From Polytrichum commune (taxonomy: Eukaryota; Streptophyta; Polytrichopsida; Polytrichales; Polytrichaceae): 64,000 nucleotides of DNA. The stretch is taken from the NCBI GenBank assembly GCA_950295325.1, contig OX485805.1, positions 21,811,501 through 21,875,500 of the forward strand. Direction: 5' to 3'. The translations under genes were made by a program, and so were the position numbers. Within the stretch, counting starts at the first letter, position 1, and the number at the start of each line of letters is the position of its first letter. The notes beneath the pieces were generated by a model, which was not told the DNA's origin, ran no database searches, and saw nothing but the letters and a program-made list of their open reading frames with translations. This document shows, piece after piece, positions 1-64,000 of this stretch.

Positions 1-320
1 TATTTAGTCTTTGATTATATTTAGTGTTGTTACCACCCTACCCTGCTCAACACTAATTTTCAATTCTTTGATAATTAGTGTTAGACATAAGTGCGCCGCC
101 ATCTTCCCTATTGCCACCTCCTTTCTCCTTGTATCATTGTTATTTTTTTTTCCATATCCTTATTAACACTAAATTTGTGCCTGTAACTTCCACATATTAC
201 CATGGTTGATATTTAGTGTTTGAGTTTACATTTGATGTTACTTACTTTCATAGGGTTAGTGATATTTAGTGTATGCGTTCGTATTTAGTGTATCAAACAC
301 TAAATATCATATTTACTGTA
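1..320. repeat. AT-rich region with scattered ATTTAGTGTT motifs
   Basis: The motif ATTTAGTGTT and close variants recur several times on both strands between about 1 and 310, for example near 25, 75, 210, 260 and 285. The spacing is irregular, so this looks like a degenerate minisatellite or the edge of a decayed repeat. No coding signal is seen here. Confidence 0.4.
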
Positions 321-490
321 GTTGAAGTTCAAGACTTCAGAAAAATTACCAATCATTTAAAAGGAATATATAGAATATACCTCAATTTAATAAAGAAAGA
401 TCGCAATATGTAACCCATTGGACTTGGAAACACTAAGAATTTGACAAATCATGCCCAAAAATCTGCCCGGACAGTGAATCTTCCTTCTAA
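320..490. repeat. Dispersed repeat, copy 1 (left of the LINE remnant)
   Basis: This stretch, starting at GTTGAAGTTCAAGACTTCAG, is clearly related over about 170 bp to 2928-3115 in the same orientation. A shorter piece recurs at 54120-54175 and forms the last unit of a tandem array there. The two long copies flank the LINE remnant. They could be flanking repeats of one element or independent insertions; the class is not recognised. Confidence 0.55.
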
Positions 491-779
491 GTGAGACTAA
501 GTTATGTATTGTAAGTTCATAACAGAGTTGATGTTCTCCGTATTTGTGAAGCAAATAACATTTTAGTAATCTCTAACAGGATGATATCCATTTTATGAAT
601 GATGTTTGACATATTAACTTCATGTACAAGTATTAGGTGTGAATACTTTGTACAATGAAATGAAATTGATTTTAAAGTCCGAGAAGCTGGAAAGTTCGAT
701 GGGACTAAAAGTACATCATGATGGTTTCAAACCAGTTAATTATCTAGAGTGGCGGAGTGCAGTAGCCTCCGTGAGATAG

Positions 780-2160
780 AGGCTGATGATAACTTGGTGG
801 CCTAATTGAAAGAAAGACTTGAGGCTCCAGGGAACTACGTTTTCAAATAGTGATGGAAACTTGTCTCTGATGGGGTCGTATAGGGGACATCCCAACATGA
901 AATGTGCCTCATTTTCAATTCCATTATAGGAGCAAAAGTGGCATAGTCTAGTATCTCTAGAGATAGGGATAGTCGTCCATCATCTAGTTTCAATGGCAAG
1001 ACTATGGTTCGAGGTGTAGTAGGCAACAATGACCTTGTGTTGTGGTGGAGTCAATGGTTTCTCCGAGTATAATGCACATTCATATTTAAGAAAATCCTTG
1101 AGGTGGAGGTAATCTAGTTTCTTCCCAGAGAGATGGAAAAAATTCTAGTGTTTAGCAAGGAAAGCATCCTTGATATCAACATATGTTGTTTTTGATGTGG
1201 TTGGGGTTGTTATGGGTTTCCCAAGGAGATAAACCCCATGATGTCCTCCGCATGGTTGTCGATTTGTACCAAGTGTTAAATCCTTGTTCGGCTAAGTGTT
1301 GGAATGGTGAGGTTGCTTTACTGACTAGCCAAGAGGGGGATAGGTGGGCAAGCCATTGTTGAAAGCCCATAGCAAGCTTGAGAGCGTATAATTCTATGGG
1401 AAGTTCTTTGAATTCGGCCGGTAAGATATGATAGGTAGTTGAAGAGCACACTTTGACGTGAGACATCATATGCATCTTCATGCCCTTCTCAAAGACTTTC
1501 CAATGAGAGTTTTTCAAGTCACCTCCCCAGATTTTGGTGCCTTACAATGAAAGTAGGAAGTGCTAAAGCCTTGAATAGGTGAGATTTGAGTTCACAACAT
1601 GTGACGCCGACTACCGGTTCTTTCCTTAAAGTTCCCATCAAGGCTTTCATACTTGTGATTCCTCGCCTTTTACAGATGGATCAAAGTAACCATGTGACTA
1701 AAAATCAATCCCAATTGAATTCATGGGTGATCTTAATTTGGTCCTTATCTAGGTAAAATGCCTCTTGGTTTAATTATCTTTTGTTACAGCCAAATACCAT
1801 GATTCTAGTCTTAGCTAGATTGACTTCAAGGCTAGAAGATGTGCAAAACTCAACTAGCTTGTTCAAAAGTCTTTGTAGGCTTGTGCTTGATCTAGAGAAT
1901 AGAACAACATCGTCAACATATAGAAGAATGCCAACCACTCTGTTACATAAGCATTGAGAACCCCATCGATCTCATCCAAACATGTTTCAAGTTCATCAAT
2001 GTACAAGCCGAATAGTGTGGGGGAGAGGGGACACATCCTTGTTTAACACCAACGTCGGACATTACTTCACCATGTGTGTGTCACCATTCATTCGAACTTT
2101 TGCATAGAGTGCGGCAGTGCCCGGGAAGCTTTTGGGCATAGTCGGTCAAGATCCTAGTGA
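780..2160 (-). pseudogene. Decayed non-LTR retrotransposon (LINE) reverse transcriptase
   Basis: The minus strand retains diagnostic reverse transcriptase pieces in 5'-3' order. Around 2050-1950 there is GVKQGC followed by PTLFGLYIDELE. Around 1945-1880 there is GILLYVDDVVLFSRSSTSLQ, with the catalytic YVDD box. Around 1850-1800 there is VNLAKTRIMVFG. Near the 3' end, about 960-800, there is a zf-RVT type CxxC...H...C block (RLCHFCSYNG, then HFMLGCPLYDPIRDKFP). The order and motifs are those of plant L1-like elements. Many frameshifts and stops separate the blocks, so it cannot make a protein. The endonuclease domain was not identified. Confidence 0.8.
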
Positions 2161-2927
2161 CTCTAAATGCAACCGGTTACATGTTGACATCTTCCGGTTT
2201 TGCTTCGTTCATTTGCGATATATTCTATAGAATCCTCTAAAATGATCGATAATCCTCTTGAAGTCTCGAACTTCAACTGGTTATTTCTCAAACTCAACCA
2301 ATTCATCTGCAACTAACCATCAGTTCTCCCCAGACAATGGACTCTTTCAACGTGTTGTAGATGACGCGGTACCCCTAATCTTTGGAGGCGATCTCAAAGC
2401 TCATCACGCATGACTCTATCCAAAAGTTTTTTTGAAAATCGACAAAGCAAGAATAGAGACAATACGTAGTACGTTTGAGAACATGATTCATCCACGTTTC
2501 CAAAACACACCACGGTCTCGTTAGGCAGCTTATTTCATCCAATTAAATGTGTCCACATATAATAGAGCACATTATCACTAAAGCGTTACCCTAGCTCGAG
2601 ATAAACTTAACGATGCAAGTTCCATGAAGTTCCCTTATGAGCGATTTGAGGAGCCTTTTTGTGTAGTTGGTGCCTTGCCTACATTGTAGGCCCCCTAATG
2701 AACTGGCAGGACCGTCCTTTCATGTACTTGAGAGTACAATTCCGGCATATTCTGTATGAATCTGTGTCAGCTTTGGTTGGTGGGGGTTCCATTTTAGCAA
2801 ATAACCAACAGATAATTGGAAACCTGGTCAATGGTAAATATACACCTAATAACTGGCCTTTCCAAAGCATTGGAGTGTATTAGGACCACTGCTTGGGAAG
2901 AACAAGTGGTTAGTTACAGATGATTGA

Positions 2928-3115
2928 ACTGGTTGAAGTTGGAGACTTCAGGAGAATTACCGATTATTTTAGAGGAATCTGTAGAAGAATATACCTTCTC
3001 AAATGAATGAAAGCAGCAAAATCGGAAGAAGATGTCAACATGTAATCGGCTGGATTTAGAATCACTAGGATCTTGACAGACTATGTCCAAAAACTTCCCG
3101 GGTACTGGACTCTTC
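2928..3115. repeat. Dispersed repeat, copy 2 (right of the LINE remnant)
   Basis: Homologous in direct orientation to 320-490. Both share the block GACTTCAG..AATTACC followed about 100 bp later by a segment with ATGTCCAAAAAC or ATGCCCAAAAATC. Divergence is roughly one base in five by eye, so the duplication is old. Confidence 0.55.
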
Positions 3116-6100
3116 TGTGTTCAAGATTGAAGCCCTCATATGAGTTTCGTTTTGAAGGGCTCTTGAGTTTCAGCTCTTCAATTGAAGGGTTGGTTCAAAT
3201 CGAAGAAGTCGATCCAAGAATATAGAAATGAAATACAAAACTCATATTGAACTTGTGCGTGAATTATTATATGGTACATGTTTCTAGTACAATGTGAAGA
3301 AATAACAATCAACCATCTAACTCCACTTCTGGTAGTGACAATGTCCTACGCTTGTTGGTTCTTGTGGTGGGCAGATTATATTGAGGATTTCAAATGACGT
3401 CTTCATTTTCAATTTGGGGTTGCGTTTTGGAGGGTTGTTTTGAGAGAGGTATATTTTGAAGAGCCAAATCACTTTTGAAGGGCATTGAAGACTATAATCT
3501 TGAACACTGATTGTAACCCCTATTTTTGATAAGTCTACATATGAGTATTCTTACTATAGAACTTCACTCCACGGACATGGCCCCCCCTAATGTCATACCC
3601 GTTCACATGTCCTAAGGTATGTGGGTGTTGTTCGGTACATTTTTCATGATCTTTGGACAATGTCTATTGATCAAGTTTACACAACAAAACTTGTGTTGCA
3701 TTAGTTGAACTCTATGGTGAAGCAACAATGCAAATCAGGTTGAGAATCAACCTTTAGGTTTAATTTTAGTCGTGGTTATTGGAAATGCATGTCTATTGGT
3801 TGCTTTCAACTTAACTGAATACATCTAAGTCCTCCCAATTGTGTTCAATGTTGAATGTGGATCAGTTGATAAAGTTTGAAGACATAGTCCGGTCTCTTTT
3901 AAACATGTGCCTTTATGGTGTAACTTTGTTCTTTTGATCCTCACCAAATCCCCCACACCAATCAAATATGGGTGTTTGGTTGAGAAAAAGTCACCGAATA
4001 ACACCCGCATACCTTAGATTTGTTCACTATTCTTGAAACCTGCTATCACTAAATGTTGCTAGAAATTTTCACTAAGAGTATCATCATGGATTTAGGTAAG
4101 ACAAGCAACGTTTTTTCGCACCTCAAGGAACATAAAACAACTTACTCTAGATAAAGAATGAGATATCACTACATTTTTTTTTTGGTATAGCAATGCATGT
4201 AAGTCCAATTGACAACCCATATTGGCAATTATGGTCTCTTCTTGGTAACGAATTTTCATATTAGAACTTGAGATCCGGGTTGATGTGTTACATGTGAAGT
4301 TCATATTCACACACGAGTCACACCCACATCACATTCAATAAAACAAGGTGTTTGCAAGCGGAAAAAAAAGAAGTGTTGCTTAAAACTTATGCAGAAAAGT
4401 TGAGAACCCGTTGAGAACCTTAATTATGAATGTATTGAAAGGTTTGGGTTCAAATGTATGCTTGGGTCACTGTCCTTGAAAGCAGATGCACACTTAAATA
4501 TATGTATTGATTGATGATCAATGTCACCAAATCAAATCAAGTTCACCACAGATTCTTTACTTTCAAATAAATGCTATGATCAGTCTGAGTCTCACACGAA
4601 CACTCCTAAGTTAACAAACAATAAGTGGTACCTATAGTATGTCTTCTAACATTGTTGAACCCCTACTAACTAGAAATTAACATGTGCTTTGTACATTTTG
4701 TGTGATTAGCTAGGATTGAAGTAAGTATGCACAAAAGACTTATCCAAAATTAATTATGCATTTTATTTTGTTTTATTGTTTTTTTGGGTGCATAATTGAG
4801 ATAGGCACATTGTGCAACAAATTATTTGAAGGAAGAAACTAGAAAAACATGATGAAGATTTCAATCATACATGCTTTGAGAAACAACATGATCAATTATT
4901 CCCTCCAATGTATATTTTTTCAAGATTTAACATAGGGCGCATTCAACTTATATGTGCTATAACAAGAGATGCAATGCACATCTAGGAATATGGTTGAGGC
5001 ATCTATAATTGACATTTGTTTAGGAGGATTAATAATGGGGAATTATTATTTTTGCAAAAAGAAACAAGTTACAAGGAGAATACTTCTTTTTTTTTCTTTT
5101 TTTTTCACGAATATGGAAAATTGCTATAAATCTTGAAGCGGTAAAGTTAGGGTAACACATAGTCGATATGCAGGTTAACTTGTAACCGCTCATCTTAATT
5201 CTAATGCTTGGCTACGACAATTGTCAAAACTCTTATGAGGGTAATCAGTCACAAGCTGCCACGACCACATAAACCTTAACTCCGTTCCCCTGAAAAATGT
5301 AGATCTCATCCATGTCAGCATTACATGACCCTACAATGGACCCTTACAGTGGCCTTGTCGACAACGGAACGGATGCCTCGACCTTAGTTGTTGTCATTTC
5401 TATCATAGCCTCCTCCGATAGAAGTGCACATATGATGAAATCCCATTTGGTCCAGATTTCACGAATAAAGTGTAGATGATTTACTGAAAACATAGTTGTG
5501 ATTGTAATTCCAAATTAGTGTGATCCTATCCAAAACAGTCCACTAGATGAAGTAGGCAGGCCCCAATGTTCAGTGCAACTAACAGTAGCGCCGAGAAGAC
5601 ACCGACAATAACTGCGGTCTGCATGAGCCACGAAATTCATTTGGACCTCGGTAAGTTGGAGATCGAAACTTCCAGGAAGCTCATCGATCGGTATTTGGTG
5701 CCGGCGAGGAGCACAAATCTGCACTGTTTCTCTCCTCGTTGCTGCGTTCTGCACATCACATCCGTGTTGTCTTGCCGAAACAACACGAAGCCGTCATACA
5801 GACTCGCTGCGACTTCATTATAAAAATGAAGTATAGAATGTAGCGGACGAGGATTCAGGGGAAATTCACCAGAAAATATTCTTTGGGTAGTACGTCGCTG
5901 CAGTAGCGTTCTGTTGAGTAGAGGTCGCAGCCGGTGAAGGCGACTATATCCGGGTTAGCCGCCTGGCACCAGGTTTGATTTGTGGCAGGAATCAAAGATT
6001 CCAGAAGAAACGAAAGCTGAATCTTTTTACATTCGTTGTTGGCACCAGGTATCTTCAATTCTTTCTTGTGGTCATACATCATGATGTTTGTATGTTGGCG

Positions 6101-7218
6101 TGTTTCTTTTGTGAGAGTTGGAAGCACTAGTTGTCTCCTGCAGATGAATAGGATAATCAGGAAACATTTTGGTTTGGGTGATGTTCTTGTTGGAGGTGTG
6201 TCGACATGATTGCGGTAGCCCAAACCAGCTTAAAGTACATCACTTGAGACCTTATGTTGGGGGAGGCCGAAGGCTCTTGGTAAGGCGTTGTAGAAGAGGC
6301 AGGAGGATATTAGACCCATAATAATTGAAAACTTTTGAGGAAAAGGAGGGATTTCCCCTATTTGGTGTCAGATATCTGCGATTAGCTTCATCTCTTTCTG
6401 AGACTCGGATGTGAAGCTTGCTTTTCCTTCTGGACAGGAATCATGTAGGGTTGATAAGATTTGTTGTTTTTGGACCTGTCATTGTATTGGGGACAGTGTG
6501 TATGTTTGACAAATTGCACTTGCCCTTCAACTTCAAATCCAAAGTGTCACGTGACGTTTTCAAAAACAAATATGAATGTCAATTTGACATCTACATTTTC
6601 TTTTAAAATGTCACCTCAATGTCATATGCCTAGTAGTACTTGTCATTTCAATTTGTAAAGTGTCAATTGACGTGTGGTTTTTTTTCTTCACAAGTCAAAC
6701 CACATGTCAAAATATAAATTATGCGGGTCAATTGACGTGCATTTTATTTTTGTGAGTTTTTGTGTGTCAAATATCAAAAACTTGCAAAGACTTTGTGAAA
6801 AATACACACTAATTGGGGATCATCGCAAACTAAATAGTGTATTTCCTTCTGGCCAGTCACAAAATTTATTCCCTTCATTATGCTCTTGTCGATAATCGGT
6901 AGTCATAGGATGTGTGTACGGAACCTTAACCCTTGCATCTAAGAATGCTGTTTTGGTTTTCCCCAATCAGGAACATGTATTATGGCATGGGTGAGTCTGC
7001 ATGGTGAGATTGTGTTGTGGTTTTTTCAGCTTGCATTGTTTTATAATTTCGTAGAATAAAACTATGTGGGAATTTCTGAATCATGGATTTCATCAACAGT
7101 TGCTGCTGACAATTGTAGGGCACATCACAGCGAGTCTCAACAGGTTGTGCGGGATCCTTGTCGAATTTCTTGTGTTGAGCAGCTTGAATAGTCGATTCAG
7201 CTGCTCGAGGTTGTTGCC
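3116..7218. other. Intergenic region upstream of Ca2+-ATPase copy 1
   Basis: No gene can be supported here. The 5520-6220 part is more GC-rich and has short overlapping open frames on both strands (85 aa on +, 122 aa and 79 aa on -), none with a recognisable domain. It could be a decayed gene or the promoter/5' leader zone of the ATPase. The rest is AT-rich with no clear repeat. Confidence 0.4.
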
Positions 7219-10200
7219 ATGGAGACCTCCGTGGATGCACAGGGGGGAAGCCAGGAGACAAATGAATGGTGGTCGAGGGCCAGCACGGAATGTACCAAGG
7301 GTCGCGGCGGTGTTGAAGGTGATCAAGAAACACGGGATTTCTTCCGGACATCTAGCACAAGTATAGAGAGTCCATTCAAGCAGTACGATTGGAAAAATAT
7401 TAGTGAGGATTGTTCAAGGCGGTGGCGTAAAGCAACATTCACCTTAAATGCAGCCAGGCGATTTCGATACACGAAGGACCTGAGCAACAAGAAAGGAAAG
7501 GCACTCACTCGCTTTAGGATCTCGGCACATACGGTGTGTGCTTGTCGGCGGTTCCGAAACCTAAAAGTGACACCAAAAGATGCAGTGACCGCCTTCGAGT
7601 CAAGCACCTTAGTTCAGTTGCTTCAGGATCGGAGGTTAGAAGACTTGCAGAAGTTGGGCGGGGTGGAGGGATTAGCCAATTCACTTCAAACAGATCTGGA
7701 GAATGGTCTCGATGACAACGAGGAGCAGATGCACAAAAGACGAGATTCTTATGGTGCCAACACCTATCCGAAGAAGACCACCAAAGGATTCTGGTCCTTC
7801 GTGTGGGATGCTTGTAAGGACACCACGCTTAACATTCTTATGGTTTGCGCGGTGATTTCTCTGGCAACTGGGATGTGGACTGAAGGAGTGCAGGAGGGAT
7901 GGTATGAAGGGACCAGCATTGGTGTTGCAGTGGTTTTGGTGATAGCTGTGACAGCAGTTAGCGATTACAAGCAAGGTTTGAATTTCCGAAACCTGAATAA
8001 AGAGAAGGAGAATATTCAATTATCTGTATTGAGAGCGGGACAGAGGCAAACGGTGTCCATCTTCGATCTTGTGGTGGGCGACATTGTTCCGTTGTCAATT
8101 GGTGGTCAAGTGCCGGCCGATGGAATACTGGTGGAGGGATATTCACTATCCATCGACGAGTCTACCATGACTGGTGAGAGTTTACCAGTGAAGAAGGACA
8201 AATCAAGACCATTTCTACTATCTGGATGTAAAGTGCAAGACGGTCAAGGAACAATGCTGGTCACTGGAGTGGGTCTAAATACAGAGTGGGGGCAAGTCAT
8301 GGCTTCGATCAGCGAGGATAATGGAGATGAGACTCCTCTTCAAATGAGATTGAGTGGTGCCGCCACATTGATTGGGAAAGTCGGACTATATGTTGCTATC
8401 ACCGTCTTCGTCATTTTGATAATCAGGTATTTTGCCATCACATTCCAGAATGCGAGTGCAAGTGACAGGAAAGCCAGCGCAATCATCAAAGAGATAGTTC
8501 ACGTGTTCTCCATCGCAGTGACAATTGTGGTGGTCGCTGTGCCAGAAGGTTTACCCCTGGCAGTGACGCTCACATTGGCTTACTCGATGCGTAAAATGAT
8601 GGCTGACAAATCGCTTGTTCGCAAACTCGCGGCGTGTGAGACCATGGGATCCGCAACCACGATATGCAGTGACAAGACCGGGACGCTGACGACGAACAAA
8701 ATGACGGTAATTAAAGCTTGGTTGGGAGGGGAGATGAGAGATGAGGATAATGCGCTACTCCGGAATTCTTTGCCGCCGACTTTGCTGCAAAGGCTTGCAC
8801 AATCTATATGCCTTAACAGTAATGGCACTGTGTCGCCACCCAAGGCTGATGCAGAGCCAGTCGTGACCGGTAGCCCCACAGAAGCAGCTGTCCTCTCTTG
8901 GGGAATCAAGCTTGGGATGAACTTCAAGCAGCTCAGACACGAAAATGAGATTCTCCATGTGGAGACCTTCAATTCCGAGAAGAAGCGAGCTGGAGTAGTG
9001 TACAAAACTGTTGAAGGTGATGTCGAATTGCACTGGAAGGGAGCGGCGGAGATCATTTTGGAGCTTTGCACATGGTGGATAGACTCAACCGGAGAACGGC
9101 GACCCATGACAGAAGGGAAGCGCGAGGAGTTGAAGACCGTGATCGAAGGAATGGCAGCTCAGACCTTGCGTTGCATTGCATTTGCATATCGATCCATTGA
9201 CGGAGCTGCTGTTCCCTCCGGCGAAGAGGCTCGTTCCGAATGGAAAGTGCCCGACTCAGAACTGACGTTGATGGCCGTAGCGGGAATCAAGGATCCCTGC
9301 AGGCCGGGTGTTCGTGAAGCCGTGGAGAAGTGCCAGAGAGCAGGCGTGAAAGTTCGCATGGTTACTGGAGATAACATCTTCACCGCCAAAGCCATAGCTG
9401 CCGAGTGCGGAATCCTTACAGAAGGGGGGCTGGTGGTGGAGGGAAGAGATTTCCGCACCTGGGATGATGCCAGACTCGACAAGGACTTGGACAATCTGGA
9501 GGTGATGGCGAGGTCGTCACCGCTGGACAAACTCAAACTCGTGAAAGCCTTGAAGGAGAGGAGAGGCGATGTGGTGGCCGTGACCGGAGATGGAACAAAC
9601 GACGCACCTGCGCTCAAGGAAGCCGACATTGGGTTGTCCATGGGCATCGCTGGAACAGAGGTTGCCAAGGAGAGCTCCGACATCATCATATTGGACGATA
9701 ATTTCACTTCCGTGGTGAAGGTGGTGCGCTGGGGTCGATCTGTGTACGCCAACATTCAGAAATTCATCCAGTTCCAGTTGACAGTGAACGTGGTTGCTCT
9801 GACGATCAACTTTGTGGCAGCCGTGAGCTCCGGAGAAGTGCCCTTGACAGCTGTGCAATTGTTGTGGGTAAACCTGATCATGGACACAATGGGTGCCCTG
9901 GCCCTTGCGACAGAAGCTCCGACCGACGACCTTCTGGAGAGGGCGCCCGTCGGGCGCACGGAACCACTCATCACCAACATTATGTGGAGGAACATTTTTG
10001 GGCAAGCCGTGTACCAGATCGTGGTTCTCCTCACACTGACATATGCGGGAATCGGTCTGCTGGGTCTCCAAGGGACACGCGCGGACCAAGACCTAATGAG
10101 GAACACAATCATCTTCAATGCATTTGTATTTTGCCAGCTTTTCAACGAAGTGAACGCCCGTCGACCACAAGAATTGAACGTATTCGAAGGCATCCATAAG

Positions 10201-10533
10201 AATTACCTATTCATGGGCATCATCGGCGCGACTGTCTTCTTCCAGGTTATCATTGTTACTTTCCTCAACCAGTTTGCAGACACGACCAAGCTTCCTTTGA
10301 AGTGGTGGGGTTTGTGCATCGCCATCGGCTCCGTGGCCTTACCCCTGGCGGCATTGGTTAAGTGCATCCCGGTCTCGAAGACACCAATTCTGGAGATTTC
10401 GTGCTTCCCGAGTAAGAGCTGTTTCAGATTGAAGAGGAGGCGGAAAAACTACGAAAGTGCAGATGAGTTCAGCAGTCACAGGCAAAGTTGCCGCAACACT
10501 GCAGCAGCCGCAGACAGGACTAGTATAGAGTAG
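7219..10533 (+). CDS. ACA: Autoinhibited Ca2+-ATPase (P-type IIB), copy 1
   Basis: An intact, intronless 1104-aa open frame for a plant-type calcium pump that exports Ca2+ from the cytosol using ATP. The N terminus carries the basic-hydrophobic segment RWRKATFTLNAARRFRYTKD (about residues 72-91), where plant ACAs have a calmodulin-binding autoinhibitory region. Membrane segments M1-M4 come next, then the M4 signature PEGLPLAV (about 442-449), the phosphorylated aspartate in DKTGTLT (D485), the nucleotide-binding KGAAE (about 607), the hinge GDGTNDAPAL (about 790), and M5-M10 near the C terminus. M6 holds WVNLIMD. The ATG at 7219 gives a family-typical length. The target membrane (plasma membrane, vacuole or ER) cannot be told. 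An inverted paralogue lies at 49903-53187. Confidence 0.95.
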   Translation: METSVDAQGGSQETNEWWSRASTECTKGRGGVEGDQETRDFFRTSSTSIESPFKQYDWKNISEDCSRRWRKATFTLNAARRFRYTKDLSNKKGKALTRFRISAHTVCACRRFRNLKVTPKDAVTAFESSTLVQLLQDRRLEDLQKLGGVEGLANSLQTDLENGLDDNEEQMHKRRDSYGANTYPKKTTKGFWSFVWDACKDTTLNILMVCAVISLATGMWTEGVQEGWYEGTSIGVAVVLVIAVTAVSDYKQGLNFRNLNKEKENIQLSVLRAGQRQTVSIFDLVVGDIVPLSIGGQVPADGILVEGYSLSIDESTMTGESLPVKKDKSRPFLLSGCKVQDGQGTMLVTGVGLNTEWGQVMASISEDNGDETPLQMRLSGAATLIGKVGLYVAITVFVILIIRYFAITFQNASASDRKASAIIKEIVHVFSIAVTIVVVAVPEGLPLAVTLTLAYSMRKMMADKSLVRKLAACETMGSATTICSDKTGTLTTNKMTVIKAWLGGEMRDEDNALLRNSLPPTLLQRLAQSICLNSNGTVSPPKADAEPVVTGSPTEAAVLSWGIKLGMNFKQLRHENEILHVETFNSEKKRAGVVYKTVEGDVELHWKGAAEIILELCTWWIDSTGERRPMTEGKREELKTVIEGMAAQTLRCIAFAYRSIDGAAVPSGEEARSEWKVPDSELTLMAVAGIKDPCRPGVREAVEKCQRAGVKVRMVTGDNIFTAKAIAAECGILTEGGLVVEGRDFRTWDDARLDKDLDNLEVMARSSPLDKLKLVKALKERRGDVVAVTGDGTNDAPALKEADIGLSMGIAGTEVAKESSDIIILDDNFTSVVKVVRWGRSVYANIQKFIQFQLTVNVVALTINFVAAVSSGEVPLTAVQLLWVNLIMDTMGALALATEAPTDDLLERAPVGRTEPLITNIMWRNIFGQAVYQIVVLLTLTYAGIGLLGLQGTRADQDLMRNTIIFNAFVFCQLFNEVNARRPQELNVFEGIHKNYLFMGIIGATVFFQVIIVTFLNQFADTTKLPLKWWGLCIAIGSVALPLAALVKCIPVSKTPILEISCFPSKSCFRLKRRRKNYESADEFSSHRQSCRNTAAAADRTSIE

Positions 10534-12394
10534 ATAGATCGAGTCTAGTTCACATTGCAACTTGATACTTGCAATTTCTCATGTCAGTGATACCTCAGCA
10601 TGTATGTACTCATTTATTCAAGTCACAGACTACCTATACGTTTTTGTTTTGTTTATCATTCAACACTTGAAAATCACGGTGGTGTAGTTGAGCTTTTTTT
10701 TACCTTTACATCTTCCACAGCCATTCATCTCTGTCTCTATCCTCTTACATTCACTTCAAGCTGCAAGTATAGCATATAGACAGGAAGACTGTAGAATTAA
10801 GAGACGTCCATGCATGCTACTGTTCCTTCAAGACCTCGCCATCAGCATTCTTATCACGAGGCAATTAAGTCGAATTCAAATCACATATTCCAATAAGAAA
10901 ATGCAATAGGACCTGCTATCTTGCCAATCATCCATTCAAGAAGCTCAATATGTGCTTGAATCATTTTGACGTCTGTCAAAGGACTTTGGGAGAGAATATA
11001 CATAATATTTCCCAATCTGCACCCAGAGATTGTGCAGCACCATTACAACTTGCAGGATTTGCAATATTTGCGGTGTGTCGATTCAGAGATAGGTCCATAT
11101 AGATTTGACATCAGTTTGAGAACATAGCCACGTAATTGTCAACAAATTGAGAAGAAACTCAAAAGACTAAATTTTCTCACAGATATACAGCGTTTAGTGA
11201 ATCGGTGCCCCAAGTAACCTGGGTTGAATGTCGTGAGTGGTCAGCTAATCTATCTGCCAGAAACTACTATCCACACCATTCATTGAAAAGAGGTCGAAGA
11301 CAGCGGACAGCAAAGGCGAGGTATATACAGTTCACACAAAATCACTACACGCTGCTTATCAACAACTTTAATTTGCGGTAGATCACGAGGTGCACATAGA
11401 GAGGAAAGATGAGTGGGTCAATTTGGATAACAATAACGACAATTGACAGAAACTGCAATTCCCATGAATACTCCCATCTCAGCTACTTAACAGAAACATT
11501 CGAGGTAATTTGTCGAGCCCGAGCCCATGCATCTTACACCCAAAAGGATCCGGCATGAGATAAAGTTCAAGATATGAACAATAGAAAGTATCGTTTCAGC
11601 TCAGGGATCGATGCAATTCCAGAGCTGTAGAATCAAGTTATACACATGAAGTGATCGCTGGAGAGCAATTGATGAATAGAATTTATGTGGGAACATGCGC
11701 TGGGCAGACATTGTCAGCTACCATGGCGGAGCTCTTTGTGGGGAAGAAAACATGCAAAGTTGTCACAGACATGAACACAGACATTGAAACTTGTTAATTT
11801 TTACTGAAGAGTTTCACAAAATGAAGCACATAGTTTAAGGATTTTATTTCGAACAGATGCAGTGTCTGCAGTCTGCTGCACTGGTATTCATGAACATGCT
11901 AAAGAAGCAAGCAGTAGTAAATCCTCGACCTTTGTCTTGATCTCGAGAAATGGAAATTTGTCACACACATGAGCACAGAGGGTTGGAACTTGTTGACATT
12001 TATTGGAAGCTTTCATGAAAATGATGCACATTGGTTAACGAATTTGACTCACACATATATAGGAAAAGATCCGCGACATTGCTGCTCACCCCGTCTGCTG
12101 TACACTGGTATTCACATACATGCTACTGAAGCAATCAATAATGAAGCCCTACTTTCTGAAAGTCAAGGCAATCAAGGGTTAAGATCCAAGTAAGACAGGT
12201 CTTTTGGGAAAAAGTGACTCAGTGATATATTTTACATGTAATGGCGTACTTGCAATATGATCTTCAAGTTTTTTCTGTAATTGAAAATTACGAATTGAAC
12301 CTCTTTATGTATGTTTGGGGTCACAAATACAATTGACGGAATCAGTACCAAGGGAACTAGGTTTCCAAACTAATTTTTCTACCTCTATAAACCT
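10534..12394. other. Intergenic region downstream of Ca2+-ATPase copy 1
   Basis: The first few hundred bases should hold the ATPase 3' UTR. A diverged direct duplication of about 200 bp is present: 11758-11930 resembles 11958-12165. Shared landmarks are a TGTCACA(C/G)ACATGA(A/G)CACAGA start and a CTGGTATTCA end followed by CATGCTA. No gene is supported. Confidence 0.5.
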
Positions 12395-12397
12395 CCG

Positions 12398-12459
12398 GGG
12401 TCCCCTTTGTGTCCATGATGTTTCGGGCACTCCTGATGGAGAGGTGTGCGACATTTGAT
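12398..12459 (+). repeat. 3' fragment of the LTR family found at 12915 and 15378
   Basis: About 60 bp ending in GAGAGGTGTGCGACA match the 3' ends of the two solo LTRs. Only the end is present, so this is a truncated third copy. Confidence 0.6.
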
Positions 12460-12591
12460 GTGGGAAACTTAGGGTTGTTGATGAAGATCCTTGGTGATTA
12501 AATATTTATTGATTAGATCTTTGTTGATTCAATGTTGATGTGGGACGCTTAGGGTTGTTGTTGTTTTTCCTTGGTCATGGCTGGTGGCTCG

Positions 12592-12620
12592 TTGTTGTTG
12601 TTGTTGTTGTTGTTGTTGAT
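12592..12620. repeat. GTT trinucleotide microsatellite
   Basis: About nine tandem TTG/GTT units. It produces poly-Leu or poly-Asn short open frames on the two strands that should not be read as genes. Confidence 0.85.
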
Positions 12621-13642
12621 GTATTCTTGTGGGCTAATCCCTAGCCCCTTGTTCCCTCTCACTCGCATCAAGCCAAGGGCACCGTCACATGCATCTCCCT
12701 GTTTTTGGAACGGAACAATTTGGTTCACAGTCAAATGTTTTGGAGCCACCAAACGCACATGTTGCAAAACTCTTTTGACAAGGCAAAGTAAGAATGTAGC
12801 CAAACTCTTCTAGCTTTGGAGTGAGCAATTTGAGAGGTCATGTTCTTCATGCACATCTAGTGTGTTTCAATGTGTGATTGAAACAATGGAGTTGTTTGTG
12901 AGTAAGTAAGTAGGTGTTGCGACCCTTGCTAGTTTTCCTTAACTTTACTTGACCGCCTTCCAACTTTAGCAAATGTTATGAGCATTAACTTGCATATCCC
13001 ACGCACATGCATGGTTAGCTCCCAATACCGTGGACCATCAAGCTCATGGCTTGGTCACCAAACCCTCCTACACATGCATTCGGGACTCTCTCCTTAGTAG
13101 GTAGCCAATGGCTAAGGTAGACTTCCATCCATGAAAGTCCACTCTTGAGTTGATCATTGTGTTGCCAAAACAACACTACAACTACCCAAAGCAGATTGTC
13201 AAGTATGCTCTGGGGGGGCCGGTCGGCTTAGCCGCCTCATCCATATATATAAGCCTCTAGGACTTTGGGCAGGACCCCTACCCCACCGTCAAATATCCTT
13301 TTCCCTTAGCTGCTGGGGCTAGAACCCCCCAATAGCTTCAGACCATCATAACTTCTACATATGATGTTTGATGCTATATCAAGTGACCGCTTTATCGTCA
13401 TCTACTCTTTGCGTAAATGCCAATGGATCCCTTTCTTACTTCATTTAGGCAAGTATTGAGAAAGTTATGGCTGTTCAAACGTTCAAACCTAAGCAGTCCC
13501 GGGCACCAATCCCAGGTCACTGCTGTCCCGTCATAAGCACCCCACTCAAATTGCCATATCTCCTAGCTCACACCTCCGATTGAGGTGTTCTTTAGCATTC
13601 TAGAATTTAGCCGCCATAAGCTACTCATAACTCATAGCCTTA

Positions 13643-14518
13643 GGGTCGGTTCACACTATGCCCAAGTCGAGAGGACAAGCGTCACTTTTCTAGACCAAAC
13701 TATGTCGAGAAGAGAAGCCTTTGGGTTGAAAAAATATATTAAAATAATCCACGGCTAAAAATGTTCGGCCTCTCGACGGAAGTTTGGGTCGAGCATTTTG
13801 CTCGACCCAAACTTGGCTCGAGAGGCCGAACTCTTGGCGCCATATTTTCCTAAAAGTGCCACCACCTAGGCTCTTTTGGAGGCGACGTCCTTTGGACTTC
13901 GGCCCCCGGGTACGCAACTCCCATATTATACGCAGGGGGCATCGTACTTAAAACGGCTTAGAGGACGGCTTTTGTAAAAATTATATCAAATTATATCAAA
14001 TTAAAATGATCAAAAAGTTGGGTGAAGACCAAATTAAATAAATGAGATGAAAAAAAAAGTTGGGTTGCATATTTATTAAGCCTCCCATTAAAATTATAAG
14101 CCACGAATAGTTGCCTCCCATTAAAATTATAATTCATTCACAATGTTAAAATTTTATTAAAAAGTCCAAAAAGTTGGGTAGTTTGACCTATGGTACATGT
14201 ATTAAAAAAATCATATAATTAGATTTTTAATGCAATTATATGCTTCAAAATATATTCATTTCCTATATATAATTACATTTTTGGATTCCTTGTTAGAAGG
14301 GCTACAAGGGTTTCCTACATTAAAACAAATTGTATCACTCAATATTGGACTAAAATGCATTATAAGTGATCATAATCAGGACCATATAATACAGGAGTTG
14401 CGTACCCGGGCTTCGGCCTCTAGTGTGAAGGCTGAGAGGACGGACTTTGGACATTTATGCATTTTCATTGGTCAAAACGCTTCTCCTCTCGAAGTTTGGC
14501 CATAGTGTGAACCGGCCC
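13643..14518. mobile_element. Tourist-like (PIF/Harbinger) MITE, 876 bp, nested in solo LTR A
   Basis: The ends are inverted repeats: GGGTCGGTTCACACTATG on the left and the complement of GGGCCGGTTCACACTATG on the right. The element is flanked by the 3-bp duplication TTA (13640-13642 and 14519-14521), the PIF/Harbinger target preference. Removing it restores continuity of the LTR with copy B. There is no coding capacity. It contains a strong hairpin at 13763-13831 whose inner arms match the palindromes of the giant element at 28-48 kb. Confidence 0.85.
13763..13831. repeat. Two-stem hairpin inside the MITE
   Basis: The outer arms are GTTCGGCCTCTCGA (13763-13776) and its exact complement (13818-13831). 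The inner arms are AGTTTGGGTCGAGCA (13781-13795) and its exact complement (13799-13813), around a 3-base loop. The inner arm contains TTTGGGTCG, the half-site of the palindrome family at 33-43 kb. Confidence 0.9.
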
Positions 14519-15262
14519 TTACCCTCATGACTCCTAATCTTCATGGGTGGGAGGTGTTCTCAACGCCCGGGGCCTTTACCCACACTAGGATCACTTGGGC
14601 CCTCTCACTAATGGCACCACAAGTCCCAGGTGTCACTCCGGGGTCCCCCTTGTGCCCATGGTGTTGCGGGCACTTCTCATGGAGAGGTGTGCGATAGTAG
14701 GTGGGTTAAGTCGTCCAATCATTCCAGATACCTGGTGGTTGGAGGATTAGAGTACAATTAGAGATGCTTCTCGTTCTTGATCATATCCTCATGCTGTGCG
14801 ACTTGTCAAGTAAGGACGATTACCACGATGTGGAGGACGTAGTTGTGATATGTGATTGTAAAATTGTCGGGTTTTGATTCCAGAGTTGGCTAAACATCTA
14901 TCTTGTTGGTGTTCGAATCTAGCGTGAGCAACATAATTTATGGTTCTACCTTGAAGTAGTAATGTTGCTATTTCTTGATTTCCAAGTTCATTTTCGGTTG
15001 AGATCGTGTCGGAATAAGGATGTTCAAAGGTTCGGTATAGTGATAGGAAGTAGTACCGGTCTACTATGTTTGTTCCACACTTTTCAACAAATTGACTAGA
15101 ATGTCATATTTCTTTTTTGACACTTGGGTGTCCCTTATTCTTCTAGATATGCTTAGAGATTCTCTCAAGTGGCATAGTTTTTTTTTTAATATGTTGGCAG
15201 AGCTTCTAACTAGAAGTATTGTGTAGTGCATCATCCAAATTTCGAAAAATGCTTTGTTTTAA

Positions 15263-17150
15263 GATGTGAAAAATGGTTAATGCATGCTATGAGCGAGGAA
15301 GATGCGTTTTGTTGGTCTGATTTGGAAGTGATCATTGTAAGTGGATTTATGATTTTGTGCATGATGAATAGAGAGAGTGTCGCGTACCTCTCCATGAGGA
15401 GTGCTCGAAACACCATGGGCACAAGGGGGACCCCGGACTGACACCCGAGACTTGTGGCGCTGTAGGTGAGTGGGCCCAAGTGATCCTAGTGTGGGGTGAG
15501 GGCCCCGGGCGTTGGGAATGCCTCCCACCCACGGAGACTAAAAGGCACGAGGATAAGGCCATAAGCTACGCGTAGCTTGTGGCGTGGGATTCTAGATTGC
15601 TCAAGATTACTTCAATCGGAGGTGTGAGGTAGGAGATATGGCAATTTGAGTGGGGCGCTGTCCCGAGACAGTGCCCTGGTACAGCAGTGGCCTGGAGTGG
15701 CTCCCAGGACTGCCAAGGTTTGAACAGGCATAACTTCCTCAATACTTTCTTGAAAGGGGCAAGTGAGGAGTCCATTGGCATCTACATGAAACGTAGATGA
15801 CGATGGAGTGGTTACTTGTTGGCGTTGGACGTCATACAAGGAAGCTATGGCGTTCTGAAGCTGCTGGGGGATTCTAGCCCTAGCGGCTAAGGGAAAATGT
15901 CCACTTGGCTCCAACTCTTAGTAAAGAGACAAAGGGTTCCTTGACGGTGGGGTAGGGGCCCTGCCAAAAGTCCTAGAGGCTTATATGGGTGAGGTGGTGT
16001 GGCCTCACCCACCCAAGGCCGAACGACACGACCTTCATGGGCATTGGCCCAATGTGAGGGCACAATTGCATAATATGGTTTGGGTTGTTATAGTGTTGCT
16101 CCAGCAACGCAATGATCAACATAAGATTGGACTTTCATGGATGGAAGTCCACATCTAAGAATTGGATACCGATTAAGGGGTGATTCCCAAAAGCAAAGTA
16201 GGAGGGTTGGTTCTCCTTCTATGAACTATAAAGTCCAGGGTAGGAGGAGCTAACCATTTGCATGGCAGAATGCAAAGGGTTAGCACTCATGACCCTTGCT
16301 AGAAATGAAAATGGTCAATATAGTTAAGGGAAGCTAGCAAGGATTGTGACAGAGAGGAGTGATTAAACTATTATTCTTGTGACTTGGCATGTTGCAAGGA
16401 TGAGGAATGGCGGTAGGTTTTCTGGTGTTAGGGATGCAAAGAACCCCAATTCTTACGTGATGGTAGATGCTGCACGTATATCAATTTCGGGAAGCAACAT
16501 CTACCTACTTGCGAGGACATGATCCAAGTTTAGGGTATTTTGAAAAATGGTTGGTGTATGCCATGACTGATCAAAATATTTTCACTACACCCTGGCAGTG
16601 ATCATTGCCAATTGGGTTTTGTGCTTTATGGATAGTGAGAGCAGTGATGAAGATGCCAATTCTGTGACTTTGCAAGTTGCAATGATGAAGAAGATCAATA
16701 GGTTTTTGGTTTTGAAGATGTAGTGAAACTCAATTCTTATTGGGTGATTCATGGATGTCGCGAACATAGCAATATGAGAAGCTTAGTAGGTGTGTGATTT
16801 GGAATGTGACATTCAATGGAACTTGAAGAGGGTGATGCAGAGACAACATTGTGTGTATATAATGTAATTCGAAGTAGAAGCAAGGAGGGGGGGGGGGGGG
16901 GGTTGTAAAGTTATGATGGATGGTCATTGCCAATGGTAATGATTTTGTGCTTGATGAATAATGAGACGAAGGAGTAGAATTCTTTTTGTGATTTTTCTAG
17001 ATTGCAGGGATGAGGAAGTGCCAACATATTTGATGGCTCTAGGAATGCAATGGAACTCAATTCTTGGGTGATTTGGCAAGCCGATTAGGTCTACTTGCAA
17101 AGAAGTGATATGGATTGTGTCATTATGTGGAACTCAAAAGGGGGGGGGGG
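15263..17150. repeat. Diverged tandem repeat, units of about 300-400 bp, interrupted by solo LTR B
   Basis: Phrases such as GAAAAATGGTT, GTGATCATTG and GATTTTGTGC(A/T)TGATGAATA recur in the same order in three successive blocks (about 15263-15377, resuming at 16352; 16540-16900; 16920-17150). Solo LTR B splits the first unit. Poly-G runs at about 16886 and 17139 occupy equivalent places in two units. Confidence 0.5.
15378..16351 (-). mobile_element. Solo LTR B, 974 bp
   Basis: The same LTR family as 12915-14696 but inverted. On the minus strand it begins TGTCACAATCC and ends GTACGCGACA. It is flanked by a 5-bp duplication GAGAG (15373-15377 and 16352-16356). It has a CCCATATAAG TATA-like site. 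No internal domain is attached. Confidence 0.8.
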
Positions 17151-17280
17151 GCAAAGGATAGTGTAATCGTTTTGACATCTTTTGATTGGAATTAAAAACA
17201 AGGAGGGATGGGGGGTGAAGTTGTGAAGGATCTCATGGATGGAATGTTCGCGGGAGTAGCGTAGCTTCTGGTAGGTCATT

Positions 17281-17830
17281 CATTCAACACCATCAAGGTG
17301 AAGTCCTCCAAGGTCCTCCAAGGTCCTTCAAGGAGCGGGCTCAATCTTTCTTCTTATTTATTGGCATTTTTTTTGGTTAATATATTTTTTGGCATTTTCT
17401 ATAAAGAGTTACTTTGACGCAAAGGTATAAATTTTGCATATTCATTTTGCTATAGTATTGGATTTTTTTTAAATGTATAAACCATGTACATTCATTTTGC
17501 TATAGTGTTGGATTTTTCTTCAAATATGTAAATTCTGTACATTTATTTTGCTTTAGTGTTAGGTTGTCGTTTAAGGGTTAGGCGTTCTACATAATTATTT
17601 TACTATAGTGTTGGGTTATCTTTGAAAGGTGTAAGTTATGTACATTCATTTTGCTATATTATTGGGTTATCCTTCAAAGGTGTAAGTTTTGTACAACCAA
17701 TCTTTTTCAGTATTACATTGTCTTTCAAAGGTGTAAATCCTAGACAATGAATTTGTTTCAGTCCTTTAATTGTTCATTATACATATATATGGGAGGTTAT
17801 GTTGTCATTAATGAGGGTCAATGCATGGCC
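17281..17830. repeat. Tandem repeat, unit about 57-60 bp, six or seven copies
   Basis: Between about 17405 and 17760 the phrase (A/G)TACATTCATTTTGCTATAGT followed by a T-rich part and TGTAAA/TGTAAG repeats with increasing divergence to the right. No coding signal is present. Just upstream, 17300-17335 has a small AAGGTCCTCC repeat. Confidence 0.75.
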
Positions 17831-19800
17831 AATGAATAATATTAAATGCTTTTAAAAATAATAATCATTAAGAGCAATCAAAGGCGAAGGTATTGTTGAA
17901 CATGATATGACGTCAAACACTAGTTTTTCCATATAAAAATTTTTGATGTCTGAAAAGCCCTAGATAGATGTTACTGTGATATAAGAACATAGAATTGTCC
18001 AACATGGAACAATTAGGAGGCCCTCAGAAAATGGGTTAGTATATGAACACTACATGCAATAGATTACCATTGAATTTGTGAAGGACATAGTATATAGTTT
18101 GCAGCAATCATATAAGATGTTTTTGGATGTTTTTTCATGGCCAATGGGGACTCCAAGAAACTACATTGTCGCTTCAAAAAATTACTCCCGGTTCTTTCTG
18201 GAAAAAAAAAAAATTTCGCAAAACTTATTTGCATCATAGTGACGCCACATGCTATTAGTTGTTTTTGTTTCCTTCTGATGAACTTTAAATTTGCAAACAA
18301 ATAATTTTGTAGCACAAGATATTCCACAATTTTCTTAGCAAGGGATTTATATATGTCATTTGATGTTGTGGACAATGCAACTTGAGAAGAATTGGCCTGA
18401 AAGGGAATTACAAGGTTAAAGACATCACCAAATTAAACTGGCGAAAATATGCAGTGTTAGTCTTGTGATGCTCGGATTATAATTGCAGAGCCACATGTTC
18501 TATGTTATGAGTTAACACCACCATGGAGATATGTGTCTTGCATTACATCATCAATGTTGGCGGTTATGACAACGTTCAAGGCACTGTGGATGTTAGTAGA
18601 TTGTTGGGAAAGATTCATGAAGGATTAAGATATTGGTGTTACACAATCCACGCCGTATTTTGTACCTGCTTTACAAAAAAATGATACCATCATCAATGTG
18701 GGATGGAGCATCTTAAAGACTTTGACAGTGTGTTTGCATATCAGATCTTATTTTGCGACTAGGCAATTGTATTGTGTCCATGCGGAGTCCAAATCATGGA
18801 TGATCCACATCTTTGGTGTGTTATTCACAATTCCAATAAATTAGCTAGTCCATTCGTCCACCTACAAACAATTTTTTTTTGCTCAATGTAGAATGTTCTT
18901 TTGGTTGGAGTGATAGGATTTAATGGTTGCATTTGTGCTTTGACGTGCATGGAGTATCCATTGGGCTCCAACACACCTCATTGATCCTTTGGGCCACCAT
19001 ACCTCCTTGATGTACCTTATGAATGTGGTCGCCCTAAGATGCGAGTTGGCAATCATGTCGAGCTGCATGAGGGCCTAGTCAACAAGATCATTATCAACAC
19101 CGCACTCTTTATCGTACATTACATCCTCAAGCAATTGAGGAACAATGGTGTGTTTTGCAATAGCATTAATTTTTTTCACCTCATTCTCAACCTAAGCCTT
19201 GCGGATATGCCAAAGGCTTGAGTCATACTAGACTGCACAAGTGAAACAATAATCAAGAAGCAAGACAATGAAGATGAAGGACATAAAAAAAGTTATGCAC
19301 GATTGAATAATAATTATAGCAATTTATCAAAGTCTAAGTGTGACCCTATCAGTAATTCTAAGGTGTTAATCTCAACTTGGGCGTTGTCAACAATAATGGT
19401 AGAGGGGCTCCAACCATCCGCAATAGTTCGAACTCTACAATGTAAAGCTTGTAGAACAGGTTAGAGATCTTATTTGCAAATTCACAAAATGATGAAGAAA
19501 ACAACAAATATTTCATTCCTCTATTCATTATTGTATATAATGGATATTGCAAAGACCACATAATGCATGTATTAAAGAGTGTCTACTTGCAAGTATTATA
19601 CTGATGTGACTGATATAAATGTGGTTCTGTAGATATGAGTAGACGTGAAGGACATTGAAGGACAACATAGAACAAACAACTATGGCTCATTCATATTTGT
19701 GAAGTCCCAAATATGACATCAATTGATATTGCGTTGTTGTGCTTAAATTCAAACCATCATCTGTAATTGCCATTCAATTTGGATGCCCAAGGTAAAAGGT
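17831..19800. other. AT-rich intergenic region without supported genes
   Basis: Only short open frames occur (the longest is 103 aa on - at 18064-18375, with no recognisable domain). The stretch at 18500-19250 has a faint look of decayed coding sequence but no motif that can be named. Confidence 0.4.
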
Positions 19801-19839
19801 GAATTTTTTTGTACTTGTGAATTAAGGTCCATTAAGAAA

Positions 19840-20320
19840 TACTCCTAGTAGTACAACACATTCTTTAGATTTTTAGATTGGATGGGTGTTTCTCCCAAAG
19901 ATCTTCAGCTTTCTTACAACATATTTTTCTTAGATTAGAGCATAATAAGAATATGTCTCGGATGACAACACCATTGGACATCGCAAGTTCTCATGCTTCT
20001 TTAGTATGTTCTTACATGATTTGTGTTGGTGATAGACCAAATGCATGTAGTTGAGCAATTTTTAATTTCAATTCTTTAGATAATCCAAATATGAGTGCAT
20101 AATGAAAGGCACTAACTATGAAGCCATGACAATGTCTCCTTGTACATTCAATTGTTTGATATTTTTGTATATCAACATACACAAAGAGTGATCCATATAT
20201 GGCTTCTTTGTCACAAAAATGTTGACATCCACTCTTCACAGAGTTTCCAGCTTGGATTTTGCCAATGCGTGCGACCTTTGGGCGGACAAATTTGTTGGTT
20301 GGGAATGCGTCATAGTTAGA
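19840..20320 (-). pseudogene. Decayed transposase-like fragment, probably MULE/FAR1-type
   Basis: One minus-strand frame stays readable for about 480 bp apart from two in-frame stops. It reads KFVRPKVARIGKIQAGN, then ECTRRHCHGF, then KLKIAQLHAFGLSPTQIM, a stop, EHTKEA, a stop, then ELAMSNGVVIRD and KKAEDLWEKHPSN. This style of sequence resembles the N-terminal part of plant MULE-type transposases, but no catalytic motif is present, so the family is a guess. At least one stop looks like CGA to TGA decay. Confidence 0.4.
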
Positions 20321-20329
20321 TACAACCTT

Positions 20330-21970
20330 CTTATATATATTTTTTCTACTACTCTACCTTGTTTTTTTTTTGGGGGGGGGGATTGATATTAAAAGTGGTT
20401 GCATATTTAGGGGCACAACCGAAGACTTATCCTCTGGTCCAAAGTTACACACGAATCTCATGCAAAAAAAAACGGTTATTATTGATTATTTATTGATTAT
20501 TGATTATTATTGTTGGATTAGTGTCAAATGATGGGTTATTATAGATATAAACTATGTTACACATGAAGTAAGATGAAAAATATGAGGTAAAGGTGAGGGT
20601 GATTTAGCAATACATGCACTATGTGCAAGACACATGAAAAACAGTTCATAAACTATAGAGAATATAGAAAATACCTAAAATTTTGTCATGATTACATTAA
20701 TTTTACTCTATATTCACAATATTGATTTTTTAATATAACATACAATGAGTTAGTTAGTTATTCAAAAGAGATTCAGACGAAGAACATGGAGAACAATAGT
20801 TACCTCAATAAGAACGTATGGCTATATGCACAAGGTAACCTCAAAAAGTTCAACAAGTTAACCCTTAAAAAAAATTAGTGTATTTGCAAGGGAAATGAGG
20901 ATGGCATTGTTCCCCCTTAATGAAATCATCCTATCTGTCCCAGAAGATGATAACAAGCATAGAGGTTTTGTATTTCCCCTTACCACTTATCACGTGGTCA
21001 GTCCATACAAGGTCCTCCATGCAAAATGACCCGGAAAGAGGAATTTGCACTCTTTCTCTCAATGCCATGATTAAACCAACTTGCTTCGCTCAAAACACTA
21101 TAGGATATGTTTGTGCAAGTTCATCATCTGAAATACATGCCGATTGGAGCCCTCCATGGGACATGGGAAGTGGATAATAGGTGCTCACTAAATGACTACC
21201 AAATGAGCCCATAGACACAGAAAGAACAATGGAAAAAAACCTTAACTCTAAACAAATGTGAGATGATATGAAGTTGGCTCTCTACTAATCGTAGCAACCA
21301 CCCGCTCATCAATAAAATGCTTTTAAGAAGTACATATCTCATATGAATTAAAGAGCAAAGGACAATGACGATGAAAGAACATGGAGGGAGCAAAAATACC
21401 GTGCAAACACAACACGACTCCGTACAGCGTGCAAAATGATGAAGAAAGGACACCGAGCTCGTTAGGGTCAATTATAACCTGGATCTAAATCCAAAATTCC
21501 AGGGGAAATCAATTTAAGGGACAAGATCTTTAGGAGATGCAAAACAAAATCTAAAGAACAAGATTTGCATGACATGTCATGTTCAACTATAACTCAACAA
21601 CATGGTACACAAACTAAATGAGATGTATTGCATGACGATGGCACGAAGAACATCAACCAGTGGATGAATTCAAATGGCACAATGATGGATGGAGGCATTC
21701 TCCATTTGTCGGGTGGGCCGACGTCAACATTGGGCAATTCTAATTTTTAGGTCTTGGGTAGCGTCTGATGCTATCATATCTAACCCTCCCAAAGTTTGTA
21801 GAGGAGGACTTAGTGTCCACCATCTAGAGTTCCCAAAAGTCCACTTCTTTTTTATTCTTAAAAAAAAATTGCATGTTTCTAGCATGTTGGATTAAACCCA
21901 AAGAATATAATACAACAAGATCCTATTCAAGTTGCTTCGATTGCCATAATATTAGGCCACTTTCCTGCAA
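20330..21970. other. AT-rich intergenic region
   Basis: A poly-G run at 20372 and simple ATTGATTATT repeats at 20475-20515 are present. Short open frames of 60-90 aa have no recognisable features. No gene is supported. Confidence 0.4.
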
Positions 21971-22632
21971 CAGTGCAATAATCTCTTGCTTAAGTACACA
22001 CTTTGTACTTGAGCTGTTGGTGCGCACTTATTTGGTAGGTTCATATTTCACTTATATTGCTTTCTAGACCCTCTGATTCGATGAATCGCAATGGGAAACG
22101 GATGAAACCTGAGGCAACCCACTTGACCGAAGCCCAACGATGTGAAATCATTACAAAGTTGAGCAAACCGAACGCACCAAGCAAGCGGACACTGGGGCAA
22201 GAGTATGAAGTCACTAAAGGCACTATCCGGTAAGTCTGGGACAATTGGGAGAACATACTACAACGAAATCCAACTTATCGAGACATTTGTTGAATTTGAA
22301 AGTGCTACCAACTTCAAAGGCTTTGAAGCTCTACACAACAATGTCCTCGACATTGACGACCAATTCCTTTGCTCTAATGTTCAAATAGAAGCTAAACAAA
22401 TGTAGGATGAATTGCGATGATCAGTTGAGATGTTTCAGTGAAACACAAACAAATTGGCATTGAATTTCAACTATAAAAAATTCATGCATTCGTGGCAAAT
22501 GACTATGCATGACATGTTCAAACAATAAAGTATGAAACCTGTTTTTTGTCAAAAAAATTGCGCACTTAACCAGGATGTGTACTTAGAGGGGTGTGTACTT
22601 AAACGGGCGCGTACTTAAGCAGGAGATTACTG
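21971..22632 (+). mobile_element. Decayed pogo-like (Tc1/mariner superfamily) element
   Basis: The ends form imperfect inverted repeats. The left end is CAGTGCAATAATCTCTTGCT followed by TAAGTAC. The right end, complemented, is CAGTAATCTCCTGCTTAAGTAC. The right end is followed by TA, the expected target, but the left flank lacks it. Inside, an ATG at 22081 opens a 50-aa frame with a CENP-B/pogo N-terminal helix-turn-helix look (HLTEAQRCEIITKL, then PSKRTLGQEYEVTKGTIR). It stops at a TAA at 22231 and continues in frame with VWDNWENILQRNP. No DDE domain remains. The right end has several GTACTTAA motifs. Confidence 0.65.
22081..22300 (+). pseudogene. pogo/CENP-B-type helix-turn-helix fragment
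   Basis: Remnant of the DNA-binding N terminus of a pogo-like transposase (see the element entry). The frame is broken by TAA at 22231-22233 and again by TGA after YRDIC. In active relatives this domain binds the terminal repeats. Only about 70 codons are recognisable. Confidence 0.6.
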
Positions 22633-23022
22633 TACCTGGCATGCTCTTAAATCAACACAAGCAAGAAGGGTAATAAGTTTGTGTTTACTGACTGAGCCAG
22701 TTTAGATTTTCCCCTTATTCGTTATGTTTCACACATTTTCAAGAGTTACTGATTGATTCAAGTTTTCCTGAAGGAAGTGCAGAAACATCCCATCTGGAAC
22801 TTCCCTGCAAGTAGACCCTACAAGTTTATACACTTTTCTTTCCAAACATAAATCTATGTGTGACAACGTTTGCTGAAAACACAGAATTGCAAGGTTGATG
22901 TCATTGTGCTTGGGAACTCTATCGGTCGTTAAAAACCTCTCCCCAGAAATCTATCTGCATAGGTCTATTGTACAATAATATTGATAATACTGTTTCGTCT
23001 GACGTGCAGAATTTGCACTGAA

Positions 23023-25702
23023 TCATTTGTGTTTTTTGAGCTCATTCTCCTTTGCAATCTTCTCAAATATACTACCATCATACATTCCACGAATTGCCTC
23101 CTTAGAGAGAAAACCTTCCTTGTCCTTCAACAACCAAAAGGTGACACTCCACTCCCCCTTGTTGGCAATCCTGTATACATTACCACATATTCTTACTATT
23201 GCTCCACTGCAGTGGTGCTGTAGGAGTGATTGAAACTCCAGGTTTGATATCCATAAAGCTATGATGTTGCATTGCATGATCGCCACCATAAGCAAGCAAT
23301 CCTTCTATGTATAACTTGGATATCCTCGAACAAATCATACTGAAAAAACCCTCAAGAATAATCAGGCATCAAACAAATGAATATTGTGAGCTTCAGAATG
23401 ATAGCTTACATACCAACCAAAGAGGTCGTATGCATTTCGCATGGCTTTCGTCATTTCCATCAACTCATGAAACGTCAAGCGATTTTCATCGGTTTTGGCA
23501 AACTTGGTGAAGATCTCTTCAAATTTATACGGCACAAACCTGTTGCACACGCCTAGCTTTTCATATGACATCCTCTTCCCACATGAATCACCTAACTTTA
23601 CGTGAAGCGTCAAGTTAAACTTGAGTAATGCGCAGTAGACATGTAGTCTCAAACACATCAATTAGGTATAGTATGAAGACTTGGAGCATCCCATACATCA
23701 TTGCGAGCAGCAGTAAACAAATTAAAAGAATCACACAAAATCCCGCACATGTGAAGGTTGACCTCTGGACCGCTTTGGTCATCAATCCAGTCGAATTTGA
23801 GAGACTGTACACATCTAAGGATTAACAACATCTAGCATTTTAAAATGAGGGTTTAACAATGAGGATTTAACAAGAATCAGCGTACCTGCCCTCAGTATCA
23901 TATACTTCAGAATCACTTCCATGTTTTGTTCTGTGTATGTTTTTGATGTAGACCGGAAACCAGGGTGAGGGAATCCAAGACTGCACACATTCACAGAATG
24001 TCAAAATACTTTACATGTGCCTGAAAGATGCCGAAAGCATGTGCTCGTTTTCAATCTACACAGGAGTGTGGCGGAGTTTGAACTATTTCCAAGTGCCAGA
24101 AGCATGATGCTTGAACAGAGAACCCTTACTTCAAGAGTGGGGTAACTCTGAGCTGAGTGAATGAAGAGCATTCCTATGAAAGATATAATGAAGTTGAGCC
24201 CAAGAGCATGAAATCCTGCAACCATACAAGTCTCCAAAAAATGAGCAAGATACTGCATCCTAAGTGCAATTATTATGGTGGATAGTGTGGGCAGATAGAA
24301 AATGTGACTTATCTTGGGCAGCCCTATAGTGTGGCCCATAATAGTAACCATTATGCAAGAAAAGATTTTGTGCCACCCTAGTTAGACTTGTCATGCCCTT
24401 GTGATGTACCCACGTCCTTCCCCTAGGTTGGAAGTTGTTAAAATGCACACTGTTTTTAATGCAATATTAAGACAAAGTCCTTCCCCTACGTTGGAAGCAT
24501 TCAAATGCACACTATTTTCGATGCAATAATAAGACAATAGAAATGTTGTATCGTGCAACGTGGACCTATGATTGGTAAATAGCGTGCACTCAGAGCACGG
24601 TACCCAATTTTTTTCAATGTGGAGATAAGCTCAATAGTGTGACCCACAGTGTTTACCATCATCAGTGCAGCTGCCTAACACCCCTCAAAGATACTGGCAT
24701 TGATAAAATCAACTCTTATTGGGTATTGTGGAGGAAAGTTTCAGCCATACATGACACTCGTGCAAAGATTTGTACATAATGCTAAGTATTCCTGTTTGGT
24801 AGATTCAATAATGTACCAAATAGAATAGTAGTAACCACACATACTTTCAAACTGTATGATGGACACTATCATCATCCGTAATGTTGCAGCAAATTGTGTT
24901 TCAAACGTAACTTACTCTGACTTGCAAACACGACACTCACCGCTAAAAGTTTCCCAAGGGTATATGACTCCATCATTATTCCGATCAAAAAATGCGACAT
25001 GCTGTTGGAGTACTGTGTAGTCATTGTTCTTGTAATTTGGGCTGCCATTGGGATGCTCAGCATCGACTGCCTCCATTGCACGGGCCATATCTGCAGATCA
25101 AGACACAGACAAACAATTGAACACCCAGCACTACAATGTAATTGCCTGCAAAGACACTCAACTGAAATATCGCACCTCGAAACAGAAACATGCAGAACAT
25201 ATTTCACACAACCTACTGTCAGCCATCTCTTGGACTTTCATATTGCTGTCAGTTACATAACTTAACACCTAAGAGTATCCCCAACAATCACTGTGCTCAA
25301 CTGTCAACTATCTCTTGGACTTGCATATTGCTATCAGTTACATATCTTAACACCTAAGAGTATCTCTATGCAGTTTCAAGCTCTCGATCGGAACAGGCGG
25401 ATTTCTTTAGACTTTTTGCAGGTCCACAAAACCATCCCATTGTTGTCAATTCAGCTGCCCAGAGCACTATCTACGACATCTCTGCGATCAATGTGTCCTC
25501 TCCATCGTGTACAAATTACATATATTAAAGTACCAAAAATATATTTCAAAGACTGAAAGGTGAGGTTTAGTGGCGTACGAGGCTTGGAGATGTTGAGGTC
25601 GTGGGTGGTGACACTGCGCTCGTACGTGACAGGAGCCTTTGGAGCCGATGTCTGCAAGCTCTCGGTTTCCTCGACCTCGGCATTATCTAATGCTCCCGCC
25701 AT
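23023..25702 (-). CDS. Caleosin / peroxygenase (six exons)
   Basis: Spliced from 25702-25579, 25090-24941, 24215-24130, 23980-23886, 23539-23414 and 23170-23023, giving 729 bp (242 aa). All introns are GT-AG and phases agree. Caleosins are Ca2+- and haem-binding lipid-droplet or ER proteins that use fatty hydroperoxides. Seen in order: EHPNG and LQQHVAFFD (invariant haem His), EF-hand [12 protein letters not shown], the hydrophobic segment [20 protein letters not shown], the proline-rich [15 protein letters not shown] with KHGSD (second haem His region), [26 protein letters not shown] and the C-terminal [20 protein letters not shown]. An upstream in-frame ATG at 25762 would add 20 residues. 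The 242-aa length fits the family. Confidence 0.93.
24412..24541. repeat. 65-bp direct duplication in caleosin intron 2
   Basis: Two adjacent copies share GTCCTTCCCCTA(G/C)GTTGGAAG and ATGCACACT(G/A)TTTT(T/C). They lie inside the 725-bp intron between exons 2 and 3. Confidence 0.7.
25210..25372. repeat. About 90-bp direct duplication in caleosin intron 1
   Basis: The phrase ATCTCTTGGACTT(T/G)CATATTGCT, then CAGTTACATA, then CTTAACACCTAAGAGTATC occurs twice in tandem. It lies between exons 1 and 2. Confidence 0.75.
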
Positions 25703-28022
25703 AAATTCTTGCTTCTTCGAAGCAAAAATTGCTTGCAAGAATTCGAAGCCGACAGGCGTCAATGACTACAGGAGTCTTCTTCTACAACTACAGGGCCAAA
25801 CCAATTCCCAGATTCACTCCAAAGCCTCCCAAAGTTGAGGAATATGACTGCACTTCAGTCTGGAGCCGCCTAGAGCTCAGACGAAGGGCCAAATTATGGA
25901 GGCTATGATAAAAGAGCATGCAATGACGAAACCAAGCTAGAAGAGAGTATTTAGCTTCAGAGACTTGAAGAATGATTTTGCTACTGTAACTTAAGCAAGT
26001 TTCAGGCGACGCTCGGAAGCTCAAAAGGCACTCGTCCTCATCAACATGCTCCAACAGCAACTAAGCAATTTGTAACCCTAATTGCGCAACACTACCAATT
26101 CCCTCGTAGCCTAGCTAGCCGGTGAGTCATGACCTGTGCATGGCTGCATGCTGCGACAATAGATTTTCAGGAATTCAGAATGAAAATAAAAAGGAGAAGT
26201 TTACTCCAGCATGTGTGGGCGAACGTGAACTCGCCAACTGCTACATTACTTGGCAGACTCTGAATGTGCCACCTCGCAGCTCTGTCGACAGAGTCCGCTA
26301 TCTTGTCAATCCTTTTGAAACAACTTCAGATTTAGTTCCCAACCCTTCTGCTGAACAATTACAATTTCGACAGTCTTTTGCCCCAAATGATCATAGGTAC
26401 AAAATCAACAAGCAAGAAACCAAATTCAACCACCATTTTTTTTTATCTGGCATCCTCAGAAGTTTTTAACGAGGAAGTTGCTTACAAACTGCCCAGCGGC
26501 AACCTCATGATGGATTGACCTTGGAAAACAATTTTGTTGATCATGTTGTTGCAGTTTCCTTAACTTTTTGTGATTCTATTTTGTTTGAGCAGAGAACTAC
26601 ATTGTTTATGGTATTTAGTGTCACATGCGTAATAGTGTAACTTACCCAGTTTTGAGACATATGTATGTTACATGGATGATTAACAACTTCACCACAAATG
26701 TCACTTCATGATACTTGGCATTCAAGTGCACTTACTAATATCTTTGACATGAGCATGTTCAATAATGTTATGAGGTGCATGTCTATGTTACACAATGGTC
26801 TATAAGTTGATTAAAGTGTACACAAAAAATGACACTTACCATTAGTACGCTCAAGAATATCTTCCTCTTGCATACTAAAATGTCAACACGTGACACTTGC
26901 CATTAATACGCTCAAAAATATCTTCCCCTTGCATACTAAAATGCATGACTATCATGCATTTAACGTATCCCAATGTGCTACTCTAAATGTCATAATGTAA
27001 ATAATTTTTCACTTAAAGAAGTTACTTATGTTGACAAATGAAATCACATCAACAATTAGCAGGCATGACACTTTGAGACCTCTAGGCATCTAGTTTAGGT
27101 CCTTTGCAAATAGTGTCCATGACACTAAATACCATAACAATATAGGCCAACATAGTTGGCAAACATGCATCGTTGACCTAGTAACCTACTAACCGCCCTA
27201 CCTCCTCAAGCTTTTGTCGAATTTATTTGGTGCTTTCAAAACTTGAATGCAAGAGCCACCATAACTTCAACTTATCAAGCACCGAGAATGATTTGGGTTT
27301 GGTTCATTGTAAGGCAAATCAGTCTTTAATGGTTGCTTTTCTGACTAGGTACGTAGCCCGGCCCACTTCTCCTAGCATATGAAACACATGATTCAGTTAG
27401 TACAAGGTGGTTAGCAAATCCAAATCAAAGCCGTAGTCACTTTCCTCATAATTTTCAGAGCTCACTTAAATATCTTATTTAAGTGAAGATTCTTGTGCTT
27501 ATTGAGTGGTCATATAGGTCCCCCAATGTTGTTAACTATTGAACTTATGCCCCCTTCCCACCTGACTTTAGTTAAGACCCAAAGTATTTCCTAAAAACCG
27601 AGTAAAGCTCCCTCGGTTATAGCGGAGGCATCTGACTATCCCAATGCACCTACAAGAACTTGCTCCGGAGATTTTCAAGTAGCTTTTAGTTAAGTAGCTT
27701 TCACACATGTTCATGGTTTTATCTACCAAGCAATGAATGTTGGGTAGTTTTTGTCCCATCCCCAAATGCCTTACTACTCACCTATCTTACCATCGGTTTT
27801 TGTTAATGAAGCTCCTCGTGCCCTCATAGCTAAGACTAAAAAGCAACCAATCACAAGGGTGGGAGGCGACACTTTTAAAGTTCCTATATTCTTGCCTCAT
27901 GTTTAGGTACCGATGGGAGGGTCGGTGGTGGAGGCTTAAAACCTCCACTTTTAAGCCATGCCACATCATTTGCCACCTAGGCTCGGCACTAAAAAGAGCC
28001 GTATGTGTGAACCCTAGATAAC
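25703..28022. other. Intergenic region between caleosin and the Harbinger element
   Basis: No gene is supported. The first few hundred bases should contain the caleosin promoter and 5' leader. A 62-bp tandem duplication lies at 26826-26945 (TTGCATACTAAAATG ends each copy). The rest is AT-rich with no recognisable motif. Confidence 0.5.
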
Positions 28023-28025
28023 TAA

Positions 28026-28048
28026 GGCCGAAACCCCACTAGGGGCAG
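28026..28048 (+). repeat. Left terminal inverted repeat of the giant Harbinger
   Basis: 23 bp, exact reverse complement of 47943-47965. It starts GGCC directly after the TAA target duplication. The inner part CCCCACTAGGGG is itself nearly palindromic. Confidence 0.92.
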
Positions 28049-28360
28049 CCCCATTAGCCGGCCGGGCTAGGCTTAATAAGGCTACAGGAGCTAGTTGAGT
28101 AGGGGGTTCGAAGGTTTGCTGCCCCACTTAGCGGCAGGGTGGAGGGGTAGTGCCACCGGCCGCGGTATCTTCGGAGGGAGGCTCTCTGCAGCTGCGGGGA
28201 AGCTGCTGCCTACCCTCTCCGACTGTAAGCAGGGTTCTCTGTGATTCCAGGGGGCTTTTGAAGCCGGCCAGCTTCTCTTCCCTCCTTGCTCTCTTACCAA
28301 GCACTCTCCCACCTTGCTCTCTCCCACCTTCCACACTTTCAATTTAGGGTTGCGATTAAA

Positions 28361-29767
28361 ATGGACAACGATGTCCATACGCTGACAGTTTTCCTAATCT
28401 TACAGCTCTCCTTGCTCACAACATTGGAGTGTATTGATAGAGACAGGGAGGCGATTTTACTATGGCACTGGCAACAAATAAGTGTCCTAACACTTGCACT
28501 GCATTGGTTTAAGTTGTGGAGTGGGAGACAATAATGACGTTTGTGGGCTTATGATCGGGGGTTGCACAGACCAGGATTCTTCGACCAAAATTTGTTGGGG
28601 TCATTCAATGCACGGGAATTCAAAGGGCGAATGCGTATGGACGTTTCGACTTTTGAGTATTTGTGTTGTATTCTCGCACCCGACTTGGAGAGACAAGACA
28701 CGAGATTGCATTTGGCCATTCCGATCCATGTGAAGGTTGCTGTATCAATTTCTAGATTGGCTACTGGTAATTCTATGAAGTGCATTGCCGATTTGTACAA
28801 GATTGGCCTATCTTCTAGTCAATTGGCAGTGTCCCAATTTTGTGGTGCCATTAAAAAACATTTGCTTAGAAAATTCATCAATTGGCCCTCTTCTTCCACT
28901 ATGGAAAGATATGCACGGAAATTCGAAGACCTGCACCAGATTTCCTACGTCGTGGGGGCAGTGGATGGCTTGCATATACCCATCATTGCACCCCAACTGC
29001 ATACTCCGGATTACTATAACCGCAAAGTATTCCATTCAATCATGTTGCAAGGTGTGGTGTCTACCAAATGTTTGTTTTGGGTTTTTGATATAGGTTGGGC
29101 GGGCTCTATGCATGATGCCAACTTGTGGGGTCGGACCGCCATTGGACAGTATTGTGAAGCTGGCAAGTTGTCACCTTACACTTTGGTTGGCGATGCCGCG
29201 TATCCATGTAGGCCCTGGATGTTGGCACCCTTCAAGGGCCACAAAGACGGCCTTACGCGAGAGGAATATTATTGGAACTTTGTACAAAGTTCTACCCGCA
29301 TGTGCGTCGAACGAGCATTCGGAATGCTAAAAGGTAGATGGCGAATTATTTTGAAGAGGGTGGATGTGCAATTGAAGAACATGCCCGACTTGGTTTCCAT
29401 ATGCTTAGTTTTACATAACATGTGCATTATTTTTAGAGACACGTTTTGGAAAAAAGAATGGATGCGAGAGGCCACGGACGAGGTGCACAACGGACTAGAA
29501 ATCCCACAAGTGTCGGGTTCGTCCATGCGCGAGCGAATGGCCGTGACGAACTTGACATTGCACAGCTTGGCCGGTATTGATGACGAATCACGAGAAACTC
29601 TAGAATACATCAAGCAAGAAGATGCTATGGCATTTGAAATTTCAATGAGCACCGCCGGAAAATCATTCAAAGAGTTGTCCGCAAGACGAAATGACATTGC
29701 AAGAAGTATTTGGATGGCAAAGACAAAGGCATCCATTGCTCAAACTTTCACTGATGGCGAGGAATAG
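28361..29767 (+). pseudogene. PIF/Harbinger transposase (HARBI1-like), two tandem stops near the N terminus
   Basis: The open frame from 28541 to the stop at 29767 encodes about 408 aa of a HARBI1-like DDE nuclease. Catalytic residues are visible in GAVDGLHIPI, in LVGDAAYPCRPWMLAPF and in the glutamate of CVERAFGMLKGRW. GWAGSMHDANLWG and the family-typical C terminus are also present. In the same frame an ATG at 28361 gives 57 more codons that run to TAA TGA at 28532-28537, directly before RLWAYDRGLHRPGF. These stops, both explicable as C-to-T changes, break the full-length frame. A shorter product could start at the ATG at 28630. In this superfamily the transposase cuts the terminal repeats, helped by the Myb-like partner encoded convergently next door. 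Confidence 0.85.
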
Positions 29768-29911
29768 GGACAATATGTTTTCAAAGCTTCTCTACTAGTT
29801 TTTGCATTGTTTGTTGCATGTTCATCAATAAAATCATTTTCATGTCATTACTTGCCTTCAAACTATCCATAGGATTATTGCTACTCTCCTCAATTCTACC
29901 AAGGCATCGCT

Positions 29912-32900
29912 CTAAAAAATGTCCTCCTTGCGTTTGGGCTCGGGAAATTTTGATGTGCTCTCACCGCTCTTGTGTTCCATGGTGTTCGCGAACGATGGGC
30001 TTCCGGACTTCGGACCATCTGGCATCGTTGCACTCGCGTGCGCATGTGAAACAACATGTGCCCTATCGGACATGAACTCATCTACGAGTTGGTACCAACG
30101 ACATTTCTCGGAGCGGTCGGATCCTGATCGCATATTCATTGCCTTGTCCTCCTTGTAATCGTTGTAGATGGAACTCCATTTCTTCCTACAAGCCTCGCTA
30201 TCCTTTGTGAAATCCGGACAGAGGGACACAAGTTTCGTGTGCAGCCGGGACCAATTGTCCACACCTGCACAACGTTACAAAAAACAAATCATAATTTCTA
30301 TACACACACTGCGAATGACTCCTTGACAAATGGCATTTGAATTCCAACAAAATTGCGAATGAGCATTAAACACTATATTCGTTAAATTGAGAATTTTTGG
30401 GCATTTTGAGACATTCATAGAAATAAGAACAAGGATAAATGGAACACATATTGGTGAAAGTTGTAAGATGCGAACACTTTGAAGCATGTGTTTAGACCAA
30501 GAACCCCATTAATAACTCATATTTGTGATGGTTTAGGGTGGGCAACCCAAACCTTAGACCAAATTGAAGGGAAACCTTAAAACATTCATATTATTGCACA
30601 CAAAATATTAGAGCTTGTATGAATATGGTTTAGGTAGGGCAATCCAAACCATAGATCTTATTGAAGGGTTAATATGTTAACCAATATAATATTGCATACA
30701 AAATATTCCAAACTCATATTTGTGATGGTTTAGGTAGGGCATTCCAAACCTTAGACCATATGGAAGGGGAAATCATGTGACACTTATATTATTGCAAATA
30801 AAACATACAAAGTATGACATGTAAAATGCATAGCATGCTAACACCACACATCCATTGGATAGTGCGACCCAAAATGTTCTTGCCTATGGCCCAAAACCCT
30901 ACGCCTACTATGGCCTATCTAGCCTTGGAGAGTGCCTCTTTTTCTTTTGCTTTTGCCTCTTTTGCCTCTTTTTCTTTTGCTGCGGCTTCTTTTGCTCGCA
31001 TTGCTAAAACATTCCTGAAAATCTCCGCCCCGCGACTATAGCCATTCTTGGGGTGACCGCCATCAATAACTAATTTTGGATTCCGTCGGCCGCCCGAATT
31101 ATACGACGAAGATTTCGAATACGATGAAGTGGACTGTCTTGTATTTCTGGTCATGGAGTAGAAACGCTCCAACTCGACGGACGTACTAGCCCGCATAGGT
31201 TTACGGGTGGGACCAACCTGCAACGCGTGAATGCAAGAACACACGTGTTAGTTTAGGGAGGAAGACCCAAATGTGTCACACGTTCATTTTTTAAGTGCCG
31301 GATGATTGTAATGCGCGATTAACCATGTTTGGGGGGGGGGGGGAGTTCACCTTGTCACCGGGGGCGTTCCCGTCGGAGTTGGCGAGGAGGGGCAATGCGT
31401 CCCGCAAAGGAATAGGAAGGGTGCCACTCTTCGTAGGCCGAGCGCCCATCCGCAGCCGCCGTTGAGGTGTACTACTGCCGCCGGGCCGAGAGGGGGATGT
31501 CCGGACGCATTTGCGATTTATGCCCTTGAGCGGCGACGGGGACGGAGATCGCCGGAAGATTTGCTTGGGTGGGGGGCTATCGACGACACCGGCGTCAATA
31601 GGCTCCTTGGAGTAGTCGATGGTGGACGCGGCATCGTAGACGGTCTCGTAGAAGAAGCTCCCCAAGTTTGATTCGCTGATGATCTCAATCGAGGGCTCCA
31701 AACGCTGATGGCAAAATTAAAACAAACAAAATCCAAGGGGAGGGGGGGAGGGGGAGCATGTGAAAATCGATATACAATTGAGGCATAATATATCACACAC
31801 AATGACACACCATGTAGTATCTCAAATGAGTTTATTATATTTCGCGTGAGCGTACAACTCTCTGTACATATAGTCCTTCGGATCCATGTATCTTTCGCCT
31901 ATCGGATTACAACTAAGGAACCGGGGCACGGGTAGTCCGCTCCCCACGAGCGTTTGAAGGTACTTAAGTAGGTCTAACAAAAAGCGGTCTCGGACCTTCT
32001 CGACCGTCCACGTCGGGCAAACTATGAAGTTCGAGGTCGGGTTCAAAATGTTCTTGGAAGCGTTGTCGTCCACCATCAACATGTTGTCACGGGTGGGGCG
32101 AACGTCGTAGGGACAGCCGACCATGTTGGGGCGCTGGTCCCATACGATTGGCTTCAAGACCTTAAGAAATTGATTTACTGCGGGGTTGTTGGGTTTTTTC
32201 ACAACCCTGCCGTCGGAGGTGTATAATGTTTTACAAGAATCCTGTCCTAAGACCAAGCACGGGGGTTGGAGCCCCTTGAAGATGAACTCCACGACCGCAT
32301 GGGTGTTCTCGGACTTCATGAAGCTCCAAATGATCACCCACCATTTGGATAGGGCGACCTGTAGGAAGCGCCGAAGCCACGGGCGGAGGTACACTAGCTT
32401 GCTTTTGATGTACGCGGGGGGTCCATCGTAGTTGGCGTCCTCGGGCTTGCAAAAAGGTACCGTGGGGACCCTCGGACAATGCACGCACTGGACAAGGACC
32501 CCGTTGAGGTCTAGCACCAGGAACCGGGTCTTGGGAGGCAAAGGTGGCGAGGGCAAAATCGGGGGGACCAGCACGCTGTCCTCCACACTCCTCGGGGAGG
32601 ATCGGTGGGGAGCTGCGACGCTATGCTCCGAACCCTGCGGCGACGAGCGAGAGAAGGCGGCGAGGACTATGTTATGCTATGTCCATCTCAAGCAGAACGG
32701 AAATTTTGTGCAAACACAAGAATAATTGGACCATTGGTGGCAACAAAAACATACAAGGGGAACAACATACATTGGGACACGGATGCAAACATATGGGCGC
32801 CAAAAATAATAATTTTATTTTTACAAATCTCTATGTACAATTTGATGGGGGGGTGAACCGCGGTGAACTAGCCATTCACACTATCCTAACTGTGCATCTA

Positions 32901-35900
32901 CAAAATTGCATGTAAGCGCCGCGCAATATCGAGCGTAGTCGAGTGCAGGGTGACGAAATGATCGCGAAGGGGGGCACTGAAGGGGCGCAGGTATTGGACA
33001 TATGGGCATCGGAAGGCCGGGGTGCAGTTCCTCCTAGCTAGGGGGACAAGACCACGCCAACAAGACAATGACCAAGGAGGTTTGGGTCGATCGACCCAAA
33101 CTGAGAGGTCTCAGTGTATTACCTCGCCCTGGTCATGTCTCGATGCCGTGGAGGGCTCCATCGGCTGCGCTGCCCCTCCTCTCTCTCCAGCGCCTTCTTC
33201 AACGACATCAGCAACCTTCTCCTGCAAAGGTCCAGGATCAGGCCCTTGTCCTAAACCAATCTCCGCATGTGCATCATGCATGGGTTCATCAACTTGGTTA
33301 GGAGTAGAGGTATCACCATGCCCTTGCAGGCCTTCAACATCTAACATGGTTGTGTCTTTTTCACACCCATGTTGGTCAAGGGACGACTGTCCTGCACCAA
33401 GGTTTGGGTCACCCGACCCAAACTGTCTTGCATCGGGGTAGTTCCCTTGTGGCACTACACACGGGGGGGTGTTTGGGTCATCCGACCCAAACATTCGGGG
33501 GTCGTCATGCTGGTGAGGGGGAGCTATCACTATGGGGGGCCGAAGTGGTGGAGGCCCCAAAGGAGAGGAGGCTCCAGAGACACGCCAGATGCTGGGATCG
33601 TCCACTTGCTGGACCGGCAGGGTTGTCTATTGTGTCGTGACGGAGGCTAATCTCGGCATAATGTCGTGCTGTCACGACACGTATCCGTCACGACATTATG
33701 CCGGATGTTGTCTTTATCCTGACAAACTTGAATTTTACCGAATTCTGTGTGTAATTACATTACCCCATTTCGGACACGTAGGATGTAAGATGTCCATGTG
33801 TGATGACATGTCAGCAAAGTAGAGGTAAAGTGGGGGGAAAATTACTAGTGCCCGTCCACCCCCCGTCCGCCGCCGTTCCCGACCCCGTCCGCCGCCATTC
33901 CCGACCCCGTCCGCCCCCGTTCCCAACCCCCGTCCGCAAAAATAAAATAAAAAATAAAAACCATGTTCCCCCCCCCCCCCGTCCGCGCCGTTCCCGCCCC
34001 CGTTCCCTCCCCCGTCTGCCCCGTTCCCCCCCGTCTGCCCCACCCTCGTCCCCCGTCCGCCCCACACCCTCCTTAGTCATATTTTACTACTTTGATTTTA
34101 ACAGAATGATAAACATAATGGCAAAATGGTTTACCTGGCGCTAAGCATATCCACGTCCACGTCGGCCTTTTCTGCCACATAGGACGCCACCTTGGCAAGA
34201 AGGTAAGTATTTTACCCACCCTACTAGCTTCCCCCTAGGTTGACCCTACGTGGACCCTATTGTGTCGTGACGGAGGGGTCCGTCACGACACGACACGTCA
34301 TGACGGCACGACACCGTCATGACGTCGGGATAGACAACCCTGTGGACCGGGGCGTAGGGGACATTGTGTGGCCGCATCATGTGTTGGAAACTGAATGACG
34401 CTTGCGGCACAGACTGTTGAGGAATGCTCTGGGCAGGGAAGCCGGCGGGTAAGTGCGGAAAGGCGCTCGAGGGAGCCACCACCAATCCTTGCGCCCACAT
34501 TCCTTGAATGACCTGCGATATCAGGTCGGCGCTGGATGGAGGTTGGGCCATCGCCCTTTGTCGCTCCTGCTCCAATAGGAGAGCCCTCAACTCTGCTACC
34601 TCGTTCCGCATTGAGGGTTCTTCTGCGGCAACCTTCTGCATGCGGACTCGCTGCTCTTCGTCCCTCCGCATCTTCTCGTTCGCCTCCTCCACAGTCAGGA
34701 CTTCTGGTTTCACCCTAACCATGCCTGCGAACGATGTCGGGGAGGGGGGATCCGATCTCAGCCGTTTGGCGAGATCCATATCGTCCTCGTCCTCGCTGCT
34801 TATGGCGATGGTCTCCTCCCTTGCGTAGTCGCTGTAGAGCTTCTTCCCTTTCAACTTCCTCCTCTCCCTGAACGTTGCTGTCGCATCCCTGGAGTACATG
34901 TCTCTAGCATCGTCCACCGTGAGGACGGGCACCAACTTGCTTTGCGGGGTTGCCACCCGCATAGCTTTCTTCCGTTGGGGGGCTTCTGATTCTTGCGTGT
35001 AACCCGTTGCTCCTTCTTCTACCTCCCCTTCCGCCTTATGGTCCTCTTGTTCCTCTTCCTCCTCCTCCTCCTCCACCTCGTCACCTGGCCCCCGAGATGA
35101 GGTACCCGGATGCAATCCTACAAGTGGTTCGGGTGCTCCAACTGGAGCACTCGTGGCAAATTCTGCAAGGTTGACACGCCTTGCCCTATCCATCGGGTTT
35201 TCACCCCCCTCTACAATCTCCTCCATGTAGCTCCCCGGGATCCAATCGAGGATGTCCATCTTCTTGGCTAGGACTTTTTGGGTTTTGTAAAATTGAAGAT
35301 CATTGTCCTCTATATAGGAGTACATCTTCAAACCCAACATCTGGACATTCAAAAAACAACTTTGGATCAGAGATATGCTCATTAAATTACACCAAGAACA
35401 AGAAAAAGAAACAATAAGAGAAAACCAATACAAAAGGTTTGGGTCGCTCGACCCAAACCATCACTGTGGCAAGTTTGGGTCGCTCGACCCAAACTATAAA
35501 CCAACTATTTTGAAGTTACTTACCATGCCAGAATAGATAGGTTTGGAACCCCCGAAGACGTTGAAAATAGAATCCCCTCTTCTTGTCAAGGCCCTCATTA
35601 TCCGTAAGTAGAACTCCATCCGCAGCTCGTCGGCAGTATAGTTCGCGTACTTGGCCTCGTCGTAGAGGCTCTTGCTCGCACCCAACCCCTCTGGTACTTG
35701 GAAGAGTTTTTCCATCCGGTTTATGGGGTGGTTGTCGACCTTCAGCAAGTTCGCTTTGTATACAAAGTACAAACACAATACGTCGACAAGCTTTGTTTTT
35801 TTGTCCTTCAACGTCGAGTAAGACCCCTCCGCCGGTGCAGCAATGTAATGAGATTTAGAGACAGCATAATCAGGTTGCAATTTCCTCGCAATCTCATATA

Positions 35901-38900
35901 CCTGCTCCGCCCTCCTATCCTCGACTATCCACAACCAAATGTCGACCTCCCTAAATTTGGGACTTGCATAGTCGACGAACTTTGATAGGAAGGGCTCATA
36001 GAAGGGGGTGCTCATAGTACCCTCAAACGAACTTCCAGGAATGTTCCTGAAGTCTATCATCCCAAAGGGGAATCGATCCCCAGCATTCGTCCTTATCGCC
36101 TTGCGAGCCTCAATGCCAGGCCACCCCTGGATTTTTAGAGGCTCTATGGTGACAAGGTTGAAATGCGCGTCCCCCTCAAAACTGACAATTTTCTTCTCCT
36201 TTATGAAATTCGAGAAGACACGCGCTGTGTGATCGGGAAGTGCCCGATTCTTCCCACCTTTCACCAGCTTGGACCGCAGGAAGTCTTCCCCCGCTTCCCT
36301 GATGAGAGCCGCCATAGATGCACTTGTGAACTTGTACTCTGCCTTGAATGCTTTCCAGTTTGCGTCGTGGACCTCGCCATCCACAAAAAGGTTCATTTCG
36401 GGGACTATCTTGTGCAACTCTTGGACGATGGTGTTCTTCTTCTTCTTATTCTCCGTCCATTCCTTCATGGTGTAGCATGAAGGAACGAATGATTTAGGCT
36501 TGGAGAAGACTATCTTTGGGTGCGTCCAACATCTCTTTGCCGTGGGCTCGACGTGCAGGATGTGCGTGGCCGCCTTCCCCATGTCTGTCTCCGAAAGCCC
36601 TTGGAGTGTTCGAAAGAATTCTCTCATCAAAGGTTTGAGCTGCTTGAAACGTGCGGTCAAGTTGAAAAGCAGGCCTGTGTCGGGATCCATCAGGTCCCCC
36701 GTCTCGTGCTTCTCGAACACGTTCTTCCACTTCGACCAGACATGGTCAGATGCTGTTATCAAATAAATTTCTCCTCGCAACTCGTTATATTTCTTTTGCT
36801 TGTGACTCGCATTGTCAATGGAAGAAAACTTATTGATCATTTGGTACTTGAAATACTGCACATAAACATAGAAATTTATGTTAGATATGTATATGTTAGT
36901 TGGACATTTGCTTAGATGAAAAGGCTTGAATATTAACTCTTACAAGGGTTTCGGTCGATCGACCCAAACTATGAAACAAAACAAGAGTTTGGGTTGGTCG
37001 ACCCAAACTATGAAACAAAACAAGCGTTTGGGTCGATCGACCCAAACCACACTCACCTCTCACTTTGGATTCTTGTCCTTCGCATTCTCCCTCTCCTTGG
37101 GAGGCCTGCCGTAGAACTCCCACACCTCGCGTGAGGCCATGATGTTGCGAATCCACGAAGCTTGGTATGCCCGTTTCGTGTTCCCCATATTGAAGTAGCG
37201 GGAGATGTCACTGAGTCTGGTTTCGTCATCTGACCACACCACTAAGGCCTTCCACACCTTCAATTTATCTTTTTGGTTATTGGGATCATCCCACTCGGCC
37301 ATGAGTTGGATTTTCTTCGATGCTTCCACGCTGTGTTGTCCGTCAATTAACCAAAAATCGCCTTTTTGAATTGATGGCCACATATCCGGAGTGGGCATTT
37401 TTTTGTGTCCCTGGGGCATGACTACAATAGTTTGCCTATCGTCTTTGAATTGCTCGCTCACTATCTGGGCGATTATCCAATCGACGTAGGCATCTTCCTT
37501 TGCCCGAACACACTTTTCTGGTGGGGCTAGGTGACACTGAGCAATATTGATGTCAAATTTGAAGTCCCTACCCATGAAGAAACAGTGAGAACACTTGGTC
37601 GTGAAATTGTTCACGATTCTTTGGATCTCAGACGCATCCACTTCTTGTCCGGGCTTTGGCATGCGCAGTTCTGGGGAAACTGGCTCGTCCGTCATAACCG
37701 ATGCCGATTCTCTTTGCCTCTTTGAAGGAGTTGTCTGACGGCTGTTTGATGGCGTGGGTGTCTCACTATCCGCCGGTGTTGCCGTAGGCGTGGTTCTTCT
37801 TGAGTCAGCCGGAACCGCCCGCGGCTTCCTCACTGTTTGAGGTCTGGACGAGCCCGCGCCTTCTTCTGTTGTGGCCTTCCTCCTCACCGGCTGTTGTGAT
37901 TTTGACTTGCTCTGTTGAGCCTTGTTTAATGCGTTGATTACTTGCTTAAGCTTTGTAAACCTGGATGCCACCTTTGTGTTTGAAATGCTTCCATCTATGA
38001 AGATAGACTCTAGTTTAATAACCTCTGGCTCAATGCAAGTTTCTTTTATGTACAGGGGGTCAAATGCCTCGGAGAATTGATGCATGAACATGTGCGCATT
38101 CTGCATTGCAGAATTCTCGAGTATGACGTCCACGTAGTCACCTAGAGCCTGTACTGACGCCACCTCCCACCCCGTCAAAGTTGCCCATGTGTTTTGATCC
38201 ACTGTCCCAACTTTCACCACAAAGAGGATCTTGAATTGAGATGCCTTCACCACTTGGAGAGACCATGCAATCACCAGCCCATCCTTAGGTACATAAGATT
38301 CATCTTCAGGTGTCTCGTGTTCCTGCCAAACCACATCTGGTGTGAGCATGAACCATCTCTCTCCAGGTCTTTTTTTGGGGGCCATCTGCAAGAAAACGAC
38401 AACGCTGTTAGTTTCGGTCGTTCGACCCAAACTATTATCTATGTATATTAGCATGTAGACGGGAATAACTGATGTCATATATGTTGAGGTCACGAATTGG
38501 CAGGTTTGGATAGATCGATTTGTCTTTTGGCAACTTTCATATTTTTTAGATATAAGTGTACATCCCAAAATAGATCTGTATAATAAATTTGTTTCATGAG
38601 ATTTTATTTTATTGGAACGATATGAATATGTTTTGCCATGGTTTGGGTCGCTCGACCCAAACCAACTTTTGTGTTTGGGTCGCTCGACCCAAACCAGCTG
38701 TTGTGTTTGGGTCGCTCAACCCAAACCAGCTGTTGTGTTTGGGTCGTTCGACCCAAACCAACTTTTGTGTTTGGGTCGCTCGACCCAAACCAGCTGTTGT
38801 GTTTGGGTCGCTCGACCCAAACCAGCTGTTGTGTTTGGGTCGTTCGACCCAAACCAACTTTTGTGTTTGGGTCGCTCGACCCAAACCAGCTGTTGTGTTT

Positions 38901-41900
38901 GGGTCGCTCGACCCAAACCAGCTTTTGGATTTGGGTCGCTCGACCCAAACCAGCTTTTGTGTTTGGGTCGCTCGACCCAAACCAGCTGTTGTGTTTGGGT
39001 CGCTCGACCCAAACCAGCTGTTGTGTTTGGGTCGTTCGACCCAAACCAGCTTTTGGGTTTGGGTCGGTCGACACAAACCAGCTGTTGTGTTTGGGTCGCT
39101 CGACCCAAACCAGCTGTTGGGTTTGGGTCGCTCGATCCAAACCAGTTTCCGTACACTGAAACAATAAAGATTAGTTGTGAATAATATGTATTCTCGACTA
39201 ATTCTTGTTGTTTCAATTTACGATCGTTAATGATTCATTGCTTATTATGAAATGATTGTTATAAAATGCTTATTAAATGATGCTTATTATATAATACATT
39301 TGATAGAATGCTTAGAATAGAATGCTTAGAATAAGTAAAAGAAAAACAAACTTATGCACCAAAAACGTTACCTGTTCTTGGAAGCTTTAGAAGAAGCTTT
39401 TCTTGCAAACTATAAGTATAATTCGAATCTGAGAAGCAGTTGTGCTCTAATCTCACAAATACTGGAAACTCTGTTGAACCTTAGAGAGCTCTACAGACGA
39501 AATGAACAAAACTTTCAATGTCGCAACACTCTGTGTGTAAAGGTAATAAGATTTGAAGACCCTAAACCCTCAACACTCCGAATTTCACAAACTCACAACC
39601 CTCAAAACTCTGAATCTAATCCTTCAAGCTATCACCAATCTGATAATAAACCCTCAGCACTCAACACTATAAAGCTCTTAAACCCTCAACACTCTGAATC
39701 TAATTCCTTCAAGCGTCAACAATGTAAATGCTAAACTTCAACACTCTAAACTCCACACTCTAAACTCCACACTCTAAACTTCACAACCTTCAACACTGTA
39801 AAGCTCACTCCTTCACGCTATGAACATTCTAAAGCTCCTAAACACTTCACACTCTAAATCCTTAAACCCTCCACACTCTGAAACGCACAAAGTATCAATA
39901 CTATTACGAGTAAACCAAGAAGAAGAATCACACAATAACCTATAGCATCTATACTCGCACGATAGAAGACCAGAATGTGGAATCTACATGCTCTACCAAG
40001 AGAATGGAGGGAGGAAGAGAATGGAGGGAACGCGTCACTTCGTGGAGGCGGCGCTTCAAAAGAGGCGGCGCTTCCAAGAGCAGCGCGGAGCTCACTTGCG
40101 GTGAAGAGGTAAAAAGACCCGGGTAGGGCAACCTTTCGGGTTTTGTTCCCCTCGGGAAAAGGCCCTAAACCCCGGCTTTAGGGCACCCCTTGAAACTCTA
40201 AACCCACGCAAATAGGTTCACGGGGCAGCTGTAATCCCTAAACCCTTACCACCCGACCTTTGGCGGCATTTAATTTCTTCCGAAACAGGTACATATCTTA
40301 AGGTTTTCACATAATTTTCAATTTTCCAAAGTATTTGAACTTATAGGCTCCTAAGTTGTTTACCGACTTTAGATTTTAAGTAACACAAATTATTTCACAT
40401 TCATCTTTGTCATCTGTGTTAATCATCTTTCCCAACTCCGGTTTTAATGTATTGAATTAGATTGTCCTTGATTGGGATTGCTTAAATTGAAATTAATCCA
40501 TTACGTGCTTTATAATTTGACATGTGTAGACATATGGAATCACAAATGCTCAAAGGCAATTACACGGTTTAATACTATTAGTATGGTACCATTTGTATGG
40601 TTTGATAATATGAATACGTATTTTTATTTATGTGATGCTTAATGCTGGAGGACAAGGCTGTAGCCTATCATAGATCACTTAAAAGTAGCTTTACACTAAT
40701 TCAATTATACAAGTTTATGTATTTTCAATTATTCTAATATGGAATCACGCTAATTGTATTCATACCTTATCATAGTTTTTTGTCAAAAAGAAAAAATCGG
40801 TTGTTTGATTTATATCATGGAACATGAATATATTTATATGGAAGTTGTCATTTAAAGTAAACAAGAGAAGCATAACGATTAAAATTGTAACCCCTGCACC
40901 CCCTTGGAGTTCAACATCATATGAAGCCATTGAAGCAATCACTTTGTTGGTCAATGGTCGTTACACATATACTAGGGTTTAGGGTTTAGGGTTTAGGGTT
41001 TTCAAATAAGAATAACAAATTGGGACTTGTTGCACCACAAGCCATAAATGATTGGCACATAGGTCAAATGATGAGGCCTCAGTGCATGCAAAATTATTTA
41101 CAAATGTATTTAGTTATGACAACATTTCAATTCAAGGACATGGAATATGGTTGTGTGGTCGTTTACAAGAAAATTCAATAAAGCAAACATACGATCTTGT
41201 GGTTACAATCAAGTCATCCTTAGTATGAGGATTCTAATAACAAGATTATAGTACATACAATCTTTATCATGTTAATATCTTATTTGAGATAATTTAACAC
41301 TATATACTTATGAAAGGTACGTGATATAATTTTGTGAATGTTATAATGACATACATTTCCAACTTTACATGCTTTGGTCACAAACACTACTAAAGATAAA
41401 ATGGATTTGAGGATAAGTTCAAACATCCTTGGAAGAGTGGAGTAGAAAGTGTTATGTGTGCTTGGAATTTCTTAAATAAAAACAATAAATTGGGACTTCT
41501 TGCACCACAAGCCATAAATGATTGGCACGTATGTCAAATGACGGGGCCTTAGTGCTTGTAAATTTAAATACAAATTTTTTTAGTCATGACCACATTTTAA
41601 TTGGAGGATGAGAAATACGGTTGTGTGAACGTTTAGGGTCTAAACTCACTACAGCGACCATGTGATATAGTGGTCATAATCAGGTCATCCTTAGTACGTG
41701 GAGACTAATAACAAGGTTATAGTACATACGATCTTTATCATGTGAATATGTTATTTGAAATATTTACACATTATATACTAATGAAAGGAACATTTGATTT
41801 TGTGAATGTTATGAGGACATACATTCCCAACTTTGCATGTTTTGCTCATAAACAATGCTAAGAATAAATTGTATTTGAGGATAGGTTCAAACATCCTTGG

Positions 41901-44900
41901 AAAAATGAACTAGAATGTGACATTTGTGCTTGAAATTTCATTAATGACTTCCACAAAGGTTAGTCATTGTCATAGTTGCATGCTTGAGAATGGAGTAACG
42001 TTGTGTGCACACTTTACAAATGACATATTGTGAGCTTTAAGAGTTTTTTCTCATTTGCACAATGTCATGTTTGTTTTTTGTTGTTAATATTATATATTTC
42101 CTCTTTTGATGGTCTCATTAGCTACTTTAACGGTTGTATTTAGTGACTTTTACCATATGGAGTTAAACGATGTTGCCACATTTTTGTCAAAATAATTGTT
42201 AAAATATATTATAATGTTTGAGTTCAAATAGAGTAATATCTTGCAACATAATTTATTATGTTCCTTAGATGGATCAAAGGGAAGTTGTTCGGAATTATTT
42301 TCTAAATCTTATATCAGATCTACATTTCCTTTAATGCACTTGTTAAAATACATGCCGCTACTACCTTTCCTACCAATGGTGCAAGTCATATTCACTTAAA
42401 AAAATAGAAAACGGATACAATATCTCAAATAGTGACAATACATATTTATTCTACATACAGAATATATGTGAACTCAGATAACTTGATGGTTGGGGCACCG
42501 AAGAGCCACCCTTAGTACACATTTTCTATTATAATCACGAGGTGGGAAAGTATGTCAGAAAGTTTGAATTACCGGCTAAAGGGGAATCAAGCGGGAAAGG
42601 TATCCAAGAGGAAGCAGGGCAGCGGATGCGGACAGTATAAAGGGCCAGCCTCCCCGAAAAGTCGGTCCTTTTTGCTCATCTCCCTCTCCAGAAATTGTAG
42701 CAAGCTCTCTCACTTGGAGCTCCACTACAAGGTTAGAGCACACTAGCATTCATGAGCAAGCAATCACAACATTCATCCATGATTTTTATTTCCCTACATA
42801 TACTATATTTAGATTTCACCATATTCACGCCGCATTATACGGCATATTTTACGGACAGTTTGGGTCGCCCGACCCAAACCTATCCCCACAGTGGCCAGGT
42901 AGTAGGGTTGACTCAGAGCCCATCCCCCCCCCACATAGTTTGGGTCGGTCGACCCAAACCCTTCTCCACAGTGGGGAAGTACTTGGGTTGACTCCGAGCC
43001 CATCCCCCCCTACATAGTTTGGGTCGTTCGACCCAAACCTTTCTCCACATTGGGCAGGTACTAGGATTACCTCAAACCCCATCCCCCTTAGATAGTTTGG
43101 GTCGGTCGACCCAAATCCTTTCCCACATATTGCAGGTACTAGGGTGGACTCTGAGCCCATGTCCCTCCTACAAGGTTTGGGTCGGTCGACCCAAACCCTT
43201 CCCCACAGTAGGCAAGTACTGGGGTTGACTGAGAGCCCATCCTCTCCTACATAGTTTGCATCGTTGTTGCCAATTGTTTCCAAGGGATAAATTGAAGGCC
43301 ATCCGCGAAGAAATGTGGCTTGGAGATTTCCGTCTAAGATCCACAAAAAAAACTTGATGTCCATAGGGTGATACATGTGAATGGGACGGGTCGCAAGGTA
43401 ATCACCATGGAAAGCATAAACGTGTGTTGTAAGGCATGGTACACCATTCACGGTGTGTCGAAGGCGGACTTCTATAGACAAGCTGCTTATGCCAAGGAAG
43501 GTCGCCGGTCCCGTCACCATGGGAACGTGGATTTAAAGAAACCTAGGGAAGCAACAAGACAAGCAACGGCCACTCTAGCAACCATCATTGTCCCCCTTGC
43601 CGATGCAATGCCGCACAAAACACGTACACTCACAACCGGTGAAAAGGTTGTGGAGAAAGTTCTTCCCACATGCACAAAATGGAAAGACATATTGTTGGAC
43701 GTGAATGCAGTTGGCGAGAAGATTGGGTTGGAGCCAATTTCATTGTCAAAATTGAGTGCAATAAAGAAAACAAGCTTTAGTGAATACATTACAAAAAGAC
43801 GAGGGGACAAATTTGCCCGGTGCTCTAATTGCGAAAAGTTGAAGCGTCTTCGGGATGCACACACGATGGGTACCGAGTCATATGCGGCACATCAATTGAA
43901 CTATTTCAAACACGTAAACATGCAAGAGGCACACCGTAATGATTACTACACAAATAGAGCTTTGTCCATCTCTAGGCCATTAGAGGTTCTCACGGTCATC
44001 CATGACAAAATGGATCATGCCAAAATAGCCTCTCCATGTTTTGCAAATCGAATCAAGGCCACGGATGGGTTTTTTAAGTTGCTTGTATCGGTTACAGGTG
44101 AAGTGTGAAACAATGTCATCACATACCCTAAATGTTGTGGTGTTTCATTACGTGATGTACTAGAGATCATGGATTAATTCAAAATGGTTTATTTATACAT
44201 AGATACTAATCACGTTGGGTTGGCATTGCAGGAATGATTGCACATGGACACGGTGATGTCAAGTTTGCTCATTACGCTCTTGATTTGTATCCAGCGGATT
44301 CAAACCACACGATAGGATCATTTGCAAGGCTTTTGCGTGATTTAGAGAAACCGCCAGCCTATTCTTCAGGATTATTATTTGAGAACACGGGTTCAACACC
44401 TCTATATGAAGCGGTGTTGGATGGAAAAGATGTATGCTTGCATTCGTTGCCAGAGCCACCCAGTGAACCCGTGATCGCCAAGAAGTTGCCCCCAACTTTA
44501 CGTGTCCAATTGGACAATTGTGCCAAGGACAATAAAAGTAGATATGTATTTGCATATTGGTCGTTGTTGGTTGCGAAAGGCATTTTCAAGGAGGTTTTTG
44601 TGTCCTTTCTATTGGTAGGCCACACGCACGATGATATTGATGCATCTTTTGGGCGATGGAGCATGAAGTTGCGGGAGGAGGATTTTCCTACAATCCCGTT
44701 ATTGATGAAATCGTACATGGATTTGGAGAACATTCCCGTCATCCCCCATATGATCGAGGAGGTGCCAGACTTCAAGGCATTTATAGAACCTTATATTCGA
44801 AGTGGAGCTCACCGATTGATCGGGCATACGAAGGCACAACAATTCTGCTTCTATATGCGTGACGATGGTGTCCCGGTCATGCAATACAAGTTGTTGTGCA

Positions 44901-47447
44901 CGACACAAGACTGGAGCCCGCCGGAGGGTCTTCTTGTGTGGCGCGTGGATGCGGATGGAAAGACCATGTTACCGGATGGGGAGCCTAGGCCTTGCAAGCC
45001 AATAGCCATGAAGAATTTGGAGGATATTTTGAAAGGTATATCAGGCTTCATACAATATTGGGAGAGTTTGAAAATAGCGGATGTTGGCGGATCATGTTGG
45101 CATCGTTATGGGAGTTGGATACATTATTGGACACGTGTTCGTGCCGCCTTGGCAGACCTCCACCAAGATAGCCCTCATACTTTGAGGCATGGATTTTGGC
45201 CACAAACACGAGTCGATGTACAAGCTTCGGAGCCTAGTCTTTTGGGAAATGGAGAGGTTCGAGAGGAGTTTGATGTGGACGACCATTACGTGGGGCCTGC
45301 TAGTAGTCGTCCCCCACCATCTTTCCGCATTGCAGTGGATTGTCATGAAGGTTATATGCTCATTTTGCGTCCTGGAGACGAGACATATGCAAAGCCAGTG
45401 TGGGTGGCAAGAGCTTTGTCCAAACCCAATTTTGTAACTTCCAGCCCTCATTTTCGACAGATACAAGTGGAGTACTATCGACCGACAACACGGAATGAAG
45501 ATGTTGTTCGGCATTATACAGGCTGGGATACAAACCCTAACTTTCGGTGGAAGGTGGATTCTGAGCACGGTCCATCTTGGGTAGATACAGATTCCATATT
45601 CATAGCATGGAAACCACGGAAAAACCATAGTGGATCAGTGTCCATCCCTCAAAAGTACATAACTTTTGCAAAAGACAACCTTACTCGGATTGCACAAGAA
45701 GCAACCCACGTTGAATGAGAAGTTGGTAGGATTGTGTTAGCATGATTATAGTTTAATACGTAATTATAGCAATATAAATTACACATATGTGTGTTCTTCA
45801 AAATTGGGGCAGAGTTTGGGTAGAACTTACGAATACTATATTGTTTGGAGTTGGATGAATATCCATTTACTATATTTCAAAGAAAATTGAAGTTCATCTT
45901 ATTATTATGTTTGGGACTATATTGTCGAATGAAGAAATATGCATTTATTACATGCACTTTGTATGTTGCAATGTCTATATTCTATTGAGCATGCTAATAA
46001 TAGAAATCATTTTATATGTTTTTTGGGTGGAACTTGTTTGGAGTGCTCTAGCCAATGTGTTTTTGTTGATGAAGTTGGTGTCGAGTGCTCTACCATATGT
46101 GCTTATGTCCGCACATCATAGATTTGGGATATTAGAACATATAATATAATTGAGATTGTTGACAATATAGTTTCGGGCCTCTTCAAGTTCTTTGATCCAT
46201 ATATTAATTTGAGACTAGAGAAAGTCTCAATTTAACGAATATAGTGTTATTAATAATATTGAACGATAAATTATCCTAAATCCATACTTCTGTGGAATAG
46301 AGGCAGAGCAAATTACAAACATAAACATGCTTATATTTAATTTGAAAATATATTTTGTGTGTGGTAACAGGGAATAATATGCGAGAGAGAAAACTTAACG
46401 ACAGCAGGTAAAAAATCGATGTGCAGCAGACTGCAGATTCCCGACTACAGAGGCATTGCAGTCTGCTGTATAAAAAAACAGAGTATATTTACGAATTCTG
46501 AGGGCCCTGGAATACAGTCTGCAGACAGGTAATATTCTTTAAAGGCTGCTGCTGCCGCCTTGCACAGTCTGCAGGCAGTTTACAGGTAGTTTTATTATAT
46601 ACCAGCCTATTTGTGAAAAACAGATTGCAGCTTTGTGTCGAATTACAGAAAATAACCAATTCCAATGGCTAAAAAATGAATTTCAGTTGCAGGCAGGAGA
46701 TACACAAAAAAAATAAAATTGGTTTCAACAATTTTGCATACTATCACTATATTCGTTAATTAGATACTTTCTCTTCTTTGCAAGTAATATATGGACAACA
46801 CCAACATGGTGCAATGTTTGGGGTTGTCCTACCTAAACCATGTTGGCTTGCATTTCCTAAATGGGTTCTCGATATGAACACCCGCTTCAAATAACTCTTG
46901 ATCGACCACACTTATAATGAAAAGCACAAAAGAATAAAAAAAACAAGAAAAAAAATTCAAGAGGCACACCTTGCTTGAATGCGTTGAATGTGTTTTGCAT
47001 CTCCCCCCGAAGCGAAATGAGTTGAATGACCCAGTGGTCCTTCCAATGGTGAGCATGCTTCAAGAGCTCCACATCCTCTTTGGCATCGTCCAGTTCCACA
47101 ATTTCCGGTTTCCTTCGGGGGGCTCTTTTTTTCTTGATGGACTTGGAGTGATCAATGACTGGGTCATGGGGGCCTCGTTTTGGTGGTTCTTCAGTGAGAT
47201 CAATTGTGGCACTAGGAGTGCCTTGGGCGGGAGCATTGAAGCCATACCCTGGAATTGGAGGCATGTAGGAATGGGCATATACAAATGGCAATTGATTCCC
47301 CACCCCCGGAAAGCCATGAAAGAATGGTGCGGGAGCAATGGGAGGACGTGGCCCTGAATTTGGAGAGCATGGGATAGGGGGGATTCCACCCGTCACAACA
47401 CTCGCATTGCCACCACCCGCTTCCCGCAAATTACCTTGTGACTCCAT
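29912..47447 (-). CDS. Harbinger Myb/SANT-like partner protein, two exons separated by a 16.7-kb intron
   Basis: Exon 1 is 47447-46970 and exon 2 is 30264-29912. Together they are 831 bp, 276 aa. The donor (G then GTGTGC) and acceptor (TTGTGCAG) agree in phase and join KHAHHWKDHWVIQLISLRGE...FNAFKQG to VDNWSRLHTKLVSLCPDF. The joined domain is the Myb/SANT-like (trihelix-type) domain typical of the second Harbinger protein, continuing with SEACRKKWSSIYNDYKEDKA and YQLVDEFMSDRAHV. In known Harbingers this protein binds subterminal DNA and helps bring the transposase into the nucleus. The N-terminal 110 residues are Pro/Gly-rich with basic KSIKKKRAPRRK. No internal stop is seen. All cargo genes lie in its intron. 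Confidence 0.82.
30530..30790. repeat. Tandem repeat, about 98 bp x 3, each with a relaxed palindrome
   Basis: Imperfect palindromes of type GGTTTAGG(T/G)...(A/T)(C/T)CCAAACC lie at 30530-30553, 30627-30650 and 30727-30750. Each is followed by TAGA(C/T)C, GAAGGG and a TATTATTGCA.A.AAA phrase. The arms resemble the strict palindrome TTTGGGTCG/CGACCCAAA of the cargo region, with mismatches. Confidence 0.7.
30915..31704 (-). CDS. Hypothetical cargo protein, two visible exons, Pro/Ser- then Lys/Ala/Glu-rich
   Basis: Exon A is 31704-31351 (118 codons; acceptor GCCATCAG, donor AAG then GTGAAC). Exon B is 31217-30915 (acceptor GCGTTGCAG; ends in a stop). Phases agree. The product runs through a Ser/Pro/Arg-rich stretch (FRRSPSPSPLKGINRK, STPQRRLRMG) into GRRNPKLVIDGGHPKNGYS and a charged, probably coiled-coil tail (AMRAKEAAAKEKEAKEAKAK). 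No family is recognised. No start codon lies in exon A, so an upstream exon is missing from this model. It sits in the Myb intron, on the same strand. Confidence 0.45.
31341..31351. other. Splice donor next to a poly-G/C run
   Basis: The donor of the hypothetical gene's exon A (AAG then GTGAACTCC) is followed on the minus strand by a run of C at about 31331-31343. Such runs are prone to length change and assembly error. Confidence 0.4.
31822..32634 (-). CDS. FCP1/NIF-type HAD phosphatase-like exon (cargo)
   Basis: An open exon of 271 codons preceded by a consensus acceptor (TCGCCGCAG). The frame ends in a stop at 31822. The HAD core is recognisable: RFLVLDLNGVL (motif I), LRPWLRRFLQVALSKWWVIIWSFM (motif II region), and PTRDNMLMVDDNASKNILNPTSN (motif IV, acidic pair). 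FCP/SCP enzymes remove phosphate from proteins such as the RNA polymerase II tail. Here the second aspartate of motif I is Asn (DLNG), a form also seen in plant FCP-like HAD proteins, so catalysis is uncertain. No in-frame ATG is present, so at least one 5' exon is missing or the copy is truncated. It is probably a captured host gene piece. Confidence 0.6.
   Translation of the reverse strand, partial: GSEHSVAAPHRSSPRSVEDSVLVPPILPSPPLPPKTRFLVLDLNGVLVQCVHCPRVPTVPFCKPEDANYDGPPAYIKSKLVYLRPWLRRFLQVALSKWWVIIWSFMKSENTHAVVEFIFKGLQPPCLVLGQDSCKTLYTSDGRVVKKPNNPAVNQFLKVLKPIVWDQRPNMVGCPYDVRPTRDNMLMVDDNASKNILNPTSNFIVCPTWTVEKVRDRFLLDLLKYLQTLVGSGLPVPRFLSCNPIGERYMDPKDYMYRELYAHAKYNKLI
33081..33491. repeat. Three palindromes around the 3' end of the ParB/methyltransferase-like gene
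   Basis: 33081-33100 (perfect, centre AT), 33403-33422 (centre ACCC) and 33472-33491 (centre ATCC). The latter two lie inside the coding frame and are read as FGSGDPN and FGSDDPN. The first is just past the stop codon. Confidence 0.9.
33618..34342. mobile_element. hAT-type MITE, 725 bp, inserted in exon 3 of the ParB/methyltransferase-like gene
   Basis: The terminal inverted repeats are CAGGGTTGTCTAT. The element is flanked by a perfect 8-bp duplication TGGACCGG (33610-33617 and 34343-34350), as expected for hAT. The subterminal zones are rich in TGTCGTGACGG and its complement. The middle has C-rich CCCCCGTCCGCC minisatellite sequence on the plus strand. It has no coding capacity. Removing it with one target copy makes the exon 3 frame continuous (APVQQVDDPSIW). 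Confidence 0.9.
35438..35493. repeat. Two palindromes in intron 2 of the ParB/methyltransferase-like gene
   Basis: Strict copies at 35438-35457 and 35474-35493, both with centre CT, within 90 bases of the 5' splice site (35523). Confidence 0.93.
36949..37046. repeat. Three palindromes in intron 1 of the ParB/methyltransferase-like gene
   Basis: Copies at 36949-36968, 36988-37007 and 37027-37046, spaced 39 bases apart with an ATGAAACAAAACAAG linker. The last begins 5 bases inside the intron from the donor. Two have one or two mismatches. Confidence 0.93.
38412..38431. repeat. Single palindrome 27 bases upstream of coding exon 1
   Basis: TTTCGGTCG-TT-CGACCCAAA, one mismatch, just before the acceptor of the first coding exon (38386) of the minus-strand gene. 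Confidence 0.85.
38641..39152. repeat. Palindrome array: 16 perfect-length 32-bp units
   Basis: Sixteen units of exactly 32 bp (512 bp, no length change). Each is a 20-bp palindrome TTTGGGTCG-NN-CGACCCAAA plus a 12-base linker of type CCAGCTGTTGTG or CCAACTTTTGTG. Units 4, 7 and 13 have centre TT, and linker variants also recur every third unit, giving a 96-bp higher-order period. It lies about 0.26 kb upstream of the ParB-like gene's first coding exon. All six frames are open through it because 96 is a multiple of 3; these frames are artefacts. Confidence 0.97.
39153..40260. promoter_or_regulatory. Probable 5' region of the minus-strand cargo gene, with minisatellite
   Basis: Between 39555 and 39890 an imperfect repeat of AACACTCTRAA / CCCTCAACACTC occurs many times. 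At 39950-40250 the sequence turns GC-rich (CTTCGTGGAGGCGGCGCTTC type), in contrast with the AT-rich surroundings, as a promoter or 5' leader would. Placement as the promoter of the ParB/methyltransferase-like gene is inference. Confidence 0.35.
40974..41001 (+). repeat. Interstitial telomere-type repeat (TTTAGGG)4
   Basis: Four exact 7-bp units of the plant telomere repeat, directly followed by the first unit of a 470-bp tandem duplication. Confidence 0.93.
41003..41945. repeat. 470-bp direct duplication
   Basis: Two diverged copies (about 41003-41470 and 41473-41945). Shared landmarks are TGGGACTT(G/C)TTGCACC, AAGCCATAAATGATTGGCAC, AGTACATAC(A/G)ATCTTTATCATG and GGTTCAAACATCCTTGGAA. No coding signal is present. 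Confidence 0.85.
41946..42540. other. AT-rich spacer inside the giant element
   Basis: Nothing recognisable is seen between the 470-bp duplication and the promoter-like region of the DUF7869 gene. Confidence 0.4.
42636..42642 (+). promoter_or_regulatory. TATA box candidate for the DUF7869 cargo gene
   Basis: TATAAAG in a GC-richer context (GGACAGTATAAAGGGCCAGC), about 0.6 kb upstream of the first coding exon. A good splice donor (CAAG then GTTAGAG) at 42732 would open a 5' leader intron ending at 43254, which contains the five-unit palindrome array. Confidence 0.5.
42859..43254. repeat. Palindrome array: five units of 78-80 bp ending exactly at a splice acceptor
   Basis: Palindromes start at 42859, 42939, 43018, 43096 and 43176. 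Each is followed by a TCCCCACAGTGGGCAAGTACT-like linker and GAGCCCATCC...ACATAG. The last unit ends with CTACATAG at 43254, which is also the 3' splice site of the DUF7869 gene. The exon then starts TTTGCATCGTT, itself similar to the start of a palindrome (TTTGGGTCGTT). Confidence 0.9.
43255..45718 (+). pseudogene. DUF7869-type protein, probable RNase-H-fold transposase/integrase (one frameshift)
   Basis: Exon 43255-44097, a GT-AG intron, then 44232-45718; about 775 codons. One extra A in an A8 run at about 43345-43352 shifts the frame between REEMWLGDFRLRSTKK and LDVHRVIHVNG. It may be real or a homopolymer error. Conserved-looking blocks are VITMESINVCCKAWYTIHGVS, a CSNC pair, VIHDKMDHAK, GMIAHGHGDVKFAHY, then VQLDNCAKDNKSRY and FLLVGHTHDDIDASFGRWS. 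The last two are the hallmark of DUF7869 proteins of plants. Acidic residues in HDKMDH, LDNC and HTHDDID could form a DDE/D triad, which is inference. It is divergent from the ParB-like gene. Confidence 0.7.
45719..46815. other. AT-rich spacer with CTGCAG-rich patch
   Basis: At 46420-46640 the word CAGTCTGCAG or CAGTCTGC recurs about five times within 200 bp. No gene is supported. Confidence 0.45.
46816..46838. repeat. Relaxed palindrome near the 5' splice site of the Myb intron
   Basis: GTTTGGGGTTGTCCTACCTAAAC pairs imperfectly with itself and resembles the relaxed copies at 30530-30750. It lies about 130 bases into the Myb gene's intron. Confidence 0.55.
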
Positions 47448-47942
47448 GGAACCCTAAACCCAAGTTACAAGAAAATGAAAAGTTGATCAAAAGAGAAGCA
47501 AAACTTTTTAAAAAAAAAAAAAAAAATTAAAACCAAAAAAAAGAGGAAAACACAAACATGGTGATAGGTTTGAAAGCTCACCTTGGGAGGGCGGCAGAGG
47601 GTCATTAAAATCGTTGTAGAAGAGCTCACACTGTGAAGGCCGGAGCTGATTGCACAGACAAAGCCTACTCTGTTTCCCGCAGCAGCTGGTTTCTCAGAGC
47701 TTCCTTCCTCTGCGAGGTCCTCCCCGGGTGTCGAAGATGACCGGGACCTGTCCACGTGGCGGTGCAAGTAGGGGGACCAGTAGGGCACCGGCGCCGGGGG
47801 GGGTCAGAGAGCCAGGCACCCTCCCCTGGCACTTGACCTTCACCCAACGGCCCTGCCAGGTAACCCTCCCGCCGTTTTTCCTGCCCCTTGTGGGGCACTG
47901 GCACCCCTGCCGCAGCCAATTAGGTTGCACGGTTTGCTTTGC

Positions 47943-47965
47943 CTGCCCCTAGTGGGGTTTCGGCC
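47943..47965 (-). repeat. Right terminal inverted repeat of the giant Harbinger
   Basis: 23 bp, exact reverse complement of 28026-28048, followed by the target copy TAA at 47966-47968. Confidence 0.92.
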
Positions 47966-48354
47966 TAAAACCGCTTTTAGACTAAAACTACTTCTAACTA
48001 ATGTCAAGTGGGAATGCCCCATTAGGATGATTATCATATTTTGAGATGCATGTAGTCTGATATCTTTAAAACACATGTTTTTGGGCGTTCTTGAAGCCAC
48101 ACCTAACCGCAAACCACTCAAATATAGGTCTCCGATTAAGAGAAGTAACCGATTTAGGCACATCGATTTAGACCGATTTGAGCTCCTTTCTTTTGTGCAG
48201 TTCTGTCGAGTGTAGGTAGGTGACCTTTGACGCAAACCCGGCCCAACTCAACTTTGCTTCATCCGCTCTCGGATGGAGGAGTCGCACAATAATACCGAGA
48301 TTGCTGCTCGCTCCGAATCGAATTGTTGGTAAGCTTAGCGGATTGCTCTCGCAA

Positions 48355-49320
48355 GCTTCAGGACGACAAGCTTCAGGTTAATATCCTCTTTTTTCTCCCG
48401 CTATCTTGTCTCTGTTTTTTTCTGGGCTTGAGTTGTACAGTGCAATTTGTTTGTGAAGAGCTGGGTGGTGAATAGAGCCTTTACCAATTTGGTGTCTTCT
48501 GGCAAAGAGCGCACCGGTTTCAGGTGTGTTTTTGGGTGAATGTTCTTTCGTTTTCTCTCGTTATCTTGTCCTTGTTTTTCTTTTTGATGCTGAATGGAGC
48601 CTTTCTTGCGTATTCGTAGTCAAGTATTATGTATTTTCTTAATTTAGGGTTTTGAGGAGTGTGTATATACCATCCGGCAAAGAGTGCGCCATAAGACATT
48701 TGCTTCAGGTGTGTTTTTGGGTCAATGTTTTGTCGTTGTCTCTTGCTATCTTGTCTTTGTTTGTTTTTGGGTGAGTGGAGCTTTTCTTGCTTATTCTTGA
48801 TCAAGCACTTTATTTTTGCCAAATTTAGGTTTTTGGGGAGTGTGTATATATCAATCTGGTGTCGTGTGGCTAATAGTATCCCATAAGACATCGGGTTGAG
48901 GTGTGTTTTTGGGTCAATGTTCTTATGTTTTCCTCTGGCTATCTTGTCTTTTTTTTTTTTTTTTTGGTGCAGAGTGCAATCAGTATGTGAAGAATTGGGT
49001 GGTCAATGGAGCCTTTCTTGCGTGTTTGTGGTCAAGCACTATATGTTTGCAAAATTTAGGGTTTTAAGGAGTGTATATACAAATCTGATGTCATCCGGCA
49101 AAGAGTACACTATGCGACATCAGATTCTGGTGTGTGTTTTCGGGGTTAATGTTCTTTCGTTTTCGTCTGGCAATCTTCTCCATGTTTTGTTTTTGTGCTT
49201 GACTTGGAGAGTGCAATCAGTGTGAAGGCCGGGTGGTGAATGGAGCCTTTCTTGCGTAATCTTTTGTGTCTCTCTGGTAGTTCTGAAAACTCGTTCTTTA
49301 AATGTTGGTGTTTGATGTTA
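48355..49320. repeat. Diverged tandem repeat, unit about 190-230 bp, about five copies
   Basis: Units begin near 48360, 48520, 48708, 48899 and 49130 with CAGGTGTGTTTTTGGGT(C/G)AATGTTCTT. Each goes on to GCTATCTTGTC, AATGGAGC(C/T)TTTCTTGC, TTTAGGGTTTTGAGGAGTGT and CGGCAAAGAG. It lies downstream of Ca2+-ATPase copy 2. No convincing coding frame is present. Confidence 0.8.
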
Positions 49321-49902
49321 AGAAAGCTCATTCTTGAAAATTAAATACCTCGGAAATTGGAGCCCTTTCTGTCACCACTCCATCACATCCATCACTTTTG
49401 CCTTGAAAGAAGAGAGGGTAACATACTCGTACATTACTTGTTAGGGTTACACATATTTTGAAATTCATGTCATATATTTGTCCTTCAGCAGCGTTCAGCT
49501 ACTTGTACATATGATGATAACCAAACTTGCTATTATCTCATTTTGCCCAATTTGCTTGTAGAAACGCCTATATGCCGACTACCGATTACAGGCCGACCCT
49601 ACTTTTTTTAGGTGTTTCTCTACCTGAATAGGTTTTCATAAATGTATTGATAAGAATTTATTGACCTTCAAGAATTACTTACATATGTCTCTGACAATCA
49701 ATATTATCTACAACAAATCTGAAGAGAAGATTTTCTATGACAATTCTGAGGAGGGGCGAATTTTAAACTTTCACTTCAGGTTTAGGGCCTCGTGTAATAA
49801 CTGGTCATGTAAATTTAAATTGATGCCGATTTCAACGTGAAATGACCAGTTTTTACACGAGGCCATTTGACTTCATGCCAGCTTTTCAACTTGAAATGTA
49901 TG

Positions 49903-52900
49903 CTAATGTATAGTGATATTTGCTGCAGGTGTTGCTGTCTCTTGCGCCTTTGTGTTGCAGCGACTTTGCCTGTGACTGCTGAACTCATCTGCACTTTCGT
50001 AGTTTTTCCGCCTCCTCTTCAATCTGAAACAGCTCTTACTCGGGAAGCACGAAATCTCTAGAATTGGTTTCTTCGTAACTGGAATGCATTTAACCAATGC
50101 CGCCAGGGGTAAGGCCACGAAGCCGATGGCGATGCACAAACCCCACCACTTCAAAGGAAGCTTGGTCGTGTCTGCGAACTGGTTGAGGAAAGTAACAATG
50201 ATAACCTGGAAGAAGACAGTCGCGCCGATGATGCCCATGAATAGGTAATTCTTATGGATGCCTTCGAATACGTTCAATTCTTGTGGTCGACGGGCGTTCA
50301 CTTCGTTGAAAAGCTGGCAAAATACAAATGCATTGAAGATGATTGTGTTTCTCATCAGGTCTTGGTCCGCGCGTGTCCCTTGGAGACCCAGCAGACCGAT
50401 TCCCGCATATGTCAGTGTGAGGAGAACCACGATCTGGTACACGGCTTGCCCAAAAATGTTCCTCCACATAATGTTGGTGATGAGTGGTTCCGTGCGCCCG
50501 ACGGGCGCCCTCTCCATAAGGTCGTCTGTCGGAGCTTCTGTTGCAAGGGCCAGGGCACCCAGTGTGTCCATGATCAAGTTCACCCACAACAATTGCACTG
50601 CCGTCAAAGGCACTTGTCCGGAGCTCACGGCTGCCACAAAGTTGATCGTCAGAGCAACCACGTTCACTGTCAACTGGAACTGGATGAATTTCTGAATGTT
50701 GGCGTACACAGATCGACCCCAGCGCACCACCTTCACCACGGAAGTGAAATTATCGTCCAATATGATGATGTCGGAGCTCTCCTTGGCAACCTCTGTTCCA
50801 GCGATGCCCATGGACAACCCAATGTCGGCTTCCTTGAGCGCAGGTGCGTCGTTTGTTCCATCTCCGGTCACGGCCACCACATCGCCTCTCCTCTCCTTCA
50901 AGGCTTTCACGAGTTTGAGTTTGTCCAGCGGTGACGACCTCGCCATCACCTCCAGATTGTCCAAGTCCTTGTCGAGTCTGGCATCATCCCAGGTGCGGAA
51001 ATCTCTTCCCTCCACCACCAGCCCCCCTTCTGTAAGGATCCCGCACTCGGCAGCTATGGCTTTGGCGGTGAAGATGTTATCTCCAGTAACCATGCGAACT
51101 TTCACGCCTGCTCTCTGGCACTTCTCCACGGCTTCACGAACACCCGGCCTGCAGGGATCCTTGATTCCCGCTACGGCCATCAACGTCAGTTCTGAGTCGG
51201 GCACTTTCCATTCGGAACGAGCCTCTTCGCCGGAGGGAATAGCAGCTCCGTCAATGGATCGATATGCAAATGCAATGCAACGCAAGGTCTGAGCTGCCAT
51301 TCCTTCGATCACGGTCTTCAACTCCTCGCGCTTCCCTTCTGTCATGGGTCGCCGTTCTCCGGTTGAGTCTATCCACCATGTGCAAAGCTCCAAAATGATC
51401 TCCGCCGCTCCCTTCCAGTGCAATTCGACATCACCTTCAACAGTTTTGTACACTACTCCAGCTCGCTTCTTCTCGGAATTGAAGGTCTCCACATGGAGAA
51501 TCTCATTTTCGTGTCTGAGTTGCTTGAAGTTCATCCCAAGCTTGATTCCCCAAGAGAGGACAGCTGCTTCTGTGGGGCTACCGGTCACGACTGGCTCTGC
51601 ATCAGCCTTGGGTGGCGACACAGTGCCATTACTGTTAAGGCATATAGATTGTGCAAGTTTTTGCAGCAAAGTCGGCGGCAAAGTATTTAGGAGTACCGCA
51701 TTATCCTCATCTCTCATCTCCCCTCCCAACCAAGCTTTAATTACCGTCATTTTGTTCGTCGTCAGCGTCCCGGTCTTGTCACTGCATATCGTGGTTGCGG
51801 ATCCCATGGTCTCACACGCCGCGAGTTTGCGAACAAGCGATTTGTCAGCCATCATTTTACGCATCGAGTAAGCCAATGTGAGCGTCACTGCCAGGGGTAA
51901 ACCTTCTGGCACAGCGACCACCACAATTGTAACTGCGATGGAGAAGATGTGGACCAATTCCTTGATCACTTTCATGGCTGTCTTGTTGCTCGCACTAGCA
52001 TTCTTGAATGTGATTGCAAAATATCGAATTATCAGAATGATGAGAACAACCACAGCAACCAGTAGTCCGGCTTTTCCAATCAATGTGGCGGCACCATTTA
52101 GCCTCACCTGGAGAGGAGTTTCATCTCCATTGTCTTCGCTGATGGACGCCATTACCTGCCCCCACTCTGTGTTCAGACCCACTCCAGTGACCAACATTGC
52201 CCCCTGACCATCTTGCACTTTACATCCAGACAATAGAAATGGTTTGGATTTGTCCTTCTTCACAGGTAAACTCTCACCAGTCATGGTAGATTCATCAATA
52301 GACAGTGAATGTCCCTCCACCAGTATTCCATCTGCTGGCACTTGACCTCCAATCGACAATGGAACAATGTCGCCCACCACAAGATCGAAGATGGACACCA
52401 TCTGCCTCTGACCCGCTCTCAAGACCAACAATTGAATGTTCTCCTTCTCTTTATTCAGATTGCGGAAATTCAAACCTTGCTTGTAATCGCTCATTGATGT
52501 CACGGCTATCACCATAACCACGGCGACACCAATGCTGGTGCCCTCATACCATCCCTTCTGCACTCCTTCAGTCCACATCCCAGTTGCCAGAGAAATCACC
52601 GCGCAAACCATAAGAATGATAAGCGTGGTGTCCTTACAAGCATCCCACACGAAGGACCAGAATCCTTGGGTGGTCTTCTTTGGATAGGTGTTGGCACCAT
52701 AGGAATCTCGTCTTTTCTGCATCTGCTCCTCGTTCTCATCGAGACCATTCTCCAGATCTGTTTGAAGTGAATTGGCTAATCCCTCCACCCCACCCAACTT
52801 CTGCAAGTCTTCTAATCTCCGATCCTGAAGCAACTGAACTAAGATGCTTGAGTCGACGACGATTGCATCAGTCGGCGTCACTTTTCTGAATCGAAAGCGC

Positions 52901-53187
52901 CTACAAGCACACACGGTATGAGCAGAGATTCTAAAGCGATTGAGTGGCTTTCGATTCCTGCTGCTGATGTCTTTCGTGTATCTAAATCGCCTAGCTGCAT
53001 TCAATGTGAATGTTGCTTTACGCCACGGCCTTATCCATTCTTCATCTATATGTTTCCAATCATATTGCTTAAATGGATCCTTCGTCCACTCCTCTGCGAA
53101 TCCCTTGGTACATTCTGTGGTTTGCCTTGACCACCATTTGTTCGTCTCCTGGCTTCCACCATGTGGATACATCCTAGAGGTCGTCAT
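49903..53187 (-). CDS. ACA: Autoinhibited Ca2+-ATPase (P-type IIB), copy 2
   Basis: An intact, intronless 1094-aa frame, the inverted paralogue of 7219-10533. It has the same architecture: N-terminal basic segment PWRKATFTLNAARRFRYTKD, M4 PEGLPLAV, phosphorylation site DKTGTLT (D470), KGAAE, GDGTNDAPAL and ten membrane segments. The N terminus differs (MTTSRMYPHGG and a shorter linker), and the C-terminal tail after SSHRQS is unrelated to copy 1. The middle and C-terminal pump core is nearly identical to copy 1 in long blocks, separated by diverged patches, a mosaic typical of gene conversion. Both copies look functional. Confidence 0.95.
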   Translation of the reverse strand: MTTSRMYPHGGSQETNKWWSRQTTECTKGFAEEWTKDPFKQYDWKHIDEEWIRPWRKATFTLNAARRFRYTKDISSRNRKPLNRFRISAHTVCACRRFRFRKVTPTDAIVVDSSILVQLLQDRRLEDLQKLGGVEGLANSLQTDLENGLDENEEQMQKRRDSYGANTYPKKTTQGFWSFVWDACKDTTLIILMVCAVISLATGMWTEGVQKGWYEGTSIGVAVVMVIAVTSMSDYKQGLNFRNLNKEKENIQLLVLRAGQRQMVSIFDLVVGDIVPLSIGGQVPADGILVEGHSLSIDESTMTGESLPVKKDKSKPFLLSGCKVQDGQGAMLVTGVGLNTEWGQVMASISEDNGDETPLQVRLNGAATLIGKAGLLVAVVVLIILIIRYFAITFKNASASNKTAMKVIKELVHIFSIAVTIVVVAVPEGLPLAVTLTLAYSMRKMMADKSLVRKLAACETMGSATTICSDKTGTLTTNKMTVIKAWLGGEMRDEDNAVLLNTLPPTLLQKLAQSICLNSNGTVSPPKADAEPVVTGSPTEAAVLSWGIKLGMNFKQLRHENEILHVETFNSEKKRAGVVYKTVEGDVELHWKGAAEIILELCTWWIDSTGERRPMTEGKREELKTVIEGMAAQTLRCIAFAYRSIDGAAIPSGEEARSEWKVPDSELTLMAVAGIKDPCRPGVREAVEKCQRAGVKVRMVTGDNIFTAKAIAAECGILTEGGLVVEGRDFRTWDDARLDKDLDNLEVMARSSPLDKLKLVKALKERRGDVVAVTGDGTNDAPALKEADIGLSMGIAGTEVAKESSDIIILDDNFTSVVKVVRWGRSVYANIQKFIQFQLTVNVVALTINFVAAVSSGQVPLTAVQLLWVNLIMDTLGALALATEAPTDDLMERAPVGRTEPLITNIMWRNIFGQAVYQIVVLLTLTYAGIGLLGLQGTRADQDLMRNTIIFNAFVFCQLFNEVNARRPQELNVFEGIHKNYLFMGIIGATVFFQVIIVTFLNQFADTTKLPLKWWGLCIAIGFVALPLAALVKCIPVTKKPILEISCFPSKSCFRLKRRRKNYESADEFSSHRQSRCNTKAQETATPAANITIH

Positions 53188-53780
53188 GAGGTTGCTTTAC
53201 TGCCGCAACTGCAACTTGTGGACTTCAACAACCTCAATTCCAATGAGACTGTAGTCGAGGATGCAGTTGAGGATTTAGTCCAGAATTTATCCCAAACTAC
53301 TTGAGGTGCTTCACCAGGTTCAATTCGGAAGCCCTGACGAATTGTCGAGAGCTCTGATGGGTCCTGCAGGTTTCAGCGACAGTTGATACCTTAATCCATC
53401 ATCTACAGTTTCTATTTAAGTAGAATCGACCAAAACCCAAATCCAAATTATAGCATGCTTGAGTTGCATTATAGGATCCTCATCCGAGGAAATTAAATAC
53501 GTTCATTTTTACTTGATTACAAATTTAATCACTTGTAAATGTCACTATATATAATTTTATTCTAGTAGACATATTACTAAACAGTCAATACAAAAGTGAT
53601 AAACAATGCAAGCTCGAAAAAACCACATTTCACCATGCAAACTAAGCCGCAACACATGTTGATGCAATGGAACACCTCAAAAGTATTTTCTTTTGCAAGT
53701 ACTGGAATTATCGTTTAGTAACTTAATCGGATTTGTAGTCCCTCTATTGACATTTTCCATTGGTTGTGTTTAGGATATAT
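53188..53780. other. Upstream region of Ca2+-ATPase copy 2
   Basis: It should hold the 5' leader and promoter of the minus-strand ATPase. GAGGTTGTTG just upstream of the start is shared with the leader of copy 1. No other feature is recognised. Confidence 0.4.
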
Positions 53781-54175
53781 ACTGGTTGAGGTTTAGGGTC
53801 TTCAGGAAAAATACTAGTACTTACAGATAAACCAGATGTGTTTGAGAAATAACCAGTTGAGGTTTATGGTCTTCAGGAAAAATACTAGTACTTACAGATA
53901 AACCAGATGTGTTTGAGAAATAACCAGTTGAGGTTTATGGTCTTCAGGAAAAATACTAGTTACGAATGAACCGGATGTGTTTGAGAAATAACCTTTTGAG
54001 GTTTTAGACTTAAGGAAAATTACTAGTTACAGATGAAAGGGATGAGTTTGAGAAATAAGCGGTCAAGGTATGAGACTTCAGAAAATTAAACATCACAAAT
54101 GAACCGGACAAGTTTGAGAAATAAGCGGTTGAAGTTCATGATTTCAGAAAATTACCAATCATTTTAGAGGAAATT
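53781..54175. repeat. Tandem repeat, unit about 70 bp, five to six copies
   Basis: The first units are almost identical (AACCAGTTGAGGTTTATGGTCTTCAGG..., then AATACTAGTACTTACAGATAAACC). Later units decay into GGTTGAAGTTCATGATTTCAG, which links this array to the dispersed repeat at 320 and 2928. Confidence 0.85.
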
Positions 54176-54702
54176 CCAAAGTTAGTGAAAAAAAACAACG
54201 CAGGATGAGTGGCAGTGTTGCCAAGGTCTGCATCTGCATCCTGGACGGAGGCCACTTTTCATTCCGGATGCAGATGCAGATTCTGGAACGACTGGGCTTG
54301 CTCTGACTAGTTCTCATTACCCTTGCACTTTTGGCCGTGCCATCCGTTACGAACTTCGAGGTGACCATGATGAGTATCCATGGACCAACACGGTGACAAA
54401 AAACATGTGACCGGCCAGAGAAAATGTACAAAGTGTTGACAACGCATGAGAAATGGCGCACATTCTGCATCTGCTCATGCATCCTCGTCCTGTCTCTACT
54501 GATTCAAATCATGTCGACACCTAAATTTTACCCATCAAGAATATGACCCAAACCTGATCCATTTCCTGCAGATGAGCCTATCATCAATCTCCATGAGACA
54601 GTGCATACGATCGGCCAGTACTAATCACATAACAAGTCATAAGCCAGGTTAAAGGTACCTGGTTCAGATGCATGTGAGTAAATTGAGCTGCAACTCGATC
54701 GT

Positions 54703-54981
54703 ATGCAGCAATCGCTAGCTCCTGGTGCCTTCGCGCGGTTAGCTAGGAACTTGAATCGCTTCACAACTGATCGCTATACAGCGGTCTTAGCGGGGTGTTC
54801 CAATGCAAGTTCTTCCCAACAAGAGAGTAGGTTGTTATCATTTTGCACCAGGAATATATATACAAACAATTCAACCAATTCATCTGCAACGAACTGTCGT
54901 CACGGTGGCTCCCCTGCTATTGTCGGCGGCGCCTGCGACGAAACGGTTTGTGAGGAAACAGACTATTCCAGAAGTTTTTAA
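54703..54981 (+). CDS. Small open frame, possible organelle-targeting first exon
   Basis: A 92-aa frame starting MQQSLAPGAFARLARNLNRF. Its N terminus is rich in Ala, Arg, Leu and Ser with almost no acidic residues, like a mitochondrial targeting peptide. No known domain follows and no downstream exon was found. It may be a gene fragment or chance. Moderate GC compared with the AT-rich flanks is the only other support. Confidence 0.2.
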   Translation: MQQSLAPGAFARLARNLNRFTTDRYTAVLAGCSNASSSQQESRLLSFCTRNIYTNNSTNSSATNCRHGGSPAIVGGACDETVCEETDYSRSF

Positions 54982-54989
54982 AGCCTTAG

Positions 54990-55640
54990 TGGCTAATTGC
55001 CGGTAGTTGCTACGAAGGGTCGGATTTTTTCCAATTTACATCGGCAACAGCCGCTCTTTTGTAAAATCAATCGGCCAATTGTCTATATTTTCATATTTTC
55101 ATTGGCCAATATCCAATTAAATGGAATTCATATCGGCACTAATTTTTTTTTAAATGTATGAAAAGTTATTAGAAATCATTTCTTAGTACAAAATCTTGAA
55201 TAAGTGAAAAGAAAGGCATGTTCAAAACTTTAAATTTGAAGACTTAATATCCTTGGCAGGAATTGAACCTACCAATGCCTTCACCGCTTGAAGGCCAAGG
55301 GTCCCCCAATTCTTCATAGAAGCTATTGGATTTGGTCATGGAAAGGTTGCATAATTCAAAAAGTTTAAGGTTTAGGGTACTTCCTCAAGTGCATCATCAA
55401 ATGGCCCAGACAAATAGTGCTCTAGATGCTTTTGGCTGAAATCCAGTAACTCACAAGAAGAATCGGCTACATTTCCGGGACATTTTTTGGTCCATCGGCT
55501 AATTGCCGGAGGATTGAAATTACAGTCGGATTGCCATCCGATGGTTGGAAATTTGGACCAGCCATGAGGGGAAATCCATCGACTGATAATGAACTAGCCG
55601 TCGGTTTTCCCTGAACATAGCTACGAACTATGGCGTGTCA
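54990..55640. other. Possible decayed DNA transposon
   Basis: The words GGCTAATTGCCGG, CGGCTAATTGCCGGAGG, CATCGGCAAC and CCGTCGGTTTTCCCTG recur in both orientations between 54990 and 55640. Such self-complementary GC words in AT-rich DNA suggest subterminal repeats of a non-autonomous element, but clear ends and a target duplication were not found. Confidence 0.3.
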
Positions 55641-58140
55641 GATACGGGCTGGGGCAGCCTCTAGGGAAATTTATGAACCCGACCGAAAATTGTTGCCCGT
55701 CCCGTCCAACTTCGAAAAAAATATTGCGCTTGCATTCTCGAAGACTGTTTGACTACAAATCTCATATTGAGTGCACTTCACCTTCAAGGTCTAAAATCCA
55801 ATATATATGTGCACTTCCGGAAGTGAAACCATCAATGAAACACGTAATTAACTTGGAGGTCAAAAAATTTACAGAATCCTCACTCACATTGAGGTTATAA
55901 TTTTTATGACTTACCATTTGAAATTGTCTTTGTCATTCTAAAATGACACTGAAATTGAGTGTGTTGATTCAATATGTATATTTTAAAATATTTTAGGTAA
56001 TGCCGTCTACTCTCACAAGTATTCATAACCGCCGTCACAGTTGTTGACACCAACTCCACCTCAAAGTTGACTAGATAACAAATAGAATTTAAATATCTAG
56101 TAAGACCAATGATGCATTTTTCTTATTGACCCCCAAATGGTGGACCACATTTTTCTTCCATCATTTTTCAAGAGTTGACAACATGGTGGGATGGATAATC
56201 CATGTCCCCATGTGCCAACCTAGTGCGGATTTCAATCTATTTATAGTTTCCAAACTTTGAGGGGGTGACGTCAATGGAGGAAATTGATGGTATCCCATCC
56301 TACATGCCCCCCCCCCCCCAAACTTCACCACCATAAGTTGCAAGGAACAATTGTTATAGGATGCCTACAATGTAGGCGTCAAGTGGGCCTCATTCGGTTA
56401 ACTTCGTCGGTTCATGGTTCGGTGGTATCCAAGAATGGACACCAATAGACATGTGTTTTAAAAGGGTGACAATTTGCTTAGGATTTGTTGATTAATCTAG
56501 GTTCAATAAAATAAAGTTGTGTGTAAAGTCTTAAGAGTAGGCTTCCAATGGATGGAGTCGGTTAGAATGAAGGTGCACATTTCAAAGAGTGTGCTATCCA
56601 CTCAGTTGCCTTGAAGTTGAAGTTTTCGTAAGGCCTAGTTTAATATGTGAAAAGAGTGGTGTCTAGTTTGGTCATGTTATTCGGTGGAGAAAGTTCGCCT
56701 CGTATAGACCGATGTGGGATTTCGGGTGGGGCATACTATGTAGGCATACCTTATTTTGAGATTGTAAAATTCTCTCAAAGTCTTGGGATTGAAAGAGGGA
56801 ACCCAAGATCGGGAATCCACACAACTTTCAAAATCAAGCTCCAACACAAGAAAAACTAATGAGTCCTTTATTGAAAATTTTCACAGAGATGGGTGAAACT
56901 CCAAGCTTCATCCTACCTTATTGGATGGGCTTTACTGGTAACTACATATACCAATCAGCAAAATTGAGGGGGCATGTTTGATTATTTACAGATATAAGTA
57001 AAGATACATATTGGAATTAAGTAAGACATTCATATGAGCTCCAAAGATTATGTGGAAAAATGCCCAATAGCCTCCAAGTGGGTTTGTTAATCATCTTGTA
57101 CTAATCACATGCTTAACATTCTAGGAGAAGTGGGTATAGAGCTAAAAGTGTATGCTTTTTATGTGTTCTTTGCCTTGGAAGAAATCTTGGTTCCACCTTG
57201 TTATGATCCTATTCAAGATTGCTACATTGTGATCACAGTTTGTTGGATGGCATGAAATACATAGACATTCTTTTTATAGTTCCTAATGTGATCACACTAC
57301 TTCAAGTTTTTTTGTAGTACAAAAGCACATAGATTTCTAGAGGACGTGTATATAATTGTGACTCATTGTTTTATCAATGTATGATCAGAATATGGATTTT
57401 TGAAGGTAAGACTTCCATTGATTAATATAGAGATCATAAAAAAAAATTAAATCTTATAACCATATTGATAGAGATTAAGCTTCGACAACTTTGTAGAGGT
57501 GTAAGATGTTATTAGATAATCAAAAAAATCAATTGATCAATAATAGATCGTATGAAAGTGTAGACCTCCTTGGGGCATCTAGCAATTAATCAATGCAAAT
57601 AATTGGATGTTGACTTTCAATTTCGAACAATATGAGTAAAATGCACTAACTTGCCTATTATCCAACTTTGACATTCTCCAACCACTATACAAACTTCATC
57701 CTCGTAGGAAATCTTAATACGATCTACTTCTAAGTTGGCAACAAGTTCTTGGAATAAACAAGTCTTAAGTAACTGTAGATCCAAATGTTCACGTTGAAAA
57801 ACAACATGCACACCTCCAATTCTTGACTTCAATTTTGCTTCACATGCACTCCCCTTGATATTTGGAGGGGAAACCGGTTATACAAGGACGGAAGCTAAGG
57901 AACGTGACAATATGGTTGTACTCCATACCCAAAATATGGAAAAAGGGTCATATTTGAGGACTACTAACCTACAACTCTAGTGAAGAATGTTATGAAATTT
58001 GCTAAAATTGAAGAGTAACGTTAGGATCACAAATTGCTACAGCCGTTAACAAAATCTTAAGAAATTATACACGTTTCAACTATTTAATTATTTAATTAAT
58101 AATTAATAATTATTCCTGTATTTATACTGATATTTTAGAA
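55641..58140. other. AT-rich intergenic region
   Basis: Only short open frames are present. A poly-C run lies at 56307-56319. No gene or repeat can be supported. Confidence 0.4.
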
Positions 58141-58188
58141 ATTAAAATAGACCTTGTTTCCCTCAACCACCCAATACCGTAGGTGATT

Positions 58189-58286
58189 GCCACCCACTAT
58201 TTCGGCGGACGGAAGTGTGACCGACTAACAGAACATCCGGTCGGTGAAACTCTAGTCGGTCACACTTTCGTCAGCCGACACGTGGC
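58189..58286. repeat. Long imperfect hairpin (foldback), about 98 nt
   Basis: The inner arms AAGTGTGACCGACTA (58213-58227) and its exact complement (58253-58267) enclose a 25-base loop. Outer pairing continues with gaps to GCCAC (58189-58193) and GTGGC (58282-58286). GC-rich in an AT-rich setting. Confidence 0.85.
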
Positions 58287-60979
58287 AAACAAGCAGGGTC
58301 TGCGCAATCCCCGCACACGGGAGAGCGCGAGCGTCCTAAAATTATAAGTTAGCTGACAAAGTCTGCTTCACGGTGTTGTTGACATAAAGTCTAATTTCAA
58401 TTCAGAGCCCTGGATTCCTGGAATTGCATTCTGGCTGCCGGCGCCATAGCCAGGATTTTCTCAATGGTGTCCAAGTGGATTGTTTTGCAGCCAGGCTCGT
58501 GGATGGAAGTTCGAGCTGGTTCGGTGATGTCTGTGTTGTTGTTTCATATGGTTTCAGAATTTTACGACCGCAAAAACCTGTGATCTGGAGGTTGGAGTTG
58601 AAGTATTTAATGCCAGATACTTTTGGGAAGCGAGATGCTTAGGCTTGGGCCGGATGATTTGAAAAGCATGTACGTCTTTGAATGCTTCTGGTAATTAGCT
58701 GAGCTGAGAGTAGTTTCATCGGATTTGTAGTACCCATTTCTACTTTTCTGAGCGAGGGTAGAGGAACTTTTGTGTAAGAAATTGCACAGCCATGTTATAC
58801 ATGCAGGGCGCGAAGATGACAATCGCAAACAAGAATAGCAAAGGCGAGGCTCCGACAAGAAAGGGTTTTGAAATTTTGAGGATGATATTCCCAAGCCGTG
58901 ATGCCTTTCCTATCCGATGCGCACATAAACCCTATGAGTCACAAGTGTTTCTTGAAAGTAGATTCGGAAAACATGAGTGGACCTAAAAATTTTGTGTCAG
59001 GATCTCAGTCACAGGGGTCTTTTTCTTGTTAACGACGCTTTAAACGAGAATGTCTCAATTAAGAGCCATTCATTCGTCTTTCTTTTCTTTGTGCAGTTCA
59101 TGATACACCGACGTCTGAATTTGGGCTCCCATCATATAACTAACAAGGGCCCTTTTTCTTCATGTGCCCACAAAATTTATGTTGCTTACCTGATAATTAA
59201 AGGCAACTGTTTCAGGCCATAGTAGTGAAATGAAATTGATTCTGAAGTCCAGGAATCCAAAAGGCTTATGGGATGGTCCGAGATGACCCTAAACTACCGG
59301 ATGATGGGGGAGAGATACCCATATCTCAAGGAAGAGGTTGGCGGTTGACAGAAAACTTGTCAGGCGGTCAACTGCCTCCTGTGCTGTGGCCCTAGCCTGT
59401 CGGCAATCTGTCTCAAAAAAAAAAAATACATGGAATGGTGTCAAACCGAATAATTCCCGTCAGTCGTGGAGTGTGGTAGCTCCGTGAAATAGAGGCCAAT
59501 ATTGACTGATGGTCCAATTGAAAGAGACTTAGACTCCGTTCTCAAATTGAGTAAGTTAATACGTAATTTGAGTCATGGAGGCTTTCAAAAGAGTGAAACT
59601 TCAATGGTGAAGTTGGAGTACACGTGTCCACAATCATTCACATCACGAATGAACTTCCACAATTGAAGCTGGAGTAGGCTAAACCACTGTAATGTAGTAG
59701 AATTTATCAGAGAAATGGAGTGGTCCATACGGAGCTTCTGCTGTTTGCTTCAGAGGGAGCTTGACTTGGCTGCGGTGCTATCTGGGGTTGTTGATAAAGC
59801 TGCAGTGAGTCCTGCTTCGTCCTTCTTCCATATTACCTTGGATATTTGACATCATTTAGGGCAGAAAACTCATTATAATGCAGCTTCGATCCCTCCACAC
59901 TGAATGCGGATAGTAATTTCTGGGAATTATGTCAGCCCAGGTCACTTGGAACACTAATTCAACAAAACCTCCATATATGTGAGAAAATATGGCTTTTGAA
60001 TTCTTCATTTGTTGACAATACGTTTCTGGCTTCTCAAATTGGATGTTGAATCTGTGCAAATAGTTTTACTCTGAATTGACATATCGCATTTATGGAGTAA
60101 GAGAATCTTGTGATGGTGCTTCATAATATCTTAGTACAGTTTGGAAACGTGTTCCAAGCAACTTACGCAACAGATTGATCTTCGTTGTGCTGTTGGTAGT
60201 ACCTGTAAGTCTCCTGAAGACAAGGGGTGGACGCAGAATTACCAAAACCATGTATTACTGCGACAAAAGCCACGCTTGTATTAAGACAGCACATCAACCT
60301 GTCAGATAGTTCTGCAACTGAAACTTACTACTGAGTCAGTCTTTGTGAGGTTGGAGTTTGCTGAACAGATTGAAGATGTTTGATAGTCTAGAAAGCTATG
60401 CAGGTGCGTTCTGGAAAACATTCGTGGATGCCACAAGGAAAATCTTGTGGACAAATTCGGACCCAGGAATACAAGCACAAAGTTAAGTTTATGACATGAG
60501 CACATTAGTAAATTAAATGAGAACATAAGCATTCAACTTACAAATATTTAGCCCACGATTAATATCCTTTGGATGCTTAAATCGTTAAGCATTCGGATGT
60601 GCACACTTCAGACTTGAATATGTACACAGGCATGAAGACTGGTAAGAGATGTCTACCATATGCCAGAAGTGACATAAGTGTCCACTTACTGCTCCTAAAT
60701 TACACCTGATTACCTAGGCTTGATTTAATCCTGATCCCAAAACTGGATTTACTCTGCCGACTAAACCGCACTATTCACATTCCCCAAAATTCTGCAATTG
60801 CGCTGCCTAAGCTTCACATTGTCTGTGCTTCAGCTGTAGATAGGAGACTTCCATGAGTAAAATTGATCATGATGAACATCCTGACAGAAAGTTATATGAA
60901 TGTAGTTGTGCTACGTGCTTCGGTGTTTGAGACTGACATGAAGTTGCTGGTGTTTGTCAGAATGTGCATTTGGAGAGAT
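58287..60979. other. Intergenic region downstream of CYP73A
   Basis: Short open frames at 58424-58642 (+, 72 aa) and 58607-58894 (-, 95 aa) have no recognisable domain. A LINE-related fragment is listed separately at 59222-59560. The last few hundred bases should include the CYP73A 3' UTR. Confidence 0.4.
59222..59560 (-). repeat. Fragment related to the LINE 3' region at 650-840
   Basis: Shares GAAATGAAATTGATT(T/C)T(A/G)AAGTCC, then TGG(A/T)GTG...TAG(C/T), CTCCGTGA(G/A)ATAGAGGC and (C/T)AATTGAAAGA(A/G)A(G/C)ACTT with 650-840, in the same order. About 170 unmatched bases separate the two halves. It is a second, truncated copy of the same element. Confidence 0.55.
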
Positions 60980-63100
60980 TCATCGCTCCCTTGGTCTGCA
61001 GACAACCGTTGAGTGGGTAGCAATGCGAAGACTGAACTGTCCTCTATTCTCCGTAACATCGATTTTCTTCACACCTGGAGGAGGAAGAAGCTCGAACGAT
61101 TGCACAAGCCTGCCAAGAACAATGGCCAACAATGGCATGGCAATGATGATTCCAGGGCACGCGCGCCGACCAACACCGAAAGGCAGGAACCGGAAGTCAT
61201 TTCCACTCGCTTCGATCTTACCGTCCAGGAAGCGCTCGGGCATGAACTTCTCGGGCTGCTCCCAGTCCCTGGGGTTGTTTCCAATCCACCATGCGTTCAC
61301 CAGGATCTTGCTCTCGGAGGGGATGTCGTAGCCGGCGAGCTTGGCTTGCTGGAGGTTCATGTGGGGCACCAGCAGAGGGATGGCCATGTGGAAACGCAGA
61401 ACTTCCTTCACAAATGCTGACAAGTAAGGGAGCTTGTTGTCGTATGTGTCGGGTTCAGAGACGAGGATACCCTTCCCAAGCACGTCGTCGAGCTCCTTCA
61501 GAATGCGAGTCTGCATCTCTGGGTTGTTCACAAGCTGCGCCACTCCCCACTCGATCGACCACAATGTTGTTTCAATTGCTGCAATATCATGTCAATCAAC
61601 AACAAAGTTATAAACTACCAATAATACATTTTGGCAAGGGTGAATGGCAATCGCAATCGCATGGGTGGTTTCGCAGTCACCATTCCAACATTCCCAAACG
61701 GGACACCAATTCATAGTCAAGAAGAAAATGCCCACGAGTGAAGAAAAGTGAACGTCATACATTATCAATCTGCACAGCACTGCGAACATAACCTAAAAGT
61801 GGTAAATAGGAGCGAAATCCAAAACCCCCAAACCAAAGTTCATGCATTGCATCTCGTACCTGCCACATTGATGTTCTCAATAATGTACAGAACATTGTCC
61901 TCGTTGATTTCACCCTTCTCTTGAGCCTCCAAAATGTAGTCCATGCCGCACTTATCAGCACCTGATTGGGGCCCTTTCACACTCAACAGCTTTCTGCCAA
62001 ATTTCCCACACCAACGTATTAGAAAATTTCACCCATACTGTTCTTAAGGATGTGTAAGGACATCCTCTTTCTATTCTAGCTCCATACAGTCAAGTAGCAA
62101 GCTCGTTGGTCGACACCTCATTGTTACCTATCGTCGGCACAAAACCTTCTTCTCCCATCATATACACCAGGATCCAACTTCAAGAAACTTGCCGAAAAGA
62201 ATCTCAACTAGTGTATACTCTCCAAGATGCTTATCTAAGGAGAAGCACCCACTACACCATTTAAGAATGCTATCCTCATTGTACCCTCCTCAATTTATGC
62301 ACTTTCAACACAGGAGAGGAGAGAATGTAAGAATCTCGCTCAACAGATTCAGAAACTTCATCAATTGCTAGCAAGCAGTGATAGTTCAGCTGCTTCTAAT
62401 TAAGTCCCAGACGAATTGCAAAGTCTAAATGCTGCAATCACTCGGCCAATGTCACTTACTTGCGCTCATCGAGGAAGGATTCTTTAAAGAGAGCCAAACG
62501 CCGGTCCTTGACATCCTGACACACCTTCAAGTAACCCTTCAAGAAGGGTCGGAGGATGGGGATGAAATCACCATAATTGTAATCAAAGCTCTGCTGCAAC
62601 CGACTTCGCTCACCATTCAACGCCTTGAGATTCACGTATAGAGGGTCATCTTCCTTCTCAAACCGAGAATTGAACATCATCCGATACATCACATTGTACA
62701 TGAGGAGCTGCAGCCTTGTGCGAATCACCACACCCTTGGTGGCGGCGTCGGGGTTAGCCTTGAGGTCCTGGATGGCGAAGTCGGCTTCCTCCTCCCATGC
62801 CATGCGAGATTGTTGCACCATTTTTTTGGTGAAGAAGGGGATCGTCATAATTCTGCGCATCAACCGCCAATGGTCACCGTGGTCGGTGAATATCATGTCC
62901 TGACCCTTCCCTGTGAAAATGTCGAGCACCACGTTGCGAGTTCGGGAGCCGAACACGATGCCCTGTGTGTGGAGAACGTCCTTGGCGATGTCGGGGGATG
63001 ATACCACCACCAGGTTTCGTTGTCCCATCCTCAGGAGGAACAAGTCGCCATACTTCTGGGCCATCTCTGCCAAGTTTCTGTGGTTCAAATCATCTCCGAC
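60980..63100 (-). CDS. CYP73A: trans-Cinnamate 4-hydroxylase (CYP73A), 3' three exons
   Basis: Exons 63100-62460, 61993-61860 and 61578-60980 join with GT-AG introns in consistent phase to 458 codons. The enzyme is an ER-bound P450 of the phenylpropanoid pathway that hydroxylates cinnamate to p-coumarate. Seen in order: [75 protein letters not shown], the I-helix [18 protein letters not shown] (ExxR) and the haem loop [11 protein letters not shown]. The first visible exon starts at an acceptor (GACATCCAG then GTCGG), so the membrane anchor and PPGP region (about 45-50 residues) lie beyond 64000. An in-frame ATG at 63121 lies upstream of that acceptor and is unlikely to be the start. Confidence 0.93.
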
Positions 63101-63224
63101 CTGGATGTCGCAAAACGTCACGGAAGTATGTCAAGTCGACCGGTTACCTTCTACTTTAATAGTCATCAGAACTTTGCTCAATTAACTGTGAACCACCAAA
63201 ACTCCATCAATGGTCAGATTGACG

Positions 63225-63595
63225 TCATTGTGTGTGTGGAGTGATCGAACTGCCCAACCACAAGAACTTGCTCAAACAAGTTTCACTAAAACTATGATCA
63301 CCCCCAACAATCTGCAAGCTTCAGATTGATAGTCCTCATTATATGTGTGGAGCGATCGAATTGCCCAACCACAAGAACCTGCTCAAACAAGTTCCACTAA
63401 AACCATGATCACCCCAACTATCTCCAACCTTCAGATTGACCGGCTCATTTGTATGTGCGAATGAGTGATCGAACTGCCCGACCACAAGTACTCGAACAAT
63501 TTTCACTAAAACTAAGATCACCCCAACTATCTGCAAGCTTCATATTGACCTAAATATATTGCATGTGTGGATCAGATATCAAACTGCCCAACTCT
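63225..63595. repeat. Tandem repeat, unit about 112 bp, 3.3 copies, in the CYP73A first intron
   Basis: Units begin near 63233, 63345, 63455 and 63566 with GTGTGGAGTGATCGAACTGCCC variants. They continue with ACCACAAGAAC(T/C)TGCTC and ATGATCACCCC. The array lies upstream of the first visible CYP73A exon, so in the preceding intron. Confidence 0.85.
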
Positions 63596-64000
63596 CTGGC
63601 GACTTGTGATCATGATCCGGAACCCATAGTCTAGGCAACCATCAATACGAGGAAGGTGGGATATTGGAAGATCGCTTCATCTGAGTACTATGAAAAAAAC
63701 AAGAATTAATAAAATAAATCTACAACTTGGAATATTTCTGAACCGTAGGGTGCAGTGTCCACTACGATGGCCTTTTGTTCACTACAATGAGCCTCCGTTC
63801 AGAAACAGCCGATTGCCATTCCCTGAACGCCCGACACTAGAGAAACGTTCTCCGTTGTGCTTTCTGCACGAATCTATCCTTGAAAACTCCATCTGATTCT
63901 AGAACCACCCTTACAAATGCTTAATCTCCTACATTCACTCTCAACAGATACTTAAATCCCTAAAACACACCCACAGATGATGCTTAATCTCCTAAACCAA
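63596..64000. other. Presumed CYP73A intron 1
   Basis: No sequence for the P450 N-terminal anchor or PPGP motif was found on the minus strand here, so the intron probably extends past the window edge. Confidence 0.5.

Follow-up and report, generated by a model that had tools for sequence, protein, structure and literature searches.

A stretch of almost 20 kb in Polytrichum commune is bounded by the terminal inverted repeats (TIRs) of a PIF/Harbinger transposon and contains genes that are unexpected in such an element. This raises the question of whether the locus is one very large Harbinger that captured genes or a Harbinger that hosts a second mobile element. The window analyzed is 64,000 nucleotides of contig OX485805.1 (positions 21,811,501 to 21,875,500), and coordinates refer to the window unless otherwise marked.

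The left outer TIR (28026..28048, + strand) is GGCCGAAACCCCACTAGGGGCAG and the right TIR (47943..47965, - strand) is its reverse complement. The two are identical over 23/23 bp and divergent beyond, and both are flanked by a TAA target duplication (28023..28025 and 47966..47968). At up to four mismatches, the motif has no further occurrence in the window besides these two ends. Genome-wide, 18 matches were found versus 0 for a reversed control (up to three mismatches), and the matches are therefore not due to chance. The element encodes a DDE transposase (28538..29767, +; DDE_Tnp_4, PF13359, E = 1.1e-31) with 105 genome matches, self and fragments counted, of which the best non-self match is 83% identical. 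The second gene, which is Myb-like, has a first exon at 46890..47453 (-), conserved in related copies, and a distal Myb/SANT-like exon at 29915..30274 (-). The distal exon matches part of PF13837 with 22.4 bits (E = 1.7e-4), under the curated cut-off of 27 bits, and the gene scores likewise below cut-off in two related Harbinger copies (22.3 and 22.8 bits). Both exons are kept in Harbinger relatives; the frame of the distal exon stops sooner in the window copy than in related copies. With its TAA duplication, 23-bp TIRs, PIF/Harbinger-type DDE transposase and Myb-like second gene, the outer element is an ordinary PIF/Harbinger. The published description of PIF/Harbinger elements lists a TAA duplication, short TIRs, a transposase and a Myb-like gene (PMC10741241), and the element described here is alike in all but its interruption. 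A search of Rfam found nothing reaching the gathering score between 27000 and 49000.

The interruption is a 15,880-bp segment (30369..46248). It is a separate transposon nested in the Harbinger and not a part of it, because it carries TIRs and an ATTA duplication of its own, occurs in copies elsewhere, and is missing in five of six related Harbingers. Its 24-bp TIRs (30369..30392, +, and 46225..46248, -) are identical to one another at 24/24 positions and are flanked by ATTA on the left (30365..30368) and right (46249..46252). The entire span is matched piecewise by C3:15269000-15288499. The insertion point is the intron of the Myb-like gene, between exons 46890-47453 and 29915-30274, which lie near each other in Harbinger relatives. 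In the five informative relatives that were fetched, the flanking parts are 0.6-1.1 kb apart; the sixth has a left-side match only and is thus uninformative on the insert. The joined Harbinger flanks share 29-58% identity with four related copies within 100 bp of the junction. The empty site is visible at the gene level only, as the intron has diverged too far beside the junction.

Subtracting the insert leaves a Harbinger of 4,056 bp. A previous sequence-only reading of the locus had correctly described the perfect 23-bp TIRs, the TAA duplication and the transposase/Myb pair. The unit of almost 20 kb that it took these ends to mark is an ordinary Harbinger interrupted by another transposon. 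The second option it gave, in which a Harbinger is host to a nested mobile element, was right, and the type can now be narrowed to a giant DUF7869 TIR transposon with 4-bp duplications. No further locus pairing these Harbinger TIRs at 3-25 kb appeared among the 18 plus 9 matches, which form four other pairs, all of them 412-476 bp.

Ends of the nested family number 1,112 genome-wide (up to two mismatches; 0 for the reversed control) and form about 550 end pairs, many spaced 16-18 kb. Among pairs drawn from 100 listed ends of the 1,112, 23 of 24 have exact 4-bp duplications, versus 13 of 552 mismatched pairings. A second family of about 25 kb has 4-bp duplications in 29 of 33 pairs, versus 4 of 1,056 mismatched pairings. 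The TIR contains CACTA, but membership in CACTA/EnSpm was rejected given that the ends read AACACTA and a 4-bp duplication is present in 23/24 pairs. Subfamilies of the nested element have visibly recombined, and the middle regions of copies align poorly. One deletion copy of 3.6 kb (C1:11508363-11511968) retains both ends, an ATGT duplication and coding sequence for DUF7869. A genome search for its deletion junction (up to three mismatches) gave a single occurrence, and the N-terminal part of DUF7869 is missing; this unique copy is therefore no proof that DUF7869 suffices, and that argument was dropped.

The core gene set consists of an NIF/FCP1-like phosphatase and a ParB-like/"methyltransferase-like" gene on one strand, with DUF7869 on the opposite strand. 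In the 25-kb family, a copy read over its full length has the same order and strands. Because this order recurs in a deeply diverged family and the genes are under purifying selection in the nested family, they are a conserved core and not captured cargo.

The first retained exon of the DUF7869 gene is at 43262..44108 (+); homology begins at 43262 and there is a frame change near 43347. The window gene lacks at least about 120 N-terminal codons that copies B and C have. The second exon (44210..45718, +), the likely transposase core, matches PF25273 (E = 6.7e-40), had 87 scored matches in the genome, and has a dN/dS of 0.13-0.16 versus copies B, C, and E. The motifs DxMD, DNC...NK, and GHTHxD[IV]D are nearly invariant, the exceptions being GHIH in L019 (outside the alignment) and SNF replacing DNC in L020 (inside it). 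Judged from its sequence, DUF7869 is likely a DDD/E transposase. AlphaFold prediction of exon 2 with no alignment input yielded no fold (mean pLDDT 34), and a PDB sequence search with DUF7869 returned no credible relative. A search of viral contigs, sensitive to close relatives only, detected no close relative of DUF7869 or of the ParB-like protein. No mention of DUF7869 was found in the body of papers searched.

The ParB-like exon, with a DGQH motif, is at 37060..38400 (-); its conserved part begins near 38400 and 85 matches were scored. Its dN is 0.078-0.089, with dS saturated. The putative "methyltransferase-like" exon (35494..36861, -) has a dN/dS of 0.044-0.092 versus copies B, C, and E and is 25% identical to its counterpart in the 25-kb family. 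A conserved ORF at 34246..35433 (-; dN/dS 0.125-0.224 versus the same copies) is probably the ParB-like gene's 3' exon. The ParB/methyltransferase label of the sequence-only reading is retained as putative because of the DGQH-type motif and the gene position; it has no profile match in Pfam, NCBIfam, PHROGs (nothing at E < 0.05), or PDB. AlphaFold prediction of the ParB-like core, again with no alignment input, likewise yielded no fold (mean pLDDT 34). The names given earlier to the phosphatase and to DUF7869 agree with the PF03031 and PF25273 matches.

The phosphatase ORF (31822..32676, -; PF03031, E = 3.4e-13) aligned with that of the 25-kb family. Its motif I is DLNG; the usual form is DxDx. 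PDB searches with the ParB-like, methyltransferase-like, and phosphatase queries found no credible relative. Over four queries, DUF7869 included, the two lowest E-values were 0.00023 (9l08) and 0.018 (3shq, UBLCP1), with no single stretch passing, and the rest were at least 0.41. Among the titles and opening lines of abstracts surveyed, none reports an NIF phosphatase in such an element.

Distributed among these genes are copies of a palindrome, GTTTGGGTCG-NN-CGACCCAAAC, whose 10-bp inverted arms are separated by exactly 2 bp. There are 30 in the window copy and 9,231 exact sites genome-wide. Three occur 5' of the phosphatase ORF (33080..33492), two (35437..35494) and three (36948..37047) lie between exons, and 17 lie directly 5' of the ParB-like gene (38411..39142), one at 38411 and 16 in a 32-bp tandem array. 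Another five form a tandem array of about 80 bp directly 5' of the DUF7869 gene (42858..43196). Six long copies have 27-34 sites each (up to two mismatches), and there are none in the Harbinger parts or in either flank of the window. When spacers of 0-8 were tested in six elements, exact arms occurred at spacer 2 only. Among listed palindrome sites, 23 of 100 in the first family and 13 of 50 in the second do not adjoin a listed end. Element ends are without palindromes, as is the 3.6-kb deletion copy.

The palindrome is specific to the family. The 25-kb family has its own, distinct palindrome at positions mostly corresponding to those of the window family; two of its 18 sites (614 and 1465) are without a window-family counterpart. 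Two related families differ in palindrome (TTTACGGACG versus TTTACGAACG). Two more families, for which upstream DNA was fetched for this check, have ParB-like and methyltransferase-like genes and, in both, their own 10-2-10 palindrome. L024 and L028 have no palindromes within 3 kb, and the upstream DNA has them; the palindrome scan of the approximately 3-kb DUF7869 loci L018-L031 was uninformative. Overall, palindromic sites occur in cis with a ParB-like gene in four of the five lineages examined. The fifth has a DGQH-motif gene beside DUF7869 and no palindrome array in 15.5 kb.

The best joint explanation, to which we assign a probability of about 0.8, is that a Harbinger was hit by a giant Sola-1-like DUF7869 transposon with ParB-like/palindrome self-marking. 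The nesting itself is shown: a normal 4,056-bp PIF/Harbinger came first, and the intron of its Myb-like gene was later hit by the 15,880-bp copy, a member of a giant cut-and-paste TIR group with 4-bp duplications and a conserved gene set. DUF7869 would act as the DDD/E transposase of these Sola-1-like elements. The ParB-like protein, as a symmetric dimer, would recognize the 10-2-10 palindromes of its own family beside the genes, and the element may thereby mark, and probably keep active, only its own kin. We read the palindromes and the ParB-like protein as a putative self-addressing system, perhaps with an anti-silencing role. A more far-reaching version, which we offer tentatively and at a little under even odds, is that the giant DUF7869 elements of this land plant have a co-evolving self-address. 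The ParB-like dimer of each family would read a family-private 22-bp palindrome beside all genes and mark or shield kin by DNA modification or anti-silencing. The address would shift as families split, and the third core gene, for the FCP1-like phosphatase, would act on transcription in the host.

It is also conceivable, although unlikely, that the palindromes are sites for the DUF7869 transposase or a host factor and that their pairing with the ParB-like gene is incidental. They occur beside all three genes and could be promoter or enhancer elements, and in the fifth lineage a DGQH-motif gene is present without an array. However, sites for the transposase would be at odds with palindromes that are internal and missing from element ends, and with a deletion copy that has ends and DUF7869 coding sequence but no palindrome. 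A host factor would leave unexplained why each family has a different palindrome.

We consider a neutral origin of the arrays, as satellite-like repeats or hairpins spread via slippage and gene conversion among copies, improbable. Several sites are indeed tandemly repeated, in units of 32 bp and about 80 bp whose copy number varies, and recombination among subfamilies is evident. Yet the exact 2-bp spacer is held across four palindrome sequences, sites recur at the same gene-adjacent places where the middles of copies align poorly, and some sites are isolated rather than tandem. Finally, the other option of the sequence-only reading, a true Harbinger of 20 kb with captured host genes that it moves as cargo, is refuted as the origin by the criterion which that reading had set, and retains almost no probability: the 15.9-kb segment does sit within intact Harbinger TIRs and TAA duplications, but it is bounded by TIRs and a 4-bp duplication of its own, exists in hundreds of copies elsewhere, is absent in five of six related Harbingers, and there is no second 20-kb Harbinger-TIR pair (up to three mismatches).

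Under the preferred reading, a nested transposon that marks its own kin, a parallel is found in VANC. The elements that encode VANC belong to a different transposon class, VANDAL/Mutator. VANC of Arabidopsis transposons is described as a transposon-encoded anti-silencing protein whose targets are often tandem repeats that differ between related elements (PMC5735166). Targets are likewise repeated and distinct in related elements here, where they are known from sequence and an anti-silencing role can only be proposed. If confirmed, this would be a further case, beside VANC, of a transposon that directs epigenetic control at itself, and it could supply DNA-binding parts with sequence specificity. 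The four families with four palindromes make specificity directly testable by protein and site swaps. More broadly, DUF7869, a Pfam domain of unknown function, is now tied to mobile elements whose ends and target duplications are defined, and the accompanying genes are shown to be a conserved core instead of captured cargo.

We infer that the nested element is Sola-1-like, with Ectocarpus Sola-1 as its closest published relative, a judgment made from published descriptions. The Sola superfamily is described as having a DDD transposase, 4-bp target duplications, and some elements longer than 15 kb, and as present in the moss Physcomitrella (PMC10741241). The nested element shares the TIRs and 4-bp duplications (23/24 pairs, and 29/33 in the 25-kb family); compared with the Sola DDD, its DUF7869 has near-invariant acidic motifs (DxMD, DN, and HTHxDxD) seen at the sequence level. 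Sola1-1_Ec32 of Ectocarpus is 21.5 kb and has ParB-like and DNA methyltransferase domains in a gene opposite the transposase (PMC12477816). Giant size is a feature in common, and the position opposite the likely transposase and the DGQH-type motif of the putative ParB-like/"methyltransferase-like" gene agree with that description; here the host is a land plant and the methyltransferase-like label is without a profile match. According to the same paper, transposons of green and red algae are reported to encode similar proteins, which have been proposed to bind and modify the transposon that carries them (PMC12477816), and the palindromes are a candidate for the DNA half of that proposal. Unlike what is seen in the nested element, the passages on Sola1-1_Ec32 mention neither a phosphatase gene nor cognate palindromes (PMC12477816). 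Sola1-1_Ec32 is tabulated with 1,989 copies, two of them intact (PMC12477816), versus the approximately 550 end pairs found here, many of which are 16-18 kb.

What the sequence-only reading described as a 19.9-kb Harbinger with a cargo of unrelated genes is two transposons, one within the other. The outer PIF/Harbinger ends (28026-47965) are as that reading described: the 23-bp terminal inverted repeats (TIRs) at 28026-28048 and 47943-47965 are identical, TAA lies outside both, and the encoded transposase is clearly of the PIF/Harbinger DDE type. The Myb/SANT-like exon is likewise present, with a score under the Pfam cut-off here and in two relatives. The cargo is a separate nested transposon of 15,880 bp (30369-46248) that has its own TIRs, an ATTA duplication and copies elsewhere. 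Its ends, AACACTATATTCGTTAAATTGAGA, are identical over 24 bp between left and right and are flanked by ATTA at 30365-30368 and 46249-46252. Aligned with another copy at C3:15269000-15288499, the window shows piecewise homology over 30365-46251 and none beyond within the Harbinger.

The nested family is abundant in the assembly (407.8 Mb in 64 contigs, seven of them 42-78 Mb). The cargo proteins have at least 85 (ParB-like) and 87 (DUF7869, PF25273) genomic matches, lower bounds because scoring covers the best candidates only. The end sequence has 554 forward and 558 reverse matches with up to two mismatches (control, 0). Pairing was analyzed for 100 listed exact matches on two contigs, C1 and C2, and formed 24 adjacent, converging pairs <40 kb apart. 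Among these listed ends, 23 of 24 pairs carry an exact 4-bp duplication, and no pair has one of 5 bp; mismatched pairings agree over 4 bp in 13 of 552 cases. Pair sizes range from 3.6 to 38 kb (median 17.1 kb), with 13 of the 24 at 16.0-17.9 kb. From ~550 end pairs of ~16.5 kb, we estimate that the family makes up ~2% of the genome, shortened copies being counted as full length. In the 100 listed ends, C is preferred directly outside the duplication (position -5, 45 ends), and duplications are often A/T-rich (e.g., ATGT/ACAT). A degraded family end with four mismatches (46743-46765) lies in the Harbinger part directly to the right of the insert and may have been left by an earlier insertion of a related element.

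The insertion site was compared with six related Harbinger copies, whose transposases are 75-83% identical. In five, the parts that flank the insert are 0.6-1.1 kb apart and the insert is absent; the sixth (C5:21409000) matches the left part only and is thus uninformative. The proximal exon of the Myb-like gene (MESQG or MDSQG...) and the distal Myb exon are near each other in relatives. By comparison with them, the window exons are placed at 46890-47453 (proximal) and 29915-30274 (distal), on opposite sides of the insert, and the giant therefore sits in the intron of this gene. The intron is too diverged among related Harbingers for a base-exact empty site to be read. Without the insert and one ATTA the Harbinger measures 4,056 bp, an ordinary size. 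Its TIR has 18 genomic matches (up to three mismatches; reversed control, 0). Besides the window pair, the matched ends form four pairs, all spaced 412-476 bp apart and MITE-like, and none at 3-25 kb.

The accompanying genes are the core of the nested transposon rather than captured cargo. Gene order is retained among copies, and the genes are under purifying selection between subfamilies. The window copy was compared with family copies B, C, and E by the Nei-Gojobori method: dN/dS is 0.04-0.09 in the methyltransferase-like (MT-like) exon, 0.13-0.16 in DUF7869 exon 2, 0.12-0.22 in a third ORF, and 0.19-0.29 in the phosphatase, and in the ParB-like exon dN is 0.078-0.089 with dS saturated. Ratios from the close copies A and D are noisier (0.22-0.85). 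A short ORF (31291-31701) is not claimed as a gene because its dN/dS is 0.34-0.84. The subfamilies are mosaic. Of the three copies B, C, and E, B is closest to the window copy in DUF7869 exon 2 (dS 0.07) but C is closest in the phosphatase (dS 0.09, versus 0.70 with B); A and D are close to it throughout. The phosphatase, ParB-like and DUF7869 parts also differ in nearest relative at loci L003-L004, L011-L012, and L016-L017. In the window copy the phosphatase, MT-like, ParB-like and DUF7869 exon 2 frames are open. The DUF7869 N-terminal part present in copies B and C is missing, so this copy is probably no longer autonomous.

The tandem repeats of the window copy are copies of a palindrome, GTTTGGGTCG-NN-CGACCCAAAC. 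This copy contains 61 inverted repeats that are perfect over arms of at least 9 (overlapping counts); the 28-kb left flank has 7, the 16-kb right flank none, the Harbinger parts 1, and Markov controls 0-3. With up to two mismatches, copies A-E hold 32, 32, 33, 34, and 27 palindromes against 30 for the window copy; copy A has no recognizable left end, and the right end of D falls outside the fetched stretch. Sites lie 5' of the phosphatase and between the ParB-like exons, with one array 5' of the ParB-like gene and one 5' of DUF7869. Among spacers of 0-8, exact arms occur only with spacer 2 (six elements tested). Exact sites total 9,231 across the genome (controls, 0); of the first 100 listed, all on C1, 77 lie at most 20 kb inside an exact listed family end. 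No palindromes were found in a shortened copy that lacks the ParB-like gene. At 38574-39234, six open frames that overlap one another and occupy both strands were rejected as genes; they are by-products of the 32-bp palindromic array.

A second family, of ~25-kb elements that start with ATGGGGATATTAAC, carries DUF7869 relatives (692-aa frames) close to the right end. All 96 ends of this family (up to two mismatches) were listed and formed 33 adjacent pairs, 20 of them 24.0-25.6 kb in size; an exact 4-bp duplication is present in 29, versus 4 of 1,056 mismatched pairings. One copy (24,986 bp), read end to end with pairwise searches, has the gene order and strands of the nested family. Its phosphatase is 32% identical (E=6.5e-22; PF03031, E=4.4e-11), DUF7869 matches at 36-48% in three segments, and the MT-like gene (E=6e-18) and the ParB-like gene with an HGQH motif (E=7e-6, composition correction off) are also recognizable. 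A frame adjoining a 25-kb element (L033:9272-9817, minus strand) contains VWEGNHRVTAW and is possibly another ParB-like protein.

The 25-kb family has no GTTTGGGTCG-NN-CGACCCAAAC sites; it has its own palindrome, CCCACGGGTG-NN-CACCCGTGGG, with 18 sites (up to two mismatches). Most lie 5' of the phosphatase, around the ParB-like/MT-like gene and on its 5' side, and 5' of DUF7869 and between its exons; those at 614 and 1465 have no counterpart in the nested family. Exact sites number 644 genome-wide, and 37 of 50 listed sites adjoin a listed end. As a check of this pattern, the 10 kb upstream of two more DUF7869 lineages, which share 65% identity in exon 2, were examined. Both contain ParB-like and MT-like genes and a private palindrome with 10-bp arms and a 2-bp spacer: TTTACGGACG-NN-CGTCCGTAAA in one, with 7 exact sites (16 when two mismatches are allowed), and TTTACGAACG-NN-CGTTCGTAAA in the other, with 17 (25). 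A single symmetric base per arm distinguishes the two palindromes, and their mismatch-tolerant counts overlap as a result. No phosphatase was seen in either lineage within the stretches fetched. Counting against the pattern, a third lineage (C2:52982700-52998200) has five single palindromes and no array; a DGQH-motif gene, 30% identical across the motif region (E=1.7e-4), lies opposite its DUF7869. By eye, a minus-strand frame there (L037:1280-1777; loci L037/L030/L038) resembles a Harbinger-type transposase.

Given the published relatives, the nested element counts as a variant of an already described type. The 21.5-kb Ectocarpus Sola-1 element encodes a ParB-like and methyltransferase protein opposite the transposase, and such proteins were suggested to bind and modify their own transposon (PMC12477816). 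Sola elements have a DDD transposase and 4-bp duplications, sometimes exceed 15 kb, and are present in Physcomitrella (PMC10741241). Arabidopsis VANC proteins target tandem repeats that vary between related elements (PMC5735166). In the portions of related-element literature retrieved, by a search that preceded the palindromes, we found no description of the shared phosphatase, the DUF7869 link or, above all, the private palindromes.

An RNase-H transposase would be expected to carry upstream acidic residues and, farther downstream, an H...D motif. Across 12 aligned DUF7869 frames GHTHxD[IV]D is invariant and DNC...NK nearly so (SNF in L020), and an upstream DxMD is common to six of the seven rows that reach that part; a copy outside the alignment (L019) has GHIH. 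Structure prediction yielded no fold, and no relative was found among PDB sequences. From these motifs we infer that DUF7869 is probably an RNase-H transposase, which would cut and paste the element between its TIRs. Because the sites are symmetric and their spacer is fixed, the ParB-like protein is the best candidate to bind the palindromes as a dimer, and the downstream MT-like region, if a methyltransferase, may modify DNA there. The placement of sites beside every gene suggests that the element controls its own expression, either through autoregulation or by anti-silencing. Although the phosphatase is similar to those of the CTD type, its activity is doubtful given motif I (DLNG/DVNG in all three aligned sequences).

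Neighbors in the window include Ca2+-ATPase genes with a CaATP_NAI domain and P450 fragments. Two oppositely oriented single-frame Ca2+-ATPase genes (7192-10533, plus strand; 49903-53196, minus strand), very similar by eye, flank the Harbinger.

Follow-up and report, generated by a model that had tools for sequence, protein, structure and literature searches.

Palindromic sites in a DUF7869 transposon of Polytrichum commune, their replacement in a sister lineage, and a possible role in self-recognition

The window, i.e., the whole stretch of 64,000 nucleotides of the Polytrichum commune genome that we analysed, contains one DNA transposon nested in another. The outer one is a PIF/Harbinger element (28026-47965, forward strand) with the 23-bp terminal inverted repeat (TIR) GGCCGAAACCCCACTAGGGGCAG exact at both ends and a target site duplication (TSD) TAA. 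It encodes a DDE_Tnp_4 transposase (28538-29767, forward strand; Pfam, E = 1.1e-31) and, on the reverse strand, a Myb/SANT-like gene (29912-30274), whose match to Myb_DNA-bind_4 (E = 1.7e-4) is below Pfam's cut-off. The nested element (30369-46248, forward strand) has the exact 24-bp TIR AACACTATATTCGTTAAATTGAGA and the TSD ATTA (30365-30368 and 46249-46252), and its ends are the points where homology with three other copies stops. The palindromes studied here were first described, by a reading of the sequence alone, as transposon cargo. The nested element's own ends rule out that they are cargo of the Harbinger. Its TIR (AACACTATATTCG...) and its TSDs (ATTA here, ACTT/ACTT and AAGG/AAGG in the two other copies for which both ends were compared) are not the TIRs and the TAA/TTA of Harbinger elements, and the examined parts of copies c1-c3 lack a Harbinger transposase. 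Likeness to PIF/Harbinger (DDE_Tnp_4, TSD TAA) is thus restricted to the outer element, from which the palindrome-bearing one differs in TIRs, TSD and transposase.

The nested element encodes an NLI-interacting-factor-like phosphatase (NIF; 31825-32676, reverse strand; Pfam NIF, E = 5.1e-13), a multi-exon ParB-like gene on the reverse strand, and a DUF7869 protein (43338-45718, forward strand; Pfam, E = 9.2e-42), which is the presumed transposase. The 5' end of the DUF7869 gene is shorter in the window than in copy c1 and in the sister lineage (B) described below, and a literature search for DUF7869 returned no paper. Exon 1 of the ParB-like gene (37063-38385, 441 aa) is fast-evolving and had 47 homologs; about 1,100 ParB-like candidates came out of a first screening. 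It owes its name to a DGQHS motif. The PHROG 1033 profile (ParB-like) matched eight of 27 exon 1 members weakly (best E = 0.0075); Pfam ParB matched none of these 27 proteins at loose E-values, and a PDB search with the protein gave nothing below E = 0.2. Exon 2 (35533-36861, 443 aa) belongs to no known family; the idea, formed by eye, that it is a methyltransferase found no support when profiles were searched in Pfam (32 members) and in PDB. Exon 3 (33111-35349) contains a MITE-like insert at about 33622-34343.

A scan of the whole window found 30 copies of GTTTGGGTCG-NN-CGACCCAAAC at 33080-43196. Searching for TTTGGGTCGNNCGACCCAAA with up to three mismatches gave 31 matches: these 30, at 33081-43195 (22 with no mismatch and eight with one), and a poor match at 30854 (three mismatches). 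The mean and the largest number of matches in 100 dinucleotide-preserving shuffles of the window were both zero. The claim of about 30 near-perfect palindromes with two variable central bases is thus confirmed, except that the conserved unit is 22 bp and not 20, since nearly all palindromes retain the outer G/C. Changes fall on single arms: of the 61 imperfect palindromes at the loci examined, two have a symmetric change. The first 400 bp of the nested element, at its left end, hold three degenerate relatives (GTTTAGGGTGGGCAACCCAAAC type; 30531-30749, forward strand). The 10-bp arms also occur outside this element, in a 31-bp palindrome at 13782-13812.

The palindromes are mostly noncoding (28 of 30, in an element of which 49% is coding). 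The 5' leader of the ParB-like gene has sixteen of them in an array with a period of 32 bp (38641-39145, reverse strand; 15.8 copies). This array is probably inside a 5'UTR intron, as there are splice-like signals: a donor-like ACAG/GTAACG upstream and an acceptor-like CAG directly 5' of the ATG. The palindrome closest to the ATG (38411-38432, reverse strand; GTTTGGGTCGAACGACCGAAAC in gene sense) has one non-consensus arm, CGACCGAAAC, in 14 out of 14 lineage A copies checked (seven distinct sequences). Intron 1 (36948-37047, reverse strand) has three palindromes, and a short array was detected there (36942-37047, period 39, 2.7 copies). The first of them lies 15 bp beyond the end of the exon 1 open frame, beside the donor; in all 14 copies it is directly 3' of the donor, 14-15 bp after the open-frame end. 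Intron 2 (35437-35494, reverse strand) has two. The two coding palindromes (33402, 33471) are in the predicted exon 3, and another lies just beyond its stop (33080). The NIF gene has none of this type (type A). Upstream of the DUF7869 gene there is an array of five with a period of about 80 bp (42858-43196, forward strand; 42857-43258 and 5.1 copies as a tandem repeat), whose position is kept in both c1 and c2 as well as in lineage B. Copies within one array have spacers in common.

The type A palindrome occurs in 13,499 places in the genome, against one for the reversed-pattern control. We listed 89 of these sites: 64 fall in three further copies of the nested transposon, and the remaining 25 lie inside or next to an unrelated second repeat family, where the palindrome count at one homologous place is seven, five or one depending on the copy. 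The sequence-only reading confined the family to a single element, which no longer holds. The even spread without link to an element that would have spoken against it was not seen among the 89 sites, and the association with ParB-like/DUF7869 loci that it proposed to look for is present in the copies examined. All of the ten sampled ParB-like relatives have palindromes in intron 1 (1-5), plus 5-8 within 500 bp upstream. The arms persist over long divergence: distant copies have dS saturated or above 2.5 (dN 0.08-0.10), yet in the first palindrome of intron 1 they share 95-100% of the arm positions, against 27-50% of the next 22 bp (ungapped). A viral or prokaryotic origin was set aside on a search of viral contigs, which contained neither the exact motif (zero matches) nor relatives of exon 2. 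None of the matches listed in a literature search with TTTGGGTCG was on the subject by title.

Lineage B carries a different palindrome, TTTACGGACG-NN-CGTCCGTAAA, in 5,172 places genome-wide (control: 0). Its sites are found 5' of the DUF7869 gene, in the ParB leader (also in a third B copy), in introns 1 and 2, and at the end of exon 3, and the B copies examined have no type A sites. The palindrome has been swapped between the two lineages. The DUF7869 transposase is 65-70% identical between A and B, the ParB-like exons 25-37% and the NIF protein 40%. That the sister family has another palindrome at the corresponding positions suggests that each family encodes a protein for its own DNA tag, perhaps so that its genes stay on. 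As NIF has also diverged between lineages, the binder could be another element protein than the ParB-like one. Selection on paired half-sites, an early suggestion, is supported: the arms are kept while intron neighbours and synonymous sites are scrambled, changes affect single arms, and the swap took place at the same positions.

More variants, with both arms changed, are seen in the read-through tails of homologs; variants A2-A4, B2 and B3 were derived from these translated tails and not from DNA. The scan of read-through sequences gave 43 matches in tails, 66 in exon bodies and 13 unassigned. Those in exon bodies are other words, with the exception of P0079, which has GTTTGGGCCG ahead of the exon. 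Some labels were read by hand (B, B2 and B3 for P0092, P0094, P0095 and P0096; A3 for P0019 and P0020), and P0070 and P0075 were assigned to A3 loosely. On a tree of 32 proteins, the motif labels need six changes, the fewest possible, and the label B2 does not form one clade.

We consider it somewhat probable, judging from sequence comparisons, that the palindromes are sites for a fast-evolving, lineage-specific dimeric protein encoded by the element, likeliest the product of the ParB-like gene, with a function in anti-silencing or gene activation. One subunit would bind each 10-bp arm, leaving the two central bases unread, and both the palindrome and the diverged protein would be particular to a transposon lineage. 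In the two main genes, ParB-like and DUF7869 transposase, the sites would tag the leader and the introns. Binding would most likely counter host silencing, or activate both genes in all copies of the lineage, in a VANC-like manner. The non-consensus site near the ATG may serve autoregulation as a weaker operator. CpG depletion, a proxy of past methylation, differed only mildly between the element in the window (0.79) and its surroundings (0.58-0.70), and we dropped it for this reason.

Nearly all sites are in leaders or introns, which leaves room for a role at the RNA level: hairpins in the pre-mRNA, by the splice site or branch point, would control splicing or stability, perhaps with an element-encoded RNA-binding protein. 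The three hairpins that we took as examples are stable (from -12.7 to -15.4 kcal/mol, with z near -4), the donor directly precedes the first palindrome of intron 1, the 16-copy array probably lies in an intron, and the ATG-proximal palindrome falls in the last 80 nt before the acceptor-like CAG and adjoins CTAAC in most copies. Yet, the one-armed changes do not compensate each other, the would-be stem near the ATG has a G-G mismatch fixed in 14 out of 14 copies, three palindromes are in coding sequence or beyond the stop, and Rfam gave no family at the gathering threshold. We regard this explanation, the strongest of the alternatives, as unlikely. It is quite unlikely that the sites serve transposition itself, bound by the transposase or an accessory protein like the subterminal repeats of CACTA TnpA: the two protein-coding modules travel together and degenerate relatives lie near the left end, but the 30 good palindromes are internal, all of them at least 2.7 kb away from both ends, and the transposase was conserved between A and B while the palindrome was replaced. 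Passive amplification of a functionless palindrome by tandem duplication, gene conversion and hitch-hiking would account for shared spacers and fluid array copy numbers, but is very improbable given arms kept and flanks lost across saturated dS, a sister lineage that fills the same positions with a different palindrome, and a fixed one-armed variant retained at one position.

The binding of the palindromes by the ParB-like protein would recall ParB/parS, since the nested element pairs a weakly ParB-like protein with multiple palindromic sites linked to its gene. Here, unlike in ParB/parS, the sites are scattered and arrayed inside a eukaryotic transposon, and the protein has no Pfam ParB match. 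In CACTA/EnSpm elements, TnpA binds repeated short subterminal sites. The nested element resembles them in combining an element protein with repeated short sites and in a TIR that contains CACTA, but its sites are internal, its TIR starts with AACACTA and not CACTA, its TSD has 4 bp instead of 3, and its transposase is DUF7869, with no match to Transposase_21 among the element proteins scanned.

The closest functional parallel is given by the VANC-target motifs of VANDAL elements, which makes the statement that no named feature type explains the palindromes too strong. Two papers (PMC5735166, PMC10398659) describe VANC proteins of Arabidopsis VANDAL (Mu-like) elements as sequence-specific anti-silencing factors. 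VANC21 motifs are family-specific, form tandem repeats, and are found in the introns of VANC and VANB and upstream of VANA (PMC5735166). An unrelated transposable element, AT9TSD1, has a motif in common with the VANDAL system (VANC6) (PMC5735166, PMC10398659). The likeness covers a short transposon-specific motif that has accumulated in tandem repeats, both in introns of the element's genes and upstream of them; the pairing of a conserved transposase with an accessory gene that evolves fast, with motifs that differ between related families (here, A and B); and the sharing of the motif with another repeat, AT9TSD1 there and the second repeat family here. VANDAL motifs are non-palindromic words of nine bases, whereas the nested element has a 22-bp palindrome, with a 24-bp TIR and a 4-bp TSD. 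Its proteins include no MULE (VANA-type) transposase by Pfam, which did find DUF7869 and NIF, and neither DUF1985 nor DUF287 matched any of 27 proteins for exon 1 or 32 for exon 2 in Pfam searches at loose E-values. We find the arguments evenly balanced for the broader proposal that a palindrome-based system of self-recognition and anti-silencing evolved independently in a DUF7869 transposon, each lineage having its own 22-bp palindrome and ParB-like protein, with at least two codes (about 13,500 and 5,200 sites), and probably more, in one genome, one of them acquired by an unrelated repeat family. If so, one genome would offer two orthogonal protein-site pairs, and this would be a second anti-silencing system, unrelated to VANC, showing that private address tags with which transposons escape host silencing have evolved more than once.

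Our scan of the window found 30 palindromes in 33081-43195 (22 free of mismatches, eight with a single one), whereas 100 shuffles of the window sequence gave none; this bears out the family of about 30 near-perfect copies noticed in the sequence-only reading. The conserved unit, GTTTGGGTCG-NN-CGACCCAAAC (motif A), is 22 bp long rather than the 20 bp given there. Array periods are 32, 80 and 39 (TRF). The sites lie upstream of the DUF7869 gene and in the leader and introns of a ParB-like gene, of which two fall within its exon 3 and another lies beyond the stop. Of the 30, 28 are noncoding, although 7,717 of 15,880 element bases were counted as coding. A hairpin at 13763-13831, outside both elements described below, has an inner 31-bp palindrome with identical 10-bp arms (GTTTGGGTCG/CGACCCAAAC) and a longer centre. 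Another, degenerate palindrome type (GTTTAGGGTGGGCAACCCAAAC) occurs near the nested element's left end and just beyond its right end (30531-30749, 31251, 46817).

The palindromes had been read as cargo of a Harbinger transposon. A PIF/Harbinger element is present (28026-47965; 23-bp TIR, TSD TAA, DDE_Tnp_4), but they belong to a transposon of their own nested in it, from 30369 to about 46249. Comparison with three other genomic copies (c1-c3) gave sharp homology ends at these positions; the TIR there is exact and 24 bp long, and the 4-bp TSD is ATTA. The two other copies with both ends fetched have ACTT and AAGG. The nested transposon carries an NIF-like phosphatase gene, the ParB-like gene (three exons, weak similarity to ParB) and the DUF7869 gene, the presumed transposase. 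In the ParB-like gene, exon 3 is interrupted at 33622-34343 by a MITE-like insert with inverted ends (GGTTGTCTAT...). Beside the right end is a 57-bp inverted repeat (46196-46252 / 46739-46795), whose outer arm contains a diverged copy of the TIR (20/24), which suggests an older nested relative. Inverted, 94% identical copies of an intronless Ca-ATPase-like gene flank the nested elements (7371-10499 and 49952-53077); among the window ORFs we recognise a P450 resembling cinnamate-4-hydroxylase and a Ca-ATPase of plant type, and on that basis we take the host to be a land plant.

The palindromes had been supposed to be confined to one element; they are not. The proposed genome-wide scan (407.8 Mb, 64 contigs) matched motif A at 13,499 places with ≤2 mismatches, vs one for the reversed pattern. 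Among the matches listed, locus assignment rests on 89 distinct sites, all on contig C1: 64 in three copies of the nested transposon (L012-L019) and 25 in loci sharing another, unrelated repeat family (L009-L011, L020, L021), in two of which the sites only border a fragment of that family. This second family likewise carries palindrome arrays between ORFs; one such gap, homologous in L009, L020 and L021, holds 7, 5 and 1 copies. Its 742- and 451-aa ORFs had no Pfam match; by eye, they have SWIM-like cysteines. Motifs A and B (the sister lineage's motif) were absent at ≥16/20 from six other arbitrary 10-kb stretches, which says little because about two A sites were expected at genome density; the seventh, L023, contains a lineage B element.

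Searching at the protein level for ParB-like exon 1 gave 1,133 first-look candidates, of which 95 were scored; all were 85-100% identical and 75 had no internal stop. Groups of copies on different chromosomes share identical scores (e.g., six copies with 896.2 bits), which points to recent spread. In ten copies sampled at roughly even steps, we took both intron 1 and 500 bp of upstream sequence: all ten carried palindromes in each (1-5 and 5-8, respectively), the first intron 1 copy always directly past the donor. In all 14 lineage A copies compared (these ten, the window and c1-c3; seven distinct sequences), the palindrome nearest the ATG shared one non-consensus arm.

Conservation of the arms is strong. 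At the first intron 1 site, mean identity was 97% in the arms, 71% in the centre and 49% in the next 22 bp (21 pairs of flank-distinct copies); five saturated pairs gave 95-100% for arms and 27-50% for the flank. Between the window and c1-c3, exon 1 has dN 0.085-0.091 with dS >4 or undefined, and exon 2 has dN 0.082 and dS 2.6 against c1. Modules have been exchanged between copies, since in some of the same pairs the DUF7869 module (43254-45718) is far closer than the synonymously saturated ParB-like gene: 97.6% DNA identity over 1,778 bp with c1 (L012), and dS 0.28 with c2.

The key result is a motif swap between lineages. Sister lineage B (L023+L029 and L034+L035) carries TTTACGGACG-NN-CGTCCGTAAA at the homologous places: upstream of DUF7869, in the ParB leader, in intron 1 and in intron 2 (three copies), with two degenerate sites at the exon 3 end. 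At ≥15/20, L034+L035 has 24 B sites (15 scoring ≥18) and lacks A sites, and the window lacks B sites. One degenerate L023 site scores 15 against both motifs. A third lineage B copy has the same leader sites, and the ATG-proximal site is non-consensus in all three. Genome-wide, motif B matched 5,172 places vs none for the control. Protein identity between lineages is 65-70% for DUF7869, 40% for NIF and 25-37% for the ParB-like exons.

Public proteins gave 47 homologs for exon 1 and 52 for exon 2. Because they often run beyond the donor, the intron palindrome shows as peptide, and these translated tails (some assigned by hand) suggest variants altered on both arms: GTTTGGGCCG, GTTTCGGGCG, GTTTCGGTCG, TTTACGAACG and TTTATGAACG. 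On an IQ-TREE tree of 32 exon 2 proteins, 19 with motif labels, the labels require six changes, the minimum (shuffled mean 10.4, 0/200 as low); one variant, B2, does not form a single clade.

The palindromes would be sites for a dimeric DNA-binding protein made by the element. Such a binder fits because the arms are conserved, the centre is free, errors are one-armed (all but two of the 61 imperfect palindromes among 169) and the motif is replaced, in a sister lineage, in step with a fast-evolving protein. A role as RNA hairpins is possible, given that nearly all sites belong to leaders or introns and their RNA folds well. The palindromes recall VANC, the Arabidopsis anti-silencing system, described for Vandal MULEs in a 2026 review (PMC13317346). 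Since the scanned element proteins, unlike that system, had no MULE or VANC domains, we claim a likeness of working rather than membership. This likeness extends to site positions, arrays, rapid change and a motif common to an unrelated family (PMC5735166).
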